Assembly (NCBI GenBank): GCA_026874595.1 | Contig: CM049312.1 | Location: forward strand, 70,648,929-70,712,928 | DNA from: Sipunculus nudus | Lineage: Eukaryota; Annelida; Sipuncula; Golfingiida; Sipunculidae | Length of the DNA: 64,000 nucleotides | Reading direction: 5' to 3' | In this document: positions 1-64,000 of the stretch, one piece after another | Numbering within the stretch: the first letter of the stretch is position 1 | Layout: each line of letters starts with the position of its first letter | Translations under genes and position numbers: made by a program | The notes under the pieces: model-generated | Told to the model about the DNA's origin: nothing | Database searches by the model: none | The model's input: only the letters and a program-made list of their open reading frames with translations

Positions 1-1034
1 GATGAAATGTTTGGCTGAAAATGCATCCACAATCTTTTTAAAGATGTTTCCTGTGACCTTGACCTTTGACCTCATGACCCCAAAATCAATTGGAGTCTTG
101 CTTTTTCAATGGGACATATATAAGTCAAGTTTGAAATCAATACATCAATAAAAGCAGGAATTATCATCCAGAAACTAATTTTTGGACAGATAGCTCCTGT
201 GGCCTTGACCTTTGACCTTGTGACCCCAAAATTTATATGGAACATCCACTACTGGCAAGTGAGCTATATATTCAAGATGGAAGACCTAAGATGAAAGTTT
301 GGCTTAAAATGCATCCACAGTATCTTTTAAAATGCCAGTCCAGTGACCTTGACCTTTGACCTCATGACCCTAGAACCTATAGGGTTCTTACTTTAGTGGT
401 GGGCCATACATAAGTCATGTTTGAAATCCATATGGCTATCAACACTGGATATATCATAAGAGGTGTGTGATTTTCACCATATATGACAATATTCAAGGTC
501 AAGGCCACTATCATAGGAAAGGTCATGACCCCAATTTAAATAAACATCATCCCATAACCCATACCTATGTATATGCATAATATAAAAGAAATCTGTCCAT
601 TAGTTTTTGACTTATAATGCTCACAGTACTGTAAGGTGGCAATTTTGGGGGTATTAAACGGCACAAAAACAAGTAAAGAATAATAGGTGACGCCACCAGT
701 TTCTGGAACATGACAACCCTATCCATGATCTTCCATCAACTTGATTTTGGGATAAATCCATGCAAGATTTCTTGAGATATTAAAGAATTTGTGTGATTTT
801 CCCCAAAATTGGACCTATTCAAGGTCAAGGACACTCTCCTAGTAAAGGTCATGACCTCATTTTAAATAGGCGTCGTCCACTCACCCATATCTATACATAT
901 ACCAAGTTTGGTAAAGTTCCGTGAAATATTTTTTGGGTTATCGCGCCAACAAGATTTATATGCGGCGGCGGCGGCGGCGGCGGCGGGACCGGTATGAAAA
1001 CATAGTATCCCCCGACTTTGTCTGGGGATACAAT
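1..1034. mobile_element. Family C element C1, left part outside window (HINE/pearl-like, non-coding)
   Basis: Non-coding repeat. It starts inside the core repeats, which carry TGACCTTGACCTTTGACCT (first at 54-72), continues through a unique-like tail, a CGG triplet tract at about 962-986, and ends in a hairpin whose arms are GTATCCCC (1005-1012) and GGGGATAC (1024-1031). Core tandem repeats, then microsatellite, then terminal hairpin is the layout known for bivalve 'pearl' elements and Helentron-associated elements. The assignment is by architecture only; no protein is encoded. Confidence 0.55.
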
Positions 1035-1521
1035 AAACATCATCCCATAACCCATACCTATGTATATGCATAATATAAAAGAAATCTGTCCATTAGTTTT
1101 TGACTTATAATGCTCACAGTACTGTAAGGTAGCAATTTTGGGGGTATTAAACGGCATGAAAACAAGTAAAGAATAATAGGTGGCGCCACCAGTTTCTGGA
1201 ACATGACAACCCATCCATGATCTTCCATCCACTTGATTTTGGGATAAATCCATGCAAGATTTCTTGAGATATTAAAGAATTTGTGTGATTTTCCCCGAAA
1301 TTGGACCTATTCAAGGTCAAGGACACTCTCCTAGTAAAGGTCATGACCTCATTTTAAATAGGCGTCGTCCTCTTACCCATATCTATACATATATCAAGTT
1401 TGGTAAAGTTCCGTGAAATATTTTTTGGGTTATCGCGCCAACAAGATTTATATGCTGCGGCGGCGGCGGCGGCGGGACCGGTATGAAAACATAGTATCCC
1501 CCGATTTTGTCTGGGGATACA
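539..1521. repeat. Direct duplication of the family C tail, two copies of about 490 bp
   Basis: 539-1031 and 1032-1521 are near-identical and abut head to tail. Both run from AATAAACATCATCCC through the CGG tract to the terminal hairpin. The second copy has a shorter CGG tract. The second copy begins exactly where the first copy's hairpin ends, so the terminal sequence was used as a joining point. Confidence 0.8.
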
Positions 1522-1523
1522 AT

Positions 1524-1703
1524 AAGGGGCACCTAATAGAGAAATATTAAAATTTATAAATATTTAGCTTAAAAGGGCATAATCCCGACAAAATAAAACA
1601 AACATGTCCTAGAGGAGCACACCACCGATACGTCTGCCGAATTTGGAGAATCAGGTAAACCGTGGTCTAAAAAAAAAACAAGCTCCTTATTATCTAGAGA
1701 TTT
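1524..1703. repeat. Spacer between family C copies
   Basis: About 180 bp starting AAGGGGCACCTAATAGAG and ending before the palindrome GGCACCgcaGGTGCC. The same spacer follows the C2 and C3 hairpins (3259-3442 and 7309-7488) and appears alone at 18081-18222. It holds no ORF. Confidence 0.8.
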
Positions 1704-3258
1704 CTTGGCACCGCAGGTGCCAGAGTATCCCCAGACATAGTAGCCCGCCCCCCCCCCCCCCCCCCTTCAGATTAGACCCCCATTTTTAGCAGCATTTTTG
1801 AAATCTATACATCAATAAAGCAGGAAATATCATCCAGAAAATCATTTTTGGACAGATGGCTCCTGTGACCTTCACCTTTGACCTTGTGACCTCAAAATTT
1901 GATAGTGTTCTTCCTCTCTTGGCAGGAGAACTTTATGTGCAAGATGAAAGACCTGAGATAAAATGTTTGGCTGAAAATGCATCCACAATCTTTTAAAAGA
2001 GATTTCCTGTGACCTTGACCTTTGACATAATGACCCCGAAATCATTTTGGGTCTTGCTTTTCCAATGGGACATATACAAGTCAAGTTTGAAATCAATAAA
2101 AGCAGGAATTATCATCCAGAAACTAATTTTTGGACAGATGGCTCCTGTGACCTTCACCTTTGACCTTGTGACCTCAAAACTGATAGGGGTCTTCCTCTAT
2201 TGGCAGGTGACTTATATGTGCAAGATGAAAGGTCTGAGATGAAATGTTTGGCTGAAAATGCATCCACAATCTTTTTAAAGATGTGACCTTGACCTTTGAC
2301 CTCATGACCCCAAAATCAATTGGGGTTTTGCTTTATAAATGGGACATATATTAGTCAAATTTGAAATCAATACATCAATAAAAGCAGGAATTATCATCCA
2401 GAAACTAATTTTTGGACAGATAGCTCCTGTGGCCTTGACCTTTGACCTTGTGACCCCAAAATTTATATGGATCATCCACTATTGGCAGGTGAGCTATATA
2501 TTCAAGATGAAGACCTGGGATGAAAGTTTGGCTTAAAATGCATCCACAGTATCTTTCAAAATGCCAGTCCAGTGACCTTGACCTTTGACCTCATGAACCT
2601 AGAACCTATAAGGTTCTTACATTAGTGGTGGGCCATACATAAGTCATGTTTGAAATCCATATGGCTATCAACACTGGAGATATCATAAGAGGTGTGTGAT
2701 TTTCACCATATATGGCAATATTCAAGGTCAAGGCCATTATCATAGGAAAGGTCATGACCCCAATTTAAATAAACATCATCCCATAACCCATACCTATGTA
2801 TATGCATAATATAAAAGAAATCTGTCCATTAGTTTTTGACTTATAATGCTCACAGTACTGTAAGGTGGCAATTTTGGGGGTATTAAACGGCATGAAAAAA
2901 AGTAAAGAATAATAGGTGGCGCCACCAGTTTCTGGAACATGACAACCCATCCATGATCTTCCATCAACTTGATTTTGGGATAAATTCATGCAAGATTTCT
3001 TGAGATATTAAAGAATTTGTGTGATTTTCCCAGAAATTGGACCTATTCAAGGTCAAGGACACTCTCCTAGTAAAGGTCATGACCTCATTTTAAATAGGCG
3101 TCGTCCTCTTACCCATATCTATACATATATCAAGTTTGGTAAAGTTCCGTGCAATATTTTTGGGTTATCGCGCCAAAAAGGTTTATATGCTGCTGCGGCG
3201 GCGGCGGCGGGACCGGTATGAAAACATAGTATCCCCCGATTTTGTCTGGGGATACAAT
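1704..3258. mobile_element. Family C element C2, complete short copy
   Basis: Left end: palindrome GGCACCgcaGGTGCC (1707-1721), then GTATCCCCAGACA (1725-1737), then a poly-C run. Right end: CGG tract and TGTCTGGGGATAC (3243-3255), which is the exact 13-bp reverse complement of the left motif. Such subterminal inverted repeats, with a microsatellite and core repeats between them, are the recognised signature of Helentron-associated elements. It contains only a few core repeats. Short frames inside it follow the repeat period and are not genes. Confidence 0.6.
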
Positions 3259-3442
3259 AAGGGGCACCTAATAGAGAAATATTAAAATTTATAAATATTA
3301 AGCTTAAAAGGGCATAATCCCAACAAAATAAAACAAACATGTCCTAGAGGAGCACACCACCGATACGTCAGCCGAATTTGGAGAATCAGGTAAACCGTGG
3401 TCTAAAAAAAAAAAAAACAAGCTCCTTATTAACTAGACATTT
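3259..3442. repeat. Spacer between family C copies (second)
   Basis: Same sequence as 1524-1703 with a longer poly-A run. It joins the C2 hairpin to the C3 left palindrome. Confidence 0.8.
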
Positions 3443-6400
3443 CTTGGCACCGCAGGTGCCAGAGTATCCCCAGACATAGTAGCCCGCCCCCCCCCCCTTC
3501 AGATTAGACCCCCATTTTTAGCAGCATTTTTGAAATCTATACATCAATAAAGCAGGAAATATCATCCAGAAACTCATTTTTGGACAGATGGCTCCTGTGA
3601 CCTTCACCTTTGACCTTGTGACCTCAAAATTTGATAGTGTTCTTCCTCTCTTGGCAGGAGAACTTTATGTGCAAGATGAAAGATCTGAGATGGTATGTTT
3701 GGCTGAAAATGCATCCACAATCTTTTTAAAGAGGTTTCCTGTGACCTTGACCTTTGACCTCATGACCCCAAAATCAATATGGGTCTTGCTTTTCCAATGG
3801 GACATGTACAAATTAGGTTTGAAATCTATACATCAATAAAGCAGGAAGTATCATCCAGAAACTCATTTTTGGACAGATGGCTCCTGTGACCTTCACCTTT
3901 GACCTAGTGACCTCAAAATTGATAGTGTTCTTCCTCTCTTGGCAGGAGAACTATATGTGCAAGATGAAAGATCTGAGATGAAATGTTTGGCTGAAAATGC
4001 ATCTACACCTTTTTAAAGATGTGTCCTGTGACCTTGACCTTTGACCTCATGACCCCAAAATCAATTTGGGTCTTGCTTTTCCAATGGGACATATACAATT
4101 CAAGTTTGAAATCCATACATCAATAAAAGCAGATATTATCACCCAGAAACTAATTTTTGGACAGATGGCTCCTGTGACCTTCACCTTTGACCTTGTGACC
4201 TCAAAATTGATAGGGGTCTTCCACTCTTGGCAGGTGAACTATATTTGCAAGATGAAAGATCTGGGATGAATTGTTTATCTGAAAATGCATCCACAATCAT
4301 TTTGAAGAGGTTTCCTATGACCTTGACCTTTGACCTCATGACCCCAAAATCAATTCAGGTCTTGCTTTTCCAATGGGTCAAATTCAAGTCAAGTTTGAAA
4401 TCCATACATCAGTAAAAGAAGGAATTATCATCCAGAAACTAATTTTTGGACAGATGGCTCCTGTGACCTTCACTTTTGACCTTGTGACCTCAAAACTGAT
4501 AGGGGTTTTTCACTCTTGGCAGGTGAACTATATGTGCAAGATCAGAGATCTGAGATAAATTGTTTGGCTGAAAATGCATCAAGAATCTTTTTAAAGAGGT
4601 TTCCTGGGACCTTGACCGTTGACCTCATGACCCCAAAATCAATTCAGGTCTTGCTTTTCCAATGGGTCAAATACAAGTCAAGTTTGAAATCCATTCATCA
4701 ATAAGGAAGGAATTATCATCCGGAAACTAATTTTTGGACAGATGGCTCCTGTGACCTTCACTTTTGACCTTGTGACCTCAACATTGATAGGGTTCTTCCA
4801 CTCTTGGCAGGTGAACTATATGTGCAAGATGAAAGATCTGAGATGAATTGTTTGGCTGAAAATGCATCCACAATCTTTTTAAAGAGGTTTCCTGTGACCT
4901 TGACATTTGACCTCATGACCCCAAAATCAATTCAGGTCTTGCTTTTCCAATGGGTCAAATACAAGTCAAGTTTGAAATAAATACATCAATAAAAGAAGGA
5001 ATTATCATCCGGAAACTAATTTTTTGACAGATGGCTCCTGTGACCTTCACCTTTGACCTTGTGACCTCAAAATTGATAGGGTTCTTCCTCTCTTGGCAGG
5101 AGAACTATATGTGCAAGATGAAAGATCTGAGATGAAATGTTTGCCTGAAAATGCATCCACATCTTTTTAAAGATGTGTCCTGGGACCTTGACCTTTGACC
5201 TCATGACCCCAAAATCAATTCAGGCCTTGCTTTTCCAATGGGTCAAATACAAGTCAAGTTTGAAATCCATACATCAATAAGGAAGGAATTATCATCCAGA
5301 AACTAATTTTTGGACAGATGGCTCCTGTGACCTTCACCTTTGACCTTGTGACCTCAAAATTGATAGGGGTCTTCCACTCTTGGCAGGTGAACTATATGTG
5401 CAATATGAAAGATCTGAGATGAAATGTTTGGCTGTAAATGCATCCACAATCTTTTTAAAGATGTCCTGTGACCTTGACCTTTGACCTCATGGCCCCAAAA
5501 TCAATTTGGGTCTTGCTTTTCCAATGGGACATATACAAGTCAAGTTTGAAATCCATACATCAATAAAAGCAGGATTTATCATCCAGAAACTAATTTTTGG
5601 ACAGATGGCTCCTGTGACCTTCACCTTTGACCTTGTGACCTCAAAATTGATAGGGGTCTTCCACTCTTGGCAGGTGAACTATATGTGCAATATGAAAGAT
5701 CTGAGATGAAATGTTTGGCTGAAAATGCATCCACAATCTTTTTAAAGATGTCCTGTGACCTTGACCTTTGACCTCATGGCCCCAAAATCAATTTGGGTCT
5801 TGCTTTTCCAATGGGACATATACAAGTCAAGTTTGAAATCCATACATCAATAAAAGCAGGATTTATCATCCAGAAACTAATTTTTTGACAGATGGCTCCT
5901 GTGGCCTTCACCTTTGACCTTGTGACCTCAAAACTGATAGGGGTCTTCCTTTATTTGCAGATGACTTACATGTGCAAGATGAAAGGTCTGAGATGAAATG
6001 TTTGGCTGAAAATGCATCCACAATCTTTTTAAAGATGTCCTGTGACCTTGACCTTTGACCTCATGGCCCCAAAATCAATTTGGGTCTTGCTTTTCCAATG
6101 GGACATATACAAGTCAAGTTTGAAATCCATACATCAATAAAAGCAGGATTTATCATCCAGAAACTAATTTTTTGACAGATGGCTCCTGTGGCCTTCACCT
6201 TTGACCTTGTGACCTCAAAACTGATAGGGGTCTTCCTTTATTTGCAGATGACTTACATGTGCAAGATGAAAGGTCTGAGATGAAATGTTTGGCTGAAAAT
6301 GCATCCACAATCTTTTTAAAGATGTGTCCTGTGACCTTGACCTTTGACCTCATGACCCCTAAAATAAATTGGAGTCTTGCTTTTTCAATGGGACATATAT

Positions 6401-7308
6401 AAGTCAAGTTTGAAATCAATACATCAATAAAAGCAGGAATTATCATCCAGAAACTAATTTTTGGACAGATAGCTCCTGTGGCCTTGACCTTTGACCTTGT
6501 GACCCCAAAATTGATATGGATCATCCACTATTGGCAAGTGAGCTATATATTCAAGATGGAAGACCTAGGATGAAAGTTTGGCTTAAAATGCATCCACAGT
6601 ATCTTTTAAAATGCCAGTCCAGTGACCTTGACCTTTGAACCCATGACCCTAGAACCTGTAGGGTTCTTACTTTAGTGGTGGACCATACATAAGTCATGTT
6701 TGAAATCTATATGGCTATCAACACTGGAGATATCATCAGAGGTGTGTGATTTTCACCATATATGGCAAAATTCAAGGTCAAGGCCACTATCATAGGAAAG
6801 GTCATGACCCCATTTTAAATAAACATCATCCCATAACCCATACCTATGTATATGCATAATATAAAAGAAATCTGTCCATTAGTTTCTGACTTATAATGCT
6901 CACAGTACTGTAAGGTGGCAATTTTGGGGGTATTAAACGGCATGAAAACAAGTAAAGAATAATAGGTGGCGCCACCAGTTTCTGGAACATGACAACCCAT
7001 CCATGATCTTCCATCAACTTGATTTTGGGATAAATCCATGCAAGATTTCTTGAGATATTAAAGAATTTGTGTGATTTTCCCAGAAATTGGACCTATTCAA
7101 GGTCAAGGACACACTCTAGTAAAGGTCATGACCTCATTTTAAATAGGCGTCGTCCTCTTACCCATATCTATACATATATCAAGTTTGGTAAAGTTCCGTG
7201 AAATATTTTTTGGGTTATCGCGCCAACAAGATTTATATGCTGCGGCGGCGGTGGCGGCGGGACCGGTATGAAAACATAGTATCCCCCGATTTTGTCTGGG
7301 GATACAAT
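3443..7308. mobile_element. Family C element C3, expanded copy with many core repeats
   Basis: Left motif GTATCCCCAGACA at 3464-3476, right motif TGTCTGGGGATAC at 7293-7305. The interior is a tandem run of a dimer of 288-289 bp (successive starts near 4171, 4460, 4748 and 5037). The dimer is made of two related monomers of about 144 bp, one with TGACCTTCACCTTTGACC and one with TGACCTTGACCTTTGACC. This copy is over 2 kb longer than C2 purely through core-repeat number. Confidence 0.6.
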
Positions 7309-7488
7309 AAGGGGCACCTGATAGAGAAATATTAAAATTTATAAATATTTAGCTTAAAAGGGTATTATCCCGACAAAATAAAACAAACATATCCTAGAGG
7401 AGCACACCACCGATACGTCTGCCGAATTAGGAGAATCAGGTAAACCGTGGTCTAAAAAAAAAACAAGCTCCTTATTATCTAGAGATTT
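7309..7488. repeat. Spacer between family C copies (third)
   Basis: Same spacer sequence, here joining C3 to C4. Confidence 0.8.
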
Positions 7489-9337
7489 CTTGGCACCGCA
7501 GGTGCCAGAGTATCCCCAGACATAGTAGCCCCCCCCCCCCCTTCAGATTAGACCCCCATTTTTAGCAGCATTTTTGAAATCTATACATCAATAAAGCAGG
7601 AAATATCATCCAGAAACTCATTTTTGGACAGATGGCTCCTGTGACCTTCACCTTTGACCTTGTGACCTCAAAATTTGATAGTGTTCTTCCTCTCTTGGCA
7701 GGAGAACTTTATTTGCAAGATGAAAGATCTGAGATGAATTGTTTGGCTGAAAATGCATCCACAATCTTTTTAAAGAGGTTTCCTGTGACCTTGACCTTTG
7801 ACCTCATGACCCCAAAATCAATTTGGGTCTTGCTTTTCCAATGGGACATATACAAGTCAAGTTTGAAATCCATACATCAATAAAAGCAGGATTTATCATC
7901 CAGAAACTAATTTTTGGACAGATGGCTCCTGTGGCCTTCACCTTTGACCTTGTGACCTCAAAACTGATAGGGTTTTTTCACTCTTGGCAGGTGAACTATA
8001 TGTGCAAGATCAAAGATCTGAGATGAATTGTTTGGCTGAAAATGCATCCAGAATCTTTTTAAAGAGGTTTCCTGGGACCTTGACTTTGACCTCATGACCC
8101 CAAAATCAATTCAGGTCTTGCTTTTCCAATGGGACAAATACAAGTCAAGTTTGAAATCCATACATCAATAAGGAAGGAATTATTATCCAGAAACTAATTT
8201 TTGGACAGATGGCTCCTGTGACCTTCACCTTTGACCTTGTGACCTCAAAACTGATAGGGGTCTTCCCTTATTGGCAGATGACTTACATGTGCAAGATGAA
8301 AGGTCTGAGATGAAATGTTTGGCTGAAAATGCATCCACAATCTTTTTAAAGATGTGTCCTGTGACCTTGACCTTTGACCTCATGACCCCTAAAATAAATT
8401 GGAGTCTTGCTTTTTCAATGGGACATATATAAGTCAAGTTTGAAATCAATACATCAATAAAAGCAGGAATTATCATCCAGAAACTAATTTTTGGACAGAT
8501 AGCTCCTGTGGCCTTGACCTTTGACCTTGTGACCCCAAAATTGATATGGATCACCCACTATTGGCGAGTGAGCTATATATTCAAGATGGAAGACCTAGGA
8601 TGAAAGTTTGGCTTAAAATGCATCCACAGTATCTTTTAAAATGCCAGTCCAGTGACCTTGACCTTTGAACTCATGACCCTAGAACCTGTAGGGTTCTTAC
8701 TTTAGTGGTGGGCCATACATAAGTCATGTTTGAAATCCATATGGCTATCAACACTGGAGATATCATCAGAGATGTGTGATTTTCACCATATATGGCAATA
8801 TTCAAGGTCAAGGCCACTATCATAGGAAAGGTCATGACCCCAATTTAAATAAACATCATCCCATAACCCATACCTATGTATATGCATAAAATAAAAGAAA
8901 TCTGTCCATTAGTTTTTGACTTATAATGCTCACAGTACTGTAAGGTGGCAATTTTGGGGGTATTAAACGGCACGAAAACAAGTAAAGAATAATAGGTGGC
9001 GCCACCAGTTTCTGGAACATGACAACCCTATCCATGATCTTCCATCAACTTGATTTTGGGATAAATCCATGCAAGATTTCTTGAGATATTAAAGAATTTG
9101 TGTGATTTTCCCCAAAATTGGACCTATTCAAGGTCAAGGACACTCTCCTAGTAAAGGTCATGACCTCATTTTAAATAGGCGTCGTCCTCTCACCCATATC
9201 TATACATATACCAAGTTTGGTAAAGTTCCGTGATATATTTTTTGGGTTATCGCGCCAACAAGATTTATATGCGGCGGCGGCGGCGGCGGGACCGGTATGA
9301 AAACATAGTATCCCCCGACTTTGTCTGGGGATACAAT
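7489..9337. mobile_element. Family C element C4, abutting a LINE
   Basis: Left motif at 7510-7522, right motif at 9322-9334, CGG tract about 9271-9290. The right end lies against LINE reverse-transcriptase sequence at 9338, so this copy either inserted into or truncates that LINE. An open frame of 143 codons on the minus strand (9200-9631) crosses this junction and is a chimera, not a gene. Confidence 0.6.
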
Positions 9338-10073
9338 TAATGACGCAGACAAAGTGTTATTGTCAAAATATTTTGTAACGACGCGTGCGGCTTTGTTCTG
9401 AAGCTTTTGGATTCTATTTAAATAAGATTTAAAACAATTGCCCCAAGCAGATATGCAGTAATCTATGTGACTTTGAAAAAGGGCAAAATATACGTAATTC
9501 AGGCTGGTAGTCGACAGTATCTTACTGAGGCGAAAGAGAATTCCTAATTTAGATTTTAATTTTTCCCATAGAAGCTGAATATGCTCTCTCCAAGTCAGAT
9601 TAGAGTCAATGATTATACCTAATAATTTCATACTCTGGATAGGATGTAATGTGATATCATTTATAATGATCTCTAAATCGTGAGATCGGGTTTTCTGATT
9701 TTGGCCGAATAAAATTACCGTGGATTTTACAGGGTTTATACAAAATCGGTTATTATGTAACCACTAAAGAGCCATGTCAATAAGTTTCTGAAAGCGGTTA
9801 GTCGCCTCAGTGGGTGAATCTGAGGAAGAATATATTGAGATGTCATCCGCATATATCATACATTACTCTTTTAAATTAGGCAAGTCAATTATATACACAA
9901 GGAATGAAACCAGACCTAGAATTGTGCCTCGAGGGGGGTCCCGTTATTCTTAACGCACTCTTTAGAGAGTTCTCCATTCACACATGCTAATTGTCACACA
10001 TACTAAACTGTTAGACAAATAATTTTAAAGTAATTTCAGTATCGATGACGCCGTTTTGTTTTAGTTGGCTTAA
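9338..10073 (-). pseudogene. CR1-like LINE ORF2, 3' part (reverse transcriptase core and thumb), broken
   Basis: Minus-strand translation shows non-LTR reverse transcriptase in order: LLSQLKQNG near the right end, a degenerate motif B RGTILGL (about 9920), catalytic YADD (9842-9853), then LLGIIIDSNLTWREHI and HIDYCISAWGN with NRIQKLQNKAARV (about 9400-9630). These are standard LINE RT blocks. Stop codons and at least one frameshift interrupt it between motifs B and C and upstream. It is the continuation of the LINE at 13559-16680: the last codons there are motif A (FMDIRKGFDRLNHSF) and the first codons here follow in sequence, the two being separated by element A1. The 3' end is cut by element C4. 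Confidence 0.85.
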
Positions 10074-13000
10074 CAAGTGACCCATGGGTCATGACGCTCA
10101 GCTGCCAAGCATGACCTGTGACATCAAGGACTGAGATTCACAACTTCCAGTCAAATTTTGAAGAACCAATTTGCCAATTTGTTGAAAATTTTCTATGACA
10201 ACAGAAATATATATCACCTATGTCTGGTTAAAACACAGTGAATTGATGGTCTGAGGAAAATGCATGATTGTTAAGCTATCAGGAACTATTCCAACAGCTT
10301 GCTTGAAACCTGTCAGTCTCAAAGGAACACCACAAAGGGCAAATATAAGATCAAAATATATAGCAAAAATCAAGGAAATACATGCAAGAATTATTGAGAA
10401 ACAGGTGCTTCTGTATGAATTTTTATTCAATACAAGCCAACTGTACTGCACTTTTATAAATGATGGTAATATTTATTCAGAAATATTTGACCCAATCCTT
10501 TACAAGATTACATAAATATACATCCAACTGCATTCACTTTAACTGTTCTTGAGATAATATGATCAAAAGGAATTAAAAGATAGTTGCTTGGTGGCCATAT
10601 TGGACTTCTGACAAGTCTGAAATCAGGCAACAAACATTCTCTAAATCGGACCAAACATTAAAGAAAAATTACTGAAACTGAACTGAAGAAAGAATTTCTA
10701 AGGTGGCTAACTGGCAGACATAATGGATTTCTGACAAGTATGACATTTGATATCCCACATTCTCCAATAAGAGACCAAACTTGGGGCAAATTATCCAGTA
10801 ATGAATGCCCAAAATAATTCAAAAGGCATGTCCAGGCCCTCATATCAGATTTATAGATATGCAATTGTAAAAAGTGTAAGTCCAATATTTTTTATTATCA
10901 CTCTGCTTTTCAATGAAGTCAGCAGGGTAGGTAAACTGCCAAACCTGAAAGAAAAGAAATGCAGAAAGCATGACTAAGAGTCTTGAAATAAAACAACGAG
11001 AATATCAGCAGAAGCTGAGAAAAGCCCTCAGCCAAAAGAACAGTGTTTAGAGGTGGTAACAGTAACAAGTATAAATATCTGTTCTCACATGGATGTATAT
11101 CTGTACATGTCTCAGTTATAAATTTAAAATGGAGAGGTATGTACCATGATTCATAACAATCCACCAAATGCTTCCTGAAAAATAAGCTTCTAAGTTTTAT
11201 TCTATTATAAGCTCTGTGACCTTGAAAAGTAGGTCAAGGTCACCCATCTTCGAACATGAACGAGATTTTTGTCGATATACATCTTCACCAAAGAAATAAA
11301 ATTCCTATTGTGAATCCTTTTAGAGATATCCCGCTCACAAGGCCAAAGTTGAAAAATCCAAGAAAAATTCAATAAAAAATCAGAAATTGCAGGTGGCGCC
11401 CCCAAACTTGTGCAGCAGTTACAGACCATCAGTCCCTATGATCATAGTAAGTATTGTGAAAATCCATCCAATGGTTCCTGAGAAATAACTCCTATATGTT
11501 TTTCTATAATCAGCTCTAAAACGTAGAAAAATAGGTCAAGGTCACCCATCTTCGAACTTGACCGAGATTTTGTCAATACACATCTTCACCGAGAAAATAA
11601 AATTCTTACGGTGAATCCTTTTCGAGATATCCCGCTCACAAGCCCAAAGTTGAAAAATCCGATAATAATTCATTAAAAATCAGAAATTGTAGGTGGCGCC
11701 ATCAAACTTGTATAGCATGTAGAGACTATCAGTCCCAATAAGCATAGTAAGTTTTGTGAAAATCCACCAAATGTTTCCTGAGTAATAAGCATCTAAGTGT
11801 TTTTCTATAATCAGCTTTAAAATGTAGAAAAATAGGTCAAGGTCACCCATCTTTGAACTTGACCGAGATTTTGTCGATATACATCTATACCGAGGAAATA
11901 AAATTCTGACGGTGAATCCTTTTCAAGATATCCCGCTCACAAGGTAAAAGTTAACGGACGCCGGACGGACGGACGGACGGACGGGACGGACGGACGGACA
12001 GCTTGGGTGACGACAATAGCCCATCAGCCTAAAGGCTGAGGGCTAAAAAGCCATCCTAAATCAAGGTAAACATCCACATATTATGAGAACAAACACTTGC
12101 TTTTATATGTGGTGATATATATTAAAATATTCAGATATCTAGGAAACTAAGTTTATTGCTAGGATTCCATAAAATAAACTGCAAAATGTTCCCATCATCT
12201 TATAAATCAGTAGCTAAAACCTTAATACTATACTCTCATAGTCTTAATGCCTGGCTGAAGCATTCTGACAACAGTGTTTTTGTTATGAAGTAATGAGGTA
12301 CTTATCACTGAGCCTTATCACTTAATAGGCTGATACAAAAGGGAGTCATATGTCACCATTGTCACTCACAATTACAGCCACACAGGGAGATGTACCAGCT
12401 GGAGTGGGATGGTTATATATACAAGAAAAATAGAGATGGTCTATAAAATAAGTAATTGTGAACATCCCTGACCTATGACCTTGGCCTTTTGCCCATATAT
12501 CAACTGGATTCTTTCTAAATGATGGGTAACTACTGACCACTTAAATCTGGTGTAATTACTTGGCAACCAATGGGTGAATAACTTTGACCTGCAACGTTTA
12601 ACCTGCTGACCAGCTGACCCCAAAATCAATAAGTTATTTATTCAAGCAAAAAGACCCATAAATATGAAGTTTGAGTCAAACTGAGTGATGCATAGATGTG
12701 GCATATGTGAAAGACTGAAGGTTTGGGTTGAACAGTTACACTTGAAATATGCTCACAAGCATTTAGCACAATTAAATGTTGTGACCTTGACCTTTGACTT
12801 TTTGACCTCAACATCAATAGGCTTCTTCCCTTATTGGTAGGTAAGCCATATATGACAGATGGAAGGTACAGATTGAAAAGTTTGCCTGAAAATGACTCCA
12901 CGCAAGAAGTGGGTGCTGTGAACTTGACCTTTGACCTCAAAATCAACAGGTCTTTTCCCCTGTTGGCAGAGAAGCGATATCAGTGCTGGAAGGTTTGGAA

Positions 13001-13558
13001 TGAAAAGTCTAGCTTGAAATGTGTCCACAACCTTTTCAAAGAAGTGGATCCTGTGACCCTGACCTTTGACCTTGTGGCCTCAAAATCTATAGGATTCTTC
13101 TCCAACTTAGTAGGTGAGCTATATGTGAAAAATCAAAGAATTGGGATGAAAGGGTTGGCTTAAAATGCATCCACAGGCTTTTCAAAGAAGAGGCTCCTGT
13201 GACCTTGACCTTTGACCTTTTGACCTAAAAAAAATTATGGTTCTTCCCCTGTTGGTAGGTGAGCTGTATGTGAAAGATGGAAGGTTTGGGATGAAAATTT
13301 TGTCTCAAAGAGTTATTTCTGGGGGGTGCAAACACACCCCATAACTTCGAGAATATAGGTCGCAGTGACCTAATTTCAGGGTTGCAAGGAGATCTTTTTA
13401 TAACCTCTAAGACTGCATAGAGTTCATGGCCCTAGCCCCCTACAGTTACAATTTGTGCCCTGCTAACGGACGGACGGCCGGCCGGACGGACAGACGGAAG
13501 GACGACGGACAAAGACCCATCGCTATAGCCCAGCATGACTGAAAGTCAGCTGAGCTAA
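10074..13558. mobile_element. Family A element A1 (HINE-like), inserted in the CR1-like LINE
   Basis: Starts CAAGTGACCC and ends CAGCTGAGCTAA, the same termini as copies at 18985, 52108 and 57951. A perfect palindrome TGACCCATGGGTCA lies at 10078-10091. GCTCAGCTG (10096-10104) is the reverse complement of CAGCTGAGC (13547-13555), a 9-bp subterminal inverted repeat. Toward the right there are core repeats with TGACCTTTGACC (about 12780-13310), then a GACGG-type microsatellite (about 13469-13510), then an imperfect hairpin AGCccAGCatGACTgaaAGTC. No ORF of its own was recognised. Without nested element B the length is about 2.43 kb, matching A2 and A3. Confidence 0.6.
10994..12046. mobile_element. 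Family B element nested in A1 (HINE-like)
   Basis: Absent at the matching site of A2 and A3, which fixes its borders. Starts CAACGAGAATATC and ends GAGGGCTAA. AGCCCTCAGCC (11023-11033) is the exact reverse complement of GGCTGAGGGCT (12034-12044), an 11-bp subterminal inverted repeat. The 3' end also folds: AGCCCatCAGCCT pairs with AGGCTGaGGGCT (12018-12044). The middle is nearly three tandem units of about 305 bp (11165-11950), each with AGGTCAAGGTCA. A GACGG microsatellite follows at about 11955-12000. No coding capacity. Confidence 0.6.
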
Positions 13559-15237
13559 TAAAAATGAATGATTTAGTCTGTCAAATCCTTTTCTTATGTC
13601 CATGAAGCAAGCTGCACCAATTTTATTATTGTTCATGTTTGTTAAACATTCATCTATTACTGTGTGCAGTGCGAGAGGCGCAGATCTATTTGAGAGATAA
13701 GCAAACTGTTTATCCGAGAATACTTTGTTTTTATAGAAAAAAGGAAATTAAGTTATGTTAGACGAATGATTCCAATATCTTAGGTATATGACCAATGATA
13801 GATATTGGTCGATAATTATTTGGGTCACTCTTCTTACCCAAGCCTTTATATATAGGAACGATCTTGGCAGTTTTCCAATCATTAGGGATTATACCACTTT
13901 GAAGAGAACAATTAAACAGATACGCAAGACATTGTGAAATGAATGGAGCAACTATTTTTAGAAGAATACCAGACATACCAAGAATATCGTCAGAGATAGG
14001 AGGGCTAATTTTTAATAACTGTGATAAAACGAAATTTGTTGATCGGACGGAAAATGGAAGGCTTTGGAAGGAGGAGGTTCTGGATTGCCATCAATGGGGT
14101 CGGTGTTATGAAAACTATTACCAATATTAGCCCCTATCATACTATACAGATTCCACCTGGTTTCGAATTATCATACAAGATTAATTTATTGCAATACTGA
14201 CGACGAGCTTTACGTATTTCTTTAATAACTTGGTTTTGAAAACATCTATACAATTTCCAGTCACGGGTATTATTTGTTAGTTTAGCCTTCCTATGGGCGG
14301 ATTCTCTGGAGTGTATCATTTTAAGTACTGCAATAGTAATCCATTTCTTATGAGTTAATCGTATTCTGCGCTCATAAAATGGAGCACAAGTGTTACATAT
14401 TTTAATAAATTCATAGCGCCACATTTGCCATGGTAAGTTTATATCTGTTATTTGCGAGGTGTGAGTAAGAAATGTAGATGAAAGCAATTCATCAATAAAT
14501 TTGATCCAGTTCAATTGACGGAGGCTCCGAGAAAATACTAACTTAGAAGACTTATTCTGTGGTTGTTTATTTATTACATCCGTAACGAGAAAATGGTCAC
14601 TTCGGCTTAAGGGATACACAGCTGAGGTTGAGAACATATTCGGATCAGACGATAAAATCTTTAATCGTAGAAGACGTCGGACTTACTCTGGTTGGCTCGG
14701 TTACTATTTGATGAAAGCCAAACATTTTCTCTAACAAATCTAATTTGCTGTTGATGACCTTTTCGTGACATTTGTAATCAATATTAAAATCGCCCAACAA
14801 AATAACGTGCTAATAACTACTAACAGCTTTTCCAACAATATTTAACAGTTCATCAAAGGAATCAACGTTAGCACTACGTGGTCTGTTAATTGAACCGATT
14901 AAAAACTTTTTCATCCCGACGTTTACAGTTCCCCAAAACTTTCTACAACGTTACGTTTAAAGGGAATACGCTCTGGTTTCAATGATTGTAAAACATAAGT
15001 GACGACGCCACCACCTTGCTGGTTCCTATTAAATCTGAAGAGAGAATAATTATCAATACGAAGCTCCGAATCAGTTTTATTTTTATCGAGCCAGGATTCA
15101 GTAAATGTGAAAACATGTTGTCTTAGACGCGAGAAAATTAAACGAATCTCATCTAATTTTGGGAGCAAGCTACGACCATTTAGATGAGCTAACAGTGTAC
15201 CTTTGGAGGCAGAACGATTAAGTAAGGGTTTAAACAA
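13559..15237 (-). pseudogene. LINE ORF2: apurinic-type endonuclease, linker and start of reverse transcriptase, frameshifted
   Basis: The product would nick DNA and reverse-transcribe the LINE RNA. From right to left: endonuclease N-terminus in an open stretch (14923-15237) with LLAHLNGRSLLPKLDEIR, FTESWLD and GGGVVTYV; then, in another frame (about 14640-14923), ILLGDFNID and QIVTEPTR; then SDHFLV at about 14590, the last endonuclease block. The linker occupies 14137-14637. RT begins with FVLSQLLKISPPISDDI and the open stretch 13758-13976 (PNDWKTAKIVPIYKG, NNYRPISII), and motif A FMDIRKGFD lies near 13580. At least three frameshifts and several stops are visible, so it is inactive. Family assignment is firm at LINE level, less so at clade level. 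Confidence 0.85.
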
Positions 15238-15321
15238 AGGATAGGGATCAACATCAGTAGTGATTTTACGAGACTGGTCTAACTTGATGTACGTAGATTG
15301 GATGAAGTGGGAGTGGTACTG

Positions 15322-16539
15322 CTAACCAAATTCTAATGACTCGGTATTAATATGCACAGCATTAGTCTTAGCGAGAACATCAATGAGTGTTGCAAAATTA
15401 CTCTTCATGATTTTACAACCTTTCCTATTTAGATGAATGCCATCACTCCCTATACAAGGGGTATGTATGTTAACATTGTCCAAAAATGACCATTTGTTAT
15501 TGATACAAATGACCTCAATAGCAGCAGTGACTAGTCGTAATGTTCTATCTTCATCGCTTGTACACCTTCCTTTGATAAATGAGCTAAAGATAAAATTGGT
15601 CATGTCATTATTATTACGCAATACTGTCTTAAGTGCTCTAAGTCTTTTAATAAATGTAGCTGCGGATTCTTGTTCAATATGATTAGTCCTGACGTGAATG
15701 ATGACTGCGTCATCGGCAACTCGAGCAACATGATTGATAGTTTGCTGAATCGTATAACACTTGGAATTCTTAGTAATTGAAACATCATTTGCGGCTTCTA
15801 ATTCAGCAACATCAAGCCTTTTGGTCATGGGGTCGCCAAGTATAGTGAGGCCTAGGTGAGATTTTCGGCCTGATATAGCGTTTTTGCGCCTCGTCTCTGC
15901 AGAAGCATTTGTCGTGGACTGTCTTTGTCTGTCTCCCTCGGTGATAGGGGAACATCGCAGAGTTTGTGGAGACTGGGATACAGAGGTATAGGTTTCATCA
16001 TCATCCTGAATGGATATGTCACCCTCATAATCAGTTTTGTCTGAAACCGTGATCTCGACAGGGTCGGCAGCCACAGATTCATTGGCACAATCATCAGATT
16101 ATGTGGAACAATGGGAGGCACGGTCAATTGTAGGGTATGATATGGAAGAGTCCATGTCAGATTTACAGGTCATCTTGGACAGTTCCTGCCTGAGCTGAGC
16201 ATTTTCGCTTTTGAGTTTCTCACATTCATTGCATTTTGTAGACACTACTTTAACGAGATCCATGTGTAGCTGTATACGATTGTTAAGTTTTTGATTAAAA
16301 TTCTCAACAGTGTTAGGAAGAAAGCGACATTTAGAACAAGTCAACACCGCGGGAAAATCTTTTTCAGCGTCATCAATGCATGACCAGTGGAACCACGTGA
16401 CGCATATAGTGCACTGAATCATTGGTTTATTGTTATATTTATGTTGGTACACACAGTCCGTAGGGCAGTATGTAGGATCTGTTTGGGCTTCATTGTTGTT
16501 TGCACGGGTCGTCCTTTTGAAAGTTGGTTTCTTTGACAA
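15322..16539 (-). pseudogene. LINE ORF1: PHD-type zinc finger, coiled coil and SGNH-like domain, one in-frame stop
   Basis: Two open stretches (16099-16539 and 15322-16074) lie in the same frame, separated by a single TAA near 16100, so they were one ORF1 of about 400 codons. Residues 25-71 hold C25, C29, C43, C46, H51, C54, C68 and C71, a Cys4-His-Cys3 PHD pattern with WFHWSC. Residues 80-125 look like a coiled coil. The second part has block I as LGDPM where SGNH hydrolases have GDS, HVRTNHI where GTND is usual, and an intact DGIHLN block V. The serine nucleophile is therefore missing. CR1-type ORF1 proteins bind RNA and carry esterase-like domains; catalysis here is unlikely. Confidence 0.8.
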
Positions 16540-16680
16540 TTTCCTGAGTTTTTCTTGAACTGCATTTTATACGCCATTAGCTATGTACCAACTGTCACAC
16601 TGTCTAATGTCCTCCGATACATTACTTTCTGAAGCCATCTTGTTTCGAATGTCCCTGTAGCATTTGGTTTTAGTAAAAGT

Positions 16681-17033
16681 AGCTGCCTGGCAAAGGTTTG
16701 GAATGAAAGGTCTAGCTTGAAATGTGTCCACAACCTTTTAAAAAAAGTGGATCCTGTGACCCTGACCTTTGACCTTGTGACCTCATCATCTATAGGATTC
16801 TTCTCCCACTTTGTAGGTGAGCTACATGTGAAAGATCAAAGAATTGGGATGAAAGGTTTGGCTTAAAATGCATCCTGAGGCTTTTCAAAGAAGTTGGTTC
16901 TGTGACCTTGACCTTTGACCTTGTGACCTCAAAATAATTATGGTTCTTTCCCTGTTGGTAGGTGAGCTGTATGTGAAAGATGGTAGGTTTGGGATGAAAC
17001 TTTTGGCTAAAAGAATTATTTCTGCATAGAAAG
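16681..17033. repeat. Family A core-repeat fragment without termini
   Basis: Matches the core repeats of A1 (about 12990-13315), including two TGACCTTGACCTTTGACC-type blocks, and stops at ATTATTTCT where A1 continues into its tail. It has neither the microsatellite nor the hairpin. Confidence 0.8.
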
Positions 17034-18080
17034 ATACTTCTGAATGTATAAAAATCAACATACCTGTTAACCTATAAAACGTTGATCGTGTATAAAAAGT
17101 CTTAGCTCTTTGTGTCCACTCAATGGAAAAATGCTCCCTATTAAAAGATTCATGTGGACATGCATTCCGCGCTTGAATTTAAAATCGTTAATTCCTTTTG
17201 ACAGAGTAAAATTCCTTAACAGGCGATATAATGGAAATGGGGTACAGTGGGGATAACAGGTCGTCTCGTGAAAAAGCGTGACGGGCGAAAAATGTTTTGC
17301 TGAAAATTTGTAGAGGGTTAGAGTAAGGACATATCAATATTCCATTTCATTTTGGGCGTAATAAGAATCAATATATATTTTCTTATAAACCATCATGACA
17401 AAGGACCATTCCTTTGTCCCCACGTGGAAGCCACCCATTCTTGTTTATTTGTTCTGCCACTCGAAAGGGGAACTCCTGTTACTGAAGCATGACAGTGTTC
17501 AAACATGAAACGCATAGACGTGAACACATGACTGATTTTAAAGGAGATTCTGATGGAGGTCTGTACGCCCTGACTACAGATTCTAGTGTGTTATCAAGTT
17601 AAAGATGTAATGGTGATATTTTTTTTCATGTTTCACCGTCCCTACAGACAACGGATCTTAAAAAAATATATGTGAACCCTCCCCCCCCCCCCCTTAGACC
17701 CATCCCCCACCCAGCCTGAATGATAATTAAGTTGTGGGGCTTCTTTTTGAAAAAAAAATCATAAAACACATGACTTAGCCATGGTTATCATGGAAAGATA
17801 TTTTTTGAATGTATAAAAATCAACATACCTGTAACCCATGAAAATTTGTCAAACGGTGGTCACATCACTGACTCAGTGCCCATTGTTGACCAAACTGAAA
17901 AGCCCTCGCACTGAAAGCGGAGTCACGTGGTCTTTGGACACGCGTAAGCACGTGTTGCACAGAAATGCCTTTTGGGCAGGACATGCGCTTTGGCCACGGT
18001 CTTAACAGGCCAGTGAAAATCCCCGAGGCGCCTCCTAAAAAACTTTACAGGCATGGTGGACCTTGCAGCTCAAAAGAAAT
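17034..18080. other. Unrecognised intergenic DNA
   Basis: No ORF, RNA gene or recognised transposon end. Two imperfect direct copies of a stretch containing GAATGTATAAAAATCAACAT lie near 17043 and 17808. A poly-C run is at about 17681-17695. Confidence 0.5.
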
Positions 18081-18222
18081 AAGGGGCACCTAATAGAGAA
18101 ATATTAAAATTATTAAATATTTAGCTTAAAGGGCATAATCCCGACAAAATAAAACAAACATGTCCCAGAGGAGCACACCACCGATACGTCTGCCGAATTT
18201 GGAGAATAAGGTAAACCGTGGT
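18081..18222. repeat. Solitary copy of the family C spacer
   Basis: Same sequence as the spacer at 1524-1703 up to GTAAACCGTGGTCT, but with no family C element on either side. After GGTCT it diverges into Gypsy-flanking DNA. Confidence 0.8.
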
Positions 18223-18454
18223 CTGTATAAAGTCCATAGAATATCTGTAACTATGCAATTATCGGAGTAGTTCCCAAGACTGACGAGAAAGTCGCACCCT
18301 TTAGTGCCCGCTGGTATATTCCTTTCTTCCCGGCTCTAAACACAAAGTTTTCTCTAAAAACTTTCTTTTTGCGATCACAATCACTAAGTTTTTATAACAT
18401 TTAAAAACCATCTTATTTACAACATTACATTAACATCTTGTTTGCAACATTTCA
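18223..18454. other. AT-rich DNA downstream of the broken Gypsy element
   Basis: On the minus strand this follows the RNase H end and a stop. No integrase is encoded here. It may be 3' untranslated or LTR sequence, but I could not define an LTR. Confidence 0.35.
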
Positions 18455-18984
18455 TATACATCTCAATAAACAATCAGCAAATATATTGTCTTTCCCTTTA
18501 ATGTATCCGGTTATCAAGATTATAATCCTGTAAAAACGAATTCCATCTCAACAGTCTTTGATTTTCACACTTTAACTTGTTCATGAACGTGAGGGGATTG
18601 TGATCACTGAAGGCAATGATAGGCTTGACTGATGAAGTATCATAAACTTCATAATGTTGCAATGCCAAAATCAAAGCCAAACATTCTTTTTCAACAGTGG
18701 AGTAGCTTATCTGGTTTGCATTAAACTTTCTTCAAAAACAAGAAATTGGATGATCTATGCCATCACTGCCTTCTGGTAAAAACACAGCATCAGCAGCAGT
18801 ATCAATAGCATCTAAAGCTAACTTAAAGGGTACAGGAAAGTCTGGAGCTGCTAAAACTTGTGAACTTTGCAGGATTGTTTTCAAATTCTGAAATGAATTT
18901 TCACACTGAACATTTTGGGTAAAGTTTCAGCTACAGCAGAAAAAATTTGGACAAAACTTCCTGTAGTATCCAACCATACCAAAA
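18455..18984 (-). pseudogene. Gypsy pol fragment: end of RT and RNase H
   Basis: Minus-strand translation gives FGMVGYYRKFCPNF (RT connection, about 18970), then APDFPVPFKLALDA, then RNase H with YSTVEKECLALILALQHYEVY, FSDHNPLTF and, in a shifted frame, GYIKGKDNIFAD at about 18475-18510. There is a TGA in the middle (about 18730) and frameshifts on both sides. The fragment joins 21387-22414 across element A2: the KRS codons at 21387 continue into FFGMVG here. No integrase follows the RNase H end, which is unusual for most Gypsy elements. Confidence 0.85.
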
Positions 18985-21386
18985 CAAGTGACCCATTGGT
19001 CATGACGCTCACCTGCCAAGCATGACCTGCGACATCATGGGCTGAGATTCACAACTTCCAGTCAAATTTTGAAGAACCAATTTGCCAATTTGTTGAAATT
19101 TTCTACGACAACAGAAATATATATCACCTATGTCTGGTTAAAACACAGTGAATTGATGGTCTGAGGAAAATGTATGATTGTTAAGGTATCCAGAACTATT
19201 CCCATAGCTTACTTGATACCTGTCAGTCTCAAAAGGAACACCACAAAGGGCAAATATAAGATCAAAATATATAGCAAAAAATCAAGGAAATCCATGCAAG
19301 AATTATAAAGAAACAGGTGCTTCTGTATGAATTTTTATTCAATACAAGCCAACTGTAGGGCACTATCATATATGATGATAATATTTATTAAGAAATATTT
19401 GACCCAATCCTTTGCAAGATTACATTAATATACGTCCGACTGCCTTCACTTTAACAGTTCTTGAGATAATATGATCAAAAGGAATTTAAAGATGGTTGCC
19501 TGGTGGCCATTTTGAACTTCTGACAGGTCTGAAATCAGACAACAACCATTCCCTAAATCGGACCAAAAATTGAAGGAAAATTACTGAAACTGCACTGAAA
19601 AAAAGGGATTTCTAAGGTGGCTAACTGGCAGACATAATAGATTTCTGACAAGTCTGACATTTAATATCACACATCCTCCAATAAGAGACCAAACTTGGGG
19701 CAAATTCTCCAAATGATGTTACAGTAATGAATGTCCAAAACAATTCAAAAGGCATGTTCAGGCGCTCAAATCAGATTTATAGATATGGAAATGTAAAAGT
19801 GAAGGTCCAATATTTTTTATTATCACTCTGCTTTTCAATGGGGTCAACAGGGTTGGTAAAGCAGAAAGCATGACTAAGAGTCTAGTAATAAAATAAAGCC
19901 ATCCTAAATCAAGTACACATCCACATATTATGAGAACAAACACTTGCTTTTATATGTGGTGATTTCTATAAAAATATTCAGATATCTAGGAAACTAAGTT
20001 TATTGCTATGATTCCATAAAATAAACTGCAAAATGTTCTCATCATCTTATAAATCAGTAGCTAAACCTTAATACTATACTCTCATAGTGTTAATTCCTGG
20101 CTGAAGTATTCCAACAACAGTGTTTTGTTATGCAGTAACGAGTTACTTATCACTCAGCCTTATCACTTAATAGCTTGATACAAAAGGGAGTCATATGTCA
20201 CCAGTGTCACTCACAATTACAGCCACACGGTGAGATGTACCAGCTGGAGTGCAAGCTTATATATACAAGAAAAATAGAGATGGTCTACAAAATAAGTTGA
20301 CCTGACCTATGACCTTGGCCTTTTGCCCACATATCAACTGGATTCTTTCTAAATGATGGGTAACTACTAACCAATTTCATCTGGCCGGGTGTAATTACTT
20401 GGCAACCAATGAGTAAATAACTTAGACCTGCAACCTTTAACCTCCTGACCAGCTGACCTCAAAATCAATTAGTTTTTTCTTCATGCAAAAAGACCCATAA
20501 ATATGAAGTTTGAATCACATTCAGTGATGCATAGATGTGGCATATGTGAAAGACTGTAGGTTTGGGTTGAACAGTTTCACTTGAAATAAGTCCACAAGCA
20601 TTGAGAACAATATTGTGACCTTGACCTTTTACCTTTTGAACTCAACATCAATAGGTTTATTCCCCTATTTGTAGGTAAGCCATATATGACAGATGGAAAG
20701 TATAGATTGAAAAGGTTGCCTGAAAATGACTCCACGCAAGAAGAGGGTGCTGTGAACTTGACCTTTGACCTCAAATCAACAGGTCTTTTCCACTGTTGGC
20801 AGAGAAGCGATATCAGTGCTGAAAGGTTTGGAATGAAAAGTCTAGCTTGAAATGTGTCCACAACCTTTTCAAAGAAGTGGATCCTGTGACCCTGACCTTT
20901 GACCTTGTGACCTCAACATCTATAGGATTCTTCTCCCACTTAGTAGGTGAGCTATATGTGAAAGATCAAAGAATTGGCATGGAAGGTTTGGCTTAAAATG
21001 CATCCACAGGCTTTTCAAAGAAGTTGGTTCTGTGACCTTGACCTTTGACCTTGTGACCTCAAAATAATTATGGTTCTTTCCCTGTTGGTAGGTGAGCTGT
21101 ATGTGAAAGATGTAAGGTTTGGAATGAAAGTTTTGGCTAAAAGAATTATTTCTTGGGGTGCAAACACACCCCATAACTTCGAGAATATAGGTCTCAGTGA
21201 CCTAATATCAGGTTTGCAAGATCTTTTTAGAACCTCTAAGACTGCATAGGGTTCATGGCCCATGCCCCTACGGTTACGATTTGTGCCCTGCTAACGGTCG
21301 GACGGACGGCCGGACGGACAGACGGAAGGACGACGGACAAAGACCCATCGCTATAGCCCAGCATGACTGGAAGTCAGCTGAGCTAA
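18985..21386. mobile_element. Family A element A2, inserted in Gypsy pol
   Basis: Starts CAAGTGACCC and ends CAGCTGAGCTAA; 2402 bp. Organisation as A1 but without nested element B. The terminal palindrome has one mismatch (TGACCCATTGGTCA). Core repeats lie at about 20600-21140 and the GACGG-type tract at about 21297-21335. Removing it rejoins the pol reading frame with at most 1-2 bp duplicated, so the insertion site is well defined. Confidence 0.65.
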
Positions 21387-22414
21387 GAACGCTTGTTGTT
21401 TTCTGATCTAAGAAATGCAGGAATAGCACTTACTTTAGCATCAACAGGTTTTACTTGACCCAGTCCTACAATATGACCAAAAAATGTTACTTGTGCGTGA
21501 AAAAAACTCAGATTAGACTAATTTGACGGTCAGACGTGCTTCGCTGAGTTTTTCGAAGAGGTCGCAAAGAATCTGCAGTGTTTTCTCCCAGATGTCGCTG
21601 TATACTATGAGGTAATCAATATACTGTCGCAGCCCTGAATTTTGACAACCATATGGATGAGGCGTTTGAACGTGACTGGCGAGTTCTTCATGCCAAACGG
21701 CATAACTTTATACTGGTACAGTGCTTGCGGCGTCACAAATGCGTACACTTCTTTCGCTCGTTCTGTCAGCCGAACTTGCCAGAATCCTTTTAGCAAGTCA
21801 AACATGGAGACATATCTGGAGCTACCGACTCTATCAATACAATTATCGATCCTCGGAAATGGGAACGTATCAGTCTTGGTGACAGAGTTCACTTTTCGAT
21901 AATCGGTGCACATACGGTAACTTCCATCAGGTTTGGGCACAGGAATACATGGTGAACTCCAGTTACTGTTACTAGTTTCAATAAAATCATGGTCCAGCAA
22001 ATATTGAACCTTATCTTGTATATACTTTTGCTTTTCTGGATTCAGTCTATAAGGATGCTGCTTGACAGCGTTTGCCTCGCCAACATCGACGTCATGGCAC
22101 AATATGCAAGTTCGTGTTGGAATGCCACTAAACAAATGTCTCTAATTCTGCAGCAGGTTCTTGAGGTCTTGTTGTTGTAGTACGGTAAGGTGTGACAGTT
22201 TGGCATCAAGGTTGTTAAGCACGTCTGGTTTTTTCAGTGGTACTGTTCCACACTGAAAGTCTACATCACACTTACAATCAGTATCTATTTTAACTGGGTC
22301 TGGGTCAGTTTTTACACAATTAACAGCAGTAACATTATGTACAACATCTCATGTGCTATTTCTCTCATAATATGGTTTCAACATGCTAAAATGGCACAGT
22401 TGTAACGTTTTTGA
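21387..22414 (-). pseudogene. Gypsy pol fragment: integrase C-terminal signature followed by reverse transcriptase (Gmr1-like order)
   Basis: Reading the minus strand from the right: QLCHFSMLKPYYER (about 22370-22410), a motif that normally ends integrase; a linker with KLSHLTVLQQQDL; then the longest open piece (21605-22135) with HDVDVGEANAVKQHPYR, SSPCIPVPKPDGSYRMCTDY, MFDLLKGFWQV (RT motif A) and MPFGMKNSPVTF (motif B). The catalytic YxDD box at about 21615 reads YIDYL, so one of the two aspartates is lost. A stop interrupts the linker and another follows the palm. Integrase signature before RT, with none after RNase H, is the known layout of Gmr1-type Gypsy elements. The right edge meets the tRNA array at 22415. 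Confidence 0.8.
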
Positions 22415-22615
22415 TCTTCTATCTGGTCGCATGGAAGGATTGTGTAACCCATCAAGAGTATGCAGCGTTGCACGGTGATAGAACGTAGCTGACTTGTTCA
22501 GAAACGAAAGGAACCCGATCGGGTTCTTACAATCTCAATAATCAGAAAATGCGTGCGGGCTCATCGCCATTCATAATGATGTCTATAATTTTCTTACGGG
22601 GCGCCTATTCTGTAA

Positions 22616-22697
22616 GCAGTCTTGGCCAAGTGGTTTAAGCATTGCACTTGAAATCCAATGTGCTCTGCACGCGCAGGTTCGAATCCTGCAGGCTGCG
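22616..22697 (+). pseudogene. tRNA-Ser(TGA) copy 1, degenerate
   Basis: First unit of the array. Changes in the D arm and anticodon stem (TTGCA facing TCCAA) break pairing, while the T arm and acceptor are kept. Its AGA partner is missing because the array starts at 22415. Confidence 0.75.
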
Positions 22698-23626
22698 CTC
22701 TTTCGTTTTGCCAGCTTTTCTCTCAATTGCAAATACGTGTTATAATACCACATCATACAACATGCAAATTAAGAAAGCCTTTGTGAATGAAATCATAGCC
22801 GCAAATATTTTAAGGAGACATCTCATTTTACGGCCCATGGCCAAAACATACGACCAATAAAATACTGCGCGTCGAAATCGTCTGATGTGAACAGGGAGGA
22901 AATATAGGGCAACATGTTCATTTTTGATTGGTGGCAAAAGGTATGCATAATTGTTTGTCCTAAAACTGACGCTGCAAATTTTAAAAATCAAAATCTGTCT
23001 TTCAATCAGGCCATGTGTAGTTGAAATTTCTTAAGTAAATAATATCTGGATCGTTTGAAGAAAAAAAGAAGCTAGATGCGATTCCCCATTGCATGCAAAG
23101 AACGGCACCAAGATGCTGAAGATACCACTTCTGAATGACAAATGCATAATACATGCTTGATTTTTCAAGATATTAATGAACCGCTTTTCCATATTTTGCT
23201 TTCGGTATGGCTTATTTTCACTTCATTAAAAGAAAATTACAAAAGCCGTGTAATACCGTGTTTCATTCTTTGAGCCATTACGACCCTGATAAACCTTCCA
23301 AGACAATGATTGGGCGAAAAGAATTAAAATGAGTCTTTTACCAGAGAAATACGTGCAAACATATCCTTTTCTATTTAAAAAGTCATCAATTTTTAAAAAA
23401 TGCGAAAACCCTCTGTTTATTTGTGCCTTGTAACTTCACCGGTGCACGAGTAGTGTCTGCGACTGTTGAGAATACCGAAAATGGAATGACTACAGAAGAA
23501 AGTATCCTCATAGGGCGAAGATGTTAAAAATGAATAATAGATACCGATCAGCTCTTAACATGTGCGCAGAAAAATAGGAATGCTTATGAAATTCATTTTC
23601 CTTATCGCAATGAAAATGTAACAAAA

Positions 23627-23708
23627 CGCAGTCGGCAGGAATCCAACCTGCGCGGGCAGAGCCCAATAGAATTCTAGTCTATCGCCTTAACCACTCGGCC
23701 TCGACTGC
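23627..23708 (-). pseudogene. tRNA-Ser(AGA) copy 1, degenerate
   Basis: The T-loop core is altered (ATCCAA in place of TTCGAA on the plus strand), the D-stem/acceptor junction has a substitution, and the anticodon loop has lost an A. Anticodon AGA is still readable. Confidence 0.7.
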
Positions 23709-23935
23709 TGTTTAGCACGTCAACACACATCTTGTCTTCTATCTGGTCGCATGGAAGGATTGTGTAACCCATCACGAGTATGCAGCGTTGCACCGTGATA
23801 AAACGTAGCTGACTTGTTCAGAAACGAAAGGAACCGGATTGGGTTCTTACAATCTCAATAATCAGAAAATGCGTGCGGGTTCATCGACATTCATAATGAT
23901 GTCTATAATTTTCACACGGGGCGCCTATTCTGTAA

Positions 23936-24010
23936 GCAGTCTTGGCCGAGTGGTTAAGGCGTTGGACTTGATATCCAATGTGCTCTGCACGCGCTGGTTC
24001 GCAAGCTGCG
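23936..24010 (+). pseudogene. tRNA-Ser(TGA) copy 2, T arm deleted
   Basis: 5' half as consensus apart from one anticodon-loop change (TGATA). After GGTTCG the rest of the T arm is missing and the sequence resumes at the acceptor, so it cannot fold as a tRNA. Confidence 0.85.
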
Positions 24011-24946
24011 CTCTTTCGTTTTGCCAGCTTTTCTCTCAATTGCAAATACGTGTTATAATACCACATCATACAACATGCGAATTAAGAAAGCCTTTGTGAA
24101 TAAAATCATAGCTGCAATTATTTTAAGGGGGCATCTCATTTTACGGCCCATGGCCAAAACATACGACTAATAAAATACTGCGGGTCGAAATCGTCTGATG
24201 TGAACAGGGAGGAAATATAGGGCAACATGTTCATTTTTGATTGGTGGGAAAAGGTATGCATGTTTGTTAGTCTTAAAACTGACCCTGCAAATTTAAAAAA
24301 TGAAAATCTGTCATTTCAATCAGGCCATGTACATGTGTAGTTGGATTTTCTAAAGTAAATAATATCTGGATAGTTTGAAGAAAAAAAGAAGCTAGATGCG
24401 ATTCCCCATTGTATGCATAGAACGGCACCAAGATGCTGAAGATACCACTTCTGAATGACAAATGCATAATACATGCTTGATTTTTCAAGATATTAATGAA
24501 CCGCTTTTCCATATTTTGCTTTCGGTATGGCTTATTTTCACTTCATTAAAAGAAAATTACAAAAGCCGTGTAATACCGTGTTTCATTCTTTGAGCCATTA
24601 CGACCCTGATAAACCTTCCAAGACAATGATTGGGCGAAAAGAATTAAAATGAGTCTTTTACCAGAGAAATACGTGCAAACATATCCTTTTCTATTTAAAA
24701 AGTCATCAATTTTTAAAAAATGCGAAAACCCTCTGTTTATTTGTGCCCTGTAACTTCACCGGTGCACGAGTAGTGTCTGCGACTGTTGAGAATACCGAAA
24801 ATGGAATGACTACAGAAGAAAGTATTCTCATAGGGCGAAGATGTTAAAAATGAATAATAGATACCGATCAGCTCTTAACATGTGCGCAGAAAAATAGGAA
24901 TGCTTATGAAATTCATTTTCCTTATCGCAATGAAAATGTAACAAAA

Positions 24947-25028
24947 CGCAGTCGGCGGGATTCCAACCTGGGCGGGCAGAGCCCAATAGATTTCTAGTCT
25001 ATCGCCTTAACCACTCGGCCACGACTGC
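24947..25028 (-). pseudogene. tRNA-Ser(AGA) copy 2, mutated T arm
   Basis: Anticodon arm and D arm as consensus. The T arm has several substitutions (GGCGGGATTCCAACC on the plus strand), including the invariant TTCGA. Its divergent partner, after removing the LTR element, is the TGA copy at 30215 at exactly 227 bp. Confidence 0.7.
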
Positions 25029-25068
25029 TGCTTAGCAGGTCAACACACATCTGGTCTTCTATCTGGTC

Positions 25069-25072
25069 GCAT
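25069..25072. repeat. Target-site duplication GCAT, left copy
   Basis: GCAT here and at 30028-30031 flank the LTR element. Undisrupted units read GGTCGCATGGAAGG at this point with one GCAT. Confidence 0.9.
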
Positions 25073-25294
25073 TGAAGTGTTCTTTCGTTCGCTGCCATGC
25101 ACCGTACTTACATGAGAGGCAAAACACCAAGATACTTGGACTGGGCTTTATTCCATCAGCTTGTTCAACGCCGGTCACTCACGTCCTCTCGGAGTGGTGC
25201 CATATTCGATACTGGCGATTGCCAGTCAAACTACACGCATGCGCATTTACAATTTACGCAGCTAACCTCCCTGCATGCATGTAAACTCACTACA
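25073..25294 (-). repeat. 3' LTR of LTR retrotransposon (222 bp)
   Basis: On the minus strand it begins TGTAGTGAGTTTACATG and ends GAACACTTCA, the TG...CA ends expected of an LTR. It matches 29806-30027 over the full 222 bp with about ten differences. Confidence 0.92.
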
Positions 25295-25312
25295 TAATCC
25301 CCCTCCCTAAAT
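25295..25312 (-). other. Polypurine tract next to the 3' LTR
   Basis: Minus strand reads GATTTAGGGAGGGGGATTA directly before the LTR TG. Purine-rich tracts at this position prime plus-strand synthesis. Confidence 0.75.
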
Positions 25313-26451
25313 CCCCTTCACCGAAGCGACGGGTGGGAAACTCACAAACCTACATACCATATTACATATACATATATTATAAATAATACATTATGACATA
25401 GACGACCATCTAGGGTACGATCTCCTGCATACACGAGAGTTAAAATATTCCCAATTAATTCCATAACTGATCACCAGGAAGCGATCCTTGACCAGGCACC
25501 ATTATAAAATAAATACCAATATTAATTACAATAGTCGTCATCAGGGGGCGATCCCAAAATATTTCACAACACTTATCCCAGTGCATCTCAAAGTGACTGA
25601 ACACAGTATATATATCATTAGTATCATCCATAAGTGATTAATACTATAATCAAGAGTCGACCTAAATTATATATTAACCTCAAATAACCATGAGTATGAC
25701 CTCACATATCCATGAGTTTGACCTCAGCTCTCCCAGTTATCCATGAGTTTGACCTCATCCATTCATGAGTTTGACCTCATACATTCTAAATCCATTATAT
25801 TAGCCTTGAGGTTGACCTCAAACATTACTACTAACATATTTAACTGACCATCTACATCTACCCATTCTCAGCCACAAAATCCAAGTATATTACATATATT
25901 ATGAACATGATCATGAAACAAAAAACCACCACATTAAGTATAGCGTAATTTATGAGACTGTAGTGTTCTTTCCTTTTAATTATTATTTTTTTTTTTACTT
26001 TTCTTTAAACAGTGCATAGAAAATAATAATAAAAGTCTAAGTTATCATATAGATAACCATATCATAGTTTTGCACAAACTTCATAATAAATGAAGATCCC
26101 TATTCATCATAATGACAAAAATAACTGGTTTTCAGATCCAATTATGACCTTTATATTACAAAAAATCGTCTCGCTGTAACATAACTAAATTTCAGTGCAA
26201 GGGAAGTTTCAGGAGAAATACAAAATAAAAAAGATTGGGCGTGGTGGGAGTATCAAATACGGCGCCACTCCCTTTCTGCATTTCACTCCAATATCCATCT
26301 TTCGTACTAAAGCTAAAACATCCATAATAACAGGAATGAGGTATTCAGGGATTATTACTAACAATATTGATAATGTTTCAATCACTGATATTATAAACAC
26401 CAATATATCTTCCAATCAAGTATATAGATAATACCTCAACTAGTTATTCAT
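25313..26451. other. 3' untranslated region of the LTR element, with short tandem motif
   Basis: No ORF. At about 25690-25800 the motif CATGAGTTTGACCTCA (one variant with TATGACC) occurs four times at uneven spacing of roughly 25-40 bp. The rest is AT-rich, with a T run near 25985-25998. Confidence 0.5.
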
Positions 26452-27585
26452 TCAATTGGAATAAAGTTTCATTTGATCAACATGTTTTGTTTCTAAGCCC
26501 CGTGACGTTTGTACCTTAAAGTTTACGTCATTTAATCTCTCTTTCAACATAAAGGGACCTTCCCATCTGGGAGCAAGTTTGGCTGCAAATGATTTTTGCG
26601 CATTTGACATTGGGTGAGCTTTCAACAACACACGGTCCCCTTCCTTAAGATGACCCTTGCTTCTCTTCTGATCATCATAATTCTTATCCATTTCAGCTTG
26701 ATTTTTCAATTTTGCCACAACTGGATAGGTATAGGTAATCAGGTGAAAGAGTATTGCAAGAAAAGTGAAACTTGCCAAAAATGTAAACCTCAGTATAGAA
26801 AACCCATGGGATTGATGCAGCCAGTTACTGTTGTTGTTCTTTTTGGGAACCATTACCACTGGACTACGCCAAGGAGATTTTGACTCCTCAGTTATTCCAT
26901 TCTGTAACATTTCTTTAATCTGGTTCTCAGCTGCTTCTTTCTTAACTGGTGATAAATTATATGGCTTTGATTTATGTGGTTTCACATCCTCCTCAAGGAC
27001 ATTTTCATGTTCAAAAACATCCGTTTTACCAATCTTATCTGTAATTACATCAGAAATTTCAACTTTTAAAGCATCAATTATTTGATTCCGGTAATCGTCT
27101 TCTAAAGACAAGGGTTGGGCAAATGATACATCTTCTTTTATCTTAGATTCTGTTCCAGATACTCTGCCAACAAGTGGCCATTTTACCTTTGGTTTAAAAG
27201 ATGATAACCAATATTCACCAGCCGCAAAATCTACTGTAAGCCCCACTTCATAAATAAAGCTCTGGCCCAACAGCACTGGAGTTGACATATTTTCAACTAC
27301 AATGCATTCAACACAAGAAATGATCCCACAACATTCAATGTCAAGCAATATTACGCCAGCCGGAGCATACATTGAACCATCAAACCATTTCAGGGTAATA
27401 TTGTCTGGTCTGTCAATCTTGTCTTGAACTCCGAATTTTTTACAGACTTCTTCTGTTACTATAGTAACTGAGGCTCCTGAGTCTACAAGCCCCTGGGTTT
27501 CAAACCCGTTAATCTTTAATTCAACCAAAGGACCTAAATCCACTGAAAGTTTTTCACATTTTTTTAGGATACCATACATTAGCAA
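26452..27585 (-). pseudogene. pol remnant: protease, RT start and integrase tail fused by deletion
   Basis: Open for 377 codons. Residues 1-110 are an aspartic protease with LVDSGASVTIV (DSGA at 35-38), which cuts the Gag-Pol polyprotein. Residues about 230-253 are the start of RT (GITEESKSPWRSPVVMVPKK). Then RT, RNase H and the integrase core are missing, replaced by about 30 residues that are an inverted integrase piece read backwards. From about 288 on it is the integrase C-terminus (KEGDRVLLKAHP, APRWEGPFMLKERL, HVDQMKLY). The frame survives by chance. The protease looks intact; the fused protein has no polymerase. Confidence 0.88.
26733..26828 (+). pseudogene. Inverted fragment of integrase zinc-binding domain
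   Basis: On the plus strand, opposite to the rest of the element, the translation reads VKEYCKKSETCQKCKPQYRK followed by PMGLMQPV. That is the CxxC half of a Gypsy integrase HHCC finger and the residues that follow it. On the right it abuts the RT start and on the left the integrase tail. Confidence 0.75.
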
Positions 27586-27608
27586 GGGGGTTCAATTCAG
27601 ATTGTAAG

Positions 27609-28676
27609 TCAGACTGTATTCCCTGATTGCTCACTGAAGTGAATCTGACATTTTCTTCTCTTATTATTTACATGATTCTGCTCTTTATAATTACCACCAG
27701 AGTTCATTAATTTCGGACAATTTCGCTTGATGTGTCCCAGCTCACCACAACTAAAATATGCATCAGAATAGCGATATGAGGTCCGTTTGATGTCTCTGTT
27801 ATTGCTTACACCACCACTTGCAGGACATCTGTTGTCATTCCCAGCCCAGACGGACTTCTCATGGGCCAATTCGTAGGGGGCATGTGATTGCGTATGTGAC
27901 AAAACAAATGACGATATCTTTCTTGTGGCGCGCTTATGACAAGCATACTGGTCAGCCAACTCGGTTATTTCACACAAAGGTTTTCCAGCAGTGTCAGCCT
28001 CCATTAGTTTAAGGCGTAATGTTTCATCAGCTACACATTTTAACAGTTGTCCTATAATCAATTTCTCAAAAACTCTCACAAATGATGTATTTTCCATTAA
28101 CTCATCATCTGGCACTAGCCAGCAGTTCAGGTATTCACGTAGTCTAAACACAAAATCTGAAAATGTCTCTGAGCTATCTTTCTGTGCATTGTAATATTTC
28201 AATCTGTAATCTTCTGGAGTCAATTTATACCGTTTCAATATAGCCAGACGTACTTTCTGAAAGTCTGTTCTATCTTCATTTGAATGAGCATCATAGGCTT
28301 TCTGTGCAGGTCCCTTCAAATATGGTTCTAGGGCATCGCCCAATTTAGAGTCCTCAATTTCATATATACCCTTGGCCACATTTTCAAATGTTCTCAAATA
28401 AATTCTAATGTCATCCTCTTTACTGAGTTTTTGAATTTCTCTCAACCTAGGTAAACATCTCTGTTTACTGCTGTTATTATTCGCCATTACTGCCATCAAT
28501 TGTTCAAATTCACGTTTTCTCTGTCCCTCTAAATGTTCAAGAATGGCAAGAATGCTACTGTCAGGGCCAGCGAAAGTGGTGACTTTTTCTTCATTTTCTT
28601 TAATAACAGGTAGACTAGCAAGTGCTTCAATCTTATCTTCTTTTGTTTTCAACTGTGACAACTCTAGTCTATTCAT
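27609..28676 (-). CDS. gag: gag (capsid and nucleocapsid) of the LTR element
   Basis: 355 codons, open throughout. ATG at 28676 is the first ATG of a frame that opens near 28884. Residues about 90-250 resemble retrotransposon Gag capsid (RIYLRTFENVAKGIYEIED, FVFRLREYLNCWLV, QLLKCVADETLRLKLMEADT). Near residue 313 there is a nucleocapsid knuckle YFSCGELGHIKRNC: the last three zinc ligands of CX2CX4HX4C are present, but the first cysteine is tyrosine (codon TAT, one change from TGT). Gag would package the RNA. The pol frame follows after a 23-bp gap. Protein-coding integrity in a dead element suggests moderate age only; function is doubtful with the altered knuckle. Confidence 0.85.
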   Translation of the reverse strand: MNRLELSQLKTKEDKIEALASLPVIKENEEKVTTFAGPDSSILAILEHLEGQRKREFEQLMAVMANNNSSKQRCLPRLREIQKLSKEDDIRIYLRTFENVAKGIYEIEDSKLGDALEPYLKGPAQKAYDAHSNEDRTDFQKVRLAILKRYKLTPEDYRLKYYNAQKDSSETFSDFVFRLREYLNCWLVPDDELMENTSFVRVFEKLIIGQLLKCVADETLRLKLMEADTAGKPLCEITELADQYACHKRATRKISSFVLSHTQSHAPYELAHEKSVWAGNDNRCPASGGVSNNRDIKRTSYRYSDAYFSCGELGHIKRNCPKLMNSGGNYKEQNHVNNKRRKCQIHFSEQSGNTV

Positions 28677-28914
28677 ATGACAAAGTTCCGTCAGATAGTC
28701 ATTTGTATAATGTTGTAAATATTTCGGAGCGACTATAGAATTAGTGCCTCCAGGAATTGGTCTTGGTGAAGGAAAAAATTCTTGGTGTCTACGTGTAGTA
28801 TTTCCTACGTGGTTTCGTCTGTTATTCGTATGTCTGCTGTGTCTCCATCTGGTGGCGTTTCTGTGATGAGAAATTCATGATAAATTAGTACACATAACAT
28901 GCAATTGTGAAGCT

Positions 28915-28985
28915 CTTGACCGGGTCTCGAACCAGCAAGCGTGTGATAACATGTCCTATGCGCTACCATTGCGCTATAGAAGACG
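28915..28985 (-). pseudogene. tRNA-like sequence in the LTR-element leader
   Basis: Minus strand contains TATAGCGCAATGGTAGCGC (A-box/D-arm-like) and GCTGGTTCGAGACCC (B-box/T-arm-like) at tRNA spacing, with ends TCTT and AAGA that could pair. The anticodon stem does not pair convincingly and the T stem has a mismatch. It is most likely a tRNA relic or a SINE head. Confidence 0.4.
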
Positions 28986-29046
28986 AGCTGGAAGCCAGGG
29001 TTCGAAAGGGGATATTTGAATCTACTCTTTAGAATTGGTCGTAGTT

Positions 29047-29150
29047 GTTAAAACGAGGGTTAATTTTTGTTAAGCGTGTGCGTCGTCCGAGCGCTTCGCG
29101 CCCGGACGTCGAAAAAGCTTAAAAAAATTAACCCTCAGCCGTTTGTTAAC
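29047..29150. repeat. Long imperfect palindrome
   Basis: Outer arms AGGGTTAATTTTTGTTAAGC and GCTTAAAAAAATTAACCCT, inner arms GTCCgaGCGC and GCGCccGGAC around TTC. It could form a cruciform or a stable RNA hairpin. Confidence 0.75.
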
Positions 29151-29789
29151 TGCCTGCCACTAAACCGGACTCCGTCTCGCGCTTCGCGCGGACAAAGTGG
29201 AGTCACTGTTTTTTTTTGTAAACCCTAACCCTTGAAATACACCAAATATACGTTGGATAGCTGTGATCCGTGTGCATACAAATGCCTCGAGGGCGCAACA
29301 GAACGTATGTGAATGACGTAGGCAGGAAATGTGCACATAAGCTAAGTAGTGTAAACAAGCAGAGGGAGGAATCATGACGGATACGACAAGTGAAATCGCG
29401 TGAAGAAAGGATTAATTATACAATATTACGGGCTAAGATATAAGTGAAAAGGCTATAGGATACAAGTAATATGTATCTGTTGTGGATAAAAGAGTCCTGA
29501 ACGGTAGGCACTGCTTCTACAGTCGCACCACGGAATCTCTAATGGGTAGGCATGGATTCTATAGTCGCACCAATATTTCATACGGTCTTCCTTTCCAGCC
29601 ATTATGAAAAGTCAATACTATTATAAAGTTCATGAAAAAGTAAACAGTCCTCAAAGTCGACTAAACAAATTTTCCAATATGGCGACCTACCAGGAGTACC
29701 ACATGGTTCACACACGTGACTGTCTTGAACATACCGGGCGACCGTTGAATGCTTCCCTCCTCTCCTTCTCAAAGTCCCTGCATATTAAA

Positions 29790-29804
29790 CCACATTGGGC
29801 GCCA
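29790..29804 (-). other. Primer-binding site
   Basis: TGGCGCCCAATGTGG on the minus strand, one base inside the 5' LTR. TGGCGCC starts are standard primer-binding sites in LTR elements. I did not identify the tRNA partner. Confidence 0.8.
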
Positions 29805-29805
29805 T

Positions 29806-30027
29806 TGAAGTGTTCTTTCTTTCGCTGCCATGCACCGGACTTACATGAGAGGCAAAACACAAAGATACTTAGACTGGGCTTTATTACATCAGCTTGTTCA
29901 ACGCCGGTCACTCACGTCCTCTCGGAGTGGTGCCATATTCGATACTGGCGATTGCCAGTCAAACTACTAGCATGCGCATTTACAATTTGGGCAGCTAACC
30001 TCCCTGCATACATGTAAACTCACTACA
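29806..30027 (-). repeat. 5' LTR of LTR retrotransposon (222 bp)
   Basis: Same length and ends as 25073-25294. The outer flank is GCAT (30028-30031), then the tRNA unit resumes with GGAAGGATTGTG. Confidence 0.92.
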
Positions 30028-30214
30028 GCATGGAAGGATTGTGTAACCCATCACGAGTATGCAGCGTTGCACCGTGATAGAACGTAGCTGACTTGTTCAG
30101 AAACGAAAGGAACCCGATTGGGTTCGTACAATCTCAAAAATCAGAAAATGCGTGCGTGCTCATCGACATTCATAATGATGTCTATAATTTTCACACGGGG
30201 CGTCTATTCTGTAA

Positions 30215-30296
30215 GCAGTATTGCCCGAGTGGTTAAGGCGTTGGACTTGAAATCCAATGTGCTCTGCACGCGCAGGTTCGAATCCTGCAGGCTGCG
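30215..30296 (+). tRNA. tRNA-Ser-TGA: tRNA-Ser(TGA) copy 3, possibly impaired
   Basis: Anticodon and T arms are consensus. Two changes, GCAGTAT in the acceptor and GCCC before the D loop, each introduce a mismatch. Its promoter spacer is split by the LTR element. Confidence 0.7.
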
Positions 30297-31239
30297 CTCT
30301 TTCGTTTTGCCAGCTTTTCTCTCAATGGCAAATACGTGTTATAATACCACATCATACAACATGCAAATTAAGAAAGCCTTTGTGAATGAAATCATAGCCG
30401 CAATTATGTTAAGGAGACATCTCATTTTACGGCCCATGGCCAAAACATACGACCAATAAAATACTGCGTGTCGAAATCGTCTGATGTGAACAGGGAGGAA
30501 ATATAGGGCAACATGTTCATGTTTGATTGGTGGCAAAAGGTATGCGTGTTTGTTAGTCTTAAAACTGACGCTGCAAATTTTAAAAATCAAAATCTGTCAT
30601 TTAAATAAGGCCATGTGTAGTTGGGTTTTCTAAAGTAAATAATATCTGGATAGTTTGAAGAAAACAAGAAGCTACATGCGATTCCCCATTGCATGCATAG
30701 AACGGCACCAAGATGCTGAAGATACCACTTCTGAATGACAAATGCATAATACATGTTTGATTTTTCAAGATATTAATGAATCGCTTTTCATGCTGATTTC
30801 CAATATTTTGCTTTCGGGATGGCGTATTTTAACTACATTAAAAGAAAATTACAAAGCCGTCTAATACCGTGTTTTATTCATTCGAGCCATTACGACTATG
30901 ATAAACCTTCCAAGACAATGATTTGGCGAAAAGAATTAAAATGAGTCTTTTACCAGAGAAATACGAGCAAACATATCCTTTTCTATTTAAAAAGTCATCA
31001 ATTTTAAAAAAAATGCGAAAACCCTCTGTTTATTTGTGCCTTGTAACTTAACCGGTGCACGAGTAGTGTCTGCGACTGTTGAGAATACCGAAAATGGAAT
31101 GACTACAGAAGAAAGTATCCTCATAGGGCGAATATGTTAAAAATGAATAATAGATACAGATCAGCTCTTAACATGTGCGCAGAAAAATAGGAAAGCTTAT
31201 GAAATTCATTTTCCTTATCGCAATGAAAATGTAACAAAA

Positions 31240-31321
31240 CGCAGTCGGCAGGATTCGAACCTGCGCGGGCAGAGCCCAATAGATTTCTAGTCTATCGCCT
31301 TAACCACTCGGCCACGACTGC
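31240..31321 (-). tRNA. tRNA-Ser-AGA: tRNA-Ser(AGA) copy 3, consensus
   Basis: 82 nt, reads serine codon UCU (UCC by inosine wobble). Acceptor GCAGTCG/CGACTGC, discriminator G, D arm GCCGAGTGGTTAAGGC, anticodon stem ATAGA/TCTAT with loop CTAGAAA, the long variable arm typical of tRNA-Ser (GGGCTCTGCCC), T arm GCAGGTTCGAATCCTGC. Internal A and B boxes are complete, so Pol III can start without upstream sequence. TTTT directly follows the 3' end on the minus strand as terminator. The mature CCA is not encoded, as normal for eukaryotes. Confidence 0.97.
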
Positions 31322-31548
31322 TGCTTAGCACGTCAACACACATCTGGTCTTCTATCTGGTCGCATGGAAGGATTGTGTAACCCATCACGAGTATGCAGCG
31401 TTGCACCGTGATAGAACGTAGCTGACTTGTTCAGAAACGAAAGGAACCCGATTGGGTTCTTACAATCTCAATAATCAGAACATGCGTGCGTGCTCATCGA
31501 CATTCTTAATGATGTCTATAATTTTCACACAGGGCGCCTATTCTGTAA

Positions 31549-31630
31549 GCAGTCTTGGCCGAGTGGTTAAGGCGTTGGACTTGAAATCCAATGTGCTCTG
31601 CACGCGCAGGTTCGAATCCTGCAGGCTGCG
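31549..31630 (+). tRNA. tRNA-Ser-TGA: tRNA-Ser(TGA) copy 4, consensus
   Basis: 82 nt, reads UCA. Acceptor GCAGTCT/AGGCTGC with one G-T wobble, discriminator G, anticodon stem TTGGA/TCCAA with loop CTTGAAA, long variable arm TGTGCTCTGCACG, T arm identical to that of the AGA gene. A TTTT Pol III stop lies 9 nt after the gene. The AGA copy at 31240 is its divergent partner across 227 bp. Confidence 0.97.
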
Positions 31631-32574
31631 CTCTTTCGTTTTGCCAGCTTTTCTCTCAATTGCAAATACGTGTTATAATACCACATCATACAACATGCAA
31701 ATTAAGAAAGCCTTTGTGAATGAAATCATAGCCGCAATTATTTTAAGGAGACATCTCATTTTGCGGCCCATGACCAAAACAAACGACCAATAAAATACTG
31801 CGTGTCGAAATCGTCTGATGTGAACAGGGAGGAAATATAAGGCAACATGTTCATGTTTGATTGGTGGCAAAAGGTATGCGTGTTTGTTAGTCTTAAAACT
31901 GACGCTGCAATTTTTAAAAATGAAAATCTGTCATTTCAATAAGGCCATGTGTAGTTGGATTTTCTAAAGTAAATAATATCCGGATAGTTTGAAGAAAAAA
32001 AGAAGCTAGATGCGATTCCCCATTGCATGCATAGAACGGCACCAAGATGCTGAAGATACCACTTCTGAATGACAAATGCATAATACATGCTTGATTTTTC
32101 AAGATATCAATGAATCGCTTTTCATGCTGATTTCCAATATTTTGCTTTCGGTATGGCTTATTTTAACTACATTAAAAGAAAATTACAAAGCCGTCTAATA
32201 CCGTGTTTTATTCATACGAGCCATTACGACCCTGATAAACCTACCAATACAATGATTGGGCGAAAAGAATTAAAATGAGTCTTTTACCAGAGAAATACGA
32301 GCAAACATATCCTTTTCTATTTAAAAAGTCATCAATTTAAAAAAAAAATGCGAAAACCCTATGTTTATTTGTGCCTTGTAACTTAACCGGTGCACGAGTA
32401 GTGTCTGCGACTGTTGAGAATACCGAAAATGGAATGACTACAGAAGAAAGTATCCTCATAGGGCGAAGATGTTAAAAATGAATAATAGATACCGATCAGC
32501 TCTTAGATTGTGCGCAGAAAAATAGGAATGCTTATGAAATTCATTTTCCTTATCGCAATGAAAATGTAACAAAA

Positions 32575-32656
32575 CGCAGTCGGCAGGATTCGAACCTGCG
32601 CGGGCAGAGCCCAATAGATTTCTAGTCTATCGCCTTAACCACTCGGCCACGACTGC
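32575..32656 (-). tRNA. tRNA-Ser-AGA: tRNA-Ser(AGA) copy 4, consensus
   Basis: Identical to the copy at 31240; pairs divergently with TGA at 32884. Confidence 0.97.
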
Positions 32657-32883
32657 TGCTTAGCACGTCAACACACATCTGGTCTTCTATCTGGTCGCAT
32701 GGAAGGATTGTGTAACCCATCACGAGTATGCAGCGTTGCACCGTGATAGAACGTAGCTGACTTGTTCAGAAACGAAAGGAACCCGATTGGGTTCTTAAAA
32801 TCTCAATAATCAGAACATGCGTGCGTGCTCATCGACATTCTTAATGATGTCTATAATTTTCACCCAGGGCGCCTATTCTGTAA

Positions 32884-32965
32884 GCAGTCTTGGCCGAGTG
32901 GTTAAGGCGTTGGACTTGAAATCCAATGTGCTCTGCACGCGCAGGTTCGAATCCTGCAGGCTGCG
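32884..32965 (+). tRNA. tRNA-Ser-TGA: tRNA-Ser(TGA) copy 5, consensus
   Basis: Identical to the copy at 31549; 1335 bp after it. Confidence 0.97.
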
Positions 32966-33907
32966 CTCTTTCGTTTTGCCAGCTTTTCTCTCAATTGCAA
33001 ATACGTGTTATAATACCACATCATACAACATGCAAATTAAGAAAGCCTTTGTGAATGAAATCATAGCCGCACTTATTTTAAGGAGACATCTCATTTTGCG
33101 GCCCATGACCAAAACATACGACCAATAAAATACTGCGTGTCGAAATCGTCTGATGTGAACAGGGAGGAAATATAAGGCAACATGTTCATGTTTGATTGGT
33201 GGCAAAAGGTATGCGTGTTTGTTAGTCTTAAAACTGACGCTGCAATTTTTAAAAATGAAAATCTGTCATTTCAATAAGGCCATGTGTAGTTGGATTTTCT
33301 AAAGTAAATAATATCTGGATAGTTTGAAGAAAAAAAGAAGCTAGATGCGATTCCCCATTGCATGCATAGAACGGCACCAAGATGCTGAAGATACCACTTC
33401 TGAATGACAAATGCATAATACATGCTTGATTTTTCAAGATATCAATGAATCGCTTTTCATGCTGATTTCCAATATTTTGCTTTCGGTATGGCTTATTTTA
33501 ACTACATTAAAAGAAAATTACAAAGCCGTCTAATACCGTGTTTTATTCATTCGAGCCATTACGACCCTAATAAACCTTCCAATACAATGATTGGGCGAAA
33601 AGAATTAAAATGAGTCTTTTACCAGAGAAATACGAGCAAACATATCCTTTTCTATTTAAAAAGTCATCAATTTTAAAAAAATGCGAAAACCCTCTGTTTA
33701 TTTGTGCCTTGTAACTTCACCGGTGCACGAGTAGTGTCTGCGACTGTTGAGAATACCGAAAATGGAATGACTACAGAAGAAAGTATCCTCATAGGGCGAA
33801 GATGTTAAAAATGAATAAAAGATACCGATCAGCTCTTAACATGTGCGCAGAAAAATAGGAAAGCTTATGAAATTCATTTTCCTTATCGCAATGAAAATGT
33901 AACAAAA

Positions 33908-33989
33908 CGCAGTCGGCAGGATTCGAACCTGCGCGGGCAGAGCCCAATAGATTTCTAGTCTATCGCCTTAACCACTCGGCCACGACTGC
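33908..33989 (-). tRNA. tRNA-Ser-AGA: tRNA-Ser(AGA) copy 5, consensus
   Basis: Consensus. AAAA at 33904-33907 is the minus-strand oligo-T terminator. Confidence 0.97.
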
Positions 33990-34216
33990 TGCTTAGCACG
34001 TCATCACACATCTGGTCTTTTATCTGGTCGCATGGAAGGATTGTGTAACCCATCACGAGTATGCAGCGTTGCACCGTGATAGAACGTAGCTGACTTGTTC
34101 AGAAACGAAAGGAACCCGATTGGGTTCTTACAATCTCAATAATCAGAACATGCGTGCGTGCTCATCGACATTCATAATGATGTCTATAATTTTCACACAG
34201 GGCGCCTATTCTGTAA
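33990..34216. promoter_or_regulatory. Divergent 227-bp spacer between the two tRNA genes (representative unit)
   Basis: Present in almost every unit. It holds a conserved hairpin GAACCCgattGGGTTC (34112-34127) and TATAAT at 34185-34190, 27-32 bp before the TGA gene, a distance at which upstream TATA-like boxes assist Pol III in some animals. No matching box is seen before the AGA gene. Function is inferred from position and conservation, and conservation here also follows from homogenisation. Confidence 0.45.
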
Positions 34217-34298
34217 GCAGTCTTGGCCGAGTGGTTAAGGCTTTGGACTTGAAATCCAATGTGCTCTGCACGCGCAGGTTCGAATCCTGCAGGCTGCG
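34217..34298 (+). tRNA. tRNA-Ser-TGA: tRNA-Ser(TGA) copy 6, one substitution
   Basis: G to T at the base between D and anticodon stems (GGCTTTGGA). This position is unpaired, so folding should be kept. Confidence 0.92.
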
Positions 34299-35241
34299 CT
34301 CTTTCGTTTTGCCAGCTTTTCTCTCAATTGCAAATACGTGTTATAATACCACATCATACAACATGCAGATTAAGAAAGACTTTGTGAATGAAATCATAGC
34401 CGCAATTATTTTAAGGAGACATCTCATTTTGAGGCCCATGACCAAAACATACGACCAATAAAATACTGCGTGTCGAAATCGTCTGATGTGAACAGGGAGG
34501 AAATATAAGGCAACATGTTCATGTTTGATTGGTGGCAAAAGGTATGCGTGTTTGTTAGTCTTAAAACTGACGCTGCAATTTTTAAAAATGAAAATCTGTC
34601 ATTTCAATAAGGCCATGTGTAGTTGGATTTTCTAAAGTAAATAATATCTGGATAGTTTGAAGAAAAAAAGAAGCTAGATGCGATTCCCCATTGCATGCAC
34701 AGAACGGCACCAAGATGCTGAAGATACCACTTCTGAATGACAAATGCATAATACATGCTTGATTTTTCAAGATATCAATGAATCGCTTTTCATGCTGATT
34801 TCCAATATTTTGCTTTCGGTATGGCTTATTTTAACTACATTAAAAGAAAATTACAAAGCCGTCTAATACCGTGTTTTATTCATTCGAGCCATTACGACCC
34901 TGATAAACCTTCCAAGACAATGATTGGGCGAAAAGAATTAAAAGGAGTCTTTTACCAGAGAAATACGAGCAAACATATCCTTTTCTATTTAAAAAGTCAT
35001 CAATTTAAAAAAAAATGCGAAAACCCTCTGTTTATTTGTGCCCTGTAACTTCACCGGTTCACGAGTAGTGTCTGCGACTGTTGAGAATACCGAAAATGGA
35101 ATGACTACAGAAGAAAGTATCCTCATAGGGCGAAGATGTTAAAAATGAATAATAGATACCGATCAGCTCTTAACATGTGCGCAGAAAAATAGGAAAGCTT
35201 ATGAAATTCATTTTCTTTATCGCAATGAAAATGTAACAAAA

Positions 35242-35323
35242 CGCAGTCGGCAGGATTCGAACCTGCGCGGGCAGAGCCCAATAGATTTCTAGTCTATCGC
35301 CTTAACCACTCGGCCACGACTGC
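35242..35323 (-). tRNA. tRNA-Ser-AGA: tRNA-Ser(AGA) copy 6, consensus
   Basis: Consensus; partner TGA at 35551. Confidence 0.97.
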
Positions 35324-35550
35324 TGCTTAGCACGTCAACACACATCTGGTCTTCTATCTGGTCGCATGGAAGAATTGTGTAACCCATCACGAGTATGCAG
35401 CGTTGCACCGTGATAGAACGTAGCTGACTTGTTCAGAAACGAAAGGAACCCGATTGGGTTCTTACAATCTCAATAATCAGAATATGCGTGCGTGCTCATC
35501 GACATTCATAATTATGTCTATAATTTTCACACAGGGCGCCTATTCTGTAA

Positions 35551-35632
35551 GCAGTCTTGGCCGAGTGGTTAAGGCGTTGGACTTGAAATCCAATGTGCTC
35601 TGCACGCGCAGGTTCGAATCCTGCAGGCTGCG
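35551..35632 (+). tRNA. tRNA-Ser-TGA: tRNA-Ser(TGA) copy 7, consensus
   Basis: Consensus; the spacer before it has the AATTATGTC variant also found before 40111, 44112 and 46780. Confidence 0.97.
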
Positions 35633-36575
35633 CTCTTTCGTTTTGCCAGCTTTTCTCTCAAATGCAAATACGTGTTATAATACCACATCATACAACATGC
35701 AGATTAAGAAAGACTTTGTGAATGAAATCATAGCCGCAATTATTTTAAGGAGACATCTCATTTTGCGGCCCATGACCAAAACATACGACCAATAAAATAC
35801 TGCGTGTCGAAATCGTCTGATGTGAACAGGGAGGAAATATAAGGCAACATGTTCATGTTTGATTGGTGGCAAAAGGTATGCGTGTTTGTTAGTCTTAAAA
35901 CTGACGCTGCAATTTTTAAAAATGAAAATCTGTCATTTCAATAAGGCCATGTGTAGTTGGATTTTCTAAAGTAAATAATATCTGGATAGTTTGAAGAAAA
36001 AAAGAAGCTAGATGCGATTCCCCATTGCATGCACAGAACGGCACCAAGATGCTGAAGATACCACTTCTGAATGACAAATGCATAATACATGCTTGATTTT
36101 TCAAGATATCAATGAATCGCTTTTCATGCTGATTTCCAATATTTTGCTTTCGGTATGGCTTATTTTAACTACATTAAAAGAAAATTACAAAGCCGTCTAA
36201 TACCGTGTTTTATTCATTCGAGCCATTACGACCCTGATAAACCTTCCAATACAATGATTGGGCGAAAAGAATTAAAATGAGTCTTTTACCAGAGAAATAC
36301 GAGCAAACATATCCTTTTCTATTTAAAAAGTCATCAATTTAAAAAAAAATGCGAAAACCCCCTGTTTATTTGTGCCTTGTAACTTCACCGGTGCACGAGT
36401 AGTGTCTGCGACTGTTGAGAATACCGAAAATGGAATGACTACAGAAGAAAGTATCCTCATAGGGCGAAGATGTTAAAAATGAATAAAAGATACCGATCAG
36501 CTCTTAACATGTGCGCAGAAAAATAGGAAAGCTTATGAAATTCATTTTCCTTATCGCAATGAAAATGTAACAAAA

Positions 36576-36657
36576 CGCAGTCGGCAGGATTCGAACCTGC
36601 GCGGGCAGAGCCCAATAGATTTCTAGTCTATCGCCTTAACCACTCGGCCACGACTGC
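36576..36657 (-). tRNA. tRNA-Ser-AGA: tRNA-Ser(AGA) copy 7, consensus
   Basis: Consensus; partner TGA at 36885. Confidence 0.97.
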
Positions 36658-36884
36658 TGCTTAGCACGTCATCACACATCTGGTCTTTTATCTGGTCGCA
36701 TGGAAGGATTGTGTAACCCATCACGAGTATGCAGCGTTGCACCGTGATAGAACGTAGCTGACTTGTTCAGAAACGAAAGGAACCCGATTGGGTTCTTACA
36801 ATCTCAATAATCAGAACATGCGTGCGTGCTCATCGACATTCATAATGATGTCTATAATTTTCACACAGGGCGCCTATTCTGTAA

Positions 36885-36966
36885 GCAGTCTTGGCCGAGT
36901 GGTTAAGGCGTTGGACTTGAAATCCAATGTGCTCTGCACGCGCAGGTTCGAATCCTGCAGGCTGCG
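36885..36966 (+). tRNA. tRNA-Ser-TGA: tRNA-Ser(TGA) copy 8, consensus
   Basis: Consensus; exactly 1334 bp after copy 7. Confidence 0.97.
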
Positions 36967-37909
36967 CTCTTTCGTTTTGCCAGCTTTTCTCTCAATTGCG
37001 AATACGTGTTATAATACCACATCATACAACATGCAGATTAAGAAAGACTTTGTGAATGAAATCATAGCCGCAATTATTTTAAGGAGACATCTCATTTTGC
37101 GGCCCATGACCAAAACATACGACCAATAAAATACTGCGTGTCGAAATCGTCTGATGTGAACAGGGAGGAAATATAAGGCAACATGTTCATGTTTGATTGG
37201 TGGCAAAAGGTATGCGTGTTTGTTAGTCTTAAAACTGACGCTGCAATTTTTAAAAATGAAAATCTGTCATTTCAATAAGGCCATGTGTAGTTTGATTTTC
37301 TAAAGTAAATAATATCTGGATAGTTTGAAGAAAAAAAGAAGCTAGATGCGATTCCCCATTGCATGCACAGAACGGCACCAAGATGCTGAAGATACCACTT
37401 CTGAATGACAAATGCATAATACATGCTTGATTTTTCAAGATATCAATGAATCGCTTTTCATGCTGATTTCCAATATTTTGCTTTCGGTATGGCTTATTTT
37501 AACTACATTAAAAGAAAATTACAAAGCCGTCTAATACCGTGTTTTATTCATTCGAGCCATTACGACCCTGATAAACCTTCCAATACAATGATTGGGCGAA
37601 AAGAATTAAAATGAGTCTTTTACCAGAGAAATACGAGCAAACATATCCTTTTCTATTTAAAAAGTCATCAATTTAAAAAAAAATGCGAAAACCCCCTGTT
37701 TATTTGTGCCTTGTAACTTCACCGGTGCACGAGTAGTGTCTGCGACTGTTGAGAATACCGAAAATGGAATGACTACAGAAGAAAGTATCCTCATAGGGCG
37801 AAGATGTTAAAAATGAATAAAAGATACCGATCAGCTCTTAACATGTGCGCAGAAAAATAGGAAAGCTTATGAAATTCATTTTCCTTATCGCAATGAAAAT
37901 GTAACAAAA

Positions 37910-37991
37910 CGCAGTCGGCAGGATTCGAACCTGCGCGGGCAGAGCCCAATAGATTTCTAGTCTATCGCCTTAACCACTCGGCCACGACTGC
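37910..37991 (-). tRNA. tRNA-Ser-AGA: tRNA-Ser(AGA) copy 8, consensus
   Basis: Consensus; partner TGA at 38219. Confidence 0.97.
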
Positions 37992-38218
37992 TGCTTAGCA
38001 CGTCATCACACATCTGGTCTTTTATCTGGTCGCATGGAAGGATTGTGTAACCCATCACGAGTATGCAGCGTTGCACCGTGATAGAACGTAGCTGACTTGT
38101 TCAGAAACGAAAGGAACCCGATTGGGTTCTTACAATCTCAATAATCAGAACATGCGTGCGTGCTCATCGACATTCATAATGATGTCTATAATTTTCACAC
38201 AGGGCGCCTATTCTGTAA

Positions 38219-38300
38219 GCAGTCTTGGCCGAGTGGTTAAGGCGTTGGACTTGAAATCCAATGTGCTCTGCACGCGCAGGTTCGAATCCTGCAGGCTGCG
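38219..38300 (+). tRNA. tRNA-Ser-TGA: tRNA-Ser(TGA) copy 9, consensus, in a short unit
   Basis: Consensus gene in a truncated 559-bp unit. Near 38671 the sequence jumps from the AAAAAAAG tract after TTTGAAG to AAAGGAACCCG of the next promoter spacer, so the following AGA gene is lost. Confidence 0.97.
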
Positions 38301-38777
38301 CTCTTTCGTTTTGCCAGCTTTTCTCTCAATTGCAAATACGTGTTATAATACCACATCATACAACATGCAAATTAAGAAAGCCTTTGTGAATGAAATCATA
38401 GCCGCAATTATTTTAAGGAGACATCTCATTTTGCGGCCCATGACCAAAACAAACGACCAATAAAATACTGCGTGTCGAAATCGTCTGATGTGAACAGGGA
38501 GGAAATATAAGGCAACATGTTCATGTTTGATTGGTGGCAAAAGGTATGCGTGTTTGTTAGTCTTAAAACTGACGCTGCAATTTTTAAAAATGAAAATCTG
38601 TCATTTCCATAAGGCCATGTGTAGTTGGATTTTCTAAAGTAATTAATATCCGGATAGTTTGAAGAAAAAAAGGAACCCGATTGGGTTCTTACAATCTCAA
38701 TAATCAGAACATGCGTGCGTGCTCATCGACATTCATAATGATGTCTATAATTTTCACACAGGGCGCCTATTCTGTAA

Positions 38778-38859
38778 GCAGTCTTGGCCGAGTGGTTAAG
38801 GCGTTGGACTTGAAATCCAATGTGCTCTGCACGCGCAGGTTCGAATCCTGCAGGCTGCG
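38778..38859 (+). tRNA. tRNA-Ser-TGA: tRNA-Ser(TGA) copy 10, consensus, no AGA partner
   Basis: Consensus. Upstream sequence is kept only back to GGAACCCG, so the hairpin and TATA-like box remain but the AGA gene is absent. Confidence 0.97.
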
Positions 38860-39801
38860 CTCTTTCGTTTTGCCAGCTTTTCTCTCAATTGCAAATACGT
38901 GTTATAATACCACATCATACAACATGCAAATTAAGAAAGCCTTTGTGAATGAAATCATAGCCGCAATTATTTTAAGGAGACATCTCATTTTGCGGCCCAT
39001 GACCAAAACAAACGACCAATAAAATACTGCGTGTCGAAATCGTCTGATGTGAACAGGGAGGAAATATAAGGCAACATGTTCATGTTTGATTGGTGGCAAA
39101 AGGTATGCGTGTTTGTTAGTCTTAAAACTGACGCTGCAATTTTTAAAAATGAAAATCTGTCATTTCCATAAGGCCATGTGTAGTTGGATTTTCTAAAGTA
39201 ATTAATATCCGGATAGTTTGAAGAAAAAAAGAAGCTAGATGCGATTCCCCATTGCATGCATAGAACGGCACCAAGATGCTGAAGATACCACTTCTGAATG
39301 ACAAATGCATAATACATGCTTGATTTTTCAAGATAACAATGAATCGCTTTTCATGCTGATTTCCAATATTTTGCTTTCGGTATGGCTTATTTTAACTACA
39401 TTAAAAGAAAATTACAAAGCCGTCTAATACCGTGTTTTATTCATACGAGCCATTACGACCCTGATAAACCTACCAATACAATGATTGGGCGAAAAGAATT
39501 AAAATGAGTCTTTTACCAGAGAAATACGAGCAAACATATCCTTTTCTATTTAAAAAGTCATCAATTTTAAAAAAATGCGAAAACCCTCTGTTTATTTGTG
39601 CCCTGTAACTTCACCGGTGCACGAGTAGTGTCTGCGACTGTTGAGAATACCGAAAATGGAATGACTACAGAAGAAAGTATCCTCATAGGGCGAAGATGTT
39701 AAAAATGAATAATAGATACCGATCAGCTCTTAACATGTGCGCAGAAAAATAGGAAAGCTTATGAAATTCATTTTCCTTATCGCAATGAAAATGTAACAAA
39801 A

Positions 39802-39883
39802 CGCAGTCGGCAGGATTCGAACCTGCGCGGGCAGAGCCCAATAGATTTCTAGTCTATCGCCTTAACCACTCGGCCACGACTGC
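39802..39883 (-). tRNA. tRNA-Ser-AGA: tRNA-Ser(AGA) copy 9, consensus
   Basis: Consensus; partner TGA at 40111. Confidence 0.97.
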
Positions 39884-40110
39884 TGCTTAGCACGTCAACA
39901 CCCATCTGGTCTTCTATCTGGTCGCATGGAAGGATTGTGTAACCCATCACGAGTATGCAGCGTTGCACCGTGATAGAACGTAGCTGACTTGTTCAGAAAC
40001 GAAAGGAACCCGATTGGGTTCTTACAATCTCAATAATCAGAACATGCGTGCGTGCTCATCGACATTCATAATTATGTCTATAATTTTCACACAGGGCGCC
40101 TATTCTGTAA

Positions 40111-40192
40111 GCAGTCTTGGCCGAGTGGTTAAGGCGTTGGACTTGAAATCCAATGTGCTCTGCACGCGCAGGTTCGAATCCTGCAGGCTGCG
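40111..40192 (+). tRNA. tRNA-Ser-TGA: tRNA-Ser(TGA) copy 11, consensus
   Basis: Consensus; second unit type of the 4001-bp block. Confidence 0.97.
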
Positions 40193-41135
40193 CTCTTTCG
40201 TTTTGCCAGCTTTTCTCTCAATTGCAAATACGTGTTATAATACCACATCATACAACATGCAGATTAAGAAAGACTTTGTGAATGAAATCATAGCCGCAAT
40301 TATTTTAAGGAGACATCTCATTTTGCGGCCCATGACCAAAACATACGACCAATAAAATACTGCGTGTCGAAATCGTCTGATGTGAACAGGGAGGAAATAT
40401 AAGGCAACATGTTCATGTTTGATCGGTGGCAAAAGGTATGCGTGTTTGTTAGTCTTAAAACTGACGCTGCAATTTTTAAAAATGAAAATCTGTCATTTCA
40501 ATAAGGCCATGTGTAGTTTGATTTTCTAAAGTAAATAATATCTGGATAGTTTGAAGAAAAAAAGAAGCTAGATGCGATTCCCCATTGCATGCACAGAACG
40601 GCACCAAGATGCTGAAGATACCACTTCTGAATGACAAATGCATAATACATGCTTGATTTTTCAAGATATCAATGAATCGCTTTTCATGCTGATTTCCAAT
40701 ATTTTGCTTTCGGTATGGCTTATTTTAACTACATTAAAAGAAAATTACAAAGCCGTCTAATACCGTGTTTTATTCATTCGAGCCATTACGACCCTGATAA
40801 ACCTTCCAATACAATGATTGGGCGAAAAGAATTAAAATGAGTCTTTTACCAGAGAAATACGAGCAAACATATCCTTTTCTATTCAAAAAGTCATCAATTT
40901 AAAAAAAAATGCGAAAACCCCCTGTTTATTTGTGCCTTGTAACTTCACCGGTGCACGAGTAGTGTCTGCGACTGTTGAGAATACCGAAAATGGAATGACT
41001 ACAGAAGAAAGTATCCTCATAGGGCGAAGATGTTAAAAATGAATAAAAGATACCGATCAGCTCTTAACATGTGCGCAGAAAAATAGGAAAGCTTATGAAA
41101 TTCATTTTCCTTATCGCAATGAAAATGTAACAAAA

Positions 41136-41217
41136 CGCAGTCGGCAGGATTCGAACCTGCGCGGGCAGAGCCCAATAGATTTCTAGTCTATCGCCTTAAC
41201 CACTCGGCCACGACTGC
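41136..41217 (-). tRNA. tRNA-Ser-AGA: tRNA-Ser(AGA) copy 10, consensus
   Basis: Consensus; partner TGA at 41445. Confidence 0.97.
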
Positions 41218-41444
41218 TGCTTAGCACGTCATCACACATCTGGTCTTTTATCTGGTCGCATGGAAGGATTGTGTAACCCATCACGAGTATGCAGCGTTGC
41301 ACCGTGATAGAACGTAGCTGACTTGTTCAGAAACGAAAGGAACCCGATTGGGTTCTTACAATCTCAATAATCAGAACATGCGTGCGTGCTCATCGACATT
41401 CATAATGATGTCTATAATTTTCACACAGGGCGCCTATTCTGTAA

Positions 41445-41526
41445 GCAGTCTTGGCCGAGTGGTTAAGGCGTTGGACTTGAAATCCAATGTGCTCTGCACG
41501 CGCAGGTTCGAATCCTGCAGGCTGCG
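41445..41526 (+). tRNA. tRNA-Ser-TGA: tRNA-Ser(TGA) copy 12, consensus
   Basis: Consensus; third unit type of the block. Confidence 0.97.
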
Positions 41527-42469
41527 CTCTTTCGTTTTGCCAGCTTTTCTCTCAATTGCAAATACGTGTTATAATACCACATCATACAACATGCAGATTA
41601 AGAAAGACTTTGTGAATGAAATCATAGCCGCAATTATTTTAAGGAGACATCTCATTTTGCGGCCCATGACCAAAACATACGACCAATAAAATACTGCGTG
41701 TCGAAATCGTCTGATGTGAACAGGGAGGAAATATAAGGCAACATGTTCATGTTTGATTGGTGGCAAAAGGTATGCGTGTTTGTTAGTCTTAAAACTGACG
41801 CTGCAATTTTTAAAAATGAAAATCTGTCATTTCAATAAGGCCATGTGTAGTTTGATTTTCTAAAGTAAATAATATCTGGATAGTTTGAAGAAAAAAAGAA
41901 GCTAGATGCGATTCCCCATTGCATGCACAGAACGGCACCAAGATGCTGAAGATACCACTTCTGAATGACAAATGCATAATACATGCTTGATTTTTCAAGA
42001 TATCAATGAATCGCTTTTCATGCTGATTTCCAATATTTTGCTTTCGGTATGGCTTATTTTAACTACATTAAAAGAAAATTACAAAGCCGTCTAATACCGT
42101 GTTTTATTCATTCGAGCCATTACGACCCTGATAAACCTTCCAATACAATGATTGGGCGAAAAGAATTAAAATGAGTCTTTTACCAGAGAAATACGAGCAA
42201 ACATATCCTTTTCTATTTAAAAAGTCATCAATTTAAAAAAAAATGCGAAAACCCCCTGTTTATTTGTGCCTTGTAACTTCACCGGTGCACGAGTAGTGTC
42301 TGCGACTGTTGAGAATACCGAAAATGGAATGACTACAGAAGAAAGTATCCTCATAGGGCGAAGATGTTAAAAATGAATAAAAGATACCGATCAGCTCTTA
42401 ACATGTGCGCAGAAAAATAGGAAAGCTTATGAAATTCATTTTCCTTATCGCAATGAAAATGTAACAAAA

Positions 42470-42551
42470 CGCAGTCGGCAGGATTCGAACCTGCGCGGGC
42501 AGAGCCCAATAGATTTCTAGTCTATCGCCTTAACCACTCGGCCACGACTGC
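42470..42551 (-). tRNA. tRNA-Ser-AGA: tRNA-Ser(AGA) copy 11, consensus
   Basis: Consensus; partner TGA at 42779. Confidence 0.97.
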
Positions 42552-42778
42552 TGCTTAGCACGTCATCACACATCTGGTCTTTTATCTGGTCGCATGGAAG
42601 GATTGTGTAACCCATCACGAGTATGCAGCGTTGCACCGTGATAGAACGTAGCTGACTTGTTCAGAAACGAAAGGAACCCGATTGGGTTCTTACAATCTCA
42701 ATAATCAGAACATGCGTGCGTGCTCATCGACATTCATAATGATGTCTATAATTTTCACACAGGGCGCCTATTCTGTAA

Positions 42779-42860
42779 GCAGTCTTGGCCGAGTGGTTAA
42801 GGCGTTGGACTTGAAATCCAATGTGCTCTGCACGCGCAGGTTCGAATCCTGCAGGCTGCG
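42779..42860 (+). tRNA. tRNA-Ser-TGA: tRNA-Ser(TGA) copy 13, consensus
   Basis: Consensus; first unit of the second 4001-bp block. Confidence 0.97.
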
Positions 42861-43802
42861 CTCTTTCGTTTTGCCAGCTTTTCTCTCAATTGCAAATACG
42901 TGTTATAATACCACATCATACAACATGCAAATTAAGAAAGCCTTTGTGAATGAAATCATAGCCGCAATTATTTTAAGGAGACATCTCATTTTGCGGCCCA
43001 TGACCAAAACAAACGACCAATAAAATACTGCGTGTCGAAATCGTCTGATGTGAACAGGGAGGAAATATAAGGCAACATGTTCATGTTTGATTGGTGGCAA
43101 AAGGTATGCGTGTTTGTTAGTCTTAAAACTGACGCTGCAATTTTTAAAAATGAAAATCTGTCATTTCCATAAGGCCATGTGTAGTTGGATTTTCTAAAGT
43201 AATTAATATCCGGATAGTTTGAAGAAAAAAAGAAGCTAGATGCGATTCCCCATTGCATGCATAGAACGGCACCAAGATGCTGAAGATACCACTTCTGAAT
43301 GACAAATGCATAATACATGCTTGATTTTTCAAGATAACAATGAATCGCTTTTCATGCTGATTTCCAATATTTTGCTTTCGGTATGGCTTATTTTAACTAC
43401 ATTAAAAGAAAATTACAAAGCCGTCTAATACCGTGTTTTATTCATACGAGCCATTACGACCCTGATAAACCTACCAATACAATGATTGGGCGAAAAGAAT
43501 TAAAATGAGTCTTTTACCAGAGAAATACGAGCAAACATATCCTTTTCTATTTAAAAAGTCATCAATTTTAAAAAAATGCGAAAACCCTCTGTTTATTTGT
43601 GCCCTGTAACTTCACCGGTGCACGAGTAGTGTCTGCGACTGTTGAGAATACCGAAAATGGAATGACTACAGAAGAAAGTATCCTCATAGGGCGAAGATGT
43701 TAAAAATGAATAATAGATACCGATCAGCTCTTAACATGTGCGCATAAAAATAGGAAAGCTTATGAAATTCATTTTCCTTATCGCAATGAAAATGTAACAA
43801 AA

Positions 43803-43884
43803 CGCAGTCGGCAGGATTCGAACCTGCGCGGGCAGAGCCCAATAGATTTCTAGTCTATCGCCTTAACCACTCGGCCACGACTGC
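43803..43884 (-). tRNA. tRNA-Ser-AGA: tRNA-Ser(AGA) copy 12, consensus
   Basis: Consensus; partner TGA at 44112. Confidence 0.97.
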
Positions 43885-44111
43885 TGCTTAGCACGTCAAC
43901 ACCCATCTGGTCTTCTATCTGGTCGCATGGAAGGATTGTGTAACCCATCACGAGTATGCAGCGTTGCACCGTGATAGAACGTAGCTGACTTGTTCAGAAA
44001 CGAAAGGAACCCGATTGGGTTCTTACAATCTCAATAATCAGAACATGCGTGCGTGCTCATCGACATTCATAATTATGTCTATAATTTTCACACAGGGCGC
44101 CTATTCTGTAA

Positions 44112-44193
44112 GCAGTCTTGGCCGAGTGGTTAAGGCGTTGGACTTGAAATCCAATGTGCTCTGCACGCGCAGGTTCGAATCCTGCAGGCTGCG
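44112..44193 (+). tRNA. tRNA-Ser-TGA: tRNA-Ser(TGA) copy 14, consensus
   Basis: Consensus; 4001 bp after its counterpart at 40111. Confidence 0.97.
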
Positions 44194-45136
44194 CTCTTTC
44201 GTTTTGCCAGCTTTTCTCTCAATTGCAAATACGTGTTATAATACCACATCATACAACATGCAGATTAAGAAAGACTTTGTGAATGAAATCATAGCCGCAA
44301 TTATTTTAAGGAGACATCTCATTTTGCGGCCCATGACCAAAACATACGACCAATAAAATACTGCGTGTCGAAATCGTCTGATGTGAACAGGGAGGAAATA
44401 TAAGGCAACATGTTCATGTTTGATCGGTGGCAAAAGGTATGCGTGTTTGTTAGTCTTAAAACTGACGCTGCAATTTTTAAAAATGAAAATCTGTCATTTC
44501 AATAAGGCCATGTGTAGTTTGATTTTCTAAAGTAAATAATATCTGGATAGTTTGAAGAAAAAAAGAAGCTAGATGCGATTCCCCATTGCATGCACAGAAC
44601 GGCACCAAGATGCTGAAGATACCACTTCTGAATGACAAATGCATAATACATGCTTGATTTTTCAAGATATCAATGAATCGCTTTTCATGCTGATTTCCAA
44701 TATTTTGCTTTCGGTATGGCTTATTTTAACTACATTAAAAGAAAATTACAAAGCCGTCTAATACCGTGTTTTATTCATTCGAGCCATTACGACCCTGATA
44801 AACCTTCCAATACAATGATTGGGCGAAAAGAATTAAAATGAGTCTTTTACCAGAGAAATACGAGCAAACATATCCTTTTCTATTCAAAAAGTCATCAATT
44901 TAAAAAAAAATGCGAAAACCCCCTGTTTATTTGTGCCTTGTAACTTCACCGGTGCACGAGTAGTGTCTGCGACTGTTGAGAATACCGAAAATGGAATGAC
45001 TACAGAAGAAAGTATCCTCATAGGGCGAAGATGTTAAAAATGAATAAAAGATACCGATCAGCTCTTAACATGTGCGCAGAAAAATAGGAAAGCTTATGAA
45101 ATTCATTTTCCTTATCGCAATGAAAATGTAACAAAA

Positions 45137-45218
45137 CGCAGTCGGCAGGATTCGAACCTGCGCGGGCAGAGCCCAATAGATTTCTAGTCTATCGCCTTAA
45201 CCACTCGGCCACGACTGC
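45137..45218 (-). tRNA. tRNA-Ser-AGA: tRNA-Ser(AGA) copy 13, consensus
   Basis: Consensus; partner TGA at 45446. Confidence 0.97.
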
Positions 45219-45445
45219 TGCTTAGCACGTCATCACACATCTGGTCTTTTATCTGGTCGCATGGAAGGATTGTGTAACCCATCACGAGTATGCAGCGTTG
45301 CACCGTGATAGAACGTAGCTGACTTGTTCAGAAACGAAAGGAACCCGATTGGGTTCTTACAATCTCAATAATCAGAACATGCGTGCGTGCTCATCGACAT
45401 TCATAATGATGTCTATAATTTTCACACAGGGCGCCTATTCTGTAA

Positions 45446-45527
45446 GCAGTCTTGGCCGAGTGGTTAAGGCGTTGGACTTGAAATCCAATGTGCTCTGCAC
45501 GCGCAGGTTCGAATCCTGCAGGCTGCG
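45446..45527 (+). tRNA. tRNA-Ser-TGA: tRNA-Ser(TGA) copy 15, consensus
   Basis: Consensus; 4001 bp after 41445. Confidence 0.97.
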
Positions 45528-46470
45528 CTCTTTCGTTTTGCCAGCTTTTCTCTCAATTGCAAATACGTGTTATAATACCACATCATACAACATGCAGATT
45601 AAGAAAGACTTTGTGAATGAAATCATAGCCGCAATTATTTTAAGGAGACATCTCATTTTGCGGCCCATGACCAAAACATACGACCAATAAAATACTGCGT
45701 GTCGAAATCGTCTGATGTGAACAGGGAGGAAATATAAGGCAACATGTTCATGTTTGATTGGTGGCAAAAGGTATGCGTGTTTGTTAGTCTTAAAACTGAC
45801 GCTGCAATTTTTAAAAATGAAAATCTGTCATTTCAATAAGGCCATGTGTAGTTTGATTTTCTAAAGTAAATAATATCTGGATAGTTTGAAGAAAAAAAGA
45901 AGCTAGATGCGATTCCCCATTGCATGCACAGAACGGCACCAAGATGCTGAAGATACCACTTCTGAATGACAAATGCATAATACATGCTTGATTTTTCAAG
46001 ATATCAATGAATCGCTTTTCATGCTGATTTCCAATATTTTGCTTTCGGTATGGCTTATTTTAACTACATTAAAAGAAAATTACAAAGCCGTCTAATACCG
46101 TGTTTTATTCATTCGAGCCATTACGACCCTGATAAACCTTCCAATACAATGATTGGGCGAAAAGAATTAAAATGAGTCTTTTACCAGAGAAATACGAGCA
46201 AACATATCCTTTTCTATTTAAAAAGTCATCAATTTAAAAAAAAATGCGAAAACCCCCTGTTTATTTGTGCCTTGTAACTTCACCGGTGCACGAGTAGTGT
46301 CTGCGACTGTTGAGAATACCGAAAATGGAATGACTACAGAAGAAAGTATCCTCATAGGGCGAAGATGTTAAAAATGAATAAAAGATACCGATCAGCTCTT
46401 AACATGTGCGCAGAAAAATAGGAAAGCTTATGAAATTCATTTTCCTTATCGCAATGAAAATGTAACAAAA

Positions 46471-46552
46471 CGCAGTCGGCAGGATTCGAACCTGCGCGGG
46501 CAGAGCCCAATAGATTTCTAGTCTATCGCCTTAACCACTCGGCCACGACTGC
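46471..46552 (-). tRNA. tRNA-Ser-AGA: tRNA-Ser(AGA) copy 14, consensus
   Basis: Consensus; partner TGA at 46780. Confidence 0.97.
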
Positions 46553-46779
46553 TGCTTAGCACGTCATCACACATCTGGTCTTTTATCTGGTCGCATGGAA
46601 GGATTGTGTAACCCATCACGAGTATGCAGCGTTGCACCGTGATAGAACGTAGCTGACTTGTTCAGAAACGAAAGGAACCCGATTGGGTTCTTACAATCTC
46701 AATAATCAGAACATGCGTGCGTGCTCATCGACATTCATAATTATGTCTATAATTTTCACACAGGGCGCCTATTCTGTAA

Positions 46780-46861
46780 GCAGTCTTGGCCGAGTGGTTA
46801 AGGCGTTGGACTTGAAATCCAATGTGCTCTGCACGCGCAGGTTCGAATCCTGCAGGCTGCG
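46780..46861 (+). tRNA. tRNA-Ser-TGA: tRNA-Ser(TGA) copy 16, consensus
   Basis: Consensus; its unit is again of the 40111/44112 type, with one private change (ATTTGAACTAC near 47391). Confidence 0.97.
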
Positions 46862-47804
46862 CTCTTTCGTTTTGCCAGCTTTTCTCTCAATTGCAAATAC
46901 GTGTTATAATACCACATCATACAACATGCAGATTAAGAAAGACTTTGTGAATGAAATCATAGCCGCAATTATTTTAAGGAGACATCTCATTTTGCGGCCC
47001 ATGACCAAAACATACGACCAATAAAATACTGCGTGTCGAAATCGTCTGATGTGAACAGGGAGGAAATATAAGGCAACATGTTCATGTTTGATCGGTGGCA
47101 AAAGGTATGCGTGTTTGTTAGTCTTAAAACTGACGCTGCAATTTTTAAAAATGAAAATCTGTCATTTCAATAAGGCCATGTGTAGTTTGATTTTCTAAAG
47201 TAAATAATATCTGGATAGTTTGAAGAAAAAAAGAAGCTAGATGCGATTCCCCATTGCATGCACAGAACGGCACCAAGATGCTGAAGATACCACTTCTGAA
47301 TGACAAATGCATAATACATGCTTGATTTTTCAAGATATCAATGAATCGCTTTTCATGCTGATTTCCAATATTTTGCTTTCGGTATGGCTTATTTGAACTA
47401 CATTAAAAGAAAATTACAAAGCCGTCTAATACCGTGTTTTATTCATTCGAGCCATTACGACCCTGATAAACCTTCCAATACAATGATTGGGCGAAAAGAA
47501 TTAAAATGAGTCTTTTACCAGAGAAATACGAGCAAACATATCCTTTTCTATTCAAAAAGTCATCAATTTAAAAAAAAATGCGAAAACCCCCTGTTTATTT
47601 GTGCCTTGTAACTTCACCGGTGCACGAGTAGTGTCTGCGACTGTTGAGAATACCGAAAATGGAATGACTACAGAAGAAAGTATCCTCATAGGGCGAAGAT
47701 GTTAAAAATGAATAAAAGATACCGATCAGCTCTTAACATGTGCGCAGAAAAATAGGAAAGCTTATGAAATTCATTTTCCTTATCGCAATGAAAATGTAAC
47801 AAAA

Positions 47805-47886
47805 CGCAGTCGGCAGGATTCGAACCTGCGCGGGCAGAGCCCAATAGATTTCTAGTCTATCGCCTTAACCACTCGGCCACGACTGC
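47805..47886 (-). tRNA. tRNA-Ser-AGA: tRNA-Ser(AGA) copy 15, consensus
   Basis: Consensus; partner TGA at 48114. Confidence 0.97.
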
Positions 47887-48113
47887 TGCTTAGCACGTCA
47901 TCACACATCTGGTCTTTTATCTGGTCGCATGGAAGGATTGTGTAACCCATCACGAGTATGCAGCGTTGCACCGTGATAGAACGTAGCTGACTTGTTCAGA
48001 AACGAAAGGAACCCGATTGGGTTCTTACAATCTCAATAATCAGAACATGCGTGCGTGCTCATCGACATTCATAATGATGTCTATAATTTTCACACAGGGC
48101 GCCTATTCTGTAA

Positions 48114-48195
48114 GCAGTCTTGGCCGAGTGGTTAAGGCGTTGGACTTGAAATCCAATGTGCTCTGCACGCGCAGGTTCGAATCCTGCAGGCTGCG
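48114..48195 (+). tRNA. tRNA-Ser-TGA: tRNA-Ser(TGA) copy 17, consensus
   Basis: Consensus; 1334 bp after copy 16. Confidence 0.97.
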
Positions 48196-49138
48196 CTCTT
48201 TCGTTTTGCCAGCTTTTCTCTCAATTGCAAATACGTGTTATAATACCACATCATACAACATGCAGATTAAGAAAGACTTTGTGAATGAAATCATAGCCGC
48301 AATTATTTTAAGGAGACATCTCATTTTGCGGCCCATGACCAAAACATACGACCAATAAAATACTGCGTGTCGAAATCGTCTGATGTGAACAGGGAGGAAA
48401 TATAAGGCAACATGTTCATGTTTGATTGGTGGCAAAAGGTATGCGTGTTTGTTAGTCTTAAAACTGACGCTGCAATTTTTAAAAATGAAAATCTGTCATT
48501 TCAATAAGGCCATGTGTAGTTGGATTTTCTAAAGTAAATAATATCTGGATAGTTTGAAGAAAAAAAGAAGCTAGATGCGATTCCCCATTGCATGCACAGA
48601 ACGGCACCAAGATGCTGAAGATACCACTTCTGAATGACAAATGCATAATACATGCTTGATTTTTCAAGATATCAATGAATCGCTTTTCATGCTGATTTCC
48701 AATATTTTGCTTTCGGTATGGCTTATTTTAACTACATTAAAAGAAAATTACAAAGCCGTCTAATACCGTGTTTTATTCATTCGAGCCATTACGACCCTGA
48801 TAAACCTTCCAATACAATGATTGGGCGAAAAGAATTAAAATGAGTCTTTTACCAGAGAAATACGAGCAAACATATCCTTTTCTATTTAAAAAGTCATCAA
48901 TTTAAAAAAAAATGCGAAAACCCCCTGTTTATTTGTGCCTTGTAACTTCACCGGTGCACGAGTAGTGTCTGCGACTGTTGAGAATACCGAAAATGGAATG
49001 ACTACAGAAGAAAGTATCCTCATAGGGCGAAGATGTTAAAAATGAATAAAAGATACCGATCAGCTCTTAACATGTGCGCAGAAAAATAGGAAAGCTTATG
49101 AAATTCATTTTCCTTATCGCAATGAAAATGTAACAAAA

Positions 49139-49220
49139 CGCAGTCGGCAGGATTCGAACCTGCGCGGGCAGAGCCCAATAGATTTCTAGTCTATCGCCTT
49201 AACCACTCGGCCACGACTGC
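49139..49220 (-). tRNA. tRNA-Ser-AGA: tRNA-Ser(AGA) copy 16, consensus
   Basis: Consensus; partner TGA at 49448. Confidence 0.97.
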
Positions 49221-49447
49221 TGCTTAGCACGTCATCACACATCTGGTCTTTTATCTGGTCGCATGGAAGGATTGTGTAACCCATCACGAGTATGCAGCGT
49301 TGCACCATGATAGAACGTAGCTGACTTGTTCAGAAACGAAAGGAACCCGATTGGGTTCTTACAATCTCAATAATCAGAACATGCGTGCGTGCTCATCGAC
49401 ATTCATAATGATGTCTATAATTTTCACACAGGGCGCCTATTCTGTAA

Positions 49448-49529
49448 GCAGTCTTGGCCGAGTGGTTAAGGCGTTGGACTTGAAATCCAATGTGCTCTGC
49501 ACGCGCAGGTTCGAATCCTGCAGGCTGCG
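49448..49529 (+). tRNA. tRNA-Ser-TGA: tRNA-Ser(TGA) copy 18, consensus, in a short unit
   Basis: Consensus. Its unit is cut near 50178, where AAAATGAGT runs straight into TGCACCGTGATAG of the next spacer; the AGA gene between is deleted and the unit is 879 bp. Confidence 0.97.
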
Positions 49530-50326
49530 CTCTTTCGTTTTGCCAGCTTTTCTCTCAATTGCAAATACGTGTTATAATACCACATCATACAACATGCAAA
49601 TTAAGAAAGCCTTTGTGAATGAAATCATAGCCGCAATTATTTTAAGGAGACATCTCATTTTGCGGCCCATGACCAAAACATACGACCAATAAAATACTGC
49701 GTGTCGAAATCGTCTGATGTGAACAGGGAGGAAATATAAGGCAACATGTTCATGTTTGATTGGTGGCAAAAGGTATGCGTGTTTGTTAGTCTTAAAACTG
49801 ACGCTGCAAATTTTAAAAATCAAAATCTGCCATTTCAATAAGGCCATGTGTAGTTGGATTTTCTAAAGTAAATAATATCTGGATAGTTTGCAGAAAAAAA
49901 GAAGCTAGATGCGATTCCCCATTGCATGCATAGAACGGCACCAAGATGCTGAAGATACCACTTCTGAATGACAAATGCATAATACATGCTTGATTTTTCA
50001 AGATATCAATGAATCGCTTTTCATGCTGATTTCCAATATTTTGCTTTCGGTATGGCTTATTTTAACTACATTAAAAGAAAATTACAAAGCCGTCTAATAC
50101 CGTGTTTTATTCATTCGAGCCGTTACGACCCTGATAAACCTTCCAATACAATGATTGGGCGAAAAGAATTAAAATGAGTTGCACCGTGATAGAACGTAGC
50201 TGACTTGTTCAGAAACGAAAGGAACCCGATTGGGTTCTTAAAATCTCAATAATCAGAACATGCGTGCGTGCTCATCGACATTCTTAATGATGTCTATAAT
50301 TTTCACACAGGGCGCCTATTCTGTAA

Positions 50327-50408
50327 GCAGTCTTGGCCGAGTGGTTAAGGCGTTGGACTTGAAATCCAATGTGCTCTGCACGCGCAGGTTCGAATCCTGC
50401 AGGCTGCG
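50327..50408 (+). tRNA. tRNA-Ser-TGA: tRNA-Ser(TGA) copy 19, consensus, no AGA partner
   Basis: Consensus; only the right two thirds of the divergent spacer remain. Confidence 0.97.
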
Positions 50409-51350
50409 CTCTTTCGTTTTGCCAGCTTTTCTCTCAATTGCAAATACGTGTTATAATACCACATCATACAACATGCAAATTAAGAAAGCCTTTGTGAATG
50501 AAATCATAGCCGCAATTATTTTAAGGAGACATCTCATTTTGCGGCCCATGACCAAAACATACGACCAATAAAATACTGCGTGTCGAAATCGTCTGATGTG
50601 AACAGGGAGGAAATATAAGGCAACATGTTCATGTTTGATTGGTGGCAAAAGGTTTGCGTGTTTGTTAGTCTTAAAACTGACGCTGCAAATTTTAAAAATC
50701 AAAATCTGTCATTTCAATAAGGCCTTGTGTAGTTGGATTTTCTAAAGTAAATAATATCTGGATAGTTTGAAGAAAAAAAGAAGCTAGATGCGATTCCCCA
50801 TTGCATGCATAGAACGGCACCAAGATGCTGAAGATACCACTTCTGAATGACAAATGCATAATACATGCTTGATTTTTCAAGATATCAATGAATCGCTTTT
50901 CATGCTGATTTCCAATATTTTGCTTTCGGTATGGCTTATTTTAACTACATTAAAAGAAAATTACAAAGCCGTCTAATACCGTGTTTTATTCATTCGAGCC
51001 ATTACGACCCTGATAAACCTTCCAATACAATGATTGGGCGAAAAGAATTAAAATGAGTCTTTTACCAGAGAAATACGAGCAAACATATCCTTTTCTATTC
51101 AAAAAGTCATCAATTTTAAAAAAATGCGAAAACCCTCTGTTTATTTGTGCCTTGTAACTTCACCGCTGCACGAGTAGTGTCTGCGACTGTTGAGAATACC
51201 GAAAATGGAATGACTACAGAAGAAAGTATCCTCATAGGGCGAAGATGTTAAAAATGAATAATAGATACCGATCAGCTCTTAACATGTGCGCAGAAAAATA
51301 GGAATGCTTATGAAATTCATTTTCCTTATCGCAATGAAAATGTAACAAAA

Positions 51351-51432
51351 CGCAGTCGGCAGGATTCGAACCTGCGCGGGCAGAGCCCAATAGATTTCTA
51401 GTCTATCGCCTTTACCACTCGGCCACGACTGC
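51351..51432 (-). tRNA. tRNA-Ser-AGA: tRNA-Ser(AGA) copy 17, one D-loop change
   Basis: Plus strand CCTTTACCAC in place of CCTTAACCAC, a T to A change in the D loop on the coding strand. All stems are intact. Confidence 0.93.
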
Positions 51433-51659
51433 TGCTTAGCACGTCAACACACATCTGGTCTTCTATCTGGTCGCATGGAAGGATTGTGTAACCCATCACG
51501 AGTATGCAGCGCTGCACCGTGATAGAACGTAGCTGACTTGTTCAGAAACGAAAGGAACCCGATTGGGTTCTTACAATCTCAATAATCAGAAAATGCGTGC
51601 GTGCTCATCGACATTCATAATGATGTCTATAATTTTCACACGGGGCGCCTATTCTGTAA

Positions 51660-51741
51660 GCAGTCTTGGCCGAGTGGTTAAGGCGTTGGACTTGAAATCC
51701 AATGTGCTCTGCACGCGCAGGTTCGAATCCTGCAGGCTGCG
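51660..51741 (+). tRNA. tRNA-Ser-TGA: tRNA-Ser(TGA) copy 20, consensus
   Basis: Consensus; its downstream unit is interrupted by A3 at 52108. Confidence 0.97.
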
Positions 51742-52107
51742 CTCTTTTGTTTTGCCAGCTTTTCTCTCAATTGCAAATACGTGTTATAATACCACATCAT
51801 ACAACATGCAAATTAAGAAAGCCTTTGTGAATGAAATCATGGCCGCAATTATTTTAAGGAGACATCTCATTTTGCGGCCCATGACCAAAACATACGACCA
51901 ATAAAATACTGCGTGTCGAAATCGTCTGTTGTGAACAGGGAGGAAATATAAGGCAACATGTTCATGTTTGATTGGTGGCAAAAGGTATGCGTGTTTGTTA
52001 GTCTTAAAACTGACGCTGCAATTTTTAAAAATCAAAATCTGTCATTTCAATAAGGCCATGTGTAGTTGGATTTTCTAAAGTAAATAATATCTGGATAGTT
52101 TGAAGAA

Positions 52108-54552
52108 CAAGTGAACCATGGGTCATGACGCTCAGCTGCCAAGCATGACCTGTGACATCATGGACTGAGATTCACAACTTCCAGTCAAATTTAAAAGAAC
52201 CAATTTGCCAATTTGTTGAAAATTTTCTATGACAACAGAAATATATATCACCTATGTCTGGTTAAAACACTGTGAATTGATGGTCTGAGGAAAATGCATG
52301 ATAGTTAAGCTATCAGGAACTAGTCAACAGCTTGCTTGAAACCTGTCAGTCTCAAAAGGAACACCACAAAGGGCAAATATAAGATCAAAATATATAGCAA
52401 AAATCAAGGAAATACATGCAAGAATTATTGAGAAACAGGTGTTTCTGTATGAATGTTTATTCAATACAAGCCAACTGTACTGCACTTTTATAAATGATGG
52501 TAATATTTATTCAGAAATATTTGACCCAATCATTTACAAGATTACATTTAAATATACATCCAACTGCATTCACTTTAACTGTTCTTGAGATAATATGATC
52601 AAAAGGAATTAAAGGATGTTTGCCTGGTGGCCATATTGGACTTCTGACAAGTCTGAAATCAGACAAAAACATTCTCTAAATCGGACCAAACATTAAAGAA
52701 AAATTACTGAAACTGCACTGAAGAAAGAATTTCTAAGGTGGCTAACTGGCAGACATAATGGATTTCTGACAAGTATGACATTTGATATCCCACATTCTCC
52801 AATAAGAGACCAAACTTGGGGCAAATTATCCAGTAAAAATTGCCCAAAATAATTCAAAAGGCATGTCCAGGCCCTCATATCAGATTTATAGATATGCAAT
52901 TGTAAAAAATGTAAGTCCAGTATTTTTTATTATCACTCTGCTTTTCAATGGGGTCAGCAGGGTAGGTAAACTGCCAAACCCGAAAGAAAAGAAATGCAGA
53001 AAGCATGACTAAGAGCCTTGAAATAAATCAAAAAGCCATCCTAAATCAAGTTACACATCCACATATTATGAGAACAAACACTTGCTTTTATATGTGGTGA
53101 TATATATTAAAATATTCAGATATCTAGGAAACTAAGTTTATTGCTAGGATTCCATAAAATAAACTGCAAAATGTTCCCATCATCTTATAAATCAGTAGCT
53201 AAACCTTAATACTATACTCTCATAGTCTTAATGCCTGTCTGAAGCATTCTGACAACAGTGTTTTTGTTATGAAGTAACAGGTACTTATCACTGAGCCTTA
53301 TCACTTAATAGGCTGATACAAAAGGGAGTCATATGTCACCAGTGTCACTCACAATTACAGCCACACAGGGACATGTACCAGCTGGAGTGGGATGGTTATA
53401 TATACAAGAAAAATAGAGAGGGTCTATAAAATAAGTAATTGTGAACATCCCTGACCTATGACCTTGGCCTTTTGCCCATATATCAACTGGATTCTTTCTA
53501 AATGATGGGTAACTATTAACCACTTAGATCTGATGTAATTACTTGGCAACCAATGGGTGAATAACTTTGACCTGCAACCTTTAACCTGCTGACCAGCTGA
53601 CCCCAAAATCAATAAGTTATTTATTCAAGCAAAAAGACCCATAAATATGAAGTTTGAGTGAAACTGAGTGATGCATAGATGTGGCATATGTGAAAGACTG
53701 AAGGTTTGGGTTGAACAGTTACACTTGAAATATGCTCACAAGCATTTAGAACAATTAAATATTGTGACCTTGACCTTTGACTTTTTGACCTCATCATCAA
53801 TAGGCTTCTTCCCTTATTGGTAGGTAAGCCATATATGACAGATGGAAGGTACAGATTGAAAAGTTTGCCTGAAAATGACTCCACGCAAGAAGTGGGTGCT
53901 GTGAACGCGACCTTTGTCCTCAAAATCAACAGGTCTTTTCCCCTGTTGGCAGAGAAGCGATATCAGTGCTGGAAGGTTTGGAATGAAAAGTCAAGCTTGA
54001 AATGTGTCCACAACCTTTTCAAAGAAGTGGATCCTGTGACCCTGACCTTTGACCTTGTTACCTCAAAATCTATAGGATTCTTTTCCAACTTAGTAGGTTA
54101 GCTATATGTGAAAGATCAAAGAATTGGGATGAAAGGGTTGGCTTAAAATGCATCCACAGGCTTTTCAAAGAAGAGGCTCCTGTGACCTTGACCTTTGACC
54201 TTTTGACCTAAAAAAAATTATGGTTCTTCCCCTGTTGGTAGGTGAGCTGTATGTGAAAGATGGAAGGTTTTGGATGAAAATTTTGTCTCAAAGAGTTATT
54301 TCTGGGGGGTGCAAACACACCCCATAACTTCGAGAATATAGGTCGCAGTGACCTAATTTCAGCTTTGCAAGGAGATCTTTTTATAACCTCTTAGACTGCA
54401 TAGGGTTCATGGCCCTAGCCCCTACGGTTACGATTTGTGCCCTGCTAACGGACGGACGGCCGGCCGGATGGCCGGCCGGACGGACAGACGGAAGGACGAC
54501 GGACAAAGACCCATCGCTATAGCCCAGCATGACTGAAAGTCAGCTAAGCTAA
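52108..54552. mobile_element. Family A element A3, inserted in the tRNA array
   Basis: Starts CAAGTGAACC and ends CAGCTAAGCTAA; 2445 bp, without element B. Relative to an intact unit about 470 bp of array sequence is missing around it (TTTGAAGAA on the left, ATGAATAATAG on the right), so insertion was accompanied or followed by a deletion. No tRNA gene was removed. Confidence 0.65.
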
Positions 54553-54655
54553 AAATAAATGAATAATAGATACCGATCAGCTCTTAACAAGTGCGCAGAA
54601 AAATAGGAATGCTTATGAAATTCATTTTCCTTATCGCAATGAAAATGTAACAAAA

Positions 54656-54737
54656 CGCAGTCGGCAGGATTCGAACCTGCGCGGGCAGAGCCCAATAGAT
54701 TTCTAGTCTATCGCCTTAACCACTCGGCCACGACTGC
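54656..54737 (-). tRNA. tRNA-Ser-AGA: tRNA-Ser(AGA) copy 18, consensus
   Basis: Consensus; first gene after A3, partner TGA at 54965. Confidence 0.97.
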
Positions 54738-54964
54738 TGCTTAGCACGTCAACACACATCTGGTCTTTTATCTGGTCGCATGGAAGGATTGTGTAACCCA
54801 TCACGAGTATGCAGCGTTGCACCGTGATAGAACGTAGCTGACTTGTTCAGAAACGAAAGGAACCCGATTGGGTTCTTAAAATCTCAATAATCAGAACATG
54901 CGTGCGTGCTCATCGACATTCTTAATGATGTCTATAATTTTCACACAGGGCGCCTATTCTGTAA

Positions 54965-55046
54965 GCAGTCTTGGCCGAGTGGTTAAGGCGTTGGACTTGA
55001 AATCCAATGTGCTCTGCACGCGCAGGTTCGAATCCTGCAGGCTGCG
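54965..55046 (+). tRNA. tRNA-Ser-TGA: tRNA-Ser(TGA) copy 21, consensus
   Basis: Consensus; last fully consensus TGA gene on the right side. Confidence 0.97.
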
Positions 55047-55988
55047 CTCTTTCGTTTTGCCAGCTTTTCTCTCAATTGCAAATACGTGTTATAATACCAC
55101 ATCATACAACATGCAAATTAAGAAAGCCTTTGTGAATGAAATCATAGCCGCAATTATTTTAAGGAGACATCTCATTTTGCGGCCCATGACCAAAACATAC
55201 GACCAATAAAATACTGCGTGTCGAAATCGTCTGATGTGAACAGGGAGGAAATATAAGGCAACATGTTCATGTTTGATTGGTGGCAAAAGGTATGCGTGTT
55301 TGTTAGTCTTAAAACTGACGCTGCAATTTTTAAAAATGAAAATCTGTCATTTCAATAAGGCCATGTGTAGTTAGATTTTCTAAAGTAAATAATATCTGGA
55401 TAGTTTAAAGAAAAAAAGAAGCTAGATGCGATTCCCCATTGCATGCATAGAACGGCACCAAGATGCTGAAGATACCACTTCTGAATGACAAATGCATAAT
55501 ACATGCTTGATTTTTCAAGATATCAATGAATCGCTTTTCATGCTGATTTCCAATATTTTGCCTTCGGTATGGCTTATTTTAACTACATTAACAGAAAATT
55601 ACAAAGCCGTCTAATACCGTGTTTTATTCATTCGAGCAATTACGACCCTGATAAACCTTCCAATACAATGATTGGGCGAAAAGAATTAAAATGAGTCTTT
55701 TACCAGAGAAATACGAGCAAACATATCCTTTTCTATTTAAAAAGTCATCAATTTTAAAAAAATGCGAAAACCCTCTGTTTATTTGTGCCTTGTAACTTCA
55801 CCGGTGCACGAGTAGTGTCTGCGACTGTTGAGAATACCGAAAATGGAATGACTACAGAAGAAAGTATCCTCATAGGGCGAAGATGTTAAAAATGAATAAT
55901 AGATACCGATCAGCTCTTAACATGTGCGCAGAAAAATAGGAATGCTTATGAAATTCATTTTCCTTATCGCAATGAAAATGTAACAAAA

Positions 55989-56070
55989 CGCAGTCGGCAG
56001 GATTCGAACCTGCGCGGGCAGAGCCCAATAGATTTCTAGTCTATCGCCTTAACCACTCGGCCACGACTGC
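55989..56070 (-). tRNA. tRNA-Ser-AGA: tRNA-Ser(AGA) copy 19, consensus
   Basis: Consensus; its divergent partner at 56298 is only half a gene. Confidence 0.97.
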
Positions 56071-56297
56071 TGCTTAGCACGTCAACACACATCTGGTCTT
56101 CTATCTGGTCGCATGGAAGGATTGTGTAATCCATCACGAGTATGCAGCGTTGCACCGTGATAGAACGTAGCTGACTTGTTCAGAAACGAAAGGAACCCGA
56201 TTGGGTTCTAACAATCTCAATAATCAGAAAATGCGTGCGTGCTGATCGACATTCATAATGATGTCTATAATTTTCACACAGGGCGCCTTTCCTGTAA

Positions 56298-56347
56298 GCA
56301 GTCTTGGCCGAGTGGTTAAGGCGTTGGACTTGAAATCCAATGTGCTC
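56298..56347 (+). pseudogene. tRNA-Ser(TGA) copy 22, 5' half only
   Basis: Consensus through the anticodon arm to TGTGCTC, then fused to the 5' end of an AGA gene in opposite orientation (CACTCGGCCACGACTGC). Confidence 0.9.
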
Positions 56348-56364
56348 CACTCGGCCACGACTGC
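56348..56364 (-). pseudogene. tRNA-Ser(AGA) fragment, first 17 nt
   Basis: Only the acceptor 5' strand and part of the D arm remain, joined to the half TGA gene. The spacer to its right is complete. Confidence 0.85.
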
Positions 56365-56591
56365 TGCTTAGCACGTCAACACACATCTGGTCTTCTATCT
56401 GGTCGCATGGAAGGATTGTGTAATCCGTCACGAGTATGCAGCGTTGCACCGTGATAGAACGTAGCTGACTTGTTCAGAAACGAAAGGAACCCGATTGGGT
56501 TCTTACAATCTCAATAATCAGAAAATGCGTGCGTGCTCATCGACATTCATAATGATGTCTATAATTTTCACACAGGGCGCCTAATCTGTAA

Positions 56592-56673
56592 GCAGTCTTG
56601 GCCGTGTGGTTAAGGCGTTGGACTTGAAATCCAACGTGCTCTGCACGCGCAGGTTCGAATCCTGCAGGCTGCG
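56592..56673 (+). tRNA. tRNA-Ser-TGA: tRNA-Ser(TGA) copy 23, two substitutions
   Basis: A to T at the conserved D-loop start (GCCGTGTGG), which normally pairs with T8, and T to C after the anticodon stem. Stems are kept; activity is uncertain. Its unit is cut at about 56766. Confidence 0.75.
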
Positions 56674-56929
56674 CTTTTTCGTTTTGCCAGCTTTTCTCTC
56701 AATTGCAAATACGTGTTATAATACCACATCATACAACATGCAATTTAAGAAAGCCTTTGTGAAACCTTTCGGTATGGCTTATTTTAACTACATTAAAAGA
56801 AAATTACAAAGCCGTCTAATACCATGTTTTATTCATTCCTAAAAAATCTCAATAATCAGAAAATGCGTGCGGGTTCATCGACATTCATAATGATGTCAAT
56901 AATTTTCACACGGGGCGCCTATTCTGTAA

Positions 56930-57011
56930 GCAGTCTTGGCTGAGTGGTTAAGGCGTTGGACTTGAAATCCAATGTGCTCTGCACGCGCAGGTTCGAAACC
57001 TGCAGGCTGCG
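56930..57011 (+). tRNA. tRNA-Ser-TGA: tRNA-Ser(TGA) copy 24, two mild substitutions
   Basis: GGCTGAG in the D stem gives a G-T wobble, and TTCGAAACC changes one T-loop base. All stems can form. No AGA partner. Confidence 0.82.
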
Positions 57012-57950
57012 CTCTTTCGTTTTGCCAGCTTTTCTCTCAATTGCAAATACGTGTTATAATACCACATCATACAACATGCGAATTAAGAAAGCCTTTGTGA
57101 ATGAAATCATAGTCGCAATTATTTTAAGGAGACATCTCATTTTGCGGCCCATGGCCAAAACATACCACCAATAAAATACTGCGGGTCGAAATCGTCTGAT
57201 GTGAACAGGGAGGAAATATAGGGCAACATGTTCAATTTTGATTGGTGGCAAAAGGTATGCGTGTTTGTGAGTCTTAAAACTGACGCTGCAAATTTTAAAA
57301 ATCAAAATCTGTCATTTCAATCAGGCCATGTGTAGTTGAAATTTCTTAAGTAAATAATATCTGGATAGTTTGAAGAAAAAAAGAAGCTAGATGCGATTCC
57401 CCATTGCATGCATAGAACGGCACCAAGATGCTGAAGATACCACTCCTGAATGGCAAATGCATAATACATGCTTGATTTTTCAAGATATTAATGAATCGCT
57501 TTTCATGCTGATTTCCATATTTTGCTTTCGGTATGGCTTATTTTAACTACATTAAAAGAAAATTACAAAAGCCGTCTAATACCGTGTTTCATTCAATTGA
57601 GCCATTACGACCCTGATAAATCTTCCAAGACAATGATTGGGCGAAAAGAATTAAAATGAGTCTTTTACCAGAGAAATACGTGCAAACATATCCTTTTGTA
57701 TCTAAAAAGTCATCAATTTAAAAAAAATGCGAAAACCCTCTGTTTATTTGTGCCTTGTAACTTCACCGGTGCACGAGTAGTGTCTGCGACTGTTGAGAAT
57801 ACCGAAAATGGAATGACTACAGAAGAAAGTATCCTCAAAGGGTGAAGATGTTAAAAATGAATAATAGATACCGATCAGCTCTTAACATGTGCGCAGAAAA
57901 ATAGGAATGCTTATGAAATTCATTTTCCTTATTGCAATGAAAATGTAACA

Positions 57951-59602
57951 CAAGTGACCCATGGGTCATGACGCTCAGCTGCCAAGCATGACCTGCGACA
58001 TCATGGGCTGCAATTCACAACTTCTAGTAAAATTGCAGAACCTATATGCCAATTTTGTTTAAACTTTCTACATTGCCATAAATTCTTATCATATATGTCT
58101 GGTTAAAACATAGTGAATGATGGTCTGAGGCAAAATGTATGGTTGTTGAGATATCAGGAACTAATCCCACAGCTTGCTCGATACCTGTCAGTCTCAAAAG
58201 GAATACCACACAGGCCACATATAAGATCAACATATAGCAAAAGATCAAGGAAATCCATGCAAGAATTATTGTGAAACGGGTGCTTCCATATTAATTTTTA
58301 TTCAATACAAGCCAACTGTACTGAGCTTTCATAAATGATGGTCATATTTATTAAGAAATCTTTGACCCAATGCAAGATTACATTAATATACATCCCACTG
58401 CATCCACTTTAATAGTTCTTGAGATAATATGCTCTAAAGGAATTTAAAGATGGCGTCCTGGTGGCCATATTGAATTTCTGACAGGTCGGAAATTGAACAA
58501 CAAACATCCTCTAAATCACAGAAACTTTGCCTTTTGCCCACATATCAATTGGATTCTTTCTAAATGATGGTAACTACTAACCACTTACATCTGGCCGAGT
58601 GTAATTACTTGGCAACCAATGAGTGAATAACTTAGACCTGCAACCTTTAACCTCCTGACCAGCTGATCTCAAAATTAATTAGTTATTTCTTCACGCAAAA
58701 AGACCCATAAATATGAAGTCTGAATCAAATTCAGTGATGCATAGATGTGGCATATGTGAGAGACTGAAGGTTTGGGTTGAACAGTTTCACTTGAAATATG
58801 TTCAGAAGCATTTAGAACAATATTGTGACCTTGACCTTTGACCTTTTGAACTCAACATCAATAGGCTTCTTCTCCTATTGGTAGGGAAGCCATATATGAC
58901 AGATGGAAAGTATAGATTGAAAAGTTTGCTGAAAATGACTCCACGCAAGAAGAGGGTGTTGTGAACTTGACCTTTGACCTCAAAATCAACAGGTCTTTTC
59001 CCCTGTTGGCAGAGAAGCGATGTCAGTGCTGAAAGTTTGGAATGAAAGGTCTAGCTTGAAATGTGTCCACAACCTTTTCAAAGAAGTGGAGCCTTGAGAC
59101 CTCAACATCTATAGGATTCTTCTCCCTCTTAGTAGGTGAGCTATATGTGAAAGATCAAAGAATTGGGATGAAAGGTTTGGCTTAAAATGCATCCCTAGGC
59201 TTTTCAAAGAAGTTGGTTCTGTGACCTTGACCTATGACCTTGTGACCTCAAAATAATTATGGTTCTTCCACTGTTGGTAGGTGAGCTGTATGTGAAAGAT
59301 GGAAATTTTGGCCAAAAAGAATTATTTCTGGGGGGTGCAAACACACCCTATAACTTCGAGAATATAGGTCGCAGTGACCTAATTTCAGGTTTGCACGGAG
59401 ATCTTTTTAGAACCTCTAAGACTGCATAGGGTTCATGGCCCTAGCCCCTATGGTTACGATTTGTGCCCTGCTAACGGACGGACGGACGGCCGGCCGGACG
59501 GCCGGCCGGATGGCCGGCCGGATGGCCGGCCGGACAGACGGAAGGACGCCGGACAAAGGCCCATCACTATAGCCCAGCATGACTGAAAGTCAGCTGAGCT
59601 AA
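57951..59602. mobile_element. Family A element A4, short copy beside a tRNA gene
   Basis: Starts CAAGTGACCC and ends CAGCTGAGCTAA; 1652 bp, about 750 bp shorter than A2 through internal deletion near 58520. The GACGG-type tract is expanded into repeated GGCCGGCCGGA blocks (59481-59536). It sits 3 bp from the 3' end of the AGA gene at 59606; without it the gap to the preceding TGA gene is 942 bp, one base from normal. Confidence 0.68.
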
Positions 59603-59605
59603 AAA

Positions 59606-59687
59606 CGCAGTCGGCAGGATTCGAACCTGCGCTGGGAGAGCCCAAAAGATTTCTAGTCTATTGCCTTAACCACTCGGCCACGACTGC
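59606..59687 (-). pseudogene. tRNA-Ser(AGA) copy 21, mutated
   Basis: Anticodon AGA and T arm kept. A mismatch is present in the anticodon stem (ATAGA facing TCTTT), and the variable arm and D stem also differ. The oligo-T terminator on its minus-strand 3' side is partly supplied by the A4 end. Confidence 0.65.
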
Positions 59688-59924
59688 TGCTTAGCACGTC
59701 TACACACATCTGGTCTTCTATCTGGTCGCATGGAAGGATTGTGTAGCCCATCACGAGTATGCAGCGTTGCACCGTGATAGAACGTAGCTGACTTGTTCAG
59801 AAACGAAAGGAACCTGATTGGGTTCTTACAATCTCAATAATCAGAAAATGCGTGCGTGCTCATCGACATTAATAATGATGTCTATAATTTTCACATGGGG
59901 CGCCCATGCTGTAAGTAGTCTTGG

Positions 59925-59992
59925 CCGAGTGGTTAAGGCGTTAGACATGAAATACAATGTGCTCTGCACGCGCAGGTTTAAATCCTGCAGGC
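59925..59992 (+). pseudogene. tRNA-Ser(TGA) copy 25, truncated, last of the array
   Basis: Substitutions in the acceptor (GTAG), anticodon stem and T loop (GGTTTAAATCC). The sequence breaks off after CTGCAGGC and continues into a core repeat. Confidence 0.85.
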
Positions 59993-60242
59993 CAAAATAT
60001 TGGTCCTGTGATCAGTTTGAAGCCAACCTGTCTGCCCAAACTGGTGTTATCATTCATAAACTAATTTGTGAATGGATGGGCCCTGTGACCTCAACCTTTG
60101 ATCTTGTTACCCCAAAATCAAAAGGAAACTTCCCCTATTGGCAGGTACACCACATGTTGATGATGGAAGTATTGAGATTAAAAGTTTGGCTTAAAATGCA
60201 TCCACAATCTTTCCAAAGTAGTGGATCCTGTGTTCTTGGGTT
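59993..60242. repeat. Core-repeat fragment related to families A and C
   Basis: Contains GTGACCTCAACCTTTGAT and AAAATGCATCCACAATCTTT, as in the 1-9337 core repeats. No termini. Confidence 0.7.
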
Positions 60243-60620
60243 CTAAATATGGATTTGTCCGATCATTTTCCAGTGACAACCAACCTTGTTATTAGTAAAC
60301 CAATAACACAAAACACAGTATCGAGTCAATATAAAACAATAACACAATATAAGAAAAGAAAGCATAATATTAATTATAATACCTCTAGAGATGTAGAAGT
60401 TTTAACGAGAACTCATAAGATAGAGAGGATTATACAACATGATTTGGAAAAAGGCACAGAAGAACTGAGAAATTTGATACTCTATATAGCAAATAAAACA
60501 TACATTAAAACTGTTAAGCCTAGTGTATCAGTTAAAGACCAACCACTATGGTGGAATCAGGAGTGTACAGAATTAAAGAGGAGAAAATACAATGCATTAA
60601 ATGAATGTAACGGGGTCGGA
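60243..60620 (+). pseudogene. LINE ORF2 fragment: end of endonuclease and linker
   Basis: Open from 60249. It begins MDLSDHFPVTT, where SDHxPV is the last catalytic block of the LINE endonuclease, and continues into a linker ending QPLWWNQECTELKRRKYNAL, a pattern seen just before RT in many LINEs. It is unlike the linker of the 14137-14637 element, so it is a second LINE family, on the opposite strand. RT is missing; the frame runs into a CT microsatellite. Confidence 0.75.
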
Positions 60621-60643
60621 AATAAGCGTTCGGGAGATGTTGG

Positions 60644-60669
60644 TCTCTCTCTCTCTCTCTCTCTCTCTC
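60644..60669. repeat. CT dinucleotide microsatellite
   Basis: Thirteen TC units at the junction between the LINE fragment and the probable LTR region. Confidence 0.9.
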
Positions 60670-60712
60670 GACCAAGAAAAAAAAGACGTCCAGTGGTGGT
60701 GTATACGTTTAC

Positions 60713-61295
60713 TACAAGATAGACAAAATAGAGATATGGCGTGCTGCCACAACCAACAGTATGAGCGGAATCCTGCTTTATAACACATGTTAACATACAT
60801 AAAGACATACGGAGATATACGATAAGAAAACACTCGCATGCATGTATTTCATGCATGAGAGTAAAAATGAAGACGGGTTCAGAGAGAGTAAAAATTACGT
60901 TTGCTCGAGAGCAAAACGGAAACCATGATTAAGCTCGAGTGAAAACTTCGTCAATATTACAAGGTAAGTTAAAGCATATATTCAGAGACTATTTAGAGAC
61001 GAGAGTTATAAAGGTGGTAATAAAATAAGAAACCTTTAACAATATGAAAAGTGGTAACTCACCTACAAGAAAGACAAAATAGAGATATGGCGTGCTGCCA
61101 CAACCAACAGTATGAGCGGAATGCCGTCTCCACGGCAAGAATTCCCGCTATTACCTGCTCTTTTGTTATGTAAAACGACCAAATCTTAAGGGGGAACTAT
61201 GGTCTGGATTGAGCAAAAAAAAAAATATAAAGCAACTCCCTGAGGGAGAACACAGGAAAGAACCAGACGAGTTTAAGATAGACCCGTTATATACA
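60713..61295 (-). repeat. Probable 3' LTR of the right-hand Gypsy element (left border uncertain)
   Basis: On the minus strand a purine tract AAGAGGGGGG (61296-61305) is followed directly by TGTATATAACGGG at 61295, as expected for a polypurine tract and LTR start. The left border is not defined. A 59-bp stretch beginning at ACAAGA is present twice (60713-60771 and 61064-61122), so the region may hold an internal duplication. The partner LTR is outside the window. Confidence 0.5.
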
Positions 61296-61421
61296 CCCCC
61301 CTCTTAAAAAAATGGCGACCCGACATCTAACACGAAACAAGATGGCTATGATACGATAGAATAAAGCAACCAATCATTATATATCAACACGTGCACACAG
61401 CGAAGTATGTCTTTACCTAAC

Positions 61422-64000
61422 TTAATCTATGACATAATCGCCAGAACGAAGATAGGCAGGTAACCGTTTCTGACGTGTTGACCTTCTTAATGGTCTAGGA
61501 GGCGATTCTATATTCACTGAAAGGGAAGGAGCATTATCAGGTGGAGGTATATATACAGGAGACTGGACCCAAGGGCCCTCGTTATCACACACCATGGAGG
61601 TAACAGACTCGTCATCCGAAATAACAGATTCAGCTGCAGATAGTACAGGTACATCATCTTGAATGTTAGTAAAAGTTGGTTCTGAAATAGAAAGATGATC
61701 ATTAATGGTATCATCATTAGACATGGAATGCTCAGAATCAATCACCATGATAATAGCATCGGAATCGTTTTCACTATAAGACGATAAATCACTGGAATTC
61801 TGAGAGTCCGGTACATTTCTCTGTACATTAGCGGTTGGCGGATCAGGAATGTAATCAATTGGCAGGAGAAGATTACGATGTAGTGTACGACTGAGCGAGG
61901 GATTGTCAATAGGAGAGACAACATAAACGGGTATCCCTGCTTTTGGTTGCATTTTAACAACATAAACCTGTTCTCCCCACTTATTCGCCAATTTGTGTTT
62001 TCCTGTAAAGGCTACATTACGAACTAACACGCGATCACCGATGTCAAGTACAGCGCCATGCGACCGACGGTCGTATAATTTCTTATGACGGTGTTTTGAA
62101 GCGGCGGAAGTGCGTTGGGCAATATCGTATGCCGTCGATAACTGATTTTTCAAATCAGAAACGTAAGTTCGGTATGCTTGTTGGTCAGTTGGACTGTCAG
62201 TTCCCAAAATTAAATCAATTGGGAGTTGAGGATGACGCCCAAACATTAAGAAAAACGGTGAATACCCGGTAGACTCGTTTTTGCTACAATTGTATGCATG
62301 AGTAAGTGGGCCAACGTGTTCTTTCCAGTTTCTCTTTTGTTCATCCTCCAGGGTACCCAACATACTTAAAAGTGTACGGTTAAAGCGTTCAACTGGGTTA
62401 CCCTGGGCATGGTAAGGAGTCGTACGAGATTTCTTTATACCACAGAGGCGACAAAGTTCACGTATCAATTGAGACTCGAACTGTCTACCTTGGTCACTAT
62501 GGATTCTACTAGGAAATCCATAGTGGTTTACAAAGGTATTCAGGAGCATCTTAGCAGTTTGTTTAGCCTTAGTACTTCGACAGGGCATCGCCATCGCGTA
62601 TCGAGTAAAATGGTCCGTCATTACGAGGACATTTTCTACCCCAACCCTAGAGGGCTCTATACTAAGAAAATCAATACAAAGTAGCTCCATCGGTCCATTG
62701 GAGGATAGGGAAACTAAAGGAGCAGTATCGGGCGGTGATTTTCGCCGTATACATCGAGGACATTCCCTGACATACTTTTCTATATCACGTGTCATCTTTG
62801 GCCAGAAAAACCTGTCTTGAGCAAGTTGTAATGTACGATTGCGACCAAGATGGCCGACGTCATCATGAATACCTGACATGGCAGTTTGTCGACATTGTGA
62901 AGGAACTACTAGCTGGAATTGTTCTTTCCCATCACACAGGCGACGACGGTAGAGAATCCCGTCCTTCAGAATAAGTGAATCTAAATACCTGAAAAGATAT
63001 ATCTGATCTGGCATTAAAGTGGGTTTACTTATTCGGGTACCATCCTTTAGGTACAGAATGAAGGGTTTCAACAGGTCATCCTGCCGCTGTGCAGAGCGTA
63101 TATCCTGCGGGTCCTGAAACAAAGATGTAGAAGGGATGTTCATACATAAGACAGTATCAGGCATACATGTTATGGTGGATATCAAAGCTGGTGTCGCCAC
63201 GTCGGGGTTACATATAGCCTTTACAACCTCAGGAGGTATATCTTGTCCTTCGCCTCTACCTTTATCTCGAATAGCTCTAGGAATTCGCGAGAGCGCGTCA
63301 GCATCGATGTTATGCTTTCCTGAGCGATATTGTATGCTAAACTCATAATTTGCAAGTTCGGCAATCCATCGTTGTCCTGTGGCATCAAGCTTTGCTGTGG
63401 AGAGAACATAAGTAAGGGGATTATTATCTGTAAAAACAGTGAAACGGGAGCCGTAAAGATAGTCTTTGAATTTATCTGTAATGCTCCACTTTAATGCTAG
63501 GAATTCCAACTTGTGCGCTGGATATCTAGACTCCGCTGGTGTTAAGCTGCGGCTTGCAAAAGCAATAGGTTTCTTCTCCCCATTCTGTTCCTGGTACAAA
63601 ATACCTGAAAGTCCACTGAAACTAGCATCAGTATGCAAAATAAAAGGACATGAAAAATCAGCAAAAGCAAGCACAGGAGCTGTGGATAAAGCATCAATCA
63701 ATGAGTCAAATGCATTTTGATGATCAGATGTCCAAATAAACGATGGAGTCGCTGAATTCGTAGATTTTACTCTTGCCTTTAATTTGCGCTGGTCTCCCTT
63801 CAGTAGATTATGGAGAGGTCTAGCCATAGCAGCAAAACCTTTTATGAACTTGCGATAAAAACCTGCAAATCCTAAAAATCTACGTACATCCTGGACACAG
63901 TTAGGTATTGGCCATTCCTTCAGAACCTGTATTTTGCTGGGATCAGTTTTAATTCCTTCTTTTGACACCACGTGACCTAAATACTTGATTTCTTGTTGAA
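61422..64000 (-). CDS. pol: Gypsy pol: end of RT, RNase H, integrase (continues beyond the right edge)
   Basis: Open from the window edge to the stop at 61422; numbering is from the internal ATG at 63971, upstream of which the frame reads QQEIKYLGHV. Residues 1-60: RT thumb and connection (RRFLGFAGFYRKFI). 108-230: RNase H with D115, E156, D182 and NIDADALSR. 360-410: integrase zinc finger with H369, H374, C404, C407. 430-530: integrase core with D434, D493 and E528, spacing 58 and 34, all present. 640-715: C-terminal integrase domain. The rest is an acidic serine-rich tail. All visible catalytic residues are kept and there is no frameshift, so this is the youngest-looking protein-coding element here. 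The enzyme copies and inserts the element's DNA. Confidence 0.95.
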   Translation of the reverse strand, partial: QQEIKYLGHVVSKEGIKTDPSKIQVLKEWPIPNCVQDVRRFLGFAGFYRKFIKGFAAMARPLHNLLKGDQRKLKARVKSTNSATPSFIWTSDHQNAFDSLIDALSTAPVLAFADFSCPFILHTDASFSGLSGILYQEQNGEKKPIAFASRSLTPAESRYPAHKLEFLALKWSITDKFKDYLYGSRFTVFTDNNPLTYVLSTAKLDATGQRWIAELANYEFSIQYRSGKHNIDADALSRIPRAIRDKGRGEGQDIPPEVVKAICNPDVATPALISTITCMPDTVLCMNIPSTSLFQDPQDIRSAQRQDDLLKPFILYLKDGTRISKPTLMPDQIYLFRYLDSLILKDGILYRRRLCDGKEQFQLVVPSQCRQTAMSGIHDDVGHLGRNRTLQLAQDRFFWPKMTRDIEKYVRECPRCIRRKSPPDTAPLVSLSSNGPMELLCIDFLSIEPSRVGVENVLVMTDHFTRYAMAMPCRSTKAKQTAKMLLNTFVNHYGFPSRIHSDQGRQFESQLIRELCRLCGIKKSRTTPYHAQGNPVERFNRTLLSMLGTLEDEQKRNWKEHVGPLTHAYNCSKNESTGYSPFFLMFGRHPQLPIDLILGTDSPTDQQAYRTYVSDLKNQLSTAYDIAQRTSAASKHRHKKLYDRRSHGAVLDIGDRVLVRNVAFTGKHKLANKWGEQVYVVKMQPKAGIPVYVVSPIDNPSLSRTLHRNLLLPIDYIPDPPTANVQRNVPDSQNSSDLSSYSENDSDAIIMVIDSEHSMSNDDTINDHLSISEPTFTNIQDDVPVLSAAESVISDDESVTSMVCDNEGPWVQSPVYIPPPDNAPSLSVNIESPPRPLRRSTRQKRLPAYLRSGDYVID

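Follow-up and report, generated by a model that had tools for sequence, protein, structure and literature searches.

Why should a nuclear genome carry about 20 head-to-tail copies of a cassette in which two serine tRNA genes of different anticodon face each other, and does such an arrangement answer a demand for serine tRNA? The question is raised by a window of 64,000 nucleotides from Sipunculus nudus (the whole stretch of DNA that was analysed, to whose first letter all positions below refer unless a contig is named). An earlier note on this DNA had described the array as made of 1334-bp units and had suggested that it could increase serine tRNA dosage, for example for a serine-rich product.

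Structure of the array

A blastn comparison of one unit with the window placed the tandem array at positions 22412-59992 with a period of 1334 bp; the end agrees with that given previously, whereas the start lies 3 bp off. Each unit, as represented by the full 1334-bp unit at 35551-36884 on the plus strand, contains a tRNA-Ser(TGA) on the plus strand and a tRNA-Ser(AGA) on the minus strand, and the GC content of the array is 39-40%. The two genes lie with their 5' ends face to face across a divergent spacer of 227 bp (35324-35550), just as originally reported, and their 3' ends are separated by a long spacer of 943 bp (35633-36575). The 17 full-length units that were aligned comprise one of 1320 bp and 16 of 1333-1335 bp. 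The unit length thus varies slightly around the value proposed earlier, and the array is further interrupted by three mobile-element copies.

The 15 inner units are 98-100% identical, the next 97% and the leftmost about 94%. These identities, along with a duplicated block, reveal that homogenisation spans the whole unit, spacer included. The block in question consists of three units, two adjacent 4001-bp versions of which (38778-46779) show 2 differences, and it represents either a block that was duplicated recently or a duplication introduced by the assembly. The left edge (22412-25077; about 94% like the core) is decayed, with mutated tRNA copies at 22616, 23627, 23936 and 24947, and the right edge (56298-59992) is both decayed and rearranged, its tRNA copies at 56298, 56592, 56930, 59606 and 59915 being truncated or mutated. 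Several units possess private variants, deletions or insertions, and the excess of TGA over AGA pieces (25 against 20) arose because internal deletions and insertions took out some AGA partners.

The first of the interrupting copies (25073-30027, minus strand) is an LTR retrotransposon whose insertion point lies some 45 bp upstream of the AGA gene spanning 24947-25028, with terminal repeats of about 225 bp that are 95.6% alike, a 4-bp target duplication (GCAT) and remnants resembling gag, protease and the integrase C-terminus. The other two belong to a dispersed element that is also found at 10072-13572 (interrupted) and 18983-21389. The copy at 52111-54556 has internal tandem repeats and occupies a site from which unit positions 452-926 are absent, and the second, shorter copy at 57954-59601 abuts an oligo-T terminator, that of the AGA gene spanning 59606-59687. 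Both display internal repeats and a short inverted repeat at the 3' side and lie at an oligo-A/T site, their ends being only approximate. Bivalve Helentron-associated (HINE) elements are described as having central tandem repeats, a 3' palindrome and an oligo-T target, without target duplication (PMC7492417). Repeats of the type GACCTTTGACCTTGTGACC and the putatively HINE-like elements would by themselves hint at a bivalve mollusc. A preference of transposons for tRNA genes was considered and rejected: the two cases seen, an LTR element that sits upstream of one gene and a dispersed element that abuts the terminator of another, are too few.

The tRNA genes and their spacers

ARAGORN detected 42 tRNA-Ser genes in the window, namely 22 TGA (plus strand) and 20 AGA (minus strand), and the Rfam tRNA model recovered 45 matches, since it also picked up three broken TGA copies (23936, 56298 and 59915). 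Together with the units defined by blastn, these predictions establish that the tandem two-isoacceptor cassette is real. The array genes combine a serine anticodon, a tRNA fold and a covariance-model score above the cut-off; with a cut-off of 29 bits, the consensus copies score 66 (TGA) and 65 (AGA). The TGA consensus (35551-35632, plus strand) is matched letter for letter by 17 of the 25 copies, the other exact ones starting at 31549, 32884, 36885, 38219, 38778, 40111, 41445, 42779, 44112, 45446, 46780, 48114, 49448, 50327, 51660 and 54965. The AGA consensus (35242-35323, minus strand) is likewise matched by 16 of the 20 copies, with the other exact ones starting at 31240, 32575, 33908, 36576, 37910, 39802, 41136, 42470, 43803, 45137, 46471, 47805, 49139, 54656 and 55989; both counts are exactly those reported before. 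The A and B boxes are jointly present in 19/25 TGA and 18/20 AGA copies. As to the oligo-T stops noted earlier, a T4 run begins at +1 in 20/20 AGA copies, and 23/25 TGA copies have one within 30 bases downstream, which in 20 of the 23 begins at +9. At about -30 relative to the AGA gene, 10 of the 20 copies have GATAAAAG and the remaining 10 have GATAGAAG; we take these stretches, and those at a similar distance from the TGA gene, to be TATA-like. By wobble rules, Ser-AGA and Ser-TGA are jointly able to read all UCN codons.

The 227-bp spacer had been singled out as a special shared feature. It is variable at 23/227 sites over the 17 units, compared with 100/943 in the long spacer, and at 17/227 compared with 45/943 over the inner 15. 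Thus it varies as much as the remainder of the unit, and a conserved regulatory spacer was rejected. The long spacer gave no Rfam family at the gathering threshold, and its 25 matches in the 1.43-Gb assembly all fall within C7:70671626-70706881 (21/21 candidates scored), with none at another locus. An origin of the gene pair by inverted duplication was also rejected, as the two genes align over about 82 bp without a common flank in most units. A bacterial, phage or plasmid origin was similarly discarded, with the unit unmatched in 72,556 plasmid and 50,697 phage records and a 24-base spacer word unmatched in viral contigs.

Other tRNA loci in the genome

Identical TGA and AGA pairs with unrelated flanks are present at C7:70744567 and C7:71706526, about 36 kb and 1 Mb from the array; one pair is divergent, the other lies on a single strand, and their spacers of 645 and 569 bp are unrelated to that of the array, which again speaks against a special role for the 227-bp spacer. 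Therefore, the arrayed serine genes are ordinary sequences. The assembly holds at least three tandem tRNA arrays, a lower bound given that the genome searches scored 63 of 100,426 and 40 of 172 candidates. The second array combines Lys(TTT) and Met(CAT) in a 1.68-kb unit, of which 144 kb hold at least 77 full copies, and has a block duplication of its own; Lys(TTT) genes identical to those in it stand alone within 3 kb on contigs C3 and C8. The third contains Ser(CGA), Tyr, Ser(GCT) and Ala in a repeat about 10.4 kb long, and 4/4 units examined had the Tyr/Ser/Ala part. The two serine-bearing arrays thus bring all four serine anticodons (AGA, TGA, CGA and GCT) into arrays. Separately, the assembly includes a bacterial contig (C61) whose Icd protein shares no more than 71% identity with any of the best 80 relatives, which cover a wide bacterial range.

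Constraint and mutation

Over all 17 serine units, changes are found at 13/164 tRNA sites and 110/1170 spacer sites (p = 0.67), i.e. the genes are no better conserved. In the inner 15 units, a subset picked after looking at the data, the figures are 2/164 versus 62/1170 (p = 0.018). The two leftmost full units show 11/164 versus 48/1170, and the difference between the inner and leftmost units (2:62 versus 11:48) has p = 0.007, for the same post hoc split. In the Lys/Met array the variable sites amount to 19/146 in genes versus 144/1526 in spacer (p = 0.19); as the spacer is no more variable than these genes, selection on single copies is unsupported. Flanks of the serine genes (20 bp on each side) are variable at 7/80 versus 116/1090 sites in the 17 units and at 6/80 versus 56/1090 in the inner 15 (p = 0.31). 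They are not clearly hypervariable and thus give no hint of mutation linked to transcription; the Lys/Met flanks provide a weak one (13/80 versus 131/1446, p = 0.046).

Origin and possible function

With a probability of roughly 80%, we interpret the locus as a nuclear Pol III tRNA-gene array amplified from a local serine pair by unequal crossing-over, with recombination and copy-number drift as the driver. An ordinary local pair of Ser-AGA and Ser-TGA genes would have been captured in a 1334-bp segment, this segment would then have been amplified in place and its core homogenised by unequal crossing-over, and units at the edges would drift, take insertions and die. The core genes would add Ser-UCN tRNA capacity; at least some of them are probably transcribed, because they keep what Pol III needs and are letter-identical to the non-array pairs on the same contig. 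Recombination and drift are a likelier driver than demand for a serine-rich product, because the genome also carries the unrelated Lys+Met and Ser+Tyr+Ser+Ala cassettes, and hence arraying is not peculiar to the Ser-UCN pair.

A somewhat unlikely alternative is that the genes are mostly untranscribed within a heterochromatic, satellite-like repeat, as is the SYY array in most Arabidopsis tissues. The homogenised core, decayed edges and mobile-element insertions are consistent with it, as is the want of constraint over the 17 serine or 77 Lys/Met units. Against it, the observed/expected CpG ratio is 1.06 in the serine core, versus 0.44 in the left flank, and CpG sites of the serine array mutate no faster than others (5/110 versus 19/416; no CpG excess of transitions; 10/118 versus 33/529 in Lys/Met), so nothing points to heavy methylation in the germline. 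Since the single-pair loci also have ratios of 0.94 and 0.86, the CpG ratio is weak evidence on silencing.

It is unlikely, too, that several tRNA families (AGA+TGA, CGA+GCT, Tyr, Ala, Lys and a Met) are kept in dedicated arrays in the fashion of Entamoeba beside identical single genes, with the arrays perhaps a separately regulated reserve, for instance for oocytes or secretory tissue, and the singles serving housekeeping. As the single genes of the serine pair and Lys are letter-identical in the tRNA itself, array and single transcripts would be separable by their leaders and trailers, and a reserve supply versus a by-product of recombination is directly testable in this genome.

A selected dosage array, in which high copy number is maintained for Ser-UCN supply to a special tissue or secreted protein, is doubtful. 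The intact core genes, the post hoc contrasts between inner units, spacer and leftmost units, the arraying of all four serine anticodons and the precedent reported for SYY in root-tip cells (PMC12308677) argue for it. Yet the larger Lys/Met array has no constraint on its genes, the two leftmost full serine units decay freely, and the bivalve Ostrea edulis is reported to have 1019 tRNA-Ser genes and a proteome without serine excess (PMC9679248). With constraint weak in the serine array and unseen in Lys/Met, selection for a serine-rich product, as previously suggested, is unsupported.

A chromatin boundary or a CTCF/TFIIIC-binding repeat with a secondary tRNA product, as proposed for the human 1q23.3 repeat, appears very improbable: the architecture is alike, with units 98% alike and retroelement LTRs at the edges (PMC4041453), and the invariant 50-bp bins seen at unit positions 51-100 and 849-898 are at most candidates for binding motifs. 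An over-expansion of a few real units in the assembly is hardly credible. Some units are identical or one base apart, and assembly error would most readily affect the repeated 4001-bp block, but divergence among the 17 units reaches about 6%, several of them have private variants, deletions or insertions, and the array is embedded in a contig of 84 Mb.

Comparison with known tRNA arrays

The tandem tRNA unit of Xenopus measures 3.18 kb. A close parallel is the SYY array of Arabidopsis thaliana (tDNA-Ser/Tyr/Tyr), which likewise has tandem units of several tRNA genes including serine, and whose homogenised core and variable, pseudogene-richer flanks are comparable to the core and decayed edges seen here (PMC12308677). 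It differs in that the present unit, of 1.33 kb, holds two divergent serine isoacceptors and shows no trace of heavy CpG decay. The SYY array, for which tissue expression data exist, is described as DNA-methylated and silent in most tissues. In Entamoeba histolytica 25 different arrays are reported, with tandem units of up to five tRNA genes, some holding Ser-GCT and Ser-TGA (PMC2652664); there nearly every tRNA gene belongs to an array, and short tandem repeats separate the genes, whereas here non-array copies of Lys(TTT) and serine genes exist. The human 1q23.3 repeat also has embedded tRNA genes and LTR elements alongside, but its unit is 7.3 kb, GC-rich and bound by CTCF. In Nematostella and teleost fishes, fifty or more tRNA genes can lie in one cluster, and the survey reporting them tabulates head-to-head pairs, the clusters being described there in general terms rather than as this serine pair (PMC2888827). 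Among the matches listed in the openly licensed PMC literature, none was a divergent Ser-TGA/AGA tandem array. Why eukaryotes have large redundant tRNA arrays is an open question, on which this one assembly offers three arrays of different genes. The serine array thus belongs with the known tandem nuclear tRNA arrays, as a new example of interesting composition.

The Ser-TGA/Ser-AGA array

In the window, a 1334-bp unit is repeated head to tail over 22412-59992, and each complete copy carries a tRNA-Ser(TGA) gene on the plus strand and a tRNA-Ser(AGA) gene on the minus strand, with 227 bp separating their facing 5' ends and 943 bp separating the 3' ends. The unit length, strands and head-to-head spacer described in an earlier note on this DNA are thereby borne out. 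ARAGORN called 22 TGA and 20 AGA genes, while the Rfam tRNA model recovered 45 tRNAs, the surplus of three being broken TGA copies. A recount of the 25 TGA and 20 AGA pieces showed that 17 and 16, respectively, match the consensus letter for letter, precisely the numbers of the earlier note; the consensus genes, whose scores it had set as a check, reach 66 bits (TGA) and 65 bits (AGA) with the same Rfam model against a cut-off of 29. These genes contain A and B boxes, both of which are retained in 19/25 TGA and 18/20 AGA copies. The oligo-T stop described in the note, taken as a run within 30 bases 3' of the gene, is present in 20/20 AGA and 23/25 TGA copies. Each gene is preceded, at a distance of ~30 bp, by a TATA-like stretch. 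Judged from these sequence features, the genes in the core appear able to be transcribed and are likely to supply extra tRNA-Ser for reading UCN codons.

Alignment of the 17 full-length units (sixteen of 1333-1335 bp and one of 1320 bp) revealed mutual identities of 98-100% among the inner 15 (31549-54965), of ~97% for an outer left unit at 30215, and of ~94% for the leftmost. A block of three units is repeated adjacently over 4001 bp with only 2 differences, and internal deletions in some units have left a TGA gene without its AGA partner. The left edge is interrupted by an LTR retrotransposon copy with terminal repeats of ~225 bp that are 95.6% alike, a 4-bp duplication (GCAT), and, by Pfam, remnants resembling gag, protease and the integrase C-terminus; a reverse-transcriptase fragment (Pfam) lies just beyond the array boundary at 21605-22141. 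The right part is interrupted by two copies of a dispersed, Helentron/HINE-like element of up to ~2.4 kb with internal tandem repeats (52106-54567 and a shortened copy at 57947-59608); further copies occur at 10072-13572 (interrupted) and 18983-21389, and one copy lies at a tRNA terminator. Elsewhere in the window, 1797-8741 holds arrays of a 287-bp repeat, the consensus of 14 copies of which has zero CpG.

Constraint and base composition

The substitution evidence for constraint on the Ser genes, counted in full-length units with partial units excluded, is a mixed picture. Among the inner 15 units, changed sites are rarer in the tRNAs (2/164) than in the spacers (62/1170; p = 0.018), whereas across all 17 units the figures are 13/164 and 110/1170 (p = 0.67), and changes private to the two leftmost full units show no preference for tRNA (11/164) or spacer sites (48/1170; p = 0.15). 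The tRNA/spacer contrast differs between inner and leftmost units at p = 0.007, with a grouping that was chosen after seeing the data.

The CpG observed/expected ratio is 1.06 in the array core as against 0.44 and 0.83 in the left and right flanks; the two inserted copies of the dispersed element have ratios of 0.26-0.43. Transitions within the array affect 5/110 CpG sites versus 19/416 other C/G sites, with no CpG excess. These figures speak weakly against heavy germline methylation of the array, since the left flank is repeat-rich and the two loci with single Ser-TGA/Ser-AGA pairs (discussed below) are also CpG-high (0.94 and 0.86).

Related genes and arrays in the genome

The assembly comprises 1,426,538,692 bases in 153 contigs, the window being positions 70648929-70712928 of C7. 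A genome search with the 943-bp spacer gave 25 matches, every one within the array (21/21 candidates scored). In the Ser-TGA search, with 40 of 172 candidates scored, at least two exact copies were found outside the array, ~36 kb and ~1 Mb rightward, along with at least three 99% matches elsewhere on C7 and further matches at 93-96% on C1, C3, C15 and C16. An exact Ser-AGA gene adjoins both exact outside copies: at C7:70744567 the two genes lie on one strand, 569 bp apart, and at C7:71706526 they are head to head, 645 bp apart. The flanks of these pairs show no likeness to the array outside the genes. TGA and AGA genes are thus neighbors at least three times on C7, and the array is one amplified instance of this association, with ordinary tRNA sequences. 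A U3 snoRNA gene (positions 418-637 of L113, the stretch read near 71.71 Mb of C7) lies ~0.9 kb from one single pair.

A second array, with tRNA-Lys(TTT) and tRNA-Met(CAT) on one strand of a 1682-bp unit, came to light on C9 in an initial genome search that scored 63 of 100,426 candidates. It has at least 77 full units in C9:40,605,435-40,749,499 (all but 1 kb read) and continues beyond; 69 Lys and 49 Met genes are identical to those of one reference unit, and a long block duplication has an offset of 34,574 bp. Changed sites number 19/146 in its tRNAs versus 144/1526 in its spacers (p = 0.19), so the genes are not better conserved. Lys genes of the same sequence also occur singly on C3 and C8, within unrelated flanks. 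A third array, C1:3704880-3746437, with a period of ~10.4 kb, emerged from five Ser-TGA-like matches at near-even spacing (40 of 172 candidates scored). Its unit carries Ser(CGA) and Tyr(GTA), the latter with a 16-nt intron, on the minus strand, and Ser(GCT) and Ala(TGC) on the plus strand; two adjacent units are 99.5% alike across 2.1 kb. Three more units read at predicted sites all contain Tyr, Ser(GCT) and Ala and are 99.95-100% like the first over aligned parts, placing this part in 4/4 units looked at. Together with the Ser-TGA/Ser-AGA array, this brings all serine anticodons (AGA, TGA, CGA and GCT) into tandem arrays of this genome.

C61 (stretch L014) is a bacterial contig: its RNase P RNA is of class A, and its isocitrate dehydrogenase has at most 71% identity to diverse bacteria; C62, C66, C69, C71, C72, C75, C89 and C90 have tRNAs of equal score and are possibly cobionts too. 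Two small contigs, C115 and C121 (L013 and L005), look bacterial by gene spacing; between them they carry a compact cluster of 7 Lys/Asn tRNA genes within ~730 bp as well as tRNAs for Thr and Leu.

Origin of the array and comparison with known systems

Most likely, Pol III tRNA genes were captured within tandem repeats that grow, shrink and homogenize, with unequal crossing-over as the simplest route for all three; edge copies would evade homogenization and then decay. Selection for dosage might maintain the array. A serine-specific reason, as the earlier note had suggested, is disfavored because the genes of the Lys/Met array show no constraint.

A divergent Ser-TGA/AGA array did not appear among the matches listed from the openly licensed literature. 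Large tRNA gene clusters occur in several animals (PMC2888827), and in the bivalve Ostrea edulis, with 1019 tRNA-Ser genes, the authors saw neither clustering nor an excess of serine (PMC9679248). The present array belongs to an already known class, the tandem tRNA arrays, with examples in Entamoeba (PMC2652664), at human 1q23.3 (PMC4041453) and in Arabidopsis, where the SYY cluster has a core-plus-decayed-edge structure that the Ser array closely matches (PMC12308677).
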